Source: Tribonema minus
Taxonomy: Eukaryota > Sar > Xanthophyceae > Tribonematales > Tribonemataceae
NCBI GenBank assembly: GCA_017506865.1
Contig: JAFCMP010000323.1
Location: 930,001-994,000, forward strand
Length of the DNA stretch: 64,000 bases
Direction of reading: 5' to 3'
Below the pieces are notes generated by a model that had not been told where the DNA came from, made no database searches, and saw nothing but the letters and a program-made list of their open reading frames with translations. Shown here piece by piece: positions 1 to 64,000 of this stretch. The translations under genes were made by a program, and so were the position numbers. Numbering within the stretch: position 1 is the first letter of the stretch; the number at the start of each line of letters is the position of its first letter.

Positions 1-170
1 GGCTCAGGGCAAGAGCGGCCCTCATTTCGCTTCCAAGAGTCTCGTATAGTCATGGCTGTGCGCCCGTGCAGGGTTAGCTTCACCCAGGGTTCAGGTCAGG
101 GTAAGGGTTGCTTGGTGGTCTTCCCTTTTCGCTAACCCTGCCCCTGACCTTGCCCCCCCGCACTGTTCTG

Positions 171-917
171 CGCGGCCCGTGCAAGGCGGGCTGGAGACAC
201 CAGAGGGTAGAGTGACGGCTAGGGTTAGGGTCAGGCTGACTTAAGAGCGGTTTTGATCTCGCCTCTGCGTCTTCCGCGCTGCAGGGTTACGGCCAGCGTT
301 AGGGTTTGGGCTAGGGGAACGGTGGCGTTCTCCATCGCTTCTGATGTGGGTTAGGGTTGCTTCATGGCCTTCCCTCACCGGTTCCGAACCCTAACCTAAC
401 CCTCGCACTACTCCAACTCTCGTTTGTCCCCGCGCTGCAGTCATGGCCGCGCTGCCCGTGCAAGGGGGGCTGGAGACCCCAGGAATCAGGGTTAGGGCTA
501 GGGTTAGGGTTGCCGCAATGTCATCGCCGGTTCTGTTGACCCCCTGCGCTTCATGGGCGGCTGCAGGGATTAGGTTTAGGGTTAACCCTAACCCTAAGCT
601 AGGGTTAGGGCCTGGGCTAGGCTAGGGCTGGGTTGCTGCATGGTCTTTCTTCATCGCTTTCCTACCTCGTTTTCATCGTGTTGCAGTCATGGCCGCGCTG
701 CCCGTGCTTAGGGTTAGGATTAGGTTTAGGGTTAGGGCTGAGTTGCAGTTGCTGCATGATGTCTTCTCCACCGCTTCTGATCAGGGCTAGGGTTGCCGCA
801 TGGCCTTCTCTCATCGTTTCCGAACCTTAACCTAACCCTAACCCTACGCTAACACTCATTTGTCCCCGTGTTGCAGTCATGGCCGCGCTGCCCGTACAAG
901 GGGGCTGGAGACCCCAG
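171..917 (+). repeat. Acceptor-side copies of JmjC exon 1
   Basis: Four partial copies (about 171-203, 431-480, 680-706, 862-917) of the start of the exon at 1106. Most keep the acceptor TGCAG followed by TCATGGCCGCGCTGCCCGT and run into GGGCTGGAGAC before diverging. Spacing is roughly 180-260 bases and the spacers are rich in TTAGGG units. They sit in the intron that leads into exon 1; no other gene is visible in 1-1105. Confidence 0.8.
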
Positions 918-1105
918 GTTTAGGGCTAGGATTAGGGTTGCTGCATGGTCATCATCGCAAGTGTACCTCGTGGGCCAGTTAGGTTCAGGCTCAGGGATGA
1001 GGTTTAGGGGTAGGGTTGGGGGTAGAGGTAGGCTTAGTGAGGGTTAGGGTTGCTGCATCGTCTTTCATCATCGCTCCCATGTTCTCGTTTGTCCCCGCGC
1101 TGCAG

Positions 1106-4100
1106 TCATGGCCGCGCTGCCCGTACAAGGGGGGCTGGAGACCCCGGGGGGGCCGCTCATGTGCCCCCCCACCAATGGCGGCATGGACATCATGCACTAC
1201 TTCATGGGAGACAAGGGTGAGTATGGTATGTATGTATGCACTTGACTCAACTGCACTTGGAGTCATTTGGAGTGATTACACTGGGCCCCCCTTGTACGGC
1301 CAGCAGAGCACAGTGCAGTGCGTGGCCTGCTTTTATAGCAGTGACATGTCTCCACGACTGTGGCCTGGAGCACTGCTAAATGGGAGACAAGGGTGAGCTT
1401 ACGCACATTCTCATCAATTATGCTTCAGAGTGTTGCAGAAGTGTGAGCAGCATTGTCACCTGCAATCGCCAGCTGAAATGCCAGTAGTATGAGGGGGTCA
1501 CGCCGCAGACGCGCCGGGGGGGCGGGGGGGGGGGGGGGGGGGGGGAGGTCTCAACATGAGCATGACGAGCGAAGCACTCAGATCCGTAATGCTTGCGTTT
1601 TCCAATTTGGTTAGGGACAAGCCGTGAAGGGCAGTAGCACAAAGCTCGGGCATGGTTGTGTATTTACATCCGTGGTCTGCAGGAGGCTTCAACTCGCGGT
1701 GCTAGGTACTGTCGCGTTAGATTCAATTATCGCAGTAGGACCGCAGTACTTTTTCAAAGGCCGTTCTGAGAGCCGCAATTTGCGGCCTGTCGGCAGTCTG
1801 GGCACGTGTGGAGCGCTGCCACGCGCGTACATCGCTCGTGCAGCATTCTCACATTTGAGATCAATATGCTCACTTGCTTGTCTCCAGGCCACGGTAGCGC
1901 CATGCTGTCATGGCGCACGCTTGGGCAAAAGTGTGCATTTTCACATCACCATTATTCCTTCGGTGCATCGCCGTCGCTGGTAATCATGAAAGGCGGCAAG
2001 TAGGCGATGAGAACGTCATCGACTGCAGTAACGAGCGACCAAAGCCATACTTCAAGAAGTGCATCATACCTCAACCACAAGTGCACGTTCTGTGACGGGC
2101 TGTTTGGATCCTCAGCTCGACATGTTGCTTGCCTTAGGGTTAGGGTTAGCTTACATCAGCCTCGCACGCCTCGAGCGCCAGGCCCATCCCCATCGTGGCA
2201 GCCGTCGCATAGGGTTAGGGTCAGGGTTAGCATTTCAAAGCTTAGGGTTAGGTTAGGGTTAGGCTTAGGAGCAGGGTTAGAGCGCGCCGACGCGTGCGGC
2301 GATGCAGGCGCTGGCGCGCAGTTGTGCGCAGTTTTAGGGTTAGGGTTAGCCCTAACCCTGAGGTCGTTGCTCGTCGGCCGCATCAGTTGCGCCATCCTGA
2401 CCGAAACCCTATTTGCCGTAACACTAATCGCTGTACGCAAGCGCATCTCCGTTGTCCTCGTCACGCGTGCACCCATGCTGCAGAGCTTGTCGCCGGCGCT
2501 GGCGTGCAGTCTTAGGGTCAGGGTTAGCCCTAACCTTAACGTTGCTGTTCGCCGGTCGCGTCAGTGGCGCCACCGTGCTAACCCTAACTCTAAGCCTAAT
2601 CCTAACCCTGACCCTAACCTAGCGCTAGCTCACTGGACGTAAACGCATCTTCGTTGTCGTCGTCGTCCTCGCGCGTGCCGCCAAACGCTCTCTTCCGATG
2701 CAACTGTGCCACGCTAGCCTATCAGCTACAGAAGTGCCCTGCACCAGTCACGCCGTCCGCCGCTTAGGGTTCGTGTTAGGATTACAGGTAGGGTTAGGGT
2801 TAGGGTCACACTGGACATTAAAATTTCATAGTGCCCTGCATTAGTCACGCCATCCGTCGCTGAGGGTTAGGGTAACGCTCAGGTTGAGGGTTGGGATTAC
2901 GCTGGACTCAAAATCTCATCAGCATCGCTGCTCGTGCAGCTGACGCGCCCTCTCAACACAATCCTTTTCAACTCCTAACCCTTACCCCCCCCCCCCCCCA
3001 CCCTGATGACCTCCTTGCAGGCACGGGCGCGCCGTTCCATGTGCACTCCGACGCCATCAACCTCATGCTCACGGGCTCCAAGAAGTGAGTGCGCTGCTGC
3101 TGAACGCTGCGCTGCTGCCGCGCGCTGCGCGGCTGCTGGCGCTGCCGCCGAGCGGTGCTGCTCATTGCTGCCGCGTCGCGCGTGCGCTGCGCTGCTGCTG
3201 AATGCTGCGCTGCTGCCGCGCGCGCTGCTGCCGAGAGCGCTGCTGCCGAGCGCTGCCGCGGCGCGCCGCGTCACGCCTGCGCAGTGGTCTGCAGCCGCGT
3301 TCGTTTCCGTGTAAGCACGGTTCTGTCCTGGTGGCGATGGATTGCCATCTTTAGCACCCTGTTGCGATGCGCTTGGCTGGGCTCACAGGCTCAGGGTCAG
3401 GGTTAGACTTCACCCTAACCAATCTTGTCCCTGTCGGAGCGCGCTGCGTTGTGCATCGCAGTGCAGCCGCCCGCCTCTTGAGCGGCATTACGTTCTAACG
3501 CAGGTCCGGGTTAGGATTTGAGTTAGGTTTAACTGTTTAGGGTGAAGTTGATCAGCATCACTGACCAAGTGCGAAGGCTCACGGGACGGGAGACTTAGGG
3601 TTAGGGTTAGGTTAGGGCATGAGAGCCCGCTGTTACGCGTGATCAGAATGCAGCAGAGGGAGTCTATGTCCACGTTGAAAGACTGCGGCTGCTGCCGCTG
3701 CCACGGCCACTTGCTTTGACGATCGTGGCGAACACCAGATGTGGTGAGCATCACAACCCATGTGGATCAGTGGTAACTGCTCTTGCTTGTCCATAGCATT
3801 CGCTCGCCCAGGAGCTGTCTGGCAGATTGTGGTTTAGGGGTAGGTAAATCTACCGAAAGGGTTGGGTGACCCTACCCCTAGGGTTAGGTGACCTTACCCC
3901 TATGGTCAGGTAACCGTACCGCTAGGGTTAGGTGACCCTGCCCCTACTACGCGTCTTACTCGCTGCGCGCATGCGCTTTTCATCGTCCATGACAAGTGCC
4001 TCCTTGCCTGCTGCCGCTGCCCGTCGCTGCTGCTGCCGCTGCTGCTCCTCAAAAACATGTCGCGCCGTCAGGTGGTGGGTGCTGCCGCCGCGCCAGGCGA

Positions 4101-6498
4101 CGTTCAGCCGCATGCACATCAAGGAGTGGGCGGCTAAGGTACGGCGCGCCAATTGAAGTTGCAGCTTTGAGGTTGTAGCCATACATAACGTATGTGACAT
4201 ATGCCGTTAAACCGCTTGTGTTGTGCGCCCCCCTGGCTGCGCATGTTGAAGTTGTACCTGTACAATTATACGGTATGCCCTCTTTGCATTGTGAAGCTTG
4301 CGGTACGCACAGAGCACCCAGCTGCGCATTTTGAAGTTGAAGTTGCTTCTTGTCTCCTCGCGGTCACAACTCAGCCCCTTGTGCGCTGCCTCCCCTCACA
4401 CGCCTGCTGCCCAATTGCGCGATGACGTTGCAAAATCATGCGGTAGCGGTGCTGAGCTTGCGCATATAGTTCCGCTCGTCCCGCGATACGTGAGAAGATT
4501 AAACCATCCCGTAAATGTGCCTCACATGTGACGGTGCTGGGTTCAGCCTCTTTCCGGCAGCGGTGCTGTACGTGCGTGTAAGCAGTGCTACAGGAGAGTT
4601 TCCGCTAGCTCTGTGAGAACCAACGAAGCGTCTCACATGTGCTCCTCTTTCTGTGTGCACCCCGCCCTATTGGGGTTCTGCACCCCGTGGCAGCTGCGCA
4701 GCTCTCGCGGGTCCATAGCCCCCTCGCCTCCCCCTGCGCATGTGGGGTCCGGTATGCGTCTCCATTGCACTTGCAGTTGTGCACTGCAAGTGGTGACGCT
4801 CTACATGCCTTATCAGCAGACCTTGACAGCACGCTGCATCTGCTTTTTGCGCGTGCGCCCCTTGGAACACAGACGGGCCGTCTGGAGAGCAGGGACGCCC
4901 CTATGGAGTGCCTGCAGAACGCTGGCGACCTCGCCTACGTGCCTTTCGACTGGGGCCACGCAGCAATCAACGAGGTCAGTGACAGCCATAACCGCAGTAT
5001 GTGCCGGTACTTGGACAAACCTTATCGTTGTCAGATATTACTGCATGTCGACGTCTTGTTACTGGAAAGTCTGCAGAACGCTGGCGACCTCGCCTACGTG
5101 CCTTTCGACTGGGGCCACGCGGCCATTAACGAGGTACACACTTGTCGTTATTCTTAGCAATGTCATCGCTAGATATCGCTGTATACCGACATCTTGATGC
5201 TACTACTAGTAGAGTGCCTGCAGAACGCTGGGGACCTCGCCTGCGTGCCTTTTGACTGGGGCCACGCGGCGGTCAACGAGGTCAGCGGCAGCCGCAACGC
5301 AGTACTTCGAAGTACATGATATCCTTGTGCTGACATTGTTGAGTGTTGACATATAAAGTAAATAGTACAGTGCCTACACAACGCCGGCGACCTCGCGTAC
5401 GTGCCTTTTGACTGGGGCCACGCGGCGATTAACAAGGTCAGCGGTAGCCAAAATGCAGTACATGGTGGTACTTGTTGTCAACATTATCAACGGCAGAAAG
5501 TACTGTATTTAGATGTCTTGATGCTAGAGTGCATGCAAAACGCTGGGGACCTCGCCCATGTGCCTTTCGACTGGGGCCTTGCGGCAATCAACGAGGTACA
5601 CTCTGGTCATTACCGTTACCTTTGTCGTCATTAGGCATCACTGTATTTCGACGTGTCGATACAAGAGTGCCTGCAGAACGCTGGGGTCCTTGTCTACGTG
5701 CCTTTCGACTGGGGCCATGTGGCGATCAATGAGGTCAGCGGCAAGCTTAATGCAGTACACGCTAGTCATAATTGTTGTTACCAGTACCACCATTGGGCAT
5801 CACTGTACTTTGGTGCATCAATGCTAGAGTGTCTGCAGAATGCTGGAGCCCTCGAAGTGCTTAGACTTAAATCAGGGTTACGGTTACTGTCCGATTGGTG
5901 CCATGTGGTGAATAACGAGGTCAGCAGCAAGCATGATGCAGTACATGGTCATACTTGAAAGACTTGAACATTACTAGCATTACTAGTACCTCGTAGTATC
6001 ACGATCAGAAACAAATATCACCAGAACAAGTTTTCATATTGTGCCGAGCGCGCGATGCGGCAGTGTGTGCACACTTCAACGTATAGAAGTATCTTGAGCG
6101 ATTGCAACTGTCTCAATACCCTTTTCCTTCTCTTTGAGGCAGCAATCAAATAAACGAACACCAGGTACTTTCTATTAGTTCTCGCTCAGGGCGCGAAAAA
6201 GCCCAGATGATGGTCTAACTTGATGCTGCTGTACGGAATCTGCATGTCGTGTGACTTCTGAAAGTGTCTCAACGACAACCACTCAAACGCCGCCGCCGCC
6301 AAATGGCATCTCGGGATCCTCCCCTGCGTCCTCCTCCATGTACCTCTGCGGACTTTCTTACAAGCCAGCACCTGTGCCGACTGAAAAAGGTTTTCCCCCG
6401 TCGGTGATTCATCGCAGGCGGATGACACATTTGGCTACACCATGGAGCTGACAAACAGGCGCGACACGTTCATGGCCATCATGGGGCGTGCGTGCTGA
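1106..6498 (+). CDS. JmjC-domain 2-oxoglutarate/Fe(II) oxygenase, 3' part (5 exons)
   Basis: Exons: 1106-1216, 3021-3084, 4072-4138, 4873-4974, 6418-6498 (stop). Joined they give 140 residues with every phase closing. Exon 2 carries the PFHVHSD segment, which supplies the HxD iron ligands, and the NLMLTGSKKW stretch typical of JmjC cores. Exon 3 reads WVLPPRQATF. Exon 4 has AGDLAYVPFDWGHAAIN, with the distal iron-binding His in WGH. Exon 5 ends the protein with MAIMGRAC. Family knowledge: such enzymes hydroxylate or demethylate protein side chains using 2-oxoglutarate and oxygen; the substrate here is unknown. The first exon enters in phase 1, so the N-terminus lies left of the window. Copies of exon 1's 5' edge lie upstream of it (171-917) and copies of exon 4 lie downstream of it (5065-5919). 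Confidence 0.85.
1217..3020. other. JmjC intron 1, telomere-unit rich
   Basis: A second copy of the exon-1 end (GGAGACAAGG followed by GTGAG) occurs at about 1386-1396. The rest holds a 27-base G run near 1516-1544, scattered TTAGGG/CCCTAA units (2120-2640, 2760-2890), and a C run just before the exon-2 acceptor at 3020, which acts as its pyrimidine tract. Open frames here have no domain signature and look like chance. Confidence 0.6.
5065..5919 (+). repeat. Donor-side tandem copies of JmjC exon 4 (6 copies)
   Basis: Copies at 5065-5133, 5212-5280, 5368-5436, 5527-5595, 5665-5733 and 5827-5919 follow the real exon end (4906-4974) at a period of 138-162 bases. Each ends in the exon's AAC(G/A)AG and a GT donor (GTCAG or GTACAC). 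All are free of stops in the exon frame. The nearest copy differs little, the fourth replaces the iron-binding His of WGH with Leu, and the last is disrupted by a telomere-like insertion. Confidence 0.9.
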
Positions 6499-6539
6499 CG
6501 TGCCACGTGACTTCAAACTTGAAGTTACCCTGGGTTCCT

Positions 6540-6760
6540 TAAATCTGGCGAGGTGTTGGGGGCCCCATCCCGTTCGGGACTGACGTTGCTGAGACGCAGC
6601 TTCGCAAAGGGCGGGGTGGGGTGTGTGTGTGGGGGGGGGGGCCTGTGGCTTCACGCTTGAAGTTGCATGGCGTCAAACTCACCCTTGGCGAGGTGTTCAG
6701 GCCCAGCCCGTTCGGGAATGACGTTGCTGAGACGAGGCTTCGCAAAGAGGGGAGGTGGGG
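6540..6760 (-). repeat. Tandem pair, possible minus-strand exon edge
   Basis: Two copies about 130 bases apart. On the minus strand the copy at 6683-6755 reads KPRLSNVIPERAGPEHLAK and ends at a good GTGAGTTT donor. The second copy lacks the donor. This resembles the exon-edge copies elsewhere, but no partner exons were found and the downstream direction runs into the JmjC gene. No family recognised. Confidence 0.3.
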
Positions 6761-7462
6761 GGTGGGGGTGGGCAGAACCTGTGGGTGCCACTGACTTGCG
6801 TCGCAGTTGACTTTCAGACCTGCGATGCGGCGCCGCATGTGGATAGCGTTGGGCGCTCAACATGGCTGCCGCAAAAGCGATGCGGTGTAGAGGGACTCTG
6901 ACAGGGGGGGGAGGCGAGGCAGCAGAGCACTTGTGCCTTACTGTTGCGTCGATGGCGGGCGCCGCCGCAGTGGTAACTGCCGCAGATGGCCTTGCGATTT
7001 TGGGCCGAGGAGCACAGTTGCATGGCGCAAGCAGAGATTAGCGGACGGAAGACAAACACAGTCAATGCGCGGCGTGCAAACAACAAAACACAGATGGCAA
7101 TGACACGCGCGCAAAGCGGCTGTGAATGCATCGTGGAACATGTGTTGTGCTGCTGCACGTGATGCAGCCAAACGCCTCATTGCAGCAAGGTTGCACGCAC
7201 CCCAGTGCCACTGCCGAGCGCTTGAAATTATTGACACAATCTTGCAGCTCATGCGCATGCCAGGAGTGCATTTGGCAGCTCTTGGTGTATGAACACATTG
7301 CCCCGATGCTGCCGCACGAAGCCCAGTTGGGGGACCCAATTGGACCCCACTGCGCAGATGCTGCTGTTGTCCCACTGGTATTGCACGAGCACTGCTGCTA
7401 CTACCAACTGTGAGTTAACTGATTCCTGCTGAAGTATCGGCAGGCAAGCCGAACTCGAACTT

Positions 7463-7669
7463 GTGCTGAATTTGTTAGGTGAGAGTGACATGACGGTTGA
7501 ACGTGCCGCCGTTCTGTCCCGCGTCAAAGTCCTTCCAAGTGGCGGATTGAAATGCGAGCTCGGTACCGTTGCTCGTGGGGCGTTGATGGGGGCGGTGATG
7601 GAGGGATCGGACAAGGACAACGGCTCGAAATGTTACATCTCCCCAACTGCCTGTAAGCCGCTTGACTGA
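7463..7669 (+). other. Unassigned open frame between JmjC and XPA-like genes
   Basis: A 68-residue open frame (VERAAVLSRVKVLPSGGLK in the middle) with coding-like composition, about 575 bases upstream of the first XPA-like exon on the same strand. It could hold an upstream exon of that gene, but no splice border pair was convincing. The span 6763-8244 otherwise shows no recognisable gene; a minus-strand frame at 7811-8023 (GLFAEQRDSWNRAFDFLLP) is equally unassigned. Confidence 0.2.
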
Positions 7670-8244
7670 TGCTTCCAACGTTCCCTAAGATCTGGCTACG
7701 CTACACATAGACCCCTCAACGAGCATCGGGTGCGGAAGGCCCGTATTGATGCTGTGTGTATGTACGTCCATATTCGATGCAGTGAACTTCAAGTCGTAGA
7801 AGTTCATTTTTTACAACAGAGAGCAAGGAGCAAGCGGAGAAACTGGCAGTCCGCCCTGTCGTCCTCCTCTTTGTCGTGACGATGCTGCCTGTCGCGAATC
7901 CTTAGGGTTGCCATCGGCAGCCGGGAGCAAAAAATCAAAAGCACGATTCCAACTGTCGCGTTGTTCTGCAAACAGCCCACTGGGTGCTTCGAGTGGCGAG
8001 CCAGCCGCTCCAACCCTTGACATATTCCGAAAATTCGTGCAGGTCAGTTTGACATAGCATGTCCAGCTGCTGTCACTCTATTGCAGCATCTTGCTCGAAG
8101 TTTATGTTGTCCCTCCCACCTGCAGCAGGTCGCTTGCTTCTACCAGGCTGCGTGAGGGTCGCGGTCTCGCCATCGCAGCTCTCTTTCCCAGCGTGCCATG
8201 TGCTGCAGCCTCACTCTGCCGAGGCTCCCCCTCTCCCTTTGCAG

Positions 8245-9693
8245 ACTTCAGTCGGCAAGCAGGGCAGCTTGCGGGCCAGGAGAGCGAGCCCATGGGAGAT
8301 GAAATCGTCGTGCGCAGCAACAAGGACCTTCGCATCGTGGCGGGCGAAGGCCCGGATGTCCCGCGCAGGAAGTGGACGTGCACTGCGGCAAAGCACAGGC
8401 AAGCGTCGCCGCCGCACATCGCAATGACGCGAGCTGCCCTGGCTCAGCAACACAGTCACGCATCCTCGCAGCCCTGTGTGTGTTTGCGCTGGAGTTGGCG
8501 CTGCCGCTGTGCGCCAACACACGCAGGACTAGTAACAACCCAATCTGCAAGCAAGAATGCTACACCCGCCGCGCTTCCTGGTGCGTTGGCCAGCTTACAG
8601 CGGCGGCTGACCGTTGCGCTAGAGGGGCATGTCAATTGACTGGACGCTCCCGTTGCCCCTGCGTCCCACATCTCAGCTTCTTCCTCTCGGACGAGGACCT
8701 CGCGGGGCTGTCGTTCGTGCCCAGCGCAAACGCCAAACGGGGCAGGCCCATGCACCTGTACAGGGAGGAGGACCTACTGCAGGCGGCGTGCGCAAAGTTC
8801 TCGCGCGAGGGCTTCGAGGCCAAGCGCCTGCGGCAGCGCAGCCGGTTCGTGGAGAAGAAGGACAAGGGGCCGGTAGCGCAGCCGCAGCAGCAGCAGCAGC
8901 AGCAGCAGGCGCAGGCGCAGGCGCCGGCGTGGCAGAAGCACTCCAAGACGGATCTGCAGAGGGTCGCCGCCGCCGCCGCCGCCGCGGCGGGCGCGGCGCG
9001 GCGCCGCCGCCCGCGCAGCATGACGCAGCCGCCGCTGCCGCCGGCGACTATGACCGCGGCAGCGACGGCGGCGGCGCGCAGCGCGGCGGCGGTTACGCGC
9101 CCGTCATGCAGGGCGCGGCGCCGCTGCCGCCGATGGGCGCTCACGGCGGCGAGGGCTACGTGTATCTCACGCAGGTGCCGGGCGCCGCAGCGGCGCTCGC
9201 GCCCGCCGCCGTGCACGGCGGCTGGGTCATGCAGCCGTACGCACACGCGCCCGGCGCGGCGGCGGCGGCGTACGCTCATCACGGTGGCGCCGGCGATCCG
9301 CGCGGCGCCGACGCTGCGGCATACGGCGGCGGTGCGCCATCCGGCGGCGATGCGGCAGCAGCGGCGGCGGTGGCGCAGCCGCACCCGGTGAAGCGGCAGC
9401 GGCAGATGCCGCCGGAGGGAGGGGGCGGGGCACATGGTGCGCTGCAGGCGGACGCTGCAGTGGCGCCGCCGAAGAGCGCTGCGCCGCGCGAGCGCAACAT
9501 TGCCGCCGGCAGCAACGGCGGCGGCCACGCGGCGGCGTATGAGCAGGAAGGCGCGGCGGGGGCGCCGGCGTACGATGCCACGCAGATGGGCGGTGAGGCG
9601 GGCGGCGGCGGCGGCGATGTTGCCGGGGAGCAGCAGCAGCAGGTCCAGGCGCACCAGCGCGCGCCAGCGCCGCAGCAGCATCAGCAGCACTAG
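8245..9693 (+). CDS. XPA-like DNA-binding-domain protein with low-complexity tail (partial model)
   Basis: Model exons: 8245-8371, 8677-8962, 9019-9693 (stop), 361 residues from the first visible exon. Exon 1 follows a strong CCCTCTCCCTTTGCAG acceptor, so the start codon is further upstream. The stretch FFLSDEDLAGLSFV, then RPMHLYREEDLLQAACAKF, then KRLRQRSRF resembles the C-terminal half of the XPA DNA-binding domain (LLxDxDL and MKLY-helix pattern); its zinc finger is not seen. The rest is a Gln run (CAG repeat near 8882), Ala/Gly-rich sequence and a basic PVKRQRQ patch that could be a nuclear signal. The 56-base second intron (8963-9018) is very GC-rich; an alternative is a one-base error, since frames differ on either side. 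The exon-1 donor (AA then GTGGAC) is weak. A DNA-repair role is inference only. Confidence 0.45.
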
Positions 9694-12310
9694 CAGCGGA
9701 TCGCTTCGGTTTGGCGCGGCAGCCCGCGCCGGGTTGCCAGGGCGTCCGCCGCCGCTGCCACGGCTGCAGCAGCAGCGGCAGCAGCAGCGGCGGCAGCAGC
9801 AGAGGGTCGCTGCGCGCGCGCCCCTGCAGCAGCGCTTGCCCCACTACTTGTTGCTTCGTGCCGCCAGGCGCTTTTAGGTCTCGCGCGCAGCTGCAGCGGC
9901 GGCGGCAGCGGCGGTGAGAGCTCGCCAGTGCGCGGAGCGCTGCCGCTGATGGACGGCGGCGTCGCGACCCAAGATGCTGGCGTTGGACTCCTGCTGGTGT
10001 TGCAGCTGACGGCGCTGTCTGTAAAACTTTTGGTACGGTAGCTCTCACGGCGGCAGCGCGTCCAGCGTGGATGCGGCGGCGGCGGTGCCGGCGGCGGCAG
10101 CGGCGGCGGCGGCAGCAGCGGCGGCGGCAGCGGCAGCTGCCAGCAGAGCGCGGGGATCTGGCGGCGGTGGCGGCGCGGTGGCGGCAGCAGCGGGACCGTG
10201 CGCCGCGCTGCCGCCGGCTGCGATGCCGCGTGCAACTTGGCGTCAGAGCTGAGGTGTATGCCGCAGCGGCAGCCGTGTTTGCTGCTCACAGCCAAAGTTT
10301 CTTGGTGTGTTAGCTTTGCTAGGAGTCTAGGGGGCGCAGGCGGCAGCGCAGGCGGCCAGCGCTGCCGCAGCGCCGCTCCTGCTTGCTGCGGCGGCGGCGG
10401 CAGCGGCGGTGGCAGCGGCCGCGGCGGCGATGCGGCGGCGGCTGCGCTATAGCAACGGCGGAGGCAGAGGCGAAGGCGGCGGCTGCGGCTGCGCTGCAGC
10501 GGCGGCGCTGCGGCGGCGGCTGCGCAGCGGCTGCGGATTCTCCGGCAGCCATGGCAGTGTACCAAGTGACGGGCGGCAGCAGCGGCGAATGCGGCGGCGG
10601 CGGCAGCGCATAAGACGGCAGCAGCGGCGGCGGCGGTGGCGACGACAGAGATGGTCATACATGCAACGCCGCTGCATCAGCCGGTGCGCGCTGCGTGCGG
10701 CACGCTGTCAGAGGGCGTATAGCATGGCAGCTGCTCGGCAGCTGTGCTGAGGCGTGTGGTGGCGCTCGGGCGAAACTGCCGCTGCAGCAGGTGCGGCTTT
10801 CCTCAGGGAAGATAAGATTGCCCTTGCGCCGCGACGCGGTGATGTGCTCAGCAATAGCAACTCGGAGCTGCTTGTGTTCATTCCACAACGTCACGGACGC
10901 TCGCTGCTTCTTGTTGGTCGCGGCGTGTTGCTGTGGCGTTGTAGCGAGGTTGGCGGAGACAATGTTCTTTGCACCACAGTTCATACGCCTTTGACAAATG
11001 TTTGCACACGCACGCGCCCCGAAGCCATTGAAAACAAGCAGCCGGTCACACTGTTTCTCTGAGTGCGTTGCACGGAACACCACTTCGATGCGCGGGTGTG
11101 GCGCTAGCATCGCACCGCCAACCCAGGGACTTCTTTCTGTTCTTACACAAAGGTCTCAAGGACAGCCGTTTCGCGCGTGACCGATACTGTATGGTTTGCG
11201 TTCCAGGCACGCATTGAGCCCAGCTGAAACCGCCACGACTGCTGGCACCCTTACCCTAACCCCTGAGCGCAACTCAGTACCTACGTGTCTGCGCATATTG
11301 TCAAGCAATGCCAAAAGCACTTCAAGTTGAACATCAGAAATGCATCAGTGCTCAACAGAGCTGCTCACAGAGCCGAAAGCGAACAAGCAGCAGGTCATCA
11401 TTCAGCAGCACGACCACGCAGGCAGCATAATCGCGGGCCGGGCGTAACAACACCGTAAGCGAACAGACTGAACATGACCATTACTCAATACGTTCGTGTG
11501 CGTGCAGACAAAGAAAGATGACGCTCGAGCGAGACCGCCGGCGCACGTTGCATGCCTCCAAAGTCAGTGCTCAAACAGGGGTGGACAGCGCAATGCGCTG
11601 CGATGACCGATGCATCGGGGGGGCAGTACATAGGGGGAAAGGGGGGGCATCTGCGCCGGGGGGCCTCAATGCTGTGAGTGTTAGGCGCCCCCCCAAATCC
11701 CCCCCCGCAAAAGCAGCAGCTAGTTTCTTTTTCTTGAGGTCGAAGCTGAAGCGACCGGCCCCGGCCCGACCAGAGGGCGTGGGGGGGGGGGGGGGTGATA
11801 CGACTACTAGTCACGCCTGATTTACAATCCCGCGGAAAGGAGCATGCGGCGTAGCTATCAACAAGCGTGAATTGGACGACTTGAACAGTCCGCGCGCACT
11901 GCGGTGACCGCCGCCTCGGGGGCTTGCACTGTGCCAGGGGTTTATTCCCCCAAGCAAGTGCTCCAGGAAGATCGTGTCAGCCTCAGTGGCGGGTGAAAAC
12001 GAGCAGCTGGCCAGAGGCACCTGACTGCGTGAAACGGGCCTCAAGAAACAAGCTGTCTACCTACTGCATACAAGGGCTTCAAGCTGAACTTGGTCATCAA
12101 CTGCCAGTGCCAGCAGTGAGCACTGAGAATTGTCACTGTACTTAACATTAAGCAACTGCAACTCCCACTGCCAGATGGTCCATATGGGCTGGGGGTGCGT
12201 ACGCGTTCGCCGGTGCGCTTCGGCTACGTATCGCTGCAGGTGTAGGTATGTAGCACGTGCACACCACTCGCCACCGTGGCCACCCATGCGCATGAATCAC
12301 GGAACACAAT
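9694..12310. other. GCN/CAG trinucleotide-rich region, no assigned gene
   Basis: 9694-10680 is dense GCN/CNG triplet repeat that opens all frames on both strands, so the long Ala/Arg/Pro frames there are not evidence of genes. 10655-11110 has a 151-residue minus-strand frame without a recognised domain. 11140-12310 holds G/C runs (near 11780) and no gene I can support; some of it may be 3' flank of the phosphatase gene. Confidence 0.4.
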
Positions 12311-12774
12311 CTAGTAGCACCAGAAGGACCGCAGCGCGCTGCCGCTTGAGCCACGGGCTTGTCTGCCGCCGCTGCCGCTACTGCTGCCGCTGCTGCCGCC
12401 ACTGCCGCTGCCGCTGCTGCCGCCTCCGGTGCCGCACCTGCGCACACGGTGATGGCTCAGGCTGCCGCTGCTGCTGCCGCTGCTGCTGCTGCTGCCGCCG
12501 CCGCCGCCACCGCCGCCGCCTCCGCCGCCGTCGCTGCCGCCGCCGCCGCCGCCGCCGCCGCCTCCGCCGCCGTCGCTGCCGCCGCCACCGCCGCCGCCTC
12601 CAGGCAACTGCCAGTGGGTAGGAATGCACCGGATCTCAATGCCCCAGCGCCTGACCCTGGCGGGCTGCGAAGTTGGCAGCTCTAGTGCTGCACCGTTAAA
12701 CGGTGCGCTGGCGGCGGCGGCGACTGCGGCGGCGGCGTTGGTGGCGGCGGCGGCGGCGGCGGCGGTCGCGGCGA

Positions 12775-12811
<37 letters not shown>

Positions 12812-13799
12812 GGCGGCGGCGGCGGCGGAAGCAGCGGCAGCGGCCTCCGCCGCGGCCGGCCAGTCGCACTCGTCGGCAGTGTGCCGCACCGGCGCAGCAG
12901 CCAGCTGCAGCGGCGGCGTCGGATGCGGCGGCGGCGGCGGCGCATGCACGCCGAGCGCTGCCGCTGCCGCCGCCGCCGCCGCCGCCAGGTCCGCGGCGCG
13001 CGCGAAGCGGTTCGCGGCGTACGCGTCGAGGCAGACGGTGGCGGCGCCGCGGCCGAAGAGCCCGACCTCGTACGCTGCGAGCTGCGCCATGAAGGCGGGC
13101 CGCGGGCTCGCGGATGGGCGGCGCGCCTGCACGTGCGCGAGCGCCGCCGCGAGCGGCCAGCGCTGGCTGCGCATGAGGTACGCGATGGCGAGCGCGGCGG
13201 AGCGGCTGCGGGGAAAGGGGGGGCGGGGGGGAGGGGGGAGACGGGGGTGAGATGATCAAAGGAATCGTAAGGCCAAGAGACAGGGTTATTAATACCCTCT
13301 AATTTTGACAGTAATTGGCCCACAGAACTTCGTCCAAGCGAACTTCAAGTACATGTTGCAAGGGGGACGTTTTTTTTGTGCCGGGGGTGCACACGGCTGC
13401 TGCCTGAAAAACCCGCGGCGCCAGCATGACCATGGCGTGACTGCCGCTTCTGTGATCAGACAATACCTGTGTCCGCTAGTCTCACCTTATGCCCGCGGTG
13501 CAGTGTACCAAGCAAACACCTCCGAGGGTTCGAGCATGCTCAATCGCCGCTGCGACACCCTCGAAGCAGTGCGAGATGCACTGTCTCTCGCTGTCTTCGA
13601 GGCCGAGCTGCACGTACACAAGCTCTTCGGGGTAGAAGTTGGGACAGCTGCGCGTGCAGTTGATGACGATGACTATGCGAAGCTGCCTCATGGCTTCCAG
13701 ATCTGCAGCCAAGGTCGCCGAGGCTACCACAAGGTAGTCCAAAATAGAACTCGAGTCCGTCGCAGTGTCAAGATCCAGACGCAAGCCGCGACGAGTCAT
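12311..13799 (-). CDS. Dual-specificity protein phosphatase
   Basis: Two exons: 13799-13486 and 13205-12311, 402 residues including the predicted Met at 13799. Splicing (ATAAG then GTGAGA; CCCCGCAG then CCGCTCC) rebuilds the catalytic loop HCTAGISRS, a perfect HCxxGxxRS signature split by the intron. The fold starts at about residue 19 (SILDYLVVASATLAADLEAM), the general-acid Asp is in LGLEDSERQ, and AYLMRSQRWPLAAALAHVQ then RRPSASPRPAF is the usual DSP helix after the loop. After the domain come long Ala, then Gly and Ser runs encoded by GCN/GGN repeats, ending at 12311. Known role of the family: dephosphorylation of phospho-Ser/Thr/Tyr substrates, often MAP kinases; substrate here unknown. 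The open frame extends upstream of Met 13799, so a longer N-terminus is possible. Confidence 0.85.
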
Positions 13800-14639
13800 G
13801 GGGCCACCTTGCGCTACCGTCGTCGGCGCTGCGACGCGCGAGCACGCGAGGCAGCTATAGTTCCGGCTGCGTTCAACTCGACGCAGCGCCTGCTGCAACA
13901 GGCGGTGGTTTGAGATGGTCGGCTGGGTATTGCGGGAGCCGATGTACTCTTGATTTAGCAGCTGGCGCTCGTGCACCCGCACCCATGTGTGTCACGCAAT
14001 GTTGGCAACAACCAAACACACACACACACAGGATCTCATCTCGAGCGCTTGGTGATGTTGACTCAAAGGCCGACGTCAAAGGCCGGGAGGAAGGGCCTCG
14101 AGGGTCACGTGCGTACCCGCCGCTTTGCCCTCGCCTGCGCGACGACTATACATAGTCGATCGTGTCGCCACTGCATCGCTTGGTGCACAGCAGTGCGGCG
14201 CTCTCCGTCTCATCAACTGTGAGTGCCGCGTTGGTAATGTTGCTGCCAAGAAAAGTACGACTGAGGGTGACATTTTGCAAATGAATGACTGCATGCATGT
14301 CTATCGATATCAGCAAAGAATGTCAGCAAGCCAAGGGGAACTCTGCAAGCAGACTTGTGTGCCAGCCCAGCGCAAGGTGCTCTCTCTCGATGCGTATTTC
14401 ACTGCCTTTCTAGCCATCTTTTCATCATGCTTTTGAGGGCAGGACGAGCGCCGCCGCCGCCCGCCGGCATCGCGAGGAGCAACATTGAGAGAGCAACATT
14501 TACATTGAAAAAAATCCGGTGCATTCCTCGAACAGCATGCCGGCAGGCCAACAGTGGACAATGCTTCGTAAAGAGTTGTGACGCGGAGAGTCAGTCGAAA
14601 AGGCAGGCGATCGAACTGGCTGATCGAGTGAAGTCACCT

Positions 14640-14960
14640 CATGGGGGGGGGGGTAGGTTTAGGAGAGGGTTTGGGGGTCCAGCGTGCTGGTATGGTATGG
14701 CATGGTATGGATGGCATATATGCATAGAGTCCCATGTGTCACTATGCTGCTGAAAGTACCACAAGGCGATGCCATTTGGGTTCAGCGTTATGGACCATAC
14801 CATAGAGGCCAATGGCGTCAACCCGTCACCATGTTGCTGAAAACCCGGGTACCCCCACAAGGTGATGCCATTTGGGTTCAGCGCAATGGACCATAGCATA
14901 GAGGCCAATGACGTCAACCCAATGACTATGCTGCTGGAAGTACCACAAGGCGATGCATTT
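14640..14960. repeat. Tandem repeat of about 95-115 bases
   Basis: Three units sharing GATGCCATTTGGGTTCAGCG, GGACCATA(C/G)CATAGAGGCCAATG and a CTATGCTGCTG(A/G)AAGTACCACAAGG segment. Copy boundaries are not at a recognised exon. The whole stretch 13800-16390 otherwise shows no supported gene; 16230-16380 has C-rich runs and a short local duplication (TGCTATGCCAAACAAG / TGCTACGCCAAATGG). Confidence 0.7.
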
Positions 14961-16394
14961 GTGTGATCGTCATTGCAAGGTGGCAAACCTCGATCTTGTT
15001 GGCTGAAAACTTTGCATCGTCACAGATTCTCGTGGTTTTTCGCGCTCTTGAGGCAAGCATCAAAAAACACTGAAAGTAGACTACTTCATAAAGCTGAAGC
15101 ATGCACCTTGAAGTTTCAGTGTGGAGTGTCTGCATTGCAGCAATGTTCGACAGGCAATGTGAGTGATTCAAACATGCACGCTCATAGCACATTTCATGGC
15201 AGAATGTGGCACAAAGCCCATCAATGAGGTATGATGCGGCTGAAAGTCGGTATGCGGCCGTGACCCTCTCAGGCTGGTGTCGTGCCGTTGCACATCGTGC
15301 GCACAGGAATCAGTCATGCACTTGTGTGTGGCCCACCCCGGTTTCTACCGACGAAAAGACAACTGGCAGTCCTGCACTTCAAGTGCCAACCTCAACTAGG
15401 GCATGTTCCCTGACTGCGCAACAGCGCCACATTGTGGCACCTGCAAACGGCAATGGCTTGAACCACCAAAACGCCTGGAGCAAGAGCAACGGCCAACAGT
15501 TCAAAGCTGGCTGAAAACTTGCCTGCTTACATTACATGCATGCGGCAACGTCTATAGGCCAGCCTCCCTGCCATGATGTACGCTTCAATGCAATTGTCGA
15601 CAACATGTTGGCTGTTGGCAAGTGGCACTTCATATGTATGGCCAATGTGCAGAGAGTTTGGGCAAGTTTCTGAAAGATGAAGTTGTTCCAAAAGCTTGGT
15701 ACGCAGTAAACGCCAATCGGAAACACGCAGCGTTTTCAGCAAACACCCGCAACGTCCAGATAGTGCGCACATGATTTGGCAAGCGCCCTTGACCAGCAAA
15801 ATGACGCCTTTAACAGGAAGCGGCCAATATGGTAAGGCGCACGAAGGCCTAACTTCAGCGACCTTAAATACCGACACGCGAGTGAGCTGCACATCACTGA
15901 CATGTCACACAATTCGCATACATCGGACAGAACTATTCTATTGGCGTCAGCGTAGCGGCTTCCATCGCCATCAGCGATTGATGCGGCGCTCAAGTGCCAG
16001 CTGCCGCTCCGCAGATGAAGCTTTGATGTCAACGTGAGCGAACAAGCACAACCATGACAACATGATCTGCCCAGCTGCGAGTGTTAGCATCGTCGCCGGC
16101 GATCTTGTTAACCGCAGGCGCTGCACACCAGTGGGGGTTGACCCGGTGCTGGTGTTCGTCTTGGGGGCCAGCGGTAGGCGACGCCTACGCATCAAACGCG
16201 CATCGCAGATCGACAAGAGGGAGGGGGCGGGGGGGCTGCTATGCCAAACAAGTCTCGCAAAGGGCCCTGACCCCCCTCCTTGCTGGCAATGGCTGCTACG
16301 CCAAATGGTTCTAGCAAGGGCCCCCGACCCCCCCCAACCCCCCACCCCTTAACCGATCAGTTGAGGGCCTAGCCCCCCCCAGCCCGCCCTCGGC

Positions 16395-16465
16395 GCATCG
16401 CGCAACGCGTCAGGCGCGCGGCGCTCACTACTGGTGCTTCGCCCTGAGGTCGTGGTACGCCTTCG
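16395..16465 (-). repeat. Copy of the FAD monooxygenase terminal exon end, beyond the stop
   Basis: On the minus strand this reads (K)AYHDLRAKHQ and a TAG stop, matching the end of the last exon at 16615 (TAYAELRAKHQ, TAG) plus some 3' flank, about 180 bases further on. It shows that the exon-edge copying also acts at the outer end of a terminal exon where no splice donor exists. Confidence 0.75.
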
Positions 16466-16614
16466 TGACTGACGTCATCTGGTATGACTCAGCCCCGGGC
16501 AGCGTGACACCCTCCACGCTGGCTCATACACTCTCCTCGACCGAGCCAGACTCCCCCCCCCCCAGTGCTGCTGCACTTCACGCGCATGGCAGCAACGCGT
16601 CAAGCGCGCGCTCG

Positions 16615-19600
16615 CTACTGGTGCTTCGCCCGCAGCTCGGCGTACGCCGTCAGCCACGGGCGCGCGTCGAAGACGTTCGCCGCGCGCAGCTTGCGCTGCA
16701 TGACGCCTACCGGCAGCAAGCGCAGCACCGCGTCGCGCAGCGGCGGCGCCAGTTGGCCTATGCGCATCTGCTTGTAGGACTCGGCGTGGATGCGCGCTGT
16801 GTGCGCGCGGCGCGCGCGCTCGTACCTGCACGCATGCGTACATACATACCCACCCGCAGGCGCCGCGCGATCATTAGTCAAATGAAATCATTCATGATTC
16901 GTGGTGGAGAGAACCAGGTGCTTTGGCCTGTCGGGGTGAGGGGCCACGAGGTCACTGTGTTGCGCGTCGCAGTGCAGAGAACATCCATCTATCAGACCAT
17001 TTGAAGCACAGCCTATACAAATAAGGCATACTCTAGGTACACCGTGTGAGCGGCGCGTAGGGATAGAAGGCCTCCGTGTGACTGTCAGGCGGGCCCCACT
17101 TGCGCCGTAGCTGCACCATAAGAGCCAGAACATGCAAATACCAACAATCAGGTCAAGCATAGCCTACTTGTGTCTAAGGTATACTCTAGGATACACGGCG
17201 TGAGCGGTGCTTGGTGGCGACTTACTGATAGAAAGCCTCCACGTGGCCGTTAACTGGTCCCCAAAGCGCCGCAGCAGCACCATAAGAGCCAGAACATGAA
17301 AAAACTAACAATCAGGCCACTTGAAGCATAGCCAATACACCAAACGTATGCTCAGAATACACCATGCGGCGCGTAGTGGCAACTTACTGGTAGAGGGCCT
17401 CGACGTGCAGTCAGGCTGGTCCCAGTAGCGCCGCAGCACAAATAATATTGTTGAATATTAGAACCCAACATCAAAACCCAACAATCAGGCCAGTTGAAAT
17501 ATAGCCTGTACTTACCAAGTACACTCTAGAATACACAGTGTGAGCGGCGCATGATGGTAAGTTACTGGTAGAAGGCCTCCACGTGACCGTTGGGCAGGTC
17601 CCAGTAGCGCCGCAGCGGCACCATATATAACAGTACACATAAAGAATCCAATAATCAAGCCACTTTAAGTACAGCCATACCTCTCTACGGCACATTCTGA
17701 ATACATCAGTTGAGCAATGCTTGGTGGTGACTCACTGGTAGAAAGCCTCCACGTGGCCGTCAGGCTGGTCCCAGTAACGGCGCAGCAGCGCCATAAGAAA
17801 ACAGAACATGGAGCATCCAATAATCAGGCCAGTTGAAGTACTATGTATATGTAGTCATACACCCAAAGTATGCCCTAAATACACCATGTAAGCGGCGCAT
17901 AATGGTGACTTACTGGTAAAAAGCCTCCACGTGGCCGTCGGGCTGGTCCCAGTAGCGCCGCAGCAGCACCGCCAGCACGAACGCGTCCTCTATGGCCATG
18001 CACGCGCCCTGACCATTGTTGGGCGTCACGGCGTGGCACGCGTCTGCGCAAGTAGGGTTAGGTTTAGAGTTAGGGTAAGGGCTCACGTGACGCGCAGGCA
18101 AGGGGTGTGTCATCACTAGAGCTAGCTATTTTTCTCCTTTGCTGCTGTTGTTCAGTTTCTAATCTGCATGAATCAAAACAGTAGTGTACTCTTGAAGTGT
18201 ACTGCAGGGGTTTGATCTTGGCGTCGCGGCGCAGATGGGAGCGCGGCGCAGATGGGAGCTAGATCACATGCCTGCGCATAGTTAGGGTCAGGATAGGGGT
18301 TACAACACACACGCAGCACGCATGCTGGTGTGTGTGTGGGGGGGGGGCATTGCTGTTGGCGTCAGCAGTCGCAGCGGCGCGCATGGGGTCACGGCGCGAA
18401 GCATGACCGCAGAATGTACGAGAGCGGCATTTTCACGGCGGTTGTATTGCAGCGGAGTGAAGAGCTCGTTGCTCAGGGTTAGAGTTGGGGTTGGGATTAC
18501 TGAGCCGTGTGACCACCTCCGATGGACAGCATGGAACTTCAACTGTTTCCGCTGATGTGCCTAGCAAAGGCAGCATTTCATTGAAGGTGGCGATGCAGTT
18601 CCGCAGCACCTTTGTTGCAGTGAGCGACGAGCTCGTTGCTTAGGGTTAGGGTTAGAATTACGGTTACTGAGCCGTGTGGGCGGCACCTCCGATGGACAGC
18701 ACGAAACCTCAACTGTTTCCGCTGATGTGTCTAGCAAAGGCAGCAGGTCACATCGAAGATGTAGATGCAATTTTGAAGCGGTTTTGTTGCAGTGAAGTGA
18801 AGAGCTTGCAACTCATGGTTAGGGTCAAGGTTAGGGTTACTGAGCCGTGTGGCGCGCACCTCCAATGAGCGTCACCCTGCTGGTGCTCCAGCGCGGCAGT
18901 GGCGCCCTGTCCTGGATGCTGCAGAGAGGGAGGCACGCGCGCGCCGGCACACACAGGCGAGAGAAAGAAGCCGAGCTGAGAAACGTGAGCATGAGACATG
19001 CTTTCAGCAGTTATGAGAGGGTTCAGGGACTGAGTCGCACTGAATCGACGGCTCGAGTTGAAGTGCACACTTGAAGAGCACACTCGCAGTGCACGCGCTA
19101 CGGCATCACACAGCGCGCAGTGCGCTGCCTGCGACTCAGTACTGCTCGCATCACACAAAACACAGGCAGCTGGTCTGGCAGAGCAACCCGCAACATCAAC
19201 ATACACTTGGAATCACGCCGATGGGCTGATATCTTAAGAATACTTCCAGGTTTTGGTTTGCAAGCACCTGGTCAAAAATCTACAGGGGGGACAGGCCTCC
19301 GAACTTGTACTTTTTGCAAAGAGTCCACAAAAAAGGAAGCAGCACGTGCATCGCAACTTGACTGGTACCATGAGTAAGCGTAGGCACGTAGCCGCAGCAG
19401 AGTACTAGCTGGTAGGCCAGCATAGAACGGATGCCCTTTACAACCACCAGCGCTTGGCCGCACTAGAGCAGAAAGTCCACACAGCACGAGGGACAGATGG
19501 CGCAGCAGAAAGAGACCTACTGGACGAGCAAGCGGAGACCATGCATGCTCTGCAGGCTCAGGCTGTGCAAGCAAACGGCGCCACTGCTCCCACACTGGAA

Positions 19601-22600
19601 AAAGCTGCGATGGCGAGTGGCAGACAACGCTCCGCGCTAGTGCGGGGCGGTGTGCCCCACATTTTTTCATCGCTCCGTCAAGGAGGCTTCCAATGGGAAG
19701 ACCATAAGAATGGATCGGCGCGCGTTGTAACACCGCTAAAAAGCTGCAGCTGCCGTTTTGCATCCAAAAGTGATACCAGGCACACAAACACAAGCGTATG
19801 AATGGGAACTCCAACACATTACTGACCTTAACCCTAACCCATTGCGCTGCTGTACCTGTGCTTGGATACGCCGCGCGTTGATTCATTCTTGACGCATTGC
19901 GATGATGATCGCTTCAATGTCGTGAGCAACTGCAGCACCTGTGCTTGTGTATGCCAGAACCGCAACTCTTGCTCATAGTTTCATTCTTAACCTATCGCGG
20001 TCACGATCGTTGCAATGTCATTAGCCAACTGCAGTACCTGTGCCTGGATATGCCGCACATTGATTCATCCATTCAATTCAAAACATATCGCGATCGTGAT
20101 GGCTTGACCTATCAATACCGTGATCGCTGCAATGTCAGTAGCCAACTGCAAGTATCTGTGCTTATGTATTCCTTGCGGGTTGTGCGCCGCGAACGTGCGC
20201 AGCAACATTTCATCACCGTCTGTGAAAATTTTCAACGATGGAGCATTCATCCCGCCCAGTCAACGGCTTGAGTCGCAGCGCACGCACCGCTGAAATCCAA
20301 CAGCGCGCCAGCGCACACACTTGAAAGCATATGCTCTGCACAGTACCTGTGCTTGTATATGCCTTGCGGGTTGTGCGCCGCGAATGTGCGCAGCGGCTCC
20401 GGCCACGTTTCGTGCGGCGACGCGTCACCCGTCGACACCATCTGCGCCACGGCAACAGCGTTAACAGTTCGATATAAAATAAGCTATTCACGCCATGCGC
20501 GCGCGCGCATGGCGTTAGCACATGATGAAGTCGTGGATAGGAAGGACTGCCAATGAAGACGAGAAGTTTGCTTGAATATATGTGGTGGCGCGTCGCCCGT
20601 CGACACCATCTGCACCACGACCAAGGCGACAATAATACAACGCGCGCGCGCAGGCATGGCGTGACAGCGCAGCGCTCAGCACATGTTCAAGTTGAGTTTA
20701 CCATCTGCGCCGCAGCAACAGCGTTTACGAATATTTACGGCACGCGCGCGCACGCATGGCGTGACAGTGCACGCGGTCAGCGCACGCTGAGGGTGCGTCT
20801 AGGCAGGTCTGCCAAGGAAGTCAAGGAATTCGCTCCTGCATGTCTTTGGAACAATGCATTTGGCAGATCTGCGCGAATCTGCACGGCGACGAAAAGGGTG
20901 GGTACAGCACGCGCGCGCATGGCGTGACAGCGCAGCGCGCAGCACATGTTCAAGGTGAGGCTGAGTCATGCGGAGTGCTGACACTGACTGTTCCAGACAT
21001 GGTGATTGCGCGCCTGGTTCTCGACGATCACTTTCAGCAATGCATGCACTGTCCGCAACTCACGTGTCGGCTGGAGTTGCTTGAGTGTCATGTTTGGCGC
21101 TCTGTGAGCTCTAACCCTTCTAAGTGAACCCTGACCCTGACCCTAACCCTGACCCTAATCCTAAAGCAGCGCTCAGACCGCCAGCACTTACGACGTCCCC
21201 TCAGCAACGCGCGTTATGTTCGCACGCAGGCAACGCGAGTGACTGCGCGCAGGCAGAGGCAAAGGTTACAGAGAGAGCAGTTACCTGTCTGACAAAACAG
21301 TTCCCCAAGGTGCAGTCACCTGTTTGACGCACCAGCCCTAACCCTAACCCGAACCCTAACCCCAAGAGATCATGCAGTGCTGCACGCAGTGGATGCACCA
21401 TCCACAAAGCTCCACAGAGAGACTGTTACCTGTTTGACGAACCAGTAGCCCGTGGTGCGAGTGGCGTCAATGTGCCAACCCTAACCCTAACCTCAACCCT
21501 AACTTCAAAGCAGCGCTCCGACCGCCAGCACTTCCGTCGTCCCTCAGCAACGCATTCTATGTTCACACGCAGGCAACGCGAGTGACCCCGCGCAGGCAGG
21601 GCAGCGGTTACGTTTGTGACCCGCTGGACTCGCCTGACAGGTGAAGTTGGTGTTTTACAAGTGAACTTAGAGTTCATATGAAGTTCAACAACATCAACAT
21701 CGAGGTTCTTGTTCAAAAGGAGTTTGCAGTCATGGAGTTGAAGATTATTCTTGGACTATCATACTCGTTGGAGAGTGCAGTTACCTGCTTGACGAACCAG
21801 TACCCCGTGGTGCGCGTGGCGTCAATGTAGCCCCACGAGTAGCGGATGCCATCGCCATAGACGATGGACATACTGGATGCAAAGGCAGTTACAGACGGGC
21901 ATGTAGGTAAAGATTCACAGAGAGGGTGGGTAAATTCACAGAGAGGGCAGGTCAGGAGTCACAGATAGGGTAGGTATGCTGTTGCCGTAGACGGCCATCT
22001 TCAGAGATGCTGCACGCGGCCGCAATGACATACGGGTATGTAGGTAAGGAATCACAGAGAGGGCAGGTAAAAATCACAGAGAGGGTAGGTCTGAAGTCAC
22101 GGAGACGGTAGGTATGCTGTTGCCGTTAACGATGGAGATGCTGCACGCGGCTGCTATGACAGACGGGCATGTAGGTAAGGAATCACAGAGAGCATATGTA
22201 GATATGCTGTGGCCGTAGACGATGGACATGCTGCACGCAGCCGCAACGACATACGGGTATGCAGTTGGCGGAAGGCATTTATTTACTTTGACGGCTTACC
22301 ACACCTTGTCACCTAGAGCTCTACAATCTTTTGATTCTACTTTTCCCATGTAGGGTATGAATCACAGCGAGGGTAGTAGGTATGCTGTTGCCGTAGACTA
22401 TGGACATGCTGCACGCGGCCGCAATGACAGACGCGTATGTAGGTAAGGATTCACAGGGAGGGTAGATAGAAATCACAGAGAGGGTAGGTCAGGAATCAGT
22501 GATTCCGAATCACAGAGAGGGTAGGAATGCCGTCGCCATAGACTATGGACATGCTTAGGGTTGGCACATTGCGTATATTTGGATTTTGCATACCCGCATA

Positions 22601-23522
22601 TATACGTATTTTTGGCGTACAATACGTATATACTGCGTATATTAGCGTATCTGACAAAGCCAAATCTCGCTACGACGACTTGTCGTCTTTAGATTTCTCT
22701 GAAACCAGGTGCATTCGAACGGGCTCAGGGTGCTGATTACAGACATGCAGACACTAGAAATAATTGCCTTCATAAAGTGTCATCAGAGCAACACTTGAAG
22801 TGTGGGATTTTCTTGAAGTTGGCCGAAATGCCAAAAGAAGCTTGGTTACGGCCTGAGTGCGCCGACCGCATGGTGCCGCTGAAAAGCTGCGCCTCGTCAG
22901 AGGGCAGCGTGTCTGTCAGCATGTGCAGCGACTCCCTTCCCATCGTCCTCTTCCACATCACCGACAGAACAAGCCGTGAAGGCTCATGCAGGCTCTGCTG
23001 GCCAGGTGCGAAGCTGCCTGAGCCACTGAATTGCCAAGTTCAGGCTGTGCAGGCGCCTTCTGTGGCTTGAGACCACCGCTCAGCCCTGCCTTTCCGCTTC
23101 TGGCCCCCAGATAGCCCTAGCCACCTTACCCTTGGCATGCGCTGGGCCACGGGCAGCGCTCGTGAGCACCACAGCGGTGCAAAAGCGTATACGCGAATAT
23201 ACGCCCCGTTTCGGCGTCTACGCGTATATATACGCGTATGTACCAATATACCGTATATATACTATCTACGCACGTGCCAACCCTAGACATGCTGCACGCG
23301 GCCGCAATGACAGACGGGTATGTAGGTAAGGAATCACGAAGAGGGTAGGTATGCTGTTGCCGTAAACAATGTACGTGCTGCACGCAGCCGCAATGACAGA
23401 CGGGGTACATAGGTAAGGAATCAACAAAGAGGCGTAGGCATCAACAGATGGGTAGGTAAGCAAAAGCAATGAACAGATGGGTAGGTACAAACAGTTGGGT
23501 ATGCAAACAACCCCCCCCTCCA

Positions 23523-23553
<31 letters not shown>

Positions 23554-26500
23554 GCGCGCACCTACAGACAATGACTCGCCTGTTGGACTTATTGAGCTCG
23601 TTGGCTTCAAACATGTCGCTGAGCGCTGACCCCGGCCGCCTACGTACCTACCCCTCCCCCCCCCCCCCCGTCATGAAGAACACGTACCTGTTGGGCTTGT
23701 TGAGCTCGTTGGCCTCAAATATGTCGCTGAGCGCTGAACCCGGCTGCCCGCCGCGCAGGTCTACCACGCCCCTGCGGTTACACAAACGCAGCAAACATCT
23801 CAACAATCAGTATGTCGACACTCATAGCACAAGCTCCAACGGCGCAGAATCAGCGCTGTTGACCTTGAGAGTCGTGAGAGGGTCACGCAGGGTCACGGAT
23901 GCTGGATTTTTGAATGTGCTGACACTAATGGCAAATGCGAATGGCGGCGCATAATCAGCACTGTTGGCCTTGAGGGCTGTGAAAGGGTCACACGTGTTAT
24001 TGGCGCTGCACGTCTGAATGCGCTGGCGCGAAGGGGAAATCAGCATCGCGCGGTCGATTGACGGCGGCGCATCGCGCGATGCTGCGGCAGCCATCTACCC
24101 CTGACCCGAACACATCTGACCCTGGCCCTAACCCTAACCCTAACTAGCGTTGTATGTGGACTGAGCGATGAGCACAGCGACCACGAGAACCCTTTCGGCA
24201 CTGGCTGCACGCCTGTATGAAACTTGGGGCAAGCAGCAACAAACCATGGCGCTGTCTCCATACGCGCCAGCGGCAAGCCTGCAGCCGTTGCGAACGCTAA
24301 CCCTAATGCTAACCCTAGCCCTAACCCTAAAAAGACGCACCCTAAGAAGACGCTCCCGTGCTCGGTTGCAGCGTCGCTGCGCTCTGCCTGCCGGCGACGC
24401 GAAGCCTAACCCCAACCTTGACCCTAACCCTAAACCTAAGCCTAACCCTAACCCTTACCCAAAGCAGGCGCTTACAGTGGGCATCACATACGGCTCGAGA
24501 GGAAGAAAGGCGGCACAAGGTAGAGAGTTGATGCTGACTGAGACGCACTCAGCTTGCCCTGTCATCACGCCTAGTGGCGAGCGCAGCCCCGTCTCTGATC
24601 CTAACCCTGATGTGAATGCTAACACCGGCACTGACTTACTAAGAGTCCTTGCCGACACTTGCCCCACCCCAACTTTGACTCTAATTGATGGGGCACCTTC
24701 ACGCTCAGCAGACACTTGCCCGTAGCAGACCTCGCGGCCATCGAAAACGCCTGCGTCCGTGCGTGTCTGCGCACGACTCGAGCCCCAGCTTAGGGTTAGG
24801 GTTACACAGACCCCGCCCCGAACTGACACGGCGCAGCACGTCTCCGCAGGCGCTTGCCTGCGGCAAATCTCGCCACCGCCACGGAGAATCACGTCGCCGT
24901 GCCCGCGCGCGACCTTAACTTTTAAAAGCCTATGCCACCTCAACCCCTAGCCTTCGCATCCGGACCAACCCTTGCCCCTAGCATGCCAGCCGGACCAACT
25001 ACATGACGCTACCGGAACGCTAGCCGTGGCCCTGAATGCCGCAACGCAGCAACAGGACTCAGCAGACACTCAGACCTCGCCGCCGTCGGCGGATATCTCA
25101 ATCTGCGGGCCTGCGCATGACCCTAGTTCTACCACCCAACAACAGCTCTCACCTATGCCTGGCGCCATGTGACTCTGGGACCAGCTTCCTTACCCGACCC
25201 TGACCATAGCCCTAACCCTAACCCCAGAAAATGACACAGCGAGGCTCAGCAGACACTCCTCTATAGCAGACCTCCGCATCTACGACCTGCGCACGACCTT
25301 AACCCTGAGCCTCAGCCACCCCAAACCCCAACCTTAACACCGGCGCCACCCCTTACCATAGCATGCGACCAGGATCAACTGAACAACCCTACTGCAATGC
25401 TCATTTTGATTCTAACCCTTGATGATGTAGCGCAGCAGCACGCCCCAGCAGGCACTCGCCTGTAGCAGACCTCGCCGCCGTCGCGGATCGCAGCGTCGCC
25501 GCGCCCGCTCACGACTTACACCCCACCTCTAGCTCAAACCCTACCTTACCCTTAATGATACAGAGCAGCAAGCACGCCTCAGCAGACACTCGCCTGTAGC
25601 AGACCTCGCCGCCGTCGCGGATCTCGGCGTCGCCGCCCTCCCCCACGACGGCGGCGCGGCACAGGCTGCGGATGCCGTCGGCGCCGACCACCACGCGGCC
25701 GCGAGCGATCGCGCTGCCGTCTGCTGCCTCGGCCTGCAGCGGACGCAAATGAAATCTGATAAGGTGGGACCAATATGACGTTCTGAAGTGGCGCTGCTTC
25801 GACACGCATGCTCGTTTGTGTAATTCAAGCGCGATGGAAGTATTCACTGGCACCGAAAGCATGCAGGCTGCGGATGCCGTCGGCGCCGCCCACCACGCGG
25901 CCGCGCGCAATCGCGCTGCCACCTCCGCCCGCGTGAAATATGACGTAATCAGACGAGGGCGAGCGCAACGATGTTCTGAAGTGGCGCTGCTTCAAGGTGC
26001 CATCGATCATGATAGTTCAAGAGCTGCAGTTGAAGTATGCTCTCGGACCCCGCAGTCGCGCACGATCGCGCTGCCGTCTGCAGCCTCAGCCTGCGGCAGC
26101 CGCAAACGAAGACTGTTGAGGGGAGCGAAGCGACACTACGAACTGGCGCTGCTTCACAGGTGCTGCCGCGCCACCGCTGATCATGATCTACCGCAATAAC
26201 TGTAGTTCAAGTGCGCTCTCAGGCGATCCCGCTGCCGTCTGCTGCCTCCGCCTGCAGCAGACGCAATGGGAATGGTCGCAGACGGGAGCAATATACCTCA
26301 ACTTTGCAAACTACATTGAAGTGTTCACTGGCACCGAAAGCATGCAGGCTGCGGAGGCCTTCGGCGACCACCACCTATGATGACACTTTACTACTGCACT
26401 TCATGAGGTACTTGAAGTATGCCCGCCGCCTGCCGCCCCCGCCTGCGTCAGACGCGACAAGATCGGGCGAGGGGCGAGCAAGCTGACGTTTTGAAGTGGC

Positions 26501-29500
26501 GCTGCTTCAAGGTGCCAGTGATCATGATAGTTCAAAAACTGTACTTGAAGGACGCTCTTGTACCAGACGGCCGCGCGCAATCGCGCCGCCGTCTGCTGCC
26601 TCAGCCTGCAGCAGACACGAATGCAAACTGTCGAGGTGAAAGCAGTGCAGTATACTCCAACTTTGGAAGAGCCGCTCCTCGGAGCAAAGACAAGTTCACA
26701 AGTGCTGCCGCACTGGTCGGTTTAATTTATGCTGAAGGCATTCACAGTGCGCACACGAGTGCGGTTTTGTCCCTTCTTGCTGCACTGGCAGTGCAAGATG
26801 ATGAGCTTTAGGAAGCGACAAGCGGCATACATCGCGGAAGGCGAGCTTGTCGAGATGAGGTCCGCAGTAGACGCGATACTGCGAAAGCTGCGGCTGGTGT
26901 CCGTGCCCGATGCCGGTGCCGCTACCGCTGCCACCATCGCCATCAAGTCTGTGCGTGCGCGTTCGGGCTCCAACAAGGGGCACAAATTCACGGCTGGTCA
27001 AGCCGTGTACTACCGCGGCAACAACTGGGAAGAGTATGCCCGGCACAGACACAGCGGTAGCGGCACCGGCATCGGGCGCAGACATGCGGCATTTGCAGTA
27101 TTGCGTCGACGGCAGACCTCATCTTGGCGAGCTCGCCTTCAGTGATACATGCAGCTTGTCGCTATCGTACTCCAAAAGTAGTAGGTACTGACAACACCAT
27201 CCTTTGAAGAAGTAGCAACTACATCCAACATAATCAAAACAAATCCATCATACATACCCATGCGGCTGAAGCATCCTCGCCGACGGCGGCAACGCGCGCC
27301 GTCGTCAGCGCGCCACGCGGCACCACGGCGCTGAGCGCTGCCACCAAGCGCTCCCTGCTCACCAGGCAGAACTGCAAAGAGCACCAGGGGGCATTGAGCA
27401 CGCGTCATGGATGTGAGCTAGGGTGAGGGGTACGGGTAGGGGTAGGGATAGGTTAGGGGTTGGGTATGAGTGGACGCAAAGACTTGAAAATTGGGGTATG
27501 GGTGGACGCAAAGACGAGCTTAGGGTTTGGGTTTGGGTTAGAATCAGGGTGAGGCAAAGGCGAGTGCTGCCACCAGGCACTTGGTGAGGGTTAAGTTTAG
27601 GGTGAGGGCTAAAGTCCGCCGTCAATGATGGTAAGGGTTAGAGAAAGGGTCAGGGTTAGAGTGGACGTGAAGATGAGCAGGGCTTCGCCCCCTGGCGCAA
27701 GCTTCTTTGCAGCACTCAGAATACGCCATGGTTGAAGGTTACGGTTAGGGCTAGGGTTGGGTTAGGGTAAGGGTTAGGGTGAACATGCAGATGAGCCGGG
27801 CTCCGCCTTGGGGGTGTAGGGGTACGAGACTGCAGGATGAACGAGAACAAGGGTTAGGGTTAGGGTTAAGCACAAGTGACATTTGTGCATGCAAGCCAGT
27901 TGTGATGAGCGAATGCAGTAGGGCGAGGCGGGTGTGGTTTTGGGAGTTGAGGGTAAGGGTTGGGGTTAGGAATCGACATGCTGCTGAGCACCAACCGATG
28001 TGTTGTGTCTTTGCCAGCACACAAGTGCTGTTCACGCAGATACCGTGCGAAAACACGCCTAACCCGAACCCTAATCCTAACCCTACCCCAGCACTGAGAA
28101 TTCCACTCCACCAGCCCGTGCGCCCCCTCATCCTAACCCTCATCCTAACCCTAGAATGTGGTGTGTAAGCCCGCGTGCTGCGCTGGGCCTGATGACGTTG
28201 CCCGAATGCCGTGACATTGGGGCGCGCTGTCACACGTGAAATCCCCTTGCATGGTACAGCGCCCCCCCCCCCCCCCCCTGCTGACAGTCCATATGAGAAG
28301 GGTTGAGCGGCGCACGCAGTCACGAATCGCCGCACAGCGCACGCGCCTAGCCTAGGAGGTTGTGGAGCGCTCGCGAGTTCCTACACGCGAGCAGCATCGG
28401 TATCGTGTACTTGAAGGTACTGTCCCCTTGAGAATGCTGTCCGCAGAGCGCAAAGCGTACTTGTCACTGCTCGCATGCTCCTGCTATACATCGCGCGTCG
28501 AAATTGGGAGGAGCGCTCGCCAGCGCCACTGCGCGGTGGCCGTAGTGCAGCGTGTACTTGACTGTACCGCTCGTCTGAGTGCACTGTACTTGAAGTGTAC
28601 TCACTCTACTAGCGCGCCGCCGCGACATGCCCCAGGCCCGTAGTGTACTCGACTATACTGCGCTTCTGAGTGCACTGTACCTGAAGTGTACTCACTCCAC
28701 AGCTCACGCGCCGCCGCACCTCACGCACCTTGCGCCCCCGGCCCCGTAGTGTACTCGGCTGTACTGCGCTTCTGATTGCACTGTACCTGAAGTGTACTCG
28801 CTCTGCTGCGCGCCGCTGCGACACGCACCGTACGCCCCCAGCCCGCAGTGTACTCGACTGTACTGCGCTTCTGAGTGCACTGTACCTGAAGTGTACTCAG
28901 TCTACTGCTCGCGCGCTGCCGCGCCATAGGCACTTTGCATATCTTCTTGGTAGCCTTGGTGCCTTTTTTACAGCATTTTACTCATTAAGATTGATTTATC
29001 TTTGTTTTTTGAGTTCACCCAATGGATATCGCCCTGTTATTGTAAACGCACATGAGTCGTCATTCTTAATAAGTTTACCATTAGGTGTACTTGCAATTCC
29101 AGGTATTGACACGCACCTTACGCCCCAGGCCCATGCAGACGGCCGCCATATCCACCTTCTTCAGCACCTGCTCCTGGCCATTGCTGTCGCCGCCGCTGCT
29201 GCTGCTGCTGCTGCTGCGATCGCGCGTCATGTACACAGTGTCGACGGGGTAGGTTCCGCCTTCCCACAGCCCGGTGCCTGGCGCGAGAGACGCAGCGGGC
29301 GATGCAAGGGGGTCAATGACAACGAGGGTTAGGGTTAAAGTTAGGGTCAGCATACGACTGCGACATGCACTTTGTTGTACGTCTCAAGGGCTTTGATATC
29401 GCTGGTACTGATTCCAGAGGAGCATGCTTTCACGGCGAGCAAATATCATTACAACAGGGGCCAAACGCTCCGGTGCCACACCAAACCGAGCGCTGTGGAA

Positions 29501-31107
29501 CTAGGGCTAGCGTGCGCTCGCTGACGCTGTCAAACAGGACGCAAGCTTGAGGGTAGGGTTAGGGTTAAGATGACAAACAAGCCGCTCAGCATTACGCCTG
29601 CGTCATGTGGTTTGTCATACTCATCAGGGGCGGTGAGGTCGCTTTCGGTATCAACTCAACAGGAGCTCGCTTGCGCAGCGAGCGAATCTCATGAAAGCGA
29701 GGGTCACACCCGCCGGTTTCAAAACGCGCGGGGCTTGAAGCGCTACACCATGACTACGCTGCAGACCGGCCAAACCCAGCAGGGCCCTGACCGCCGCCGC
29801 CGACATTGCCCAGCAAGACCCTATGTTCAACTTGCTTCCGAATTCGAAATTGTACGACACACACGCTCTCCCGCACCACCGCGTTTGGAGAGGGCGAATC
29901 AGAACGACATGGCGGACAGCGCGCGCGTCACGCGCATCACGAGCCACTCGCGCATGTGCCAACGGCGCCTGTTCACCTACTGTACCTTCGTCATCAGACC
30001 CTACCCAGACCCATACCTTCCCGTACGCCGAGCGCGCGCAGCATGTCCGCGGTGCCGGACCTACCATACCCATACATACCCCCCCGAGCCCTGTACCCAT
30101 ACCCCCCCACGCCCTATACCCATACCCCCCAAAGCTCTATATTTTGGAATATGATTTTCATATCCCCTCCCCTATCCCTATACCTACCTTCCCCGACGCC
30201 GAGCGCGCGCAGCATGTCCGCGGCGCCGGGCCACAGCACAAGATGTTACCATATTCCCATACCCCTCTGATTGTATGCCTACTATTCGGTTCACAGTTCC
30301 CGACCACACTTTTCAAGCATTCGTAACTTGCGATCGCCCCGACGAATCTTGCTGCAAATTGGTGCAACGCAATCGCTAAGTGCCACTCTATCAACACATA
30401 TGCAGTGAGCGCACCAGCTCCATGCCTATCGCGTGCTATCTCCATTTTACTAAAAATTTGCGCACAAAATTGCCGTCCTCGTTTTTCAAGCAGCCGTAAC
30501 TTGCAAACGCTTTGATGGTTTTGGATGCAAGTTGGTGAGGTGCAAGCGCCACATAAGGGCACTGTGAACCGAATAGTACCTTCACCCACGCCGAGCGCGC
30601 GCAGCATGTCCGCCGCGCCAGGCCACAGCGCAACATGTTACCATACCCATACATACCCCCCTCCACCTATCCCTAACATACCTTCACCAACGCCCTGCGC
30701 GCGCAGCATGTCCGCGGCGCCGGGCCACAGCGCCAGATGCTACCACACCCACACCCATAATCCCCAAAGCACTCCTGATCGTACACCTACCTTCCCCCGC
30801 GCCGAGTGCGCGCAGCATGTCCGCGGCGCCAGGCCTACCCCATATCCATACCCCCCAAAGCACTAAACCCCTATACCCCTCTGATCGTATACCTACCTTC
30901 ACCAACGCCGAGCGCGCGCAGCATGTCCGCGGCGCCGGGCCACAGCGCGAGGTCCGCGCCGTGGTCCCTGTCGCCGTCGCCGCAGCGCTCCACGACGGCG
31001 GCGCCGATGCCCAGACTGCTGAGCGCTGCTGCGAGTGTGAGGCCGCCGATGCCGCCGCCGACAATGACGACGCTGTTGGGCGCGTTTGGCGCGCGCGGCG
31101 CGGCAGC
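16615..31107 (-). CDS. FAD-dependent class A monooxygenase half of a UbiA-FAD fusion gene
   Basis: Ten exons on the minus strand: 31107-30897, 29277-29117, 27371-27258, 25733-25594, 23771-23688, 21872-21785, 20441-20347, 18918-18860, 18043-17914, 16825-16615 (TAG). All phases close, giving 430 residues. Exon 1 has the Rossmann GGGIGGLTLA and VVER end of beta 2; exon 3 SRERLVAALSAVVP; exon 4 the DG motif GADGIRS; exon 6 YSWGYIDATRTTGYWFV; exons 8-9 the GD motif VTLIGDACHAVTPNNGQGA; exon 10 the C-terminal helix IGQLAPPLRDAVLRLLP. This is the PF01494-type fold of zeaxanthin epoxidase and aromatic or polyprenyl hydroxylases, which use FAD, NAD(P)H and oxygen. Exon 4 uses a GC donor (TACAG then GCGAGT). 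Exon 1 has an acceptor and no start Met; its phase equals that of the preceding UbiA exon, hence the fusion reading. Confidence 0.85.
17048..17800 (-). repeat. Donor-side copies of FAD exon 9 (5 copies)
   Basis: Copies near 17741-17797, 17563-17625, 17385-17440, 17219-17284 and 17048-17115 repeat the end of the exon at 17914 (TACTGGGACCAGCC, then GAGGCTTTTTACCA and GTAAGT) at about 170 bases. The farthest copy is the most diverged. Units also contain a repeated AGAACATG segment. Confidence 0.9.
18495..18690 (-). repeat. Donor-side copies of FAD exon 8
   Basis: Two copies (about 18500-18530 and 18660-18690) of the exon-8 end with GGAG then GTG donor, embedded in units of about 170 bases that also repeat AACTGTTTCCGCTGATGTG and a TTAGGG run. 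Confidence 0.75.
19845..20205 (-). repeat. Donor-side copies of FAD exon 7
   Basis: Four shortened copies near 19850, 19940, 20035 and 20155 of the exon-7 end (AACCCGCAAGGCATATACAA then CACAG and GTAC). The copy at 20155-20205 is longest and keeps GCGGCGCACAACCCGCAAGG. Upstream, pieces of the exon start recur near 20585-20615 and 20700-20715. Confidence 0.75.
21270..21480 (-). repeat. Donor-side copies of FAD exon 6
   Basis: Two copies (21278-21340 and 21427-21475) of the exon-6 end; the one at 21427 keeps CATTGACGCCAC, TACTGGTTCGTCAAACAG and the GTAAC donor. Spacers contain CCCTAA units and a duplicated GCGCTCNGACCGCCAGCACTT segment. Confidence 0.8.
21955..23400 (-). repeat. Acceptor-side copies of FAD exon 6
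   Basis: At least seven copies (near 21975, 22120, 22210, 22390, 22520, 23285, 23350) of the exon-6 start, reading on the minus strand GCAGCATGTCCATNGTCTAC. Units also carry AATCACAGAGAGGGTAGGT. They fill most of the intron between exons 5 and 6; 22600-23270 between them shows no supported gene. Confidence 0.8.
22250..22345 (-). mobile_element. Fragment of TIR element family (see 37844-38192)
   Basis: The minus strand carries AATCAAAAGATTGTAGAGCTC and TAGGTGACAAGGTGTGG(T)AAGCCGTCAAA, matching the element ends at 51905-51985 and 37844. Confidence 0.6.
23575..23650 (-). repeat. Donor-side copy of FAD exon 5; CA/CG microsatellite beside it
   Basis: One copy of the exon-5 end (CTCAGCGACATGTTTGAAGCC, then CAACGAGCTC) lies about 100 bases beyond the exon at 23688. 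Next to it is a (CA)n(CG)n microsatellite at 23523-23559. Confidence 0.75.
24460..25590 (-). repeat. Donor-side copies of FAD exon 4 keeping a GC donor
   Basis: Several copies (near 24710-24735, 24840-24885, 25060-25090, 25240-25270, 25445-25500) of the exon-4 end. On the minus strand they read GCGAGGTCTGCTAC(A/G)G then GC(G/A)AGT, so the non-canonical GC donor is copied too. CCCTAA units fill the spacers. Confidence 0.8.
25860..26640 (-). repeat. Acceptor-side copies of FAD exon 4
   Basis: About five copies (25865-25935, 26060-26110, 26215-26270, 26425-26465, 26565-26625) of the exon-4 start: CTGCAG acceptor, GGCAGCGCGATCGC and, in the nearest copy, GACGGCATCCGCAGC. Units share TTCTGAAGTGGCGCTGCTTC and GATCATGATAGTTCAAG. 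Confidence 0.8.
27372..28590. other. FAD intron 2, telomere-unit rich part
   Basis: TTAGGG-like units in both orientations (27420-28160) and an 18-base C run at 28262-28279. No gene is supported here. Confidence 0.6.
28600..28925 (-). repeat. Donor-side copies of FAD exon 2
   Basis: Four units of about 100 bases share TGTACTCGACTGTACTGCGC and CTGTACCTGAAGTGTACTC. Each also carries a short, diverged copy of the exon-2 end (GGCCTGGGGCGTAAG then GTGCGTGTC on the minus strand). Confidence 0.75.
30000..30840 (-). repeat. Donor-side copies of FAD exon 1 (5 copies)
   Basis: Copies at about 30010-30060, 30185-30240, 30575-30635, 30680-30735 and 30790-30835 repeat the exon-1 end. On the minus strand they read GCGGACATGCTGCGCGCGCT then GGAAG or GTGAAG and a GTA donor. 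Reading frame is kept (ADMLRALGV). Confidence 0.9.
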
Positions 31108-31164
31108 CTGCACAGTGAAGTTTGAGTTGAAGATTGGAACAGCGTGGACGGTGTCCTTGTGAGT

Positions 31165-31330
31165 GATCGCGACGCTGTCGGGCGCGCCCGGCGCGGGCGG
31201 CGCGGCGGCCTTCACGTGAAGTTCGATTTGAAGGCTGGAACATATGTGTTTCAGGGGTTCTTGAAAAAGTTTTTGGGGTCACGGCGCCGTCGGGTGCACC
31301 CCGCATGCGGCTGCGCGGCGGCCTGCACGT
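31165..31330 (-). repeat. Acceptor-side copies of FAD exon 1
   Basis: Two copies upstream of the exon at 31107. The nearer (31160-31215) reads AAPPAPGAPDSVAI where the exon reads AAPRAPNAPNSVVI. The farther (31275-31330) is degenerate. They abut the U8 copies from the other side, with no room that looks like a separate first exon. Confidence 0.75.
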
Positions 31331-31494
31331 AAAGCTCAAGTCAAAGTTTTGAACAGCGTGCTTGTCAGGACTTCAAACATGGGGCAGGATCTCCTGGCGA
31401 CTGCAACACTGCAAATAAACGGGAGCACCGTGCCCACCAACTCTGTTGCGAGAACCTGCAGAGTGAAACTCCAACTTCAACCTCTGTGTGCTGC

Positions 31495-32325
31495 TCGCGG
31501 GCGCACCTGCGGCTTGTTGCGCTTGGGCATGTAGCGCAGGTTCCAGGGCAGGCATGGCCTTCTGGCGACCACAACGCAGCAATAAGTAGGCGTCGCATAC
31601 CCAACGACCGCCTGCACTTGAAGCTTCAACCTTCAGTTGTGTGCTGTTCACCTGCGGCTTGTTGCGCATTGGGCATGAGCCCCAAGAGGCAAGACAATCA
31701 CGGCCTTCTGGCGACTACATCACTGCAAATAAGCAGGCGTGCCAGCCCCAACGACGGCTGTGCAGCTGTTCTGCGGGGCTAGTAATGCTTCGACTTCAAT
31801 TGTGTGCTGCACATAGCGCACCTGAGGCTGAATATGAACCCCAGCTTCCACGGCCAGGCACGGCCTTCTGGCGACTACAACACTGCAAATAAGCAACTGC
31901 CCGCGGCCGTCTGGCGACTACAACACCTCAAATAAGCAGGTGTGCCGCTCCCAATGACGGCTGTGAAAAGAAAACCGCCTGCACAGTAGTGATACTTCAA
32001 CTTTCACCGTCTGCTGGTCACCTGCGGCTTGTTGCGCTTGGGCATGAACCCCATCAGGAAGGGCAGGCACGGCCTTCTGGCAACTACAACACTGCAAATA
32101 AGCAACTGCGCGCATGATAGTGATACTTCCACTTTAACTTCAATTGTGTGCTGGTCACCTGCAGCTTGTTGCGCTTGGGTATGAACCCAAGAGGAAGGGC
32201 AGGCACGGCCTTCTTGCAAGTACAACACTGCAAATAAGCAACTGCCTGCGGGGTAGTAAAAATTTAACTTCAATCGCACCTGCGGCTTGTTGCGCTTGGG
32301 CCTGAACCCCAGGAGGAAGGGCAGG
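31495..32325 (-). repeat. Donor-side copies of UbiA exon 8
   Basis: At least five copies (near 31500, 31640, 32020, 32150, 32275) of the exon-8 end. On the minus strand they read TTCATGCCCAAGCGCAACAA, then GCCGCAG and GTG. Units also share GGCCTTCTGGCGACTACAAC. Confidence 0.85.
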
Positions 32326-32442
32326 CGCGGCTTTCTGGCGACTTTAACACTGCAAATAAGCAGACGTATCCTCCCAACCACGAAAAGAACTGCATGCACG
32401 GTAGTGATACTTCAACTTCAGCTTCAACAATTGTGTGCTCAC

Positions 32443-35400
32443 CTGCCGCTTGTTGCGCTTGGGCATGAATCCCAAGAGGAAGGGCAGGCATGGCAGGCAG
32501 CGCACGCCGAGGGACCAGGAGGGGCCGGTGTACCACAGTTCGCGTGCCTGGTGCAAAGTACAAGAAACAAAGAGAGAGAGAGAGAGTCAGAGTCAGAGAC
32601 AAGAAGTGAGGGCGCGCTGGCGCCGTGGCATGCAAACTTGACACATGTGTAAACTGATAAGGGCTCTGAAGTAAGCAAGTGTATGAAAGTCGATTATTTT
32701 GATGAAGAACATGCTGCTGCCCTCGACCGACGACGAGATGCAACACATCAACATACACATCGACGCAGCACGCATGGGGTCAAAGCGGCACACCTCCCTT
32801 GCACGACTGCAGCAGGTGACCCCGCGAACCCGCCGTGACTTCATGAACTGACACCGGGGGGCGCTAGCAGCGTGACCGCGCGCTGTGACAGCGCCAGCAG
32901 CGGTGCCAGTTCACAACGGGTGGCGCGTTCAGAGTCACAACTTCAATATCAGCAATATCAGGTGACGCGGCAGCTGTGCTTCTGAAAGGTAAATACGGGC
33001 CAGGCATGCGCGAGCTTCTGATAAGGCTGTCTAACCCTAACCCTAACCCTAATCCTAACCCTAAGATACACCGATTGAGTATCGGTGCTAACCCTCACCC
33101 CAACCCCAACCCTTATGCTAACCCTAACGATAAGCGTGCGGCAGGATGATGAGCGATGCTCAGAGCTCACTAGGGTTAGGGTTAGGCTTAGGGTTAGGGT
33201 TAGGGTCCGCAAAGACGGGGAGGATGACCCAGGGGGCGCGCTTCAGCACGACGGCTGCTCGTGCGGGTCACGTTAGGGTTAGGGTTAGGGTTAGGGTCAT
33301 CAATGGCTGACCGATGAATTCTACTTCAGGTTTGATGCTGCAGGGTTGATGCCGGGAGCAAATGGTGGTATTGCAACATCAATTTGCAGTCAAGTGCGCA
33401 GCAGCGCTCAACGCGATGCTCGGCGCTCACCAGGCAGTCCGCAAACACGCCCAGGACGACCCAGGGCGCGTGCTGCAGGCTGGCGAGCGCGTTGGGTGCT
33501 CATGTGGTTGAGCGGCTGATCGATAAACTGTACTTCAAGTTTGGTGCCGGGGACATCGATTTGCAGTTGAGTGCGCGGCAGTGCGCGATGCTCAGCGCTC
33601 GCCAGGCAGTCCGCAAAGACGCCCAGGACGACCCAGGGCGCGCGCCTCAGGCTGGCGAGCACGATGGCTGCTCGTGTGGTTGAGTGACGCTGTTGCGACA
33701 TTGATTGTGCAGTACGCGTGTGGCAGTGCTCGATGCGATGCTCAACGCTCACCAGGCAGTCCGCAAAGTTGCCCAGGACGGCGTCGGGCGCGTGCCTCAG
33801 GCTGGCGAGCACGATGGCTGCTCGAGCGATGGCCGCTCAGTAAACTGTACTTCAAGTTTGGTGCCGGGAGCAGACAAATGGCGTCGCATACCCCAACCCT
33901 TATACCCCAACCCTAGCCCTGAGCGTGCGGCAGGATCATGAGCGCTCGCGCGATGCACTCACGAGGCCGTCGGCAAAGACGCCCAGGACGACCTATGGCG
34001 CGCATTTCAAGCTGACGAGCACAATGGCTGCTTGCACGCGTCAGCGGTGACTGATCAATAAACTGTACTTGAAGTTTGGGGCCGCGAGCACACGAATGGC
34101 ATTGCAACATCAGTTGTTTGCGGTCAGAGTGTGCAGCAGTGCTCGGCGAGATGCTCAGCGCTCACCAGGCAGTCGGCGAAGACGCCCATGATGACCCACG
34201 GCGCGTGCTTGAGGCTCACGAGCACGATGCGGGCCAGGCGGTACGGCAGCGGCTGCACGACACAATGGGGGCAGCGCGTATCATGAGATGCACGGCAATT
34301 TCTGACAGTGATGGCACTGCAGAGGCGCCGAAATCACCACACAAGCCTGCGCAGCAGCGGCTGCGCGCTACGCAGAAACTGTTGGGAAAGCCTAACCCTA
34401 ACCCTAACCCTAATGGCAGCAGCTGCTCAGTACTAGGGCATCAGGTGGCCAACACATATTGTTAGGGTAGGGTCAGCAACACGCAAAAGGTGCAGCTGCG
34501 TGCAACAGGGCACAATGTGTACCGACAACTGCGAATTGTCAGTATGAAACCGAATTAAAAGATCGTAGAGCTCTAGGTGACAAGGGATGGTTAGCCGCAA
34601 GTGCTTTCCACCAATAACCGTGGTCGCCGCTGCTGCAGCAATTGGCCACGAGTCAAACAGTACCACCAGTATTAATGTATCGGAGCGATGGGTATGTAGC
34701 GAGGTGCTGCCGAGGCGTCGCAATTGCCATGCGAGCCTGTAAGGTAGCGGCTGGTGGCATAGGGGGCATTGCGTAGAATGAGAAGGTCAATCCATTCGCC
34801 TGGGTTGGAATGGGGGTAGTGCACGAGTTGGAGCGACGGACAACATGGCGCTTTGCAAGACCGCCACAACTGCCATCACAAACCCTAACCCTAACCCTAA
34901 CCCTAGATAAGAGGAGGTCAGGCTGCGGGCGGGCGGGGGGCAACGCGTGCAGTGCCTTGCATCCACGCGGGCAATCAGATGAACGCTTGCCTCGAACAGT
35001 GCAGCATGACTCGCGCGCGAGGGCTAGCCCTACATCCTAACTCTAACCCTACATGCACCCCCCGCGCCTCACGAGCAATGCACGCGGCAACTTGATACGC
35101 TGAGCTCCGTGGCTGCTGGCGTGGACGCTAGGGTTAGGGTTAGGGTTTGGCAGTGTGCACCGCCATGAGACAGGGACGTGCCACAGACAGCCAACAGCGA
35201 TGCTAGGGTTAGGGTGAGGGTTACGCACGTACGTCCCCGCGAAGGGCAGCCCTAGCAGCGCGTCCCGCTGAATAGAAAAAAGTGGTTTTTGATTGAGTAG
35301 TCAGATTCCATCAAAGCGAGAGTAAATGAAAGGTGCAGTCATTTCATTACAACACGCTTTTGCTTTGCAGCATTCCCCGTGGATTTCTACACCAGCCTTT

Positions 35401-38400
35401 GAACTGCCATGCATGTACAAATTTTTGGAGAAGGAGTGTTGCTTTGAGTGCAGATTCAATCCAAGAAGGGAGGGCTTTTTGCGCCGCAAGCGAAACAAAT
35501 AAAGGCACAAATTTTCTCGCCGACGGTATTTCTTGACGTCCTGCAAGTACATTGAGCCAGGTGGCGCCTTCAGACCACAGTTTCGACTTACGCATGTGTG
35601 GCTCAGCAGACTACTTCAAGTGAAGTTGAACTACGCCCATCCATGACACACACGCACGCACGCGTACGTACTGCAGATCGCAGGGTTGAGTGGCGGCTTG
35701 CGGTTGAAAGGGCCTGTTCTGGGCTGTTAGATCACCGTGCGCGCTTGTTCGCGTGGTTGTTTGCTGCACTTTTTCGCGTGGCTGTTCGTGCATGTTCGTG
35801 TGCATCGTCCAAGCCGCCACTCCTGGGCCTGAACACGTACATACCCACGCCGGCATGAATGCATACATACGTGCACCCGCACACGTGCAAACCTATGCCT
35901 GCGCATATACATGCCTGCGCCTGCGCTCGTGCTTCAAGTGGTACATACATACGCCTGCCTAAGTGCATACATGCCTACGCCTGCACGTGTACATACCCAC
36001 CCCTGCACGCGTGCATACCTTTGTCGGCATATTTGCATACCTACCTACGCCTGCACACGTACGTACCTACTCCTACACGCATGCGTACATACCTGCTTGA
36101 TCAGAGTCAGCGCAAGCTCAAGCCCAGCCGGTGCGTCGAGCAGCATGCCGATATACATACCTACGCCTGCACATACCTACCCCTGCACACGTACATACGT
36201 ACCCCTACAGACGTGCTCACATACCTCCTTCATCAGAGTCAGCGCAAGCTTAAGCCCATCCGGCGCGTCGAGCAGCATGCCGATCAGAGTTGACAGCTGA
36301 GGGGTCAAGACCGGAAGGAGGGGGGGGGGGGGGGGGGGGGGCAGGAGGTTGAGGTTAGTTTGCACCAGTCTGCGCATGTACTTTGAAATGCTACATGACA
36401 TGTGAGCATGCACACGGGGGTCCCAGCCTCGTATGCATGAATTTGGCGCAGGCGATCTGAAGTGTGGAAGGCAATCTTTGCAGGAGTACAAGATGACGCA
36501 GGGCTGCTCTGTCACTTCAACATTTAGTCAACAAGTTCTACTCCTCACGCTATCCACTAACCATCTGCAACCCACATACGCCCATACCTAGGCAGCACTA
36601 CTATGAAAAGTGACACTGCTCAAGCCTGCGCAGACCTCTGACAGTGGATGTACTTCAAGGGCATGCACCGCAATTAACAGACCTTCTTTCGTCCTTCACA
36701 GTGCGAGCGCCGGGGCGGACAACTTCAACTTCATCAACTGCTCCAAGCAAACCCAGGCTGTACCTGGTGTGACAGGGACAGCCGTTGCACGGTCATAGCC
36801 GTTACACACTGGCAGTTGCGGCAGTTACACTCATTGCCGGTGTACAGACTACAATGCAATCAGTTCCAGGAAAATTATGTCTTGACATTCGTCATCCGTT
36901 GCTTCGGTCACCCTGATGTCAACCTCACAGCAACTGACCCTAACTCTAACCCTAGTCTTAACCCAGCACAGGCTGGAGAACAATCGCTCGCCAGGTTGCC
37001 GCACACAGGTGCGAAGGCAAAGTGCAAGTGCAGAGTTCGAGTTGCCTTACCTTGCAGCTGCCCACGGCGTACAGCGCGAAGGCGCTCGCGTAACCGGCGA
37101 CGATGCTGAGCCCTGCCAGCCTCGCGCTGGCAGTTTCGCCCAGGACAACGGGCAGGGTGTTCTGCAGCAACAGCGCACACGGTTGCGACGATGAACTGTG
37201 TCGGTAACATGCGATGGACACTGCGAAGCTCTGGCCAGTGTGGTGGACGCTGACGGGGATTGTGGGAAAAAAGTGAAAAAAAATCAAACTTTCTGAGTAT
37301 TGTGTCTTGATTTTACTTGGATTTTTAGGTAGTTTGGTAGCGTATCTGTTTCGGGAACAGAAGGTCATCGATTCAACTTGTAGCAAGTGGTACAGCAGGT
37401 TAGGTGGCTCTGTGCTGTGGTCAAAGTTCAGGACACTTGACAGATATCATATAAGACAGCGGTTCCGGCGGCAAGAACCTCGCAGCAGAAGGAGGACGCG
37501 AGTACAGCGCCTGTGCCAGTAGTGTAACTACTCTAAATACCGATGGCTATCCCAAATCGCCACTGCCGATTGCGCGGCGCGGCCGGCAGACGCGCTCAGC
37601 AGCCCTTGTTTTAGGGCTACAGTACAGACAGCCCCAATGTTAGGGTTACGAGTGATGTAACCGCCCCTGCATTCCGCTGGAAAACCCCCAGACCGCCACT
37701 GCCGCGTGCGCGGCGCGGCCGGCAGACGCGTTCAGCAGCCCTAATGCTAGGGTTACGGTGCAGGCAGCCCCAAAGTGAGGGTTACTATCGCGCCCCCTGC
37801 CAGAGCATCAACGAGAATACCATCAAGGCACTTCGTTTATGAATGAAAACAATCAAAAGATCGTAGAGCTCTAGGTGACAACTTGTAGTATATAATCACC
37901 TTCTGCGCTTACGCGCATTCAAGAGCGCTGCCACCAGCTGCCGTACCTGATGTGTTGGGCTACGAGCTGGAGCTGGCCTACCGAACATGTGAGACCTTTC
38001 CATACTGAACATTCATGCCTCGGACGCTTAAAAGCTTGCACACAGAAGCCTTTTGACAACTGCGGACATGATGGCACTGTTTGACTCGTGGCCAATGACT
38101 GCAGCAGCGGCGACCACGGCTGTTGGTGGAAGGCACTTGCGGCTAACCATTCGTTGGCATCTAGAGCTCTACGATCTTCTGATTCGTTTTCATACAATTA
38201 AAATAGAGCACTGGACTACAGGCACCTCAGCGCACATAAAGCTTCAGTACCTACATACCTTGCCGCCGAGCCAGTCCACGGATGGAGATAGTTGATGAGC
38301 GGGCACTGCCGTAGCTCACCTGTCAACAGAAGGTCTCGCACCTTCCTGCTTCACGTCCGCCAGGAATGGCAGTACGGTTCGGGTCTGACGAACGTGCTTC

Positions 38401-41400
38401 GTCTCAATGAAGTACTGCATGATAGTGATACGCGAGTACATGACACACGTAAAGCTTCGATACCTACATACCTTGCCGGCGAGCCAGTCCGGGCGGCGGT
38501 CCTCCATGTTGAGGACCAGGAACAGCGCGAACTTCAACAGCGCGCCGGGGACGACCAGCGACGCGAGCCGCGTCAACCAAACAACCACCAATGCACTTGA
38601 TTTATGAGTACATTTAAAGGCACTTCAGCACGCATAAAGCTTTGGTACCTACATACCTTGCCGGCGAGCCAGTCCGGGCGGCGGTCCTCCATGTTGAGGA
38701 CCAGGAACAGCGAGAACTTGAACAGCGCGCCGGGGACGACCAGCGGCGCGAGCCGCGTCATGGCGTACGTCGCGCTGGCGTAGCGCGGCCGCGAGTCAGA
38801 GTCTGAGGCGGAGTCTTGCAGGAGCGCCGCGAACCACGGCAGCAGGACGTTCATGACCGTCGCCGCGCCTGCAAGGCGGGAGGCAGCAACAGAAAGTTCA
38901 AGAGGTGACGCACCAGGGGCCAGGGGCGTACCAGCATGCAGCGCATGTGGGCGGCAGCACGTGTGGCAGCACTGTGCGATATCTACTGACACTAGCGGCC
39001 CCTCGGCCGTGAGAGTCTGAGTATGAGGCAGAGTCGTATCGGACGACAGGACGCTCGTGACCGCTGCCTTGCCTGCAAAAGTGGAGCCAGCAGCAGACCT
39101 CAAGAGGTGACGCGCCCCAGCCGCGGGCGCGCCTATACGCAGCGCAGGCGGTCGCATGCCTGCCTAAAAGCATTGCATATGCGACTGATGCGATGGCGCG
39201 TGCAGCGAGGGTGGCAGCGCTCAGACGGGTGACGCCCCGCATGGCTTCGTGCACATTGCTCAGCACAGAGAGCAGCCGTGCGCACCGAAAAAGCGAGCTC
39301 AGGGGCAGAGGCCTGCCTGCGGAGCTGGGGGGGGGGAGGGGTCGCACGCGCAGGTTCTGCAGTGTGGGGCAGGGTGGGCAAACCCTAACCCTAACCCAAA
39401 ACCCTAATCATTGCCCTAGGCGCGCAACAGCACCGTATGCACGGCCAAGGCCGAGGGCGCAGCGTGACGGTAGGGCATCGTTGCTGCCACACTCAGGGGA
39501 GCGCAGATGCCCATTTTGAGTGAAGTGCGCAAGCCAGCGCCACGACGGTCGCGGCGCTGGCTCAACGAGCAACATCATGCAACGCACTGATGTGGGCGAC
39601 AACGATCAGGTCTAGGGTTAGGGTTGGGCGTCGTTGACGCCGTGGTTGGCGCTACCGCAAAACCCACACACCGATTCGACGTACCACACATAACGCATCC
39701 CCTCACCAAGTTCCCCCAGCGCTTTGTGGTTCAGGCGCATCAGCGACGCGCCGCACTGGTGCGCGCTGTACGCTGCTCTGCCCCCCTACACTTCAAGTAC
39801 TTGTTTCTACATATGGCTGAGGCACATAGTACCAACGCGCCCCCTCTCACCGAGCTCCCCCAGCGCGTTTTGCTTAGGCGCAGCACATCCCGCGCTGCGC
39901 TGGCGCACGAGACTCGGATACGTGTCGAGACACAGCCCGTGCCCCGTGTTGTTTGCTGCTCCAACCCCTATTCTTCCAAGAACTACTTCAAGAAGAACTT
40001 GACGAAATTATTTGGTCCCTGTCATGGCTACCCCAACGCGCATCCCTCACCGAGCTCCCCCAGCGCGTTGTGGTTCAGGCGCAGCGGCGGCGCGCTGTAC
40101 TGGTGCGCGAGCGCGAGCATCGCGGCGCCGAGCGACAGCACCGCACACGACCACGCAGTGTTGGCGCCAGCAGCGGCAGCGGCATCACGGCTCAGCAGCA
40201 GCGGCGCGCCGCCGGTGAGCGCTAGCAGCGACAGGACGCTGCACGCAGCGGCGCCGAGCGAGCACGCAAGGCACAGGCGCGGCGCGATGAGGCCGCCGAC
40301 GAGCACTGCAGCGGGAACAGCAGCGGCGGCGGCGGAGGCGGCAGCGGCGGCGGCGGCAGCGGCGAGTGCGGGGGTGGCAGCGGCAGCAGCAGCAGCAGCA
40401 AGCAGCAGCAGGCAGCAGAGAAACGCAATGTCAGCAAGCGGGCGCTGGGCGGTGAGGCTGCCGATGAGCGCTGCCGCAGCAGCAGCATGCGGCGGAGCGC
40501 GCAGCAGCAGCACGCGGCAGAGCGGTGCAACGCAAGCGGCACAGCGGTGCAACATCAGCGAGCACGCGAAGCACAGGCGCTGAGCGATGATGCCGTCAAC
40601 GAGCACTGCCACAGCAGCGGCGAGCAGCAGAGCGGTGCACTGTCAGCGAGCACGCGCGAGGCACAGCCGGCGACGTGCATTGTGGCAAGAGAAGCAGCGA
40701 GCGGTGAAGCGCTGTGCTGCGGTCACGCACGTGTTAGGGCCGTGTGCAGTCTGATCCGGCCACACGAGTCCAGATCCTAACCCCAAACCTAACCCTAACC
40801 TTGGTCCTAACCCTGCTGCTTGCTTGGCGCTGAAATCATCTCGCGACGGTGTCTGCTACAGGGGCACCATCGTCCAACATCACATTGTAGCCCCTATATC
40901 AGGATCAGTGACTCAGCCTTCGGGGTCGACATCGTATCCTAGACATCTTTTCCATGAGGAACAGCATTCCGAAGTTGCCTAGAAGAAGACGCAAGTCGTC
41001 AAATGACTTTCCTGTTGTGGAGTGCATACATACCGAGCCTCGTTCATCTGCCAGAATGCATACATTGAAGTATGGGGTACAAAGGCCAAGACTTCAAATA
41101 TGTTTAAGCCCTCATTGATGACAGCCGCATCCTGGCTTTACCAGTGTGGAATACTTGAACTAAAGTTACACTTTAGTTCAAGTGTGATTACGAATAAAAA
41201 AAAAAAAACGTTGTTCTTGTCGTTTTAGTTACTCGTTGTAAAACAACAACTAACAAGTCTCAGAGCGCTCGGCGTGCATTCGTTGTTTCACATTTTTTGT
41301 GTCAATGCTCTGCAGCTCGATTACACGAGCTCTGCTGCACTGTGTGACGACGATGGCGGCATGCATGAGATGCGCTGGTGTGCCGAGCAGCGTATCGCCA

Positions 41401-43260
41401 CCGCTGCTGACCCTTTCACGAATTCTACTATGCTTGCACAAATCATCATATATTACTGTATTGCTACTTATCGGGCACAACTTGAACTACTGTTTCACTG
41501 TTCAACTTGAAGTTACCTTGACTGCCCCGTCAGCGGCCTGCAGTGCGCGTTGAGCCTGTCGCTGGCGAGGTCGTCAAGTGCCTACTTCAACTTAAAGTGA
41601 CTCCTTGAACTTAACAACAACCGTTGCTGCCCCCTGTCAGCGGCGTGGAGGGCGCGTTGAGCGTGTCATTGGCGAGGTCAAAGTACTCCCCGGAGCATTT
41701 TACGCTTACTGATTATCGGGCACACTATTGAACACTTCAACTTGAAGTTGCCTTTACGTACTTCATTCTGAAGTTACCTTTTCTGCCCCGTCAGCGGCGC
41801 CGAGTGCGCGTTGAGCCTGTCGCTGGCGAGGTCGTGAAGTGCATACTTCGATTTTAAGTGGCTACTTCAACTTGAAGTACCTCCACTGCCCCCCGTCAGC
41901 GGCGTGGAGTGCCCGTTGAGCCTGTTGCTGGCGAGTTCATCAAGTGAATACTTCAACTTGAATTTTCTACTTCAACTCGAAGTGACTGCATCAAAATCAC
42001 CTTTACTGCCCCCTGTCAGCGGCGTGGAGTGCGTGTTCAGCTTGTCGCTGGCGAGGTCAAAGTACTCCCCTGAGTAGTGCGCGACCAGTTGGCAGCTCAG
42101 CACGAACGCGTAGCCAATCAGGAATGTGCTGGCACTGAATGTGAGGTCTGCGAGCGCAGGAGCGCGCGTGAACGGCAGCAGCAGTGAGCGGATGCAAGCA
42201 GAGACTGTCAGCGACGCTCCCGTGTTGAGCGCGTGTTACCGCTGCGACAGCAGCAGTGCTCAGTATTCAGCCCTGCAGGCATGTGCATGTACATATGAAT
42301 CGTTGCAGCAGTGCGTCGCAAGCACCGCCGCGCGGCGGCTGACACCAGATGCCTGTGAGAGTTGCAGGCATCGCAGCGCTGAAGTGTTTTCAAGTGATTT
42401 GTTCTAGAGCTGAGGCTGACGCACTAACATTTGTCGTTGGGGAGCACTGCTGAGATTGGCACTCGTGCTTGCAGCGGCGCAGCTGCGCACTGTTGCAATT
42501 TCTTGAGAACTGCAACTGCTGTGACTGCCACCCATGCATCTGCAAGCTTGCGTGCAAGTGCTGCCGTCGGGCCTGCTGTGGGCTGAAAGGGGCTGCGCCG
42601 GCATTGCAAGCGTGCATCTCTGACTAGAATCGGTCAGTGCATGCGTTGAAGCAACACGCACCGCGCCGCAGCTCACAAGGCATGCAGCTCATCCACGTAT
42701 GCGCTGATGTTCATGTGAAGTTCACCGCATTTGCGAAGACGGACAAATATGTTTGTGTGGCATGGTTTGTGGCACTCGAAGTTGCGCACTGTGCTTGGAC
42801 ACATGCAGGAGGCATGATGACAGGCGCATCAGCAGGGTTGATGGTTCAACGCCTGCAATGTGTCTTGCAATCAACGCACTCGGAGTCAGAAGCTTGGATG
42901 TACCGCAAGTGAAAGATCTGCTGCCCGTATGCCGTCCCTGTGTTCCTCAATACAGTGCACCTCTGGGTAGTAGTGTACATGAAACTGAATCTTGAGCCAC
43001 ATAAATACCTTGGCGTGATAAGGCTTAGGCAACTAACACGCTGCCTATCGGCAAGCAGCTAGCTTGCCAATGCGAAGTTTGCAGTACTGATCAGCCCCAT
43101 TGCCAACCGTACCTCTGTCTACAAACTGTAGCATGCAGACGTACTGACCTGGATCCCGCTGCAGCGCTAGTGTGGCTCCAGCAGCGTAGGTTACTGCACT
43201 AAAAACTACCATCTTGAAGCGCCCCAGCTGCAGCAGCAGACTCCCAGTGCTGGGCGCCAT
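32443..43260 (-). CDS. UbiA-family prenyltransferase half of a UbiA-FAD fusion gene
   Basis: Eight minus-strand exons: 43260-43149, 42147-42001, 40305-40051, 38868-38657, 37161-37051, 36296-36225, 34252-34166, 32547-32443; 367 residues, phases all closing. Exon 2 has the first Asp-rich motif as GEYFDLASDKLN, then STPLTGGSK; exon 3 starts VLVGGLI and ends HQYSAPPLRLNHNALGELG, a UbiA hallmark; exon 4 ends with the second motif NMEDRRPDWLAGK; exon 5 continues NTLPVVLGETASARLAG. Hydrophobic segments fit a polytopic membrane enzyme. UbiA enzymes move a prenyl chain from its diphosphate to an aromatic or other acceptor. The GGSxVLVxG pattern is closest to MenA-type members; the acceptor is not predictable. 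Met 43260 is the best visible start, but an upstream frame reaches 43434. Exon 8 ends in phase 0 at a good donor and the next plausible exon is the FAD exon at 31107, so no stop for this half was found. Confidence 0.85.
33140..34020 (-). repeat. Donor-side copies of UbiA exon 7 (5 copies)
   Basis: Copies near 33150-33260, 33415-33490, 33590-33665, 33745-33815 and 33945-34020 repeat CTGGGCGTCTTTGCGGACTG, then CCTG and GTGAGC. Units of about 150-180 bases carry ACTGTACTTCAAGTTTGGTG. CCCTAA/TTAGGG runs lie at 33030-33300. Confidence 0.9.
34541..34668 (+). mobile_element. Truncated copy of TIR element
   Basis: Shares AAAAGATCGTAGAGCTCTAG and then GGTTAGCCGCAAGTGC and GGCCACGAGTCAAACAGT with the reverse complement of the right half of the element at 37844-38192. 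Confidence 0.75.
34669..36070. other. UbiA intron 6, no gene seen
   Basis: Telomere units at 34880-35230, an ACTTCAAG-type motif near 35620, and a stretch at 35830-36080 of repeated CATAC/CTACC(C) units. No supported coding sequence. Confidence 0.5.
36075..36150 (-). repeat. Donor-side copy of UbiA exon 6
   Basis: One copy of nearly the whole exon 6 (ATCGGCATGCTGCTCGACGC to CTGACTCTGATCAAGCAG then GTATG), about 145 bases beyond the exon at 36225. Upstream of the exon lies a 24-base G run at 36318-36341 (poly-C on the coding strand). Confidence 0.85.
37844..38192. mobile_element. MITE-like element with terminal inverted repeats
   Basis: About 350 bases bounded by inverted ends of about 30 bases: left TGAAAACAATCAAAAGATCG continuing to TAGAGCTCTAG; right is the complement with TAGAGCTCTACGATCTTCTG and ATTCGTTTTCA. 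The interior has no transposase frame. Partial relatives lie at 34541-34668, 22250-22345 and 51905-51985. Target-site duplications were not resolved. Confidence 0.6.
38250..38590 (-). repeat. Donor-side copies of UbiA exon 4
   Basis: A long copy at 38460-38575 repeats about 115 bases of the exon-4 end (PGALLKFALFLVLNMEDRR read on the minus strand) with the GTATGT donor. A short copy lies at 38258-38285. Diverged acceptor-side pieces of the same exon occur at 39010-39100. Confidence 0.85.
39690..39890 (-). repeat. Donor-side copies of UbiA exon 3
   Basis: Copies at 39703-39745 and 39848-39895 repeat the exon-3 end (CGCTGGGGGA(A/G)CT(T/C)G then GTGAG). An acceptor-side copy of the same exon lies at 40560-40610 (CAGTGCTCGTTGACGGCATC on the minus strand). 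Confidence 0.8.
40690..41515. other. UbiA intron 2, hairpin and A run
   Basis: A 14-base perfect inverted repeat with 3-base loop at 41153-41183 (ACTTGAACTAAAGT/ACTTTAGTTCAAGT) is followed by AATAAA and a 13-base A run at 41196-41208. No supported coding sequence. Confidence 0.55.
41520..41960 (-). repeat. Donor-side copies of UbiA exon 2 (4 copies)
   Basis: Copies near 41524-41580, 41630-41690, 41783-41838 and 41886-41942 repeat FDLASDKLN...STPLTGG coding sequence, with donors that differ between copies (GTAAC, GTTGT, GTACT). Units are separated by ACTTCAACTTGAAGT palindromes. Confidence 0.9.
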
Positions 43261-45983
43261 GATTCTGGCGATCCGGTTTCCTTGTGCAGCGCTTCCACCC
43301 GCCTTCCTGGTGCAATCCAGTGTGCTGATGTCCGATACACAGCCAAGATCTAGCGGGGTGATGTGACAGACTCTGAACTTCAACTTGAAGGTGAAGTTCT
43401 GTCCAAAGAAAGTTGTTGTGTTGTTGTTGTTCATGTTTCAAAGCGCAGGCTCACGCTCGAGCGCACCTCTCGACGCACAATATATTGCAACAGACTCGGT
43501 ACACTGTAGTGCACGCCAGAGGGCACTAGTCGCTGCAACTTCCTGCACTTCTAGTGAATCTGCCCCATCCTGAGCACTTCATGCTTAGCAGCAAGCTCTG
43601 GCTCATGCAGACGCCGGCGTCTGACGAATAAAAGTTGCCTAAAGCAGATGCGCTTAGCTCCTCAAACGACAGGGGGAGCCAAGCTTTTTTGGTCGGCCAA
43701 GATGCCGGCTGAATGCGAACGGCGCTGACACGCTGGCTGCACTCAAAATCATATCCGCAACTTGACAATGCTGCCGCGCCCAGTAACGCGGTGCTCGGAT
43801 TACACCTCAATGCCGTCCTCAAGCTGCTCAGGCACGGGGAAGGCTACCAGCTGCCCGTGGCTGTACTACAACGGGAGCTCATGAGACGAGCACACGTGAT
43901 AGCTGAAGGCTGAAGAGGGGCGTCTAGCAGTGCTCGCGCAGGTGTGGCGGGACAGCAGCCCCAATATAGTGGTTATGAAACGATTGACTGAAGCTATGCT
44001 GTTCCACCGTGTTGTGAGGTCAATGTATGCTGATTGTCTGACGTATTTCAGCAGCACATTGCATAGTCACAGTGCTGCATTGGTTGACCAAATGTCAACA
44101 AGCACTAGCGTGTATCGCATTTAGAAGTGCGCCAGTTGTGCTCGTACGATACAGCAATTTAACATTCAGCGGTCGTTACTTCACAACATCCCTCACGCTT
44201 GATTCAAGTTGTATCCAAGTTCCTCAAAGGTGCGTATGGCAGAACAGTTGCTGTGACGCACAACACACGTACAAACTCTTCAAGGGAGCTGACGGCAGCG
44301 TACTCCGAGCACACTCCATATGGCGTGTCATTTACCAAAACTCGACCGTGTACAGTAACATCTTGAAGACCAGGTTCAAACGCGTTGAACAGCAAAAAAT
44401 TGCTGAATTCATTGCATCTCATGATGCTTGAGTTTGATGCGTGCACTCCTTCACAGAATGCTCTGAAGGTACGTTGGGTCTGTCAAAGAGAAAGTATCAG
44501 GCAACTGCATGCATATCCATATTCTAGTGACGCGCAAACTCAGTAGTCAAGCGCACTCTGCAAGATTTGTTTGCAACTTGGGGCGTACATAGCACCGCAC
44601 ACTTCAGAGCTTTGAGCTTTTCCTGGCTTGTACGCCTCACCTGCCAATGCCCTTGGCGGGGTGCTTGATATTCCACTCCATGGACAATGCTTCACTTGCT
44701 GTAAAGTCAATACATTCAACTACATGTATGAAACGCCACAGACCTCGCTCTTTGCCCCGACTTTGATCACTGAATTATGCTGCCTAAGACGCCTGGCAGG
44801 GCATACACTGGCAGTGTAGTCTACATAGTTTCGTCCACTGTGATAGCACAATACAAAGCAAAAGCGGCTCATCGAAAACTGCTGACTATCAGCGTGATGA
44901 TTATTTCTGGCTTTCAAAACCGTCATGTATGCCTCTAGCGTTCACCAGCTCTGTCAGCTCATCAAGTCTCTCAGCTCTGGCTCGCATCACTGCACTATCA
45001 CAGGCTTGCCGTCGCATCTCACAGGTTTGCTGCCACTTCTGCTTCATGCTCTCGCGCTCTACACGCAGCACTTCATTTGCAAGCATTGCTCTTTAACATC
45101 ATGAGCTGCTGCTCCCCATCATGTTTCCTACACAACTGACCATTAACTGCCCCCTCGAACGTCAATGCTGCAAACCCTGCACTTGCCTTGTCTCAATAAA
45201 TATTCATATGTGGAGGATACAATATCACAATCAGTAACACTGAAAGGCATAAATGTTGCTCTGACAATGCTGCACAAAACTTTCACCTGCCTACAGATTG
45301 ATTGCGCAGCCGCAATGCGCCAGTGTCGCTCTGTGTGTTGCCTGCACATCGAAACGCACTTGTGTGTTGCTGATTTGCTGGCGATTGGTGCGGCGCACTT
45401 CACTCGCGTCCTAGTATCTTGCGCTGCACTGATGCATTCATGCACATGAGATGAATCTGTACATTCTGACTCATCACTATGCTGGAGTATCACATCGCCA
45501 ACAACAGCACAACAATGGCGCAAGTTGCAAAGGTGTTCTGGTTCAGGCTCGAGCATGAGAGCGGTACAATGTCATGTACAATCATTGCCTCCAGTGTAAC
45601 TGGCTTCCCGCTCGAGTAGGGCTCAAACTTTCTCAGAAAATGACAGAATCTACCAGAACTTGCAAAGAAGCTTCAAGAGCAACTTGGCTTGAACAACATG
45701 CGCTCTTCCTAACTGCCAGGAATGCCCCATACTCCTACAGGGCGCCAGCATGGCCGCCGCAAACACAGTGAAACTAATCCTGGCGCTTCCGCTTGTGCGA
45801 GTGCTTCACCAGAAGCTCTGCAAACTGTACAACAACAGCGTTAAGTCTTTCGGGGATGACCGCCTGCTTCGCAATGTCGTGTATGACGCGGTCGATGAGC
45901 TCCTGCGCGGGCGCCGGGATATCGTACGCAGCAAAAGCGACGGACGGCTTCGCACCCGCCAGCAACAATTGCCTCACGCACGC
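43261..45983. other. Lower-GC stretch upstream of the UbiA start, no assigned gene
   Basis: Few telomere units. Minus-strand frames at 43526-43822 (SWPTKKAWLPLSFEELSASA), 44204-44446 (VTVHGRVLVNDTPYGVCSEY) and 44901-45086 have coding-like composition but no recognised domain. They could be pieces of an old mobile element, or 5' exons of the large minus-strand gene. Confidence 0.35.
44901..45086 (-). CDS. Small predicted helical/coiled-coil protein or exon
   Basis: A 61-residue frame from ATG to TAA, rich in Glu, Arg, Lys and Leu (VERESMKQKWQQTCEMRRQA, then RAERLDELTELVNARG), predicted strongly helical. Stops lie just upstream of the ATG in frame. No family recognised; it may be a real small gene, a remnant of a larger one, or chance. 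Confidence 0.25.
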   Translation of the reverse strand: MLANEVLRVERESMKQKWQQTCEMRRQACDSAVMRARAERLDELTELVNARGIHDGFESQK

Positions 45984-46724
45984 CTACATTTCGTTAATTG
46001 CGGCCAGCATGAGCGCAGAACGCCTCTGCTGGTTGACGGCGTCCAAGTCCGCGCCGGCGGTTGCCAGCCTGTCGACGCACTGAGTGCGCCCGTTGCGCGC
46101 CGCGGCCATGAGCGCCGTTTCCCCGCAGTCATCAGAAAACCATGATAATAGACAGCAGTGGCATTTACGTCCGCGCCACGCGCTAGCAATCGGTTGACGC
46201 AGTCCAAGTGCCCGGCGCCCGCGGCCAAGATCAACGCCGACCTCCCAACAGTGTCGTACACGGCAACGTCCGCACCGGCCGCGAGCAGCCGGTCGACGCA
46301 CTTCGCGTTCCCGGCTTGTGCCGCGGCCATGAGCGGCGTGTCACCTCCAAGAAGGTCACAGCTGTTCACGTCCGCGCGGGCCGCGAGCAGCCGGTCGATG
46401 CACTCCGGGTTCCCGGCCCGTGCCGCGCACATGAGCACGTCGTAGCTGTTCACGACCGCGCCGGCCGCGAGCAGCCGGTCGATGCACTCCGGGGTCCCGG
46501 CCTGCGCCGCGCACATGAACGGTGTGACTTCGTTGAACTGGTCCCCTTGAGAGGTACTGGCATTCACGTCTGCGCCGCCTAACCTGAGCAGCCGATCGAC
46601 GGCCTCCAGGTTTCCGGCTGCAGCGGCGCAGTGGATAACTTTGACGCCAGCGTTGGACTCCTGGTTTGACTGCGCCGCTCTCCAGCACCCGGTCGAAGAT
46701 CTTGGCCCAATTAAGCGCCGCCAT
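45984..46724 (-). CDS. Ankyrin-repeat protein with two frame breaks
   Basis: From ATG 46724 the frame reads MAALNWAKIFDRVLESGA, then the ankyrin series continues in another frame from about 46670 (VIHCAAAAGNLEAVDRLLRL, TPFMCAAQAGTPECIDRLLA, TPLMAAAQAGNAKCVDRLLA, SALILAAGAGHLDCVNRLLA) and returns to the first frame near 46138 (TALMAAARNGRTQCVDRLAT ... MLAAINEM, stop). The two shifts compensate. The second lies in a TTTT run where one extra T would restore the frame. About six repeats of the usual 33-residue type are present; such domains bind other proteins. Either sequencing errors or a decaying gene would explain the breaks; introns in these places would be under 30 bases and are unlikely. 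Confidence 0.7.
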
Positions 46725-49560
46725 CTTTGCCGTCTCTTAAAGGTTGACCGCCTCCCAGTTGACCTCGTCCGCCATTTTTCTATGGTGGACAAGCAGAGCA
46801 GCAGAGAGTGAAAGAGTGAGCCACCACATACCCCAAACATTCGGAGCGCAGACTCGCTTGCCAGTGAGTGATGCACTGGGCAGCACGTATCGGGCAGCAC
46901 GTATCGGTGGGCACGGCAGGCTGTCAAAGTTGAATTCAAACACTCGACTTCACCTGCTCTGGCGCTGCTACAAGCCTTGGATGTGGCCCTGGTGGCGCTG
47001 GTGGGGCTGTTGGCACCGCTAGGTCTGGATCTGCAGTACCTAGTGGCTGACTCGCAGTTCTGCTGCCGGTGCTGCTATGTTGCTGCTGCTAATTGGTGTT
47101 GCAGATGTTCTGGTGCTTTTATTGGCGCTGGTGTAGCTGGCACCGCTAGATCTGGAGCTAAAAATGCGGATGCTCCAGCCGGAAAACCCAGCAGCACCTA
47201 GTGGCTGGCACGCTGACTTTCAGTTCACAGATTTGCTCAAACTTCAACCTGCTGATGGATCTTTTCATTACAGTTGGTGTGGAGATGCCGATGTGGCAGC
47301 GCAGAAAAAGGCGAAGCAGACGGAATCAGATGCCCGTGTCAGGCAAATAGGCCGCTGCCACGGCAGGCAGAGGCAGTGGTGGCCAAGAAGTCGGTCTATG
47401 GCTGGCACCAGTAGGGCCGCTAGGCTCAAACGGCCTCCGCAAGAGGAGGCGTCGGCATTGCGACGGCCCGGTTGCGGAGCGAACAACGCATTATGGACGG
47501 TGATGTGGACGCTAACACTGTTTCAAAGTGGAGGGCGAGGCACGGGCACGGCACACCACAACATGCCAAGAAATCAAACCGCTTTGCCGGAAGCGAGCGG
47601 TCGACCAACTTGGCAATCAATGCGCCGTAGATGCGTTATAGAGGTGTTCACTGCAAATCCCGACAAGGGTCAAGTGGCCATCGTCCCAACCGTACGCCAA
47701 TGCAATTTGCTGTGGAGCGGGTCAATCGGCATACCTGCAGCATTTGGAAGGTGCTGACCACCTTATTGTCCCATGTGAAATTAACTGCACTGGGTGGTTG
47801 CATCATATGCCAGTGGCTTACACTTATTTGGTTGTTGAATTGGTGCCACGGTGGCAAGCCTGAGGTTGTACGGTTCACGGCAGGGTCAGGCTTGGGATTG
47901 GGGTAGGAGTAAGGCGAATCCTAACCCTATGGCGGCGGGCGGCGGTACTGCAGTGGGCGCGCAAGATCGGTGCTGCGTGCACGCCGGCCACGTGCAGCCG
48001 TGCAGCGGCACCGCAGAGGCGCGGTCGGTTTTGGGGCAGGAGTGCTTGTGAATTCAATCGGAGTGGAGGTCGAGCATGGTGTGGTGTGCGTCCGCGTTGC
48101 CATCATGGGACGCGCGTGCAGTGCAGTGCATGTGCAGTGCAGTGCAGTGCAGTGCATGCATCTGTACACATCAGATCCTCAGCGAGCAGTGGACAACAGC
48201 AAAACCAGGGCACTGACCAGCGCCAGTCAGCGCGCAGACCAGTAGGATGCAAGCAGTACGGCCAGAGAGAAATATCTGTGTGCAAGCTTGATCTGACACC
48301 CCCACTCAGACCCATGCAGCGCGACCCTGCATCGTCAGATCACCAGTTGCTGTACATCTCCCTGGCCTTTTCACAAGCACGTGCGGCCTCCATATGGCTC
48401 TATGGGTGACTTGCGGCTCTGCTCTGGACGCGTGAGAACGGCGGTCTCGTGCACCCCTGCACGCGCTGCGCTCGTGCAGCGGGGTGTCACGCATGTGTCT
48501 AGTCAACAACGCTGTCTCGCAAGACGTGGGCGCTCGCATGTTACCTGTCTGCTCCTGCGTCAAAGTGCTAAAAAAACACCCAAATGGCATTATCGTACGT
48601 GTTGTGGACTGCGCCGCGCTTGAGCACTGCCCCCACCGACTGCTGACACGTGGCTACAGTGCAGCGGGCATGTCAGTTTTTGTACAATGGGCGAACCTCT
48701 CTCGCGTGTGGGCGCTCGTGTGTCGATGCCCGTCTGCTGTCGTGTCAGCGCTCCACACACCCGTATACAGCACGATGCCGGGGGTCCCCAAGGTGGCAAC
48801 ACCGTCAGCGGCGTTGTCCCCTTCCCCCACCTTACCAGCGCAAAGGCAATACATCCTTGTCATGTTTCTACAAGAGCTTCTGTTCCACTCCGCCTGCCAT
48901 TTGCTGTTGTAGAAAAACAGCATGAGACGAGGGTGGTTGATGACTGCGCCACCGCGCGAGTGTGCACAGCCAGCTGAAAAGCTCTGCCCAACTGCACATG
49001 GGGCTCATGCACTTTGCTGCAAACCAATTCTCTACTCACATTTCTAACGTGCCTGAAACTCTCTCCAAAGCAGCAATAACTTAACTTTGAAATACAAGTG
49101 TACAAGTACAATGCAGAAGCAGCAAAAACATGTGCCTCATGCAAGAGCTGCAAGATCATGCCCTAAGTATATTATCTTTGCGTGCCAAATGCATGGTAAA
49201 GGCACCGTGAAGTAGCGATGTGATAATGAACCCGCGTGTGCTGTGAACCACCGCAATGTCACCACAAACTTGCACTCAAACGGCCACGACACATGACAGC
49301 TACCACGCGCTTCCAAGAGCCTGGCCGGCACCCGGCACCTAAAACAGCCAATGCGCGCGTCCGGAAGCGCGCGTTGTCAATTACTCTACGTTGCTGTCTG
49401 ACAAGGCACCTGAGTCTCCCTCTGACGACCGTCCCTTGCTCAAGCTCTACAAGGCCCCATCAATATGGCAGCGCCTTGCAGTGATACTGTATCCGACGCT
49501 GCATGCTAGTCGCGGGCACTACGGCGCCCACGCAGTCCTTCACGTGGTGACGCTCCGCAC
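46725..49560. other. Between ankyrin gene and GH18-like gene, no assigned gene
   Basis: Contains GGCGCTGGTG(T/G)...GCTGGCACCGCTAG(A/G)TCTGGA repeats (46985-47160), a 46-codon plus-strand frame at 47493-47630 (VSKWRARHGHGTPQHAKKSN), a GCAGTGCAGT short repeat at 48117-48160, and a tandem pair near 48500 and 48690 that on the minus strand reads LTQEQTGNMRAPTSCE / LTRQQTGIDTRAPTRE. None has a recognised family. Confidence 0.35.
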
Positions 49561-49917
49561 AGCAATATAATCCTCAACTTCAACCAGGCGCCACCACAAT
49601 TTGTCAGTGCGCAGTCCGCCCTCTACGCACGCGTGCCGCCCCCAAAGCGCAACAGCGTTGTACGGAGAACCACCTAGCCGCGTGAACCGCACCGGACGCT
49701 GCACGTGCGCGAGCGCCGCCGCTGCTGCAAAAACCAGCCCTCGGCGGCCGCGCCTGCAACCAGCCCCCCCCCCCCCGCCTGCCGCGTCGCGTCACGATCT
49801 CAAAGCGGCAGTGCAGGGGGGGTGGCCAACCGCGCGCGCGCCCTACGAGGACTGGGGGGTTAGTGGAGTTGAACCCCTAGCAGGCGCGTTCGCAAGCGCG
49901 CGAGCCCACGCAGGGGC

Positions 49918-52900
49918 TCACGACCACGCGACGTAGCCCCACGTGGTGACGCCGTACGTCGCGAACGTCGCCTGCGCGCTAGCGTACAGGCCCGCGCGCG
50001 CGACGCTCGGCACGACCCTGGCCGCGATGCCCGCGTACGACGTCCACGCGACGCCGCCGCTCGTCGCCCAGTCGTTGGCCGTCTCGGCGCCGGTCGTGTA
50101 GAGCTGCGGCGACAGGTAGTCGACGCTCGCGCTGGCGAAGACGGCGCTCATGACGGCGGCGGCGTCGGGGAAGCCGTACGGCGCGGAGTGCGAGATGGTG
50201 ACGAGGACCTTGAGGCCTGCGGCCTTGGCGTTGGCGAAGGACGCGGCGAACGCGGGCGCGAGGCCCGTGACGCCCTCCTCGATGTCGTAGCAGATGCCTG
50301 CGCGGCGGTGACAGACAACACGTGAACCGGCGGCTGCATGATTGAGAAACTGATGGAGGCTTGAGGTGCCCCTGACCCTTTCCTCAACATCGCAGCAGCG
50401 ATGGATGAGAAGCGGCGTCGGCACAGTGAACTGATGGACGCTTGAGGTGCTTCCACCAACAAGGAAAGCTCTCCTCAGTGTCGTAGCAGATGCCTGCGCC
50501 ATATGTAGCGATGGATGATCAGAAGCAGCGGCGGCGCGGTGAGTGCTGATTGGATTGGCAATAATGATACGAGATGGCGGCACGGTGAGCAGTTGCTGGA
50601 TGCTTGAGGTGCTCCTGAAATGGCAACGGATGAGACGCGTTGGCAAAGGACACGGCGAACGCGCGCGCGAGCTCCGTGACGCCCTCCTCGATGTCGTAGC
50701 AGATGCCTGCACGACAGCAGGAGCGGCGGCATGGTCAGGGGCTTAAAGAGGCTCGAGGTTTTAGGGTTTCCTCAATGTCGTGCCAGATGCCTGCGCGGCG
50801 GCGACGGGTGAGCAGCACCGGCTGCACGGCGAGCAACTGGTGGAGGCTTGAGGTGCTCCTGAAGGTGCTTTCCTTGACGTCATAGTACAGGCAAGCACCA
50901 TGGGACGCATGCCACCATGTGACCCATGCCACAATGTGACGCATGCCACGCAGAACCCAAGTACAAGATCAGCAACGCACCCACGCAATTGGCGGACGTC
51001 AAGGCGTTGAAGCTGGCGTCGAGCTTTATGACGAGCGCCTCTGTCCACGCGCCGGCGCCTTGTGAACGAGCCTTGCAGGCAATCGCCAACGCTTTGTCAC
51101 GCCCTATGCGAGAGAAACACGGGCATTTCTACTTGTAAATAAGTCAAAAAACGCACCCACGTAGCCGGCGTTCTTCACGACGGCCAAGTTCGCGTCGAGC
51201 TTCGTGATGAGCGCTGCCGTCCATGCGCCGCTGCCGTTGCCGCCGCCGACGTCCAGGTACTTCGCGCCGCCGAGCTTGCTGAACGTGTTGGTGGCATCGC
51301 TCAGCGCGAGGGTCACGTCCGCCCAGCCGCCAAAGGCGACGCCGAGCGTTGTGCCAGCGGGCGCCGTCCTGGCGGCGTCCCACGTTTGGTGGTAGTAGCC
51401 GTTGACTGCGCGCCGTGGGAGGGGGGCGGGGAGGGAGGGAAGTGATTTTTTAAATACTATTTCGCAAAAGTTAAACAACGGCAGGGAGTGAGCACAGGCA
51501 GCGCTCGGCAAATATGGAGCCTTGTCTGGTGGTAGTAGCCGTTGACTGCGCGCGCGCGGGGGGGGGGGGGGAGCACAGGGAGGGGGGATGAGCACCGGAA
51601 GGGGGGGGCGGGGGCGACGCCAAGCGTTGTGCCCCCAGGTGCCGTCCTGGCGCTGAGCCACGTTTCGTGGTAGTAGCCGTTGACTGCGCCAGTGAAGGGG
51701 GGGGGGGGGGGGGGGGGATGAGCACAGGGAGGGGAGGGAGGGGGGATGAGCAGGGAGGGGGGGGGGGGGGGAGGACGAGCACAGGCAGTGCTCGGCACGT
51801 TGCATTGAGCCACGTCTGGCGGCGGTAACTGTTGACTGGGCGGCGCGGGGGGGGGGGGGGGGGGGGGGAGGCGGGGGCGGGGCGGAAAGGATGAGCACAC
51901 ACTCACAAAGCTAATGAAAGCGAATCAACAGATCGTAGAGCTCTAGGCGACAAGGTGTGCTTGGCCGTCAAATAGAATGCCTATATGATATGAAGCTGGG
52001 GCACAGACGTACCTGTAGTGCCGCCGGCGGTGGTGGGCCTGGGCGTAGTGGGCGCCGGCACCGGCGTCGGACCGGGAGTTGGGGTGGGCCCCGAGGTGTA
52101 ACAGTTGTTGTTGGGGGTGTACGCGGGCTGGCACCTGCCGCATGCAGCGATAAGACAAAAAAAAATATGTGAAAGTCAGTGCCAATCGCGGGGCACTGCG
52201 TCTTGAGGGGGTACTGTGCCCCCCCCCCCCCTCTGCACTCACAGGAAGAGGGGGATTTGAAGAGGTCGCACGGCACGTAACCAGCGCCCTGTCGTGCTTG
52301 CGTGCGGTAAGCAAGGTTCGGTGTCGCAGGCGTATGCGGGCTGGCATCAGTCGCAGGCAGCGATAAGACGGTCGGCAAAGCCATGGAATTCAGTACAAAT
52401 CGGCGGGCCCCTGCTGCTTCTTGAGTTCATTGCGTCCACTCCCCCCGCCCCCCCCCCCCCCGCCCCCCCGCCGCATTCGCAGGAAGAGTGGGACATTTAG
52501 TCGCCGAAAGTCACGTGAAAACTGCACTACAGCGTGTAATCCGGTGTGACCGTTGCGCGCGCGTAGGCCCGGCGCCACGGCCCAAAAAGCTAATGTGGCC
52601 GCAGTACCCCTTCCGCATGTACGCATGGCCGTAATGTACACACCTACCTACCCCACATTTCATTTTGAGTTGTGCGTCAACAGGCAACAGTTAGGGCATG
52701 TTTAACCCCACATCTGCCCACTGCCCCTGCCGCTTACCCTGGGTCCTGACCCTATGTAGTTTCGCGCTGTAGCGTGCGGCACTTGTGGGGGTTACAATGT
52801 CCCTGATATGCTGCTAACCCCAGTTGTAATTCTTGCTGCAGCTGCCTCTGATGCCTCACTGCCGCGCATATTGGTGTGCGCTGCGCCGCCGCAGCCCTAT

Positions 52901-55900
52901 GAGGAAACGTACGTGTCACGTTAGGGTTTGGTTGACCCCACCAGGCTCACTACTTCAACTTGACCTGACCCAACCCCCACCCTAACCCTTGCTGCGGCTG
53001 CCACTGGCGTCTGTCTCACCCGGAGCCGCACCACGCGTCGTTGGTGTACGGCACGCTGCCGCTGTAACCGTTCTGCAGCTAATCCTGAACCTAACCCTCG
53101 CCCTAACCCCATACGATAGATTCCCTACTCAAGTCACAACCTCGAGTTGACCTCAGCTAACCCTGACCCTGACCATTGCTGCCACAGTGTGTCTCACCCG
53201 CCGCAGCACCACGAGTCATTGGTGTGCGCCGTCCCGCCGCAGTAGCCGTACTGCTATAACCTGACCCTACCCCTAGGGCGTTGCGTTCCCTCCTCAAGTC
53301 ATTGGTTCTAACCCTAACCCTAAGCATTAGGTTCGGTACTCAGGTTTTCATAACTTCAAATCTTACCCGGCGCCGCACCACGTGTCGTTGGTGCGCGGCA
53401 CGCCAACGCAGTAGCCGTACTGCAGATAACATGACCCCAAGCGTCGGTTCCGTACCCCAGTCTCAACGTGAACTTGATCTGAGCTAACCTCAACTCTTAC
53501 TCTTGCTGCGTGTGTCTCGCCCGGCGCCGCACCACAGGACGTCGGTGTGCAGAGCGCCACCACAGTAGCCGTAATGCGGACAACCTAACCGTGACCCCAT
53601 CTCTAACGCCACCCGAAGCATCAGGTTCCGCTTTCAGGTCACAACTTCAAGATCTCAGGTCACAACTTCAAGTTATCACCCGGCGCCGCACCACGCGTCG
53701 TTGGTGTGCGGCACGCCACCGCAGTAGCTGTACTGCGTCACAGCGAACCCTAACGCTAAGCATTAGGTTCGGTACTCAGGTTTTCACAACTTCAAGTTCT
53801 CACCCGACGCCGCACCACGCGTCGTTGGTGTGCGCCGCGCCGCCCCGCCGCAGTACCAGTACTGCGGATGACCTAGCCGTAATCTTGACCTAACCCTAAC
53901 CCTAAGCATCAGAGCATTAAATTCCATACTCAGGCCAGCAACTTCAAGTCTCACCCGGCGCCGCACCACGGGTCGTCGGTGTTGCAGAGCGCCACCGCAG
54001 TAGCCGTAACGCGGACACCCTAAACGCAAACCCCATCTCTAACGCTACTCTAAGCATCAGGTTCCGCTTTCAGGTCACAACTTCAAGATCTCAGGTCAAA
54101 ACTTCAAGTTCTCACCCGGCGCCGCACCACGTGTCGCTGGTGTGCGGCACGCCGCCGCACCAGCCGTACTGCGCAACTTCTAACCCTAACCCTAAGCGAT
54201 AGGTTCCTTACTCAGGTATGTATCCACAACTTCAAGTTCTCACCCGGCGCCGCACCACGCGTCGTTGGTGTGCGGCACGCCGCCGCAGTAGCCGTACTGC
54301 GAGCAGCACTCGGTCGCCCCGCACACGCCGGCGCACGCAATCCCCGTAGACGTCGTAGGCTTGGCGGTCGGCTTTGCGGTCGGCTTGGCTGCGACGCGCA
54401 AAAACACGGCAGCGCTCAGCATTTGCAGGGTGTGACGGGGCACGAGTAAACAGGAGAAGGCACTAATAGCGGCGGTGCGCAGCAGCGGCGGCGCGCGTTA
54501 CGCCGTAAACTGCGGCGGCCGGCGCGCTGTGTAGACCAGGGACTAAGACGGGCGGGTGCGGCAGGCGGTTCAGGATATACTTCGAGCCTGCTTTTTGAAA
54601 TGATCAAATGACACAGCCACGGTCGGCCCCGTTCGTAAATCGGTTCAGCGGCGGGCTTCACGGTCGCGCCGGCCGCTGCCGGCGGCTTGGCTGCGACGCG
54701 CAAAACAATGGCAGCGCCGAGCATCTGCAGCGTGTGACGTGCCGCGAGCGTTCCCGTACCCAGCTCAGCCGGCGGCTTGGCTGCGACGCGCGGAAGACAC
54801 GGCAGTGCTCAGCGGCAGCGGCGCGCGTGACGCGGCAGGCGCGCTGTGTAAGCACGAGTTCTTAAACTTGGGTGGGCGGTTGCGGCGGACGGTGGAGCCC
54901 ATGAGCGTCAAGCAGGCAAGTAGTTGCAAGTAACTGCACGACGGCAGATTGCGGTTTGCGCCGTCGTCGCTGTCGGCACGGCGGTGCGCGAACACGGGTG
55001 CCGCGGGCAGCTCAGCTGCGACGAGTACTGCTGTGACGCGCATGAGGGCACCGAGCATGGGCCGCCGCCGCCGCCGCTGCGCACAGACACGTCAGGCGCG
55101 TCGCCCAGTAGTGCACGTGACTCAATGTATCGACGCCGTCAGCGAAACGGCATGTCAGATAGTAGGTATGTGGGTACTGAGACGGCGCGGCGGGTCGGGT
55201 ACTCTCATGCACCGAGAGGCATGCCCTTCTCAGGTATTCCGTGTACCGAGACACGGCGCTTCGGGCATTGAGCCGCGAGCACCGCGCGCGTGCACGTTTG
55301 CTGCGCCTGGCCCGGCTGCGGCGTCGCGGCGCGGCGCGAGCGCTGCTGCGGCAGCGCACCCGCCGCGCTTGACGCACGCCAGCACGGCAGCGCTGAGCTG
55401 CGGAACCAGCGCAGTGCATGACAGAATTTGTCTGGCCTCCGCTGCCGCTCGATGCGCAGCAGGACCGATAGTTGTTGGTGTGGTGCATGGGCTCGTAGCG
55501 GCAGCTCCCGCGGAGGTGCGCACAAGAGCTCAGGGGCGTTTCCACTGTTGCCAGAGAGACAAGGCGGTTTGAGAGACTGTGCATCCCCACCGCAATACGG
55601 GACAGCCGGACCTGATGAGGAAGCTGGAGTGGGTGGTCAGCGACTCTGGGTCTAAGTCTGACCTGTCACCCTAACCCTAAAGCTAACCCTAACCCTGAAC
55701 CTAACCCTAAGTCCGTGAGTCTGAGTTTGAGTCTGACCTGTCGGCTTAGCGGTGGCTCCCCCGGTGGTGGGCTTGAGCGTAGGCTTCGCGGTGATGGGCT
55801 TCAGGGTGGGCTTGGCTGTGAGGGGGGGGGCGGGACCGGGGGAGGGGGGGAGAGGGGGGGGGGGGCGGAACGGGTGCGCAACGCTCAGCTACGTCGCGCA

Positions 55901-58900
55901 GAACTGCGCGCGACGCGGCGCAGCTAGCTCACGGCAGCGGCGGCAGCAGCGGGCCGCTGCGCCGGCGACGTCAGCGAGGCGTGGGTGAGTGATGAGCTGC
56001 GTGGACTTGCGTACCTCGAAGATGTCATGTGTAGGCGACGTAGTGGCGGTGCAAAGGTGTGCACGGGGCCGACTGCGCGCGGTGGCGGACGGCGCAGGTG
56101 TGCAGCGCTCAGCTAACTTCAAGTTGCAGCAGCGGCGAGCCTGCGCTTCTGCGCCTGCCACGTCTGCAGCGAGCACACAGTGACCTTCACCCCAACCCTA
56201 GATCAGGTCAGGCGTTGGCTTTGTGGTAGGCAGAGTGCAAGAAGGCCTGAAGGGCTGCCCCCCGACTGGTCTTGCTGCATGTGGCGCGGCGCACGATACA
56301 GCTGACCCCAGCCATAACACCAACCCTGACTCTACATTCACAGACACCAGCGATGTCCGAGTCGCTCATGGCGCCGTGCGTGGGGGCCAACTATGAATAC
56401 TTATACGAGGTAGTCCAACTCAGCAAGATGTCATTGGCAGAGCTGTGGGCCTTGAAGTGCGGCACTCCTTCCGCACACAGTCTGTTTGCCAATGGGTCTG
56501 CGTCGCTCGGCTTTGCCGGCGCTCAACTCCGACTTCGCCATACTGGCGCTCGAAGAGTGACCAGCGTTGTACTTTTCATTTATCCTCGCTTAGGTTAGGG
56601 CACAACCAAGCGCAGATGGTTAGTGTCCAGCTGGCCACTAGAGTCTAAATGTATCTTGTGACACGATCGAGGTCAACACATCTCAAATGCGCATCAACGT
56701 TCAACTTCTTCAAGACATCGCCAAATGGCACCCCAACCCCCCCTCGCTACGTCCTCATCTGACTCCCGCCCCAACGTTGTGCTAACCCTAACCCTAACCC
56801 TAATCTTAACCCTAACCCTAACTCTAACCCTACCCCGGCGGAAGTGGAACAAAGGGCGTGCGTACACGACGGCAACGGCGTGGGGAATGCGCCACTGTCA
56901 AGCATCGCTGTCGCTAACGTGCTGGCAAACACACCTAGAACCTGTGTGGTGAACGTCGAGCGCACGCTCTGTCGCGGGTGCTGAGTGCACTACTCCAGCC
57001 AACGTCAGCTTGCGTGGGGACGGCACTGCAGCAGCGTGAATGAGCATACGCAGTATGTATGTACAAAAGTTACATTTGTCTCAGGTGTTTTAGTGTTGGG
57101 CTTGCTGGTGTGCAGCTGGCTTTGCAGCTGTACCAGTAGCTGTGCAGACAGCTTTTAGCTGCGTTGACAACTGCACTGTAAGCACACGCTTGACGCAAGC
57201 ATAAGAGCTGCAACTTTTCCGTTTATCATATGCATACTATGGTTTCAGAATCTGCCGCCCCAGTACAAGTACACAGAATACAAGAGGCTGCTGACTACTT
57301 GGTACATACTGCCGCGCGCGCGACGCGTGTGGTGTCGTTTTGCATGCATGACGGCGCGTGCCTCAAGGTAGGTAAGTATTTATGAGTGCGGTGCGCTGAG
57401 CAGTGGCCCTGCCTTGGGCACCCCTGAAAACTTCAAGTTTTTGAACAATCACAGTGCTTGTTGAAGCAGCAGACCTCCTTGCATCTATAGCCCTCCGTGC
57501 ATCTCCGCGCGAGTTGTGCATGCCGCAGCAAAGCACGTCTGCTCCGTAGGGTGACGGCGGAAGGTGCTCCGCGCGCGCTGACGCGCTCAGCTGTCGTGCA
57601 CGCACAAATTTGATGTACTTCAACGTTGAAGCATTCACTTCTCCAAGACTCAGGCGGACTGACTCGCATGCATCGGCTCTCAATGGCACGCTTTGGCGCC
57701 CTACTGTTAGGCGCATGGCCTGTGGGGTGCTCCCTGGCTGTTGTGCACCCCGCCCCCAGGGCAGCCTTCCCCTTCTGGGGTGCCAGGATACCTTCGGCCA
57801 CATCTCGCAGTCAACTGTTCGAACTGCTCCTGACTCACGGACGAGCAGCGGCGACCGCACAGGCAGCACATCATGATGCTGATGCTCAGTGACTCAGATT
57901 TAGACTCACCGGTGGCGGGCTTTGCGGTGGTGGGCTTGGCGGTGCCACTGGGCTGCCTGGTGGGGGCGGGCGTCGGCGTCGCGCCGGCAGCGAATTGCTC
58001 AGTGACTCAGGCTCAGTGACTCAGACTCAGTGACTCAGACTCACCGGTGGTGGGCTTGGCGGTGGGCTGCCTGGTGGGGGCGGGCGTTGGCGTCGCGCTG
58101 GCTCAGGTCGGACTCAGACTCAGTGACTCAGACTCAGTGACTCAGACTCACCGATGGCGGGCTTGGCGGTGGGCTGCCTGGTGGGGGCGGGCGTCGGCGT
58201 CGCGCCGGCGCTGTAGCACCCGTTGTTGGGCGTGTACGTTGGCTGGCACCTGGTGGCAGTGTTCAGCAGGTGGACAGGACATTCAGTTTGAAGCTTGTGC
58301 AGGACTCCATTGTGAGCAGTTGTTCTGCCAGCAGCGCCGCGCTTCAAGTTGCAACTTGCATGCACGTCACACACACATGTTGAAGTTCAGATTTCATTCA
58401 CCGACAAGCTGCTTTTAGTTGAACGCTGCGCCTAATGGGACGACAGTCGGCGATCTACACGTATCAATTACTAGTACACTGCAGGTTGAAATCTCATAGC
58501 CATGTGTAATGGGCCCGCAGAATCTGATGTGAACGGCATCAATTGTGCTGTCCAAACTTCTTTTGTGAATGTTGCCATGAACAGGAACGCAGTTGAACCC
58601 CAAGGCTGAAATGCTACAGTAGCACTTGAAGCTGGAATTGGTCCAGGAGCTCCTGCTGCATACCAACACGTACTTCAAAGCCAGCTGACATGCAAGCCGC
58701 TGGTGGCGTTGCATGCGTTGCGTCTGCACTGGTGTTATCTGCCTTGTCAAGACGAATCTGACCCAGCTCCACCTTCCAGTGTAAGCACTCTCCCTGTGGC
58801 ACGATGTTCTCCACAGTGCTTACAGTAAGTGTTGCTGTATTCAACTTGTCAATGAGATGGATTTCCACAACGTGAAGAAAGAAAATATTGCCTCTACAGA

Positions 58901-59536
58901 GGTAATTGACTCATATGGAACAAGCAAGTCTTTAATGAGCTATCACCTCATGTACATTCGTGTTCTATATTAGCTACTAATCCTGATAGCCAACTAATCA
59001 AGTCAACTTTGCTTTCGCGTAGCCTGAGTAAGATTTCTCCAGTGGCATCTGATGCGCGCTGGGCTCAGCCTGGTGGGATTTGAGATGGGCCAAGTGAAAG
59101 CACGTCTGGTGGTGACTTGGAGCGAGACGCGCTTGATCTCCAACCTGCCTGAGACCATTGGCGTGCAGTAGTACACGCTATCAGGCCGCTCAAGGATCAT
59201 GTTACTTCCACCAGCAAATCTTCCAGCTAGAGCATGAACAGACGCATTCAAAAATCAACATCAGGCTCGGAGTTAGTTGGGAGCTTACCCGGTACCGCAC
59301 CACGCATCATTCGTGCCGGCCACTCCGCCGCAGAAGCCCCACTGTGAGCAGCAATAGCCGGTGCCGCACACAGCTGAGCAAGCGGTCGCCACGCGCCTGT
59401 TGTCGGCACCGAAGGCCTTCTTGAGCTGGGAGCCAGCTGAATCAAGCTCGCGGCCACCGCTTTGCTCATAAGTCTGGCTCGCTGCTGCGCACAGGCTGCC
59501 GCAGAGGGCCACCAGCACCAGCACAAGGGAGCGCAT
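49918..59536 (-). CDS. Secreted chitin-binding protein: two hevein (CBM18) domains plus GH18-like domain
   Basis: Seven exons: 59536-59289, 58249-58152, 55815-55738, 54388-54244, 52134-52013, 51405-51157, 50297-49918 (TGA); 439 residues, all phases close. Residues 1-21 are a signal peptide (MRSLVLVLVALCGSLCAAA). Hevein 1 spans exons 1-2 (VCGTGYCCSQWGFCGG, then CQPTYTPNNGCY); hevein 2 spans exons 4-5 (VCGATECCSQYGYCGG, then CQPAYTPNNNCY). KPT-rich and Pro/Thr linkers follow each. The C-terminal domain starts VNGYYHQTWDA and has GICYDIEEGV, where the GH18 DxxDxDxE motif keeps only the last Asp and the catalytic Glu, then VDYLSPQLYTTG and ends WGYVAWS. Expected role: binding and possibly cleaving chitin or related beta-glycans outside the cell. 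Activity is uncertain because the first two motif Asp positions are Val and Cys. Confidence 0.88.
50380..51000 (-). repeat. Acceptor-side copies of GH18 exon 7, donor-side copy of exon 6
   Basis: Copies near 50385, 50475, 50690, 50775 and 50880 repeat the exon-7 start (GCAGGCATCTGCTACGAC-like on the minus strand). Near 50955-50995 is a copy of the exon-6 end with GTGG then GTGCGTTG. Units share GGTGGAGGCTTGAGGTGCTCC-like text. Confidence 0.8.
51505..51860 (-). repeat. Acceptor-side copies of GH18 exon 6 with poly-C tracts
   Basis: Three copies (near 51525, 51665, 51815) of the exon-6 start, GCAGTCAACGGCTACTACCA on the minus strand. Each is preceded on that strand by a C run of 13-26 bases (G runs at 51558-51570, 51697-51717, 51758-51772, 51847-51868 as written). 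Confidence 0.85.
51905..51985 (+). mobile_element. Fragment of TIR element family
   Basis: AATGAAAGCGAATCAACAG, then ATCGTAGAGCTCTAG and GCGACAAGGTGTGCTTGGCC, matching the ends at 37844 and the fragment at 22250-22345. Confidence 0.6.
52850..54180 (-). repeat. Donor-side copies of hevein exon 4 (about 9 copies)
   Basis: The 3' 53 bases of exon 4 (YGYCGG...TND.WCGAG, ending GCGCCGG then GTGAG) recur near 54114-54175, 53951-54005, 53800-53862, 53678-53735, 53515-53575, 53365-53420, 53196-53255, 53018-53072 and a remnant near 52850. Most keep the reading frame and the donor; those near 53951 and 53800 carry small insertions that shift it. Spacers hold CCCTAA units and ACTTCAAG. Confidence 0.92.
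54660..54800 (-). repeat. Acceptor-side copies of hevein exon 4
   Basis: Two copies of the exon-4 start, GCGCGTCGCAGCCAAGCCG on the minus strand, near 54685-54710 and 54772-54795. They encode the AKPxA linker start and then diverge. Confidence 0.75.
55816..57900. other. Chitinase-like gene intron 2, no other gene supported
   Basis: G-rich runs just beyond the exon-3 acceptor (55820-55865), CCCTAA units at 56780-56835, and unassigned frames such as plus 56353-56598 (MSESLMAPCVGANYEYLYEV). The latter is coding-like but has no recognised family. Confidence 0.4.
57905..58080 (-). repeat. Donor-side copies of chitin-binding exon 2
   Basis: Two copies (57905-57990 and 58030-58105) of the exon-2 end with GGCAGCCCACCGCCAAGCCC and G then GTGAGTCTGAGTC. 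Between them runs an ACTCAGACTCAGTG short repeat. Confidence 0.88.
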
Positions 59537-60096
59537 CTTCGGTGTAGGGCCGGCCTTGGGAATCCACAATGTGAAGGCTAAAGGCTGAGCGCAGGCTCTT
59601 CAGCAATTTCTTGAGGGACCTCAGAGGAGTGCGCTACAACGCAGGACGACGTGCTCAATCTGCGGGGTGGCTTGCGCTCTAGCAATGATACTAGCACCAC
59701 CAAAATGAGTCGCAGCCGTTCCACCGTTTCTTTCGTCGTTCCGTTCAGCAGACATTCTCGGTAAAAATGCAATGCAGTAATGACTCGGGATATTAGGACC
59801 TTTCACAAGTCAGCACGGGCTCGCGCTGCAGACCAGAGTGTAGTGTGGAGATGCTACTGTAGCGAGATGGCGTAGCGTAGCCGAGATGATAAAGCAGTAG
59901 CAACAGCCGAACCACCCACTTTGAGTCAATGCTGTATACCTACATACCTACCTGCAGAAGGGTTAAAAACGGGATCTTGGTGTGTGTGTGTCAACGGCAA
60001 AGCAGTATCGGAGGTGCCGGGAGGAAGGGAGGACAAGAAAGAATCAGCATCAGCATCAGCATTTCGATTGGCAGAAAAGCATCAGTGTGAGGAGCT
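59537..60096. other. Divergent intergenic region between chitin-binding and twinfilin genes
   Basis: The 560 bases between the two start codons must hold both promoters because the genes face away from each other. I see no clear TATA box or known operator. Confidence 0.5.
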
Positions 60097-63000
60097 ATGG
60101 CGCGTGCGTTCCTGTCTCTCGACGAGGGCCTGAAAACGGCATTCATTGCGGCTCAGGAGGACTCCACTGTGCGGTGGCTGAGGGCTGGAGTGCAGGAAGA
60201 GAAGGCGATAGTGCTCGTGTCGCAGGGGAGTGCCTCACCCAGCGTGCAACAGGACTTTGACGGGCTGCAGGATGCCTTGGACTCGGATTCCCCTGCCATA
60301 TTGCTGTTCAGGGAAGCTGCAGAGGTGAGTGTGCAATCTGGTGCTGGTACACTGCGCCCGTGATCTGGCACAGGAGTGCTTGTGACTCGTTGTATGCTTT
60401 TTCAAAGAGGCTTGACGTCAGGTGCACACAAGAGTCGATGGTTCTTTCAATTCTGAGCTTGAGCAGTCATGATTGTTTGCGACACAAGAGGGTTATGTTC
60501 TATAACGCTCTGAACAAATCTCAACTCAACAGCTGCTGGCTGTACTGAATCCACCGCTGAAGCGCTTCATTCGCTACTCAAGTACTGATGGCATATACCC
60601 AGGGAATAATCAGATTGCTTATTCTTTCACGTAATATTGGCAAGTGTGAGCTCGTGCACCGTCGTCGTGTGCGCTGGGTGGTGACAGCCGCTGCGTGCTC
60701 GCTGCTCGGCGACAGCCGCTGTCTTATAGGTAATCGGGCTCATTGATGCGCGTCTCTGCGTGAAACGACGACCAATTGACCTCAGCATTGCAAGTTGCAA
60801 CGCACCGGGTCCCACATGTTGAAGTTGAGGTTCGGGTGCTGCTGAGCACTTGACGTGCCTGTTCATGCAGGTTTTGCGCCCTGGGTCTCAACGATCACTT
60901 CTCGCAACGCATGCACTAGCTGCGAGTCCTGTGTCTCCTGTGATCTCTCTTGGTTGCCCATCTCTAGCATGGTGGTGAGCTATACGTGCACTCCCAGGCT
61001 TCCTTGTGCAAGGCGCTCCCTCGTCATTGCCATCTACGCAGTAGCACGGCGCCCGACGCTCGCATCAAGGCACTGCGCGTCATGCAACGCCAGCTTTCCA
61101 AACACCAGGCGTACGTCAACAACTCTGTCAAACCAGTTTTACTGTACTGGCCCTCTTCTGCAGCAGCTCTGACAAAATGCATTTTTATGAATAGAAATGC
61201 ATAATTTTTCTATACGCCCATCTATAAATCAGCACTATGATCATTAGAGGTACAGCAATTCCAGTCCTTGCCCCGGTAGGTCAACTCATGCGTGCTGCCG
61301 CCCCTCCCAATCGTGCTCAGGGCGCGGGATCGGGCAAGTGGCTGCTCATAGCGTGGGTGCCAGACGTGAGCAAGACGCGGCTGAAGATGCTGTACAGCAG
61401 CTCCAAGGTGAGGCGCGCGTGTGGCAGTGCTCAGCATTCCAGAACTAAGAGTTGCACCTGACCTTAGTAGATGCAGGTGCAATGAGCTCAGGTCACATAC
61501 TATAGGGGCCCTGTGACAGGGCACACCAGTATGGTGAGCACAGCCCCACAACACAAGTATTCAGATAGCTATAGGCAGCAGGCGTGTGTTACCGCGCAAG
61601 TCAGCAACGCGAAGCATTCTGGACATTGATTGTGTGCCTAAAGCTGTACCTGGCCTTTGTTGAAGCAGGTGCAATCAGCTCAGGTCACATACTGCAGGGG
61701 GCCTGTGACAGGGCACTTCAGTATGGTGTACACAGTCCCACAACATGACTTCAGTATGGTGTACACAGTCCTACAACATGAGAACTCTAGTAGCTATTGG
61801 CAGCAGGCGTGTGTCACTGACCGCCCGATGACAGCTTGCACTCAGCACAAGAACTTGTGTCTGCAGCATAGTAGCGGCGGCGTGCGCTGTTGCCTTACGG
61901 AGCTCTGCGCAGCAGCGGGCCACGTGATGAGCTGGCGATGATGAGCGGCTGTGAGGTGAGGTAGGGCAGCGCTCAGCGGCGTTGCTGAGCAGCTGATGGC
62001 GTAGAGTTTGGGTTAGAGTTAGGGTTAGGGTTAGGGTTAGGGTTAGGGTTAGACGGTGGCAGGTGAAGCAGACGAACTCGCGTGTGGTGCAGTGGCGCGC
62101 TGCGCAACAGCTGAGGTGCAACGAGCTGGTGGTGATGAGCAGCTGGGAGCTATGTAGGCATGCCCGCGCAGCGCCAGCTCAACGGCCCCCTCCGTCCCCT
62201 CCGCCTGTAACGTGACTTGCTGACAGACACCGTTCCTGCGCCAACTGGCGGCATGCGCTCCATATCAGAAGTTTGTCCTCTGACTCCTACCTCTACGTCC
62301 TCGCCTCGCCAGTGTTGTTGCTGCTTGCGCACGGCCATGCGCACGCAAACATATTCCAACTTCAACTGGCCCGCAACTTGTGCTTTTTCTGTGGCCTCAG
62401 GCGGACGTGAAGGAGGGCCTCGGGCTGGGGTACTTTGGGGGGGAGTACTACGCCAGCGAGCCCTCGGAGGCAAGTGCTAATGATGGCTCGTTTTGATTCT
62501 ACTTTTTTGAGGTTGTCATTCATATTTGAACTGTGTTTGACTGCACAGCACGTTGCCAGTACTTCATGCACGCCAGTGAGCCATCAGAGGCAAGTGCTAG
62601 TGACGGCGACGTTTCGAGTTTTCTTGTTTGAGGGGGTCATGCATTTTTGAGCTATGATTGACCGACCAGCACAATGCTGAGCGCTGCGGCAAGGTATCTG
62701 GGGCAGCGCTCCACAGAGAGTCTGCAATGTTTGGGTGGGGGCGTGTACGAAGATGGGCAGCACGGATCTGCTGAGCCCTTTGTGTTGGCTTGAGTAATTG
62801 AGCCTTGACTTGGGATGAGGGCTAGCCTGTGCAATTTTAGGGTTAGGGTTAGGGTTAGGGTTAGGTCACATGCGCCAGTCACAGCGGCGCGCTGGCCTAG
62901 CGCCAGTGGTAGAACGATGCACCTTTCGTTCCGTGGGGGGCACAGGGTTAGGGTTAGGGTTAGGGTTACGGTTAGGGTTACACCAGCACCTTCCAGAACG

Positions 63001-63618
63001 TGCCAGAACTTGAGGGAAAAAACCCTAGAACTGCCCTACCTAGGTATGCACTAAGCATTGGACCATGGACCATGTCATATTCTGACACACTAGCTTAGGG
63101 TCAGGATGAGGGTTAGAAGTGGACTGAGGGCTAAAGGGGGCTGGGGTTTCTTGCTGAGGGTGGACGCACCTAATGAGCGCTGGTAAGATGTTGTCAAGCG
63201 ATTGAGCTTTGCTGCTGCTACTGCTTCTGTAGGTTTCAAACTGCTGAACGGCGCTGCTGCTGCCATAGTGTTGAGCGCTGCTGCTGCTGCCACTGTGTCA
63301 CACTGCTGAGTGCTGGCGTTGCCTTGAAATGATGAGTGCTGCTGCTGCTTCCACAACACTGACTGCCGCTGCTGATGCTGCTGCCACCGCCGCTACTGCA
63401 CGCCTCGCCGCACCGCAACAGCTGAGCTACGCTGCGCTGGTCGCCTGTGCAATAATGAGCGCTGCTGCAGCTGCTGCCACAAATACTGAGCGCTGCTGCT
63501 GATGCTGCTGCCCTCCGCGCCTCCCGCACCGCAACAGCTGAGCTACGCTGCGCTGCTCGCCTCGCGAGACACCACGCACGACGGCGACTTGCTGACAGAA
63601 CGAGAGGTCATCCAAAAG
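60097..63618 (+). CDS. Twinfilin (ADF-H domain actin regulator), 5' part
   Basis: Four exons in the window: 60097-60324, 61321-61407, 62401-62469, 63538-63618, all in phase 0, 155 codons; the gene runs on beyond the right edge. The protein starts MARAFLSLDEGLKTAFIAA and has SDSPAILLFR, then KWLLIAWVPDVSKTRLKMLY, the actin-binding core of an ADF-homology domain, followed by ADVKEGLGLGYFGGEYYA and LSYAALLASRDTTHDGDLLT with EREVIQK, the end of the first ADF-H domain and the inter-domain linker of twinfilins. Twinfilins bind actin monomers and filament barbed ends. Exon 3 ends at a GC donor (GAG then GCAAGT). Start codon context (GAGCTATGGCG) is acceptable. A single-domain relative (coactosin or cofilin) is less likely given the linker. 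Confidence 0.85.
61930..63000 (+). repeat. Telomere-unit runs and a donor-side copy in twinfilin introns
   Basis: TTAGGG runs at 62015-62052, 62838-62863 and 62945-62980. At 62557-62600 a copy of the exon-3 end reads TACTTCATGCACGCCAGTGA, GCCATCAGAG and then GCAAGT, keeping the GC donor. Confidence 0.8.
63395..63445 (+). repeat. Acceptor-side copy of twinfilin exon 4
   Basis: GCACCGCAACAGCTGAGCTACGC-type text with CTGCGCTGGTCGCC repeats the acceptor and first 25 bases of the exon at 63538. A further local tandem repeat with GTGCCGCACTGGTTCTTATT lies at 63697 and 63791. Confidence 0.8.
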
Positions 63619-64000
63619 GTACGTTGAATTTCGGTTGAAGTGCACGCACACATTCGCCTTGAATACCCTTGTGTAGACGTTGCAATTGAGTCCGAGGTGC
63701 CGCACTGGTTCTTATTAGTAGACATCAATTGTCGGAAACAGTGGCCAATGTGAAATAACCTCCTGTGCACATGTGTCAGATGCGTTCAGGTGCCGCACTG
63801 GTTCTTATTAGTAGCCACCAATCATCGGAAATAGTGGCTGATGCCAGAGTGGAAGGAGCAACCCACCCGAAGACAAGCTCGTGGCGAACTCAGTAGTTGG
63901 TTGGACGGCAGTGGCTTACCGAGGGGGCGAGCAGGAGCTGGTTTAGGGTTAGAATTAGGTGTAGGTGTAGGGTTGGGGTTAGGTCGTCACCAAGGGGACG

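Follow-up and report, generated by a model that had tools for sequence, protein, structure and literature searches.

Copies of exon edges in Tribonema minus introns suggest intron lengthening by recurrent tandem duplication across splice borders

Why do introns of Tribonema minus (Xanthophyceae) hold partial copies of the ends of their own neighboring exons? The question is raised by a stretch of 64,000 nucleotides of contig JAFCMP010000323.1 (positions 930,001 to 994,000), referred to here as the window. In the same genome, matches to the LHC family are plentiful (92); the leading PDB relatives with a single domain are proteins labelled ACPI/CAC, which are cryptophyte names, followed by other red-lineage ones, and part of an 18S sequence was also read. 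Blastn searches of exons against adjoining introns (E<=1e-3) detected border copies at 16 of 29 window exon borders, a sample that is not blind as the borders were set by eye once the repeats were known. The 29 borders belong to a JmjC gene on the plus strand and to a FAD monooxygenase gene and a hevein/GH18-like gene on the minus strand; an ankyrin-like gene and the FAD exons E5-E7 and E11 are excluded from the count. Altogether 49 copies reach within 10 bases of their border, 1 to 8 per border, with some acceptor positions possibly being 1-3 bases off. One opposite-strand match turned up in these searches, at the JmjC exon 1 donor. The initial annotation had reported such copies at 20 or more borders in four genes. 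Their kind and position, including both GT and GC donors, held up, and the number came down to 16 borders in three genes at this threshold.

The JmjC gene was recognized by a match of its spliced peptide to Pfam JmjC_2 (E 3.2e-5), and all features given for it are on the plus strand. Both borders of exon 1 of the exons placed here (1106..1216) are copied, with four acceptor-side copies of its 5' edge in the span 170..918 (170-207, 441-483, 687-705, and 877-918) and one short donor-side copy of its 3' edge at 1370..1392. Exon 4 (4873..4974), which is without acceptor-side copy, is the master of six donor-side copies of its 3' edge (5063..5854); their identity to the exon runs from 92 to 86%, and five of the six reach the border. 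The offsets in this array, 159, 306, 462, 621, 759 and 921, are multiples of 3, and the exon reads open into the first copy. For exons 2 (3021..3085), 3 (4072..4138), and 5 (6419..6489) no border copy was found at E<=1e-3.

In the FAD monooxygenase gene, with all features on the minus strand, exons E1 (34166..34249) and E2 (32443..32540) were placed by reading frame alone and are tentatively assigned to this gene; each has five donor-side copies, at 33205..34026 and 31507..32326, respectively. Exon E3 (30897..31111) encodes the nucleotide-binding N-terminus according to matches to Pfam FAD_binding_3 (E 5.9e-6) and to PDB monooxygenases. It is accompanied by an acceptor-side copy at 31170..31211, the acceptor position being perhaps 2-3 bases off, and by five donor-side copies at 30017..30835 whose unit is private to its own place in the genome. 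Exon E4 (29116..29277) has uncertain borders and no border copy at E<=1e-3. E8 (23688..23775), E9 (21785..21872), and E10 (20347..20441) lie within a stretch matching PDB monooxygenases. Their donor-side copies, one each, are located at 23580..23640, 21430..21473, and 20156..20203. On the acceptor side, E9 has two copies at E<=1e-3 (22204..22552), part of a bigger local repeat set (21838-23441), and E10 has one (20581..20609). Thus, the introns E8-E9 and E9-E10 hold copies of both kinds. E12 (17914..18046; Pfam FAD_binding_3, E 6.8e-5, and a PDB monooxygenase match) has four donor-side copies at 17226..17792.

The third gene, also on the minus strand, was delimited by reading frame and is named from the look of its sequence. 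The exon at 54244..54390, which we take to be hevein-like from a sequence motif, has nine donor-side copies (52871..54173), eight of them ending 10 bases or less from the border. In the presumably GH18-like part, the last exon (49918..50298) and the exon before it (51160..51406) are matched in blastn by three (50468..50791) and two (51524..51684) acceptor-side copies, respectively.

Conserved genes on other contigs were used to follow these repeats outside the window. A first set drew 61 introns from six HSP70 genes and from CCT1, 3, 7, and 8, with borders derived from spliced alignment to PDB proteins. The alignments initially gave 64 introns (38 HSP70, 26 CCT), of which two doubtful ones in C548 were merged and spurious 42- and 51-base introns in CCT8 and CCT3b were removed. 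At E<=1e-3, 47 exon-to-adjacent-intron matches were obtained (50 in a search of different size, to which the E-values are tied); all 47 were same-strand and 41 ended within 3 bases of the border, whereas none of 2105 cross-family exon-intron pairs matched. Counted at E<=1e-2 and within 10 bases, border copies were present at 23 of 122 border sides and in 17 of 61 introns. The CCT part of these numbers is not blind: six of ten CCT gene regions were taken, selected by coverage, after overlapping matches were known in two of them (C5, CCT3, and C135, CCT8). The HSP70 genes, picked without prior hints, by themselves gave 14 matches, all same-strand and 12 within 3 bases of the border, in 7 of 37 introns. 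In a second set, for which 19 of 32 predicted introns were retained on splice-site appearance before the repeat test and gene C21 was excluded entirely, all five matches were same-strand and at the border, 4 of the 19 introns carried copies, and 2 of 528 control pairs matched. Hence, the presence of exon-edge copies in introns, in the window and beyond it, is confirmed. They are unevenly spread, occurring in 8 of the 16 genes sampled in both sets. Donor-side and acceptor-side copies within one intron, as described in the initial annotation, were again found in C190 intron 4, CCT3b intron 1, and CCT8 introns 1 and 5. HSP70 and CCT introns with copies have a median length of 815 bases vs 488 for the others. 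Longer introns also offer more room for copies, so that this difference says little by itself.

The HSP70 genes on C522 and their paralogue C190 have five intron positions in common. At these positions, four of the five C190 introns contain copies, and none of the short C522 introns does. The donor copies in C190 are closer to their own exon than to that of C522 (95 vs 88%, 93 vs 86%, and 100 vs 89%). The acceptor copies of C190 exon 6 are about equally similar to both exons (86, 88, and 83% to their own vs 88, 92.5, and 82% to that of C522); thus, not every copy is clearly younger than the paralogue split.

Detectable local same-strand repeats make up 20.5% of intron bases in the HSP70 and CCT genes (60 introns, CCT3a omitted), which bears out only in part the earlier statement that copies account for much of the long introns. 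Families including the border hold 6450 of the 7904 family-assigned bases in these introns. The spacing of successive copies had been given as 90-240 bases; its median is 152 (interquartile range 120-178), with a wider range of 75-710. The units nearest to the border have a median length of 148 bases, 48 exonic and 93 intronic. Copies extend into the exon by a median of 52 bases (5-95% range 31-73). In 27 of 31 arrays the exon part is shorter than the intron part, a bias not expected from random placement by itself. Exon and intron parts align together, and the ratio of alignment to period reaches 0.97 or more for 16 of the 39 pair rows (0.97-1.07 in five of these), corresponding to a head-to-tail arrangement with full-period homology; the remaining 23 pair rows align across less than one period.

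The similarity of the copies to their master exon depends on their position. Of 13 arrays, 12 show a drop in identity with distance from the border (mean rho -0.65, permutation P 0.0003), and in 13 of 16 cases the copy next to the border exceeds the average similarity of the remaining ones (P 0.034). This gradient, for which corrected window borders were used as for the splice-site counts below, indicates growth at the border. Between copies, identity is 0.82 in the exon part and 0.635 in the intron part against an unrelated baseline of 0.564, with two window borders (JmjC exon 1 acceptor and FAD E3 donor) one base off in this computation. Such a step at the border is expected if a constrained exon is copied repeatedly. 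The intron parts of the copies, which were chosen by exon similarity, diverge from each other more than a simple neutral model suggests.

We therefore consider it likely that introns lengthen via recurrent tandem duplication of segments of about 100-200 bases across a splice border. The claim of the initial annotation that local duplications, repeated at borders, make introns grow thus agrees with the border-spanning same-strand copies, the full-period homology, and the location of the youngest copies. On the donor side, the last ~50 exon bases, the GT, and ~95 intron bases would be duplicated in tandem. If the spliceosome keeps the outer, 5'-most donor, the mRNA would stay the same and the second exon end would turn intronic; on the acceptor side the mirror image would apply, with the 3'-most AG remaining in use. 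Because the outer site would stay the one used, the duplication would be tolerated and the intron would become longer. The exon edge would remain at the border, open to further duplication, while older copies would shift inward, resulting in a conveyor of decaying copies. RNA would probably not be needed at any step, and the duplications may arise from ordinary break or replication repair.

Alternatively, the copies may be functional, as mutually exclusive or alternative exon ends or as decoy splice sites under selection. This possibility, part of which had been raised in the initial annotation, appears very unlikely to us. The splice dinucleotide, GT or AG, survives in 64 of the 75 copies for which it could be determined, and between copies the first six bases of the intron resemble each other as closely as the exon part does (identity 0.864), but neighboring dinucleotides in the exon part are preserved about equally (543 of 703, Fisher P 0.14). 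The open reading into the first JmjC copy and the first five offsets of that array would suit alternative exon ends; over 79 copies, however, offsets modulo 3 are distributed 23/30/26, so that use of the copies would mostly break the frame. In-frame extension, suggested by the JmjC offsets, was rejected on this distribution. Changes specific to the masters are 9 synonymous and 1 non-synonymous, in contrast to 63 and 101 among those specific to the copies; 29 synonymous changes, 21 non-synonymous changes, and 1 stop are shared or ambiguous. Strong purifying selection on the copies was likewise discarded as an explanation: in the raw counts, the surplus of synonymous changes (90 vs 54.6 expected) and lack of stops (0 vs 4.4) would mostly follow from constrained masters combined with neutral copies, with which the polarised counts agree. 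Among the copy-specific changes, the mild synonymous excess (47.4 expected, P 0.0035) and the absence of stop codons (3.9 expected, P 0.017) leave space for weak constraint on the copies. Mutually exclusive exons would be whole exons under purifying selection, unlike the short exon parts and the copy-specific changes found here, and a set of equally preserved exons would not lose identity with distance. With dinucleotides decaying like their neighbors, no frame bias, and near-neutral changes, the copies look near-neutral.

A different question is whether duplication is aimed at exon borders by a splicing-, transcription- or chromatin-linked process, beyond being tolerated there, for which we see a limited chance. 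Between 22 and 23 of the 32 local repeat families in the HSP70 and CCT introns include the border, counting the C544 intron 4 family, which has its second segment within the exon, as a border family, while some internal families touch the border or are located 15 bases or less from it. Under random placement a share between 0.36 and 0.74 would be expected, depending on the intron lengths and visibility factors assumed. The excess gives P 0.007 at an intron length of 491 and a visibility factor of 1.5, but P 0.05 at a factor of 2, and 0.08 to 0.67 if introns before growth had 300 bases. The tight exon reach, below the intron reach in most arrays, and the clustering of the spacing near 150 bases would fit a directed process, although selection against longer exon copies could yield the same asymmetry and repeat coverage is flat along the intron and does not rise towards the border. 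Accordingly, the description of the arrays as anchored is right as to where the copies lie and does not extend to an aimed mechanism; that exon borders are favored sites of repeated duplication, with an exon reach of ~50 bases and a period near 150, is put forward only tentatively. It is also doubtful that each array began with one border-spanning duplication and then expanded inside the intron like a minisatellite, by unequal exchange or slippage. In several arrays, many copies do have the same exon-side junction (68-71 bases in JmjC exon 4; 64 in four of five copies of FAD E1), but in others it varies (25 to 135 bases in CCT3b exon 0, 48 to 112 in CCT8 exon 4), and both the exon-ward gradient and the identity step speak for the exon having been copied repeatedly. 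Introners, dispersed families known in several algae and dinoflagellates, resemble the present case as repeats from which introns of unicellular algae and their relatives are built. Insertions of introners or transposons nevertheless have hardly any probability here. Each array contains exon sequence of its own gene, and the units of three arrays, among them JmjC exon 4 and FAD E3, are private to one gene each, rather than forming one element in many unrelated introns: they matched no other place among the best candidates scored in the 158 Mb genome. A dispersed element was rejected for these three on the same search. Tandem repeats are difficult to assemble, but copies differing by 0-24% from their master, with graded similarity and recurrence in unlinked conserved genes, make a simple assembly artefact unlikely, and we give it next to no weight.

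Recurrent duplication across splice borders has relatives among described modes of intron gain. In a potato RdRp gene, an intron was gained by tandem duplication across an acceptor border (Ma, Lan and Niu 2016, PMC4974935). The duplicates in T. minus likewise carry contiguous exon and intron sequence across the border (41 of 47 matches within 3 bases). As described there, the potato case is one event that made a new intron, whereas in T. minus existing introns lengthen, events recur, and donors are also involved; the intron positions common to C190 and C522 do not point to new introns. In the AGGT model (Hellsten et al. 2011, as cited in PMC4974935) an exonic AGGT segment is duplicated to form a new intron. 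Tandem duplication near splice sites and an unaltered protein are common to both, but that unit is exonic whereas the units here span an existing exon-intron border (48 exonic and 93 intronic bases in the nearest ones). Internal gene duplications (Gao and Lynch 2009, as cited in PMC4974935) are also local and tandem within genes; the cases cited duplicate whole introns along with adjoining exon sequence, in contrast to exon edges plus part of an intron, inside one intron, in our arrays. A candidate cause is the repair of breaks with complementary 3' overhangs, which yields small tandem duplications (Schimmel et al. 2021, PMC8355091), the abstract of that study drawing no tie to splice borders.

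It has long been asked how introns can grow in the absence of transposons. In T. minus such growth is visible event by event, because every event leaves a recognizable copy of an exon end, and the farther this copy lies from the border, the older it ranks. The rate per border, the unit length, and the tolerated exon reach thereby become measurable genome-wide. The arrays are also a natural experiment on splice-site choice: provided that the gene models based on proteins are correct, the outer one is taken among similar sites separated by distances from 75 up to several hundred bases. Should exon borders be favored, transcripts bound by the spliceosome or DNA intermediates of nucleosome size may have a part in it, and introns would be extended from their ends, so that the ages of the successive steps could be read from the intron itself.

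The window spans bases 930001-994000 of a 1,003,705-base contig in a genome of 158 Mb and 554 contigs. Compared with itself, the window yielded 153 pairs of local repeats at distances of up to 3 kb, including 4 inverted ones. It holds a JmjC-domain gene on the plus strand (Pfam JmjC_2, E 3.2e-5), an FAD-dependent monooxygenase gene on the minus strand (exons joined by hand; top PDB match 1.2e-17) and, also on the minus strand, a gene presumed to be hevein/GH18-like from a sequence motif. Partial duplicates of exon edges in the adjacent intron (border copies), with the copied sequence reaching to at most 10 bases from the border, were present at 16 of 29 borders, with 49 copies in total. An exon of the hevein-like gene had 8 near-border copies, among the largest arrays of the window. 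The array of JmjC exon 4 comprised 6 copies, 5 of which reach the border, and the donors of FAD exons E1, E2 and E3 had 5 copies each. The initial annotation had claimed that introns contain incomplete copies of the exon borders next to them; this was borne out at these 16 of 29 borders and recurred on other contigs in HSP70 and CCT genes. A fairer test was sought in genes elsewhere since the window borders, picked once the repeats were known, are not a blind sample.

These genes, members of the HSP70 and CCT families from other contigs, were located by Pfam searches, and their borders were derived from spliced alignment to PDB proteins. After curation the first set comprised 61 introns. Comparison of exons with adjacent introns at E<=1e-3 gave 47 matches, every one same-strand; 41 ended at most 3 bases from the border, and 23 of 122 border sides had matches. 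In the control, where exons were compared with other-family introns, none of 2105 pairs matched. At E<=0.1, 2 of 57 adjacent matches were on the opposite strand and 16 control matches appeared. The CCT selection was not blind, because overlapping profile matches were already visible in two of these genes. At G000:C51:21979-22639 (genome contig coordinate), Pfam matches of a further CCT gene (profile positions 51-147, 52-88 and 53-81) themselves resemble acceptor-edge copies upstream of an exon. HSP70 genes alone contributed 14 matches, all same-strand and 12 no more than 3 bases from the border, spread over 7 of 37 introns. Median intron length in the first set was 815 with copies versus 488 without. 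A second set of four further HSP70 genes, CCT2 and CCT4 (19 introns) gave 5 matches in 4 introns, all same-strand and at the border, versus 2 of 528 control pairs. Border copies are real and found in half of the sampled genes across the genome.

The spread among these genes was uneven, with copies in 8 of 16 genes of both sets. Introns with copies were 6 of 6 in CCT8, 3 of 5 each in CCT3 and CCT4, and 1 of 5 in CCT7; in the HSP70 genes, named by contig, they were 4 of 7 in C190, 2 of 7 in C544, 1 of 4 in C48 and 1 of 8 in C41. Comparison of exons with adjacent introns found no border copies in CCT1 (8 introns), the two C522 genes (10), C548 (5), CCT2 (3), C101 (3), C112 (2) and C39 (2). The window, its borders not blindly chosen, was richer than the gene sets (16 of 29 borders versus 27 of 160 sides). 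Predicted HSP70 and CCT introns, doubtful ones counted, were in phase 0 in 55 of 64 cases, and the preceding exon ended in AG in 52 of 64. Phase-0 bias and exon-final AG are typical of proto-splice sites.

Array statistics were derived from 31 arrays with 79 copies; conserved genes supplied 25 of these arrays and the window 6. Of 13 arrays with at least 3 copies, 12 had copies that were less identical to the real exon the farther they lay from the border (mean rho -0.65, permutation P 0.0003), and the nearest copy exceeded the mean of the others in similarity in 13 of 16 (P 0.034). Among 116 copy-to-copy pairs, exon parts were identical at 0.82 and intron parts at 0.635, against an unrelated baseline of 0.564, with a step just inside the intron, past its first six bases, that is enlarged by the choice of copies for exon similarity. 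If copies were made solely from other copies, the border should be irrelevant to this comparison. In contrast, it would matter if the source of each new copy were again the exon with its splice site, both held constant by selection.

The timing can be seen in C190 and the two C522 HSP70 genes, which have five intron positions in common. Here, 4 of 5 C190 introns carry copies (786-1726 bases); the C522 introns (198-531 bases) had no border copies at E<=1e-2. C190 donor copies are closer to their own exon than to that of C522 (95 versus 88%, 93 versus 86% and 100 versus 89%), indicating an origin after the C190/C522 split. For acceptor copies upstream of C190 exon 6 there was no own-exon advantage (86, 88 and 83% versus 88, 92.5 and 82%). 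The C522 loci L019 and L020 are a near-identical, inverted HSP70 gene pair separated by about 24 kb. The single pair of their introns that was inspected is diverged at the start and almost identical at the end, which suggests gene conversion.

Exon sequence that enters the next intron by contiguous tandem duplication must span the border, so border contact is predicted. Of 39 pair rows, 16 had alignments covering 0.97 of the period or more (five at 0.97-1.07, eleven longer and running through several units at 66-78% identity), and 23 had shorter ones. Repeat coverage was flat across introns (0.14-0.30 per 20-base bin) and in the exon fell to 0.03-0.05 by 60-100 bases, rising to about 0.1 at 140-160. 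The border was included in 22 of 32 local intron repeat families (23 with one reassigned), or 6450 of 7904 bases. Under random placement the expected share ranges from 0.36 to 0.74 with the assumed intron length and the assumed extra time for which border copies remain visible. A preference of the duplication process for exon borders is therefore possible, not established. Of the link to borders in the initial annotation, contact stood (41 of 47 within 3 bases); for a preference beyond random placement, P ranged from 4e-5 to 0.67 with the same two assumptions.

Copies were spaced by a median of 152 bases (interquartile range 120-178). Their exon part was short and tightly distributed (median 52 bases, 95th percentile 73, maximum 135), and in 27 of the 31 nearest copies the intron part was the longer of the two (P 3e-5). 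For this short exon reach, the simplest idea would be selection against longer exon copies recognisable as exons; a bolder one would be a process centred on the border. The nine internal repeat families had a shorter period (median 92 versus 148, P 0.003), as expected where longer segments span borders more often.

In 16 arrays, copy-specific changes were 63 synonymous, 101 non-synonymous and no stops, against 47.4, 112.7 and 3.9 expected without constraint (synonymous excess P 0.0035, stop deficit P 0.017). Changes specific to the real exon were 9 synonymous to 1 non-synonymous, and the changes that were shared or ambiguous among copies comprised 29 synonymous, 21 non-synonymous and 1 stop. 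Older copies retaining the ancestral state once the exon changed can produce the mild excess of synonymous changes, and weak constraint on the copies may also lie behind it. Splice dinucleotides were intact in 64 of 75 determinable copies (GT 43/53, AG 21/22); for neighbouring dinucleotides of the exon the figure was 543 of 703 (Fisher P 0.14); AG taken alone was kept more often than the control. Offsets of the 79 copies modulo 3 were 23/30/26. We read the border copies as debris rather than parts.

Several further features were seen. TTAGGG telomere-like repeats occur throughout the window (e.g. at 2134, 33188 and 34396), with 45 exact 12-mers on both strands of the 64 kb, compared with 9 in other gene loci totalling 100.6 kb; as the window lies near the contig end, the repeats may be subtelomeric. 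A short dispersed element occurs at 34561, 37859 and 51931 (plus strand) and 38161 (minus strand); its copies share the core GATCGTAGAGCTCTAG, have similar flanks and had no exact match in those other loci (100.6 kb). Short motifs based on CTTCAA/TTGAAG recur across the window, e.g. at 41501-42074; the raw counts of exact CTTCAA are 63 and 51 on the two strands. An open frame of 366 codons at 45974-47074 (minus strand), which we take to resemble ankyrin repeats, contains an internal 84-base tandem repeat. The genome yielded 92 chlorophyll-binding protein matches. Among solved structures, their closest single-domain relatives carry the label ACPI/CAC and are presumably cryptophyte proteins; a red-lineage alga is the probable source.

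Units of three arrays matched solely their own place in a whole-genome search, which as far as tested argues against a mobile element. Full-text searching of open papers with chosen words turned up no title or abstract on arrays of border copies in multiple genes. Among the literature found, the nearest known system is a potato gene in which, according to PMC4974935, a single acceptor-spanning tandem duplication made a new intron. Break repair can yield small tandem duplications (PMC8355091) and would be a plausible candidate cause of those spanning borders. As far as the searches show, the pervasive, ordered pattern of border copies is new and the elementary duplication event already known. 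The best explanation of the pattern is that introns grow as tandem duplications spanning a border recur and the copies decay in a near-neutral way.
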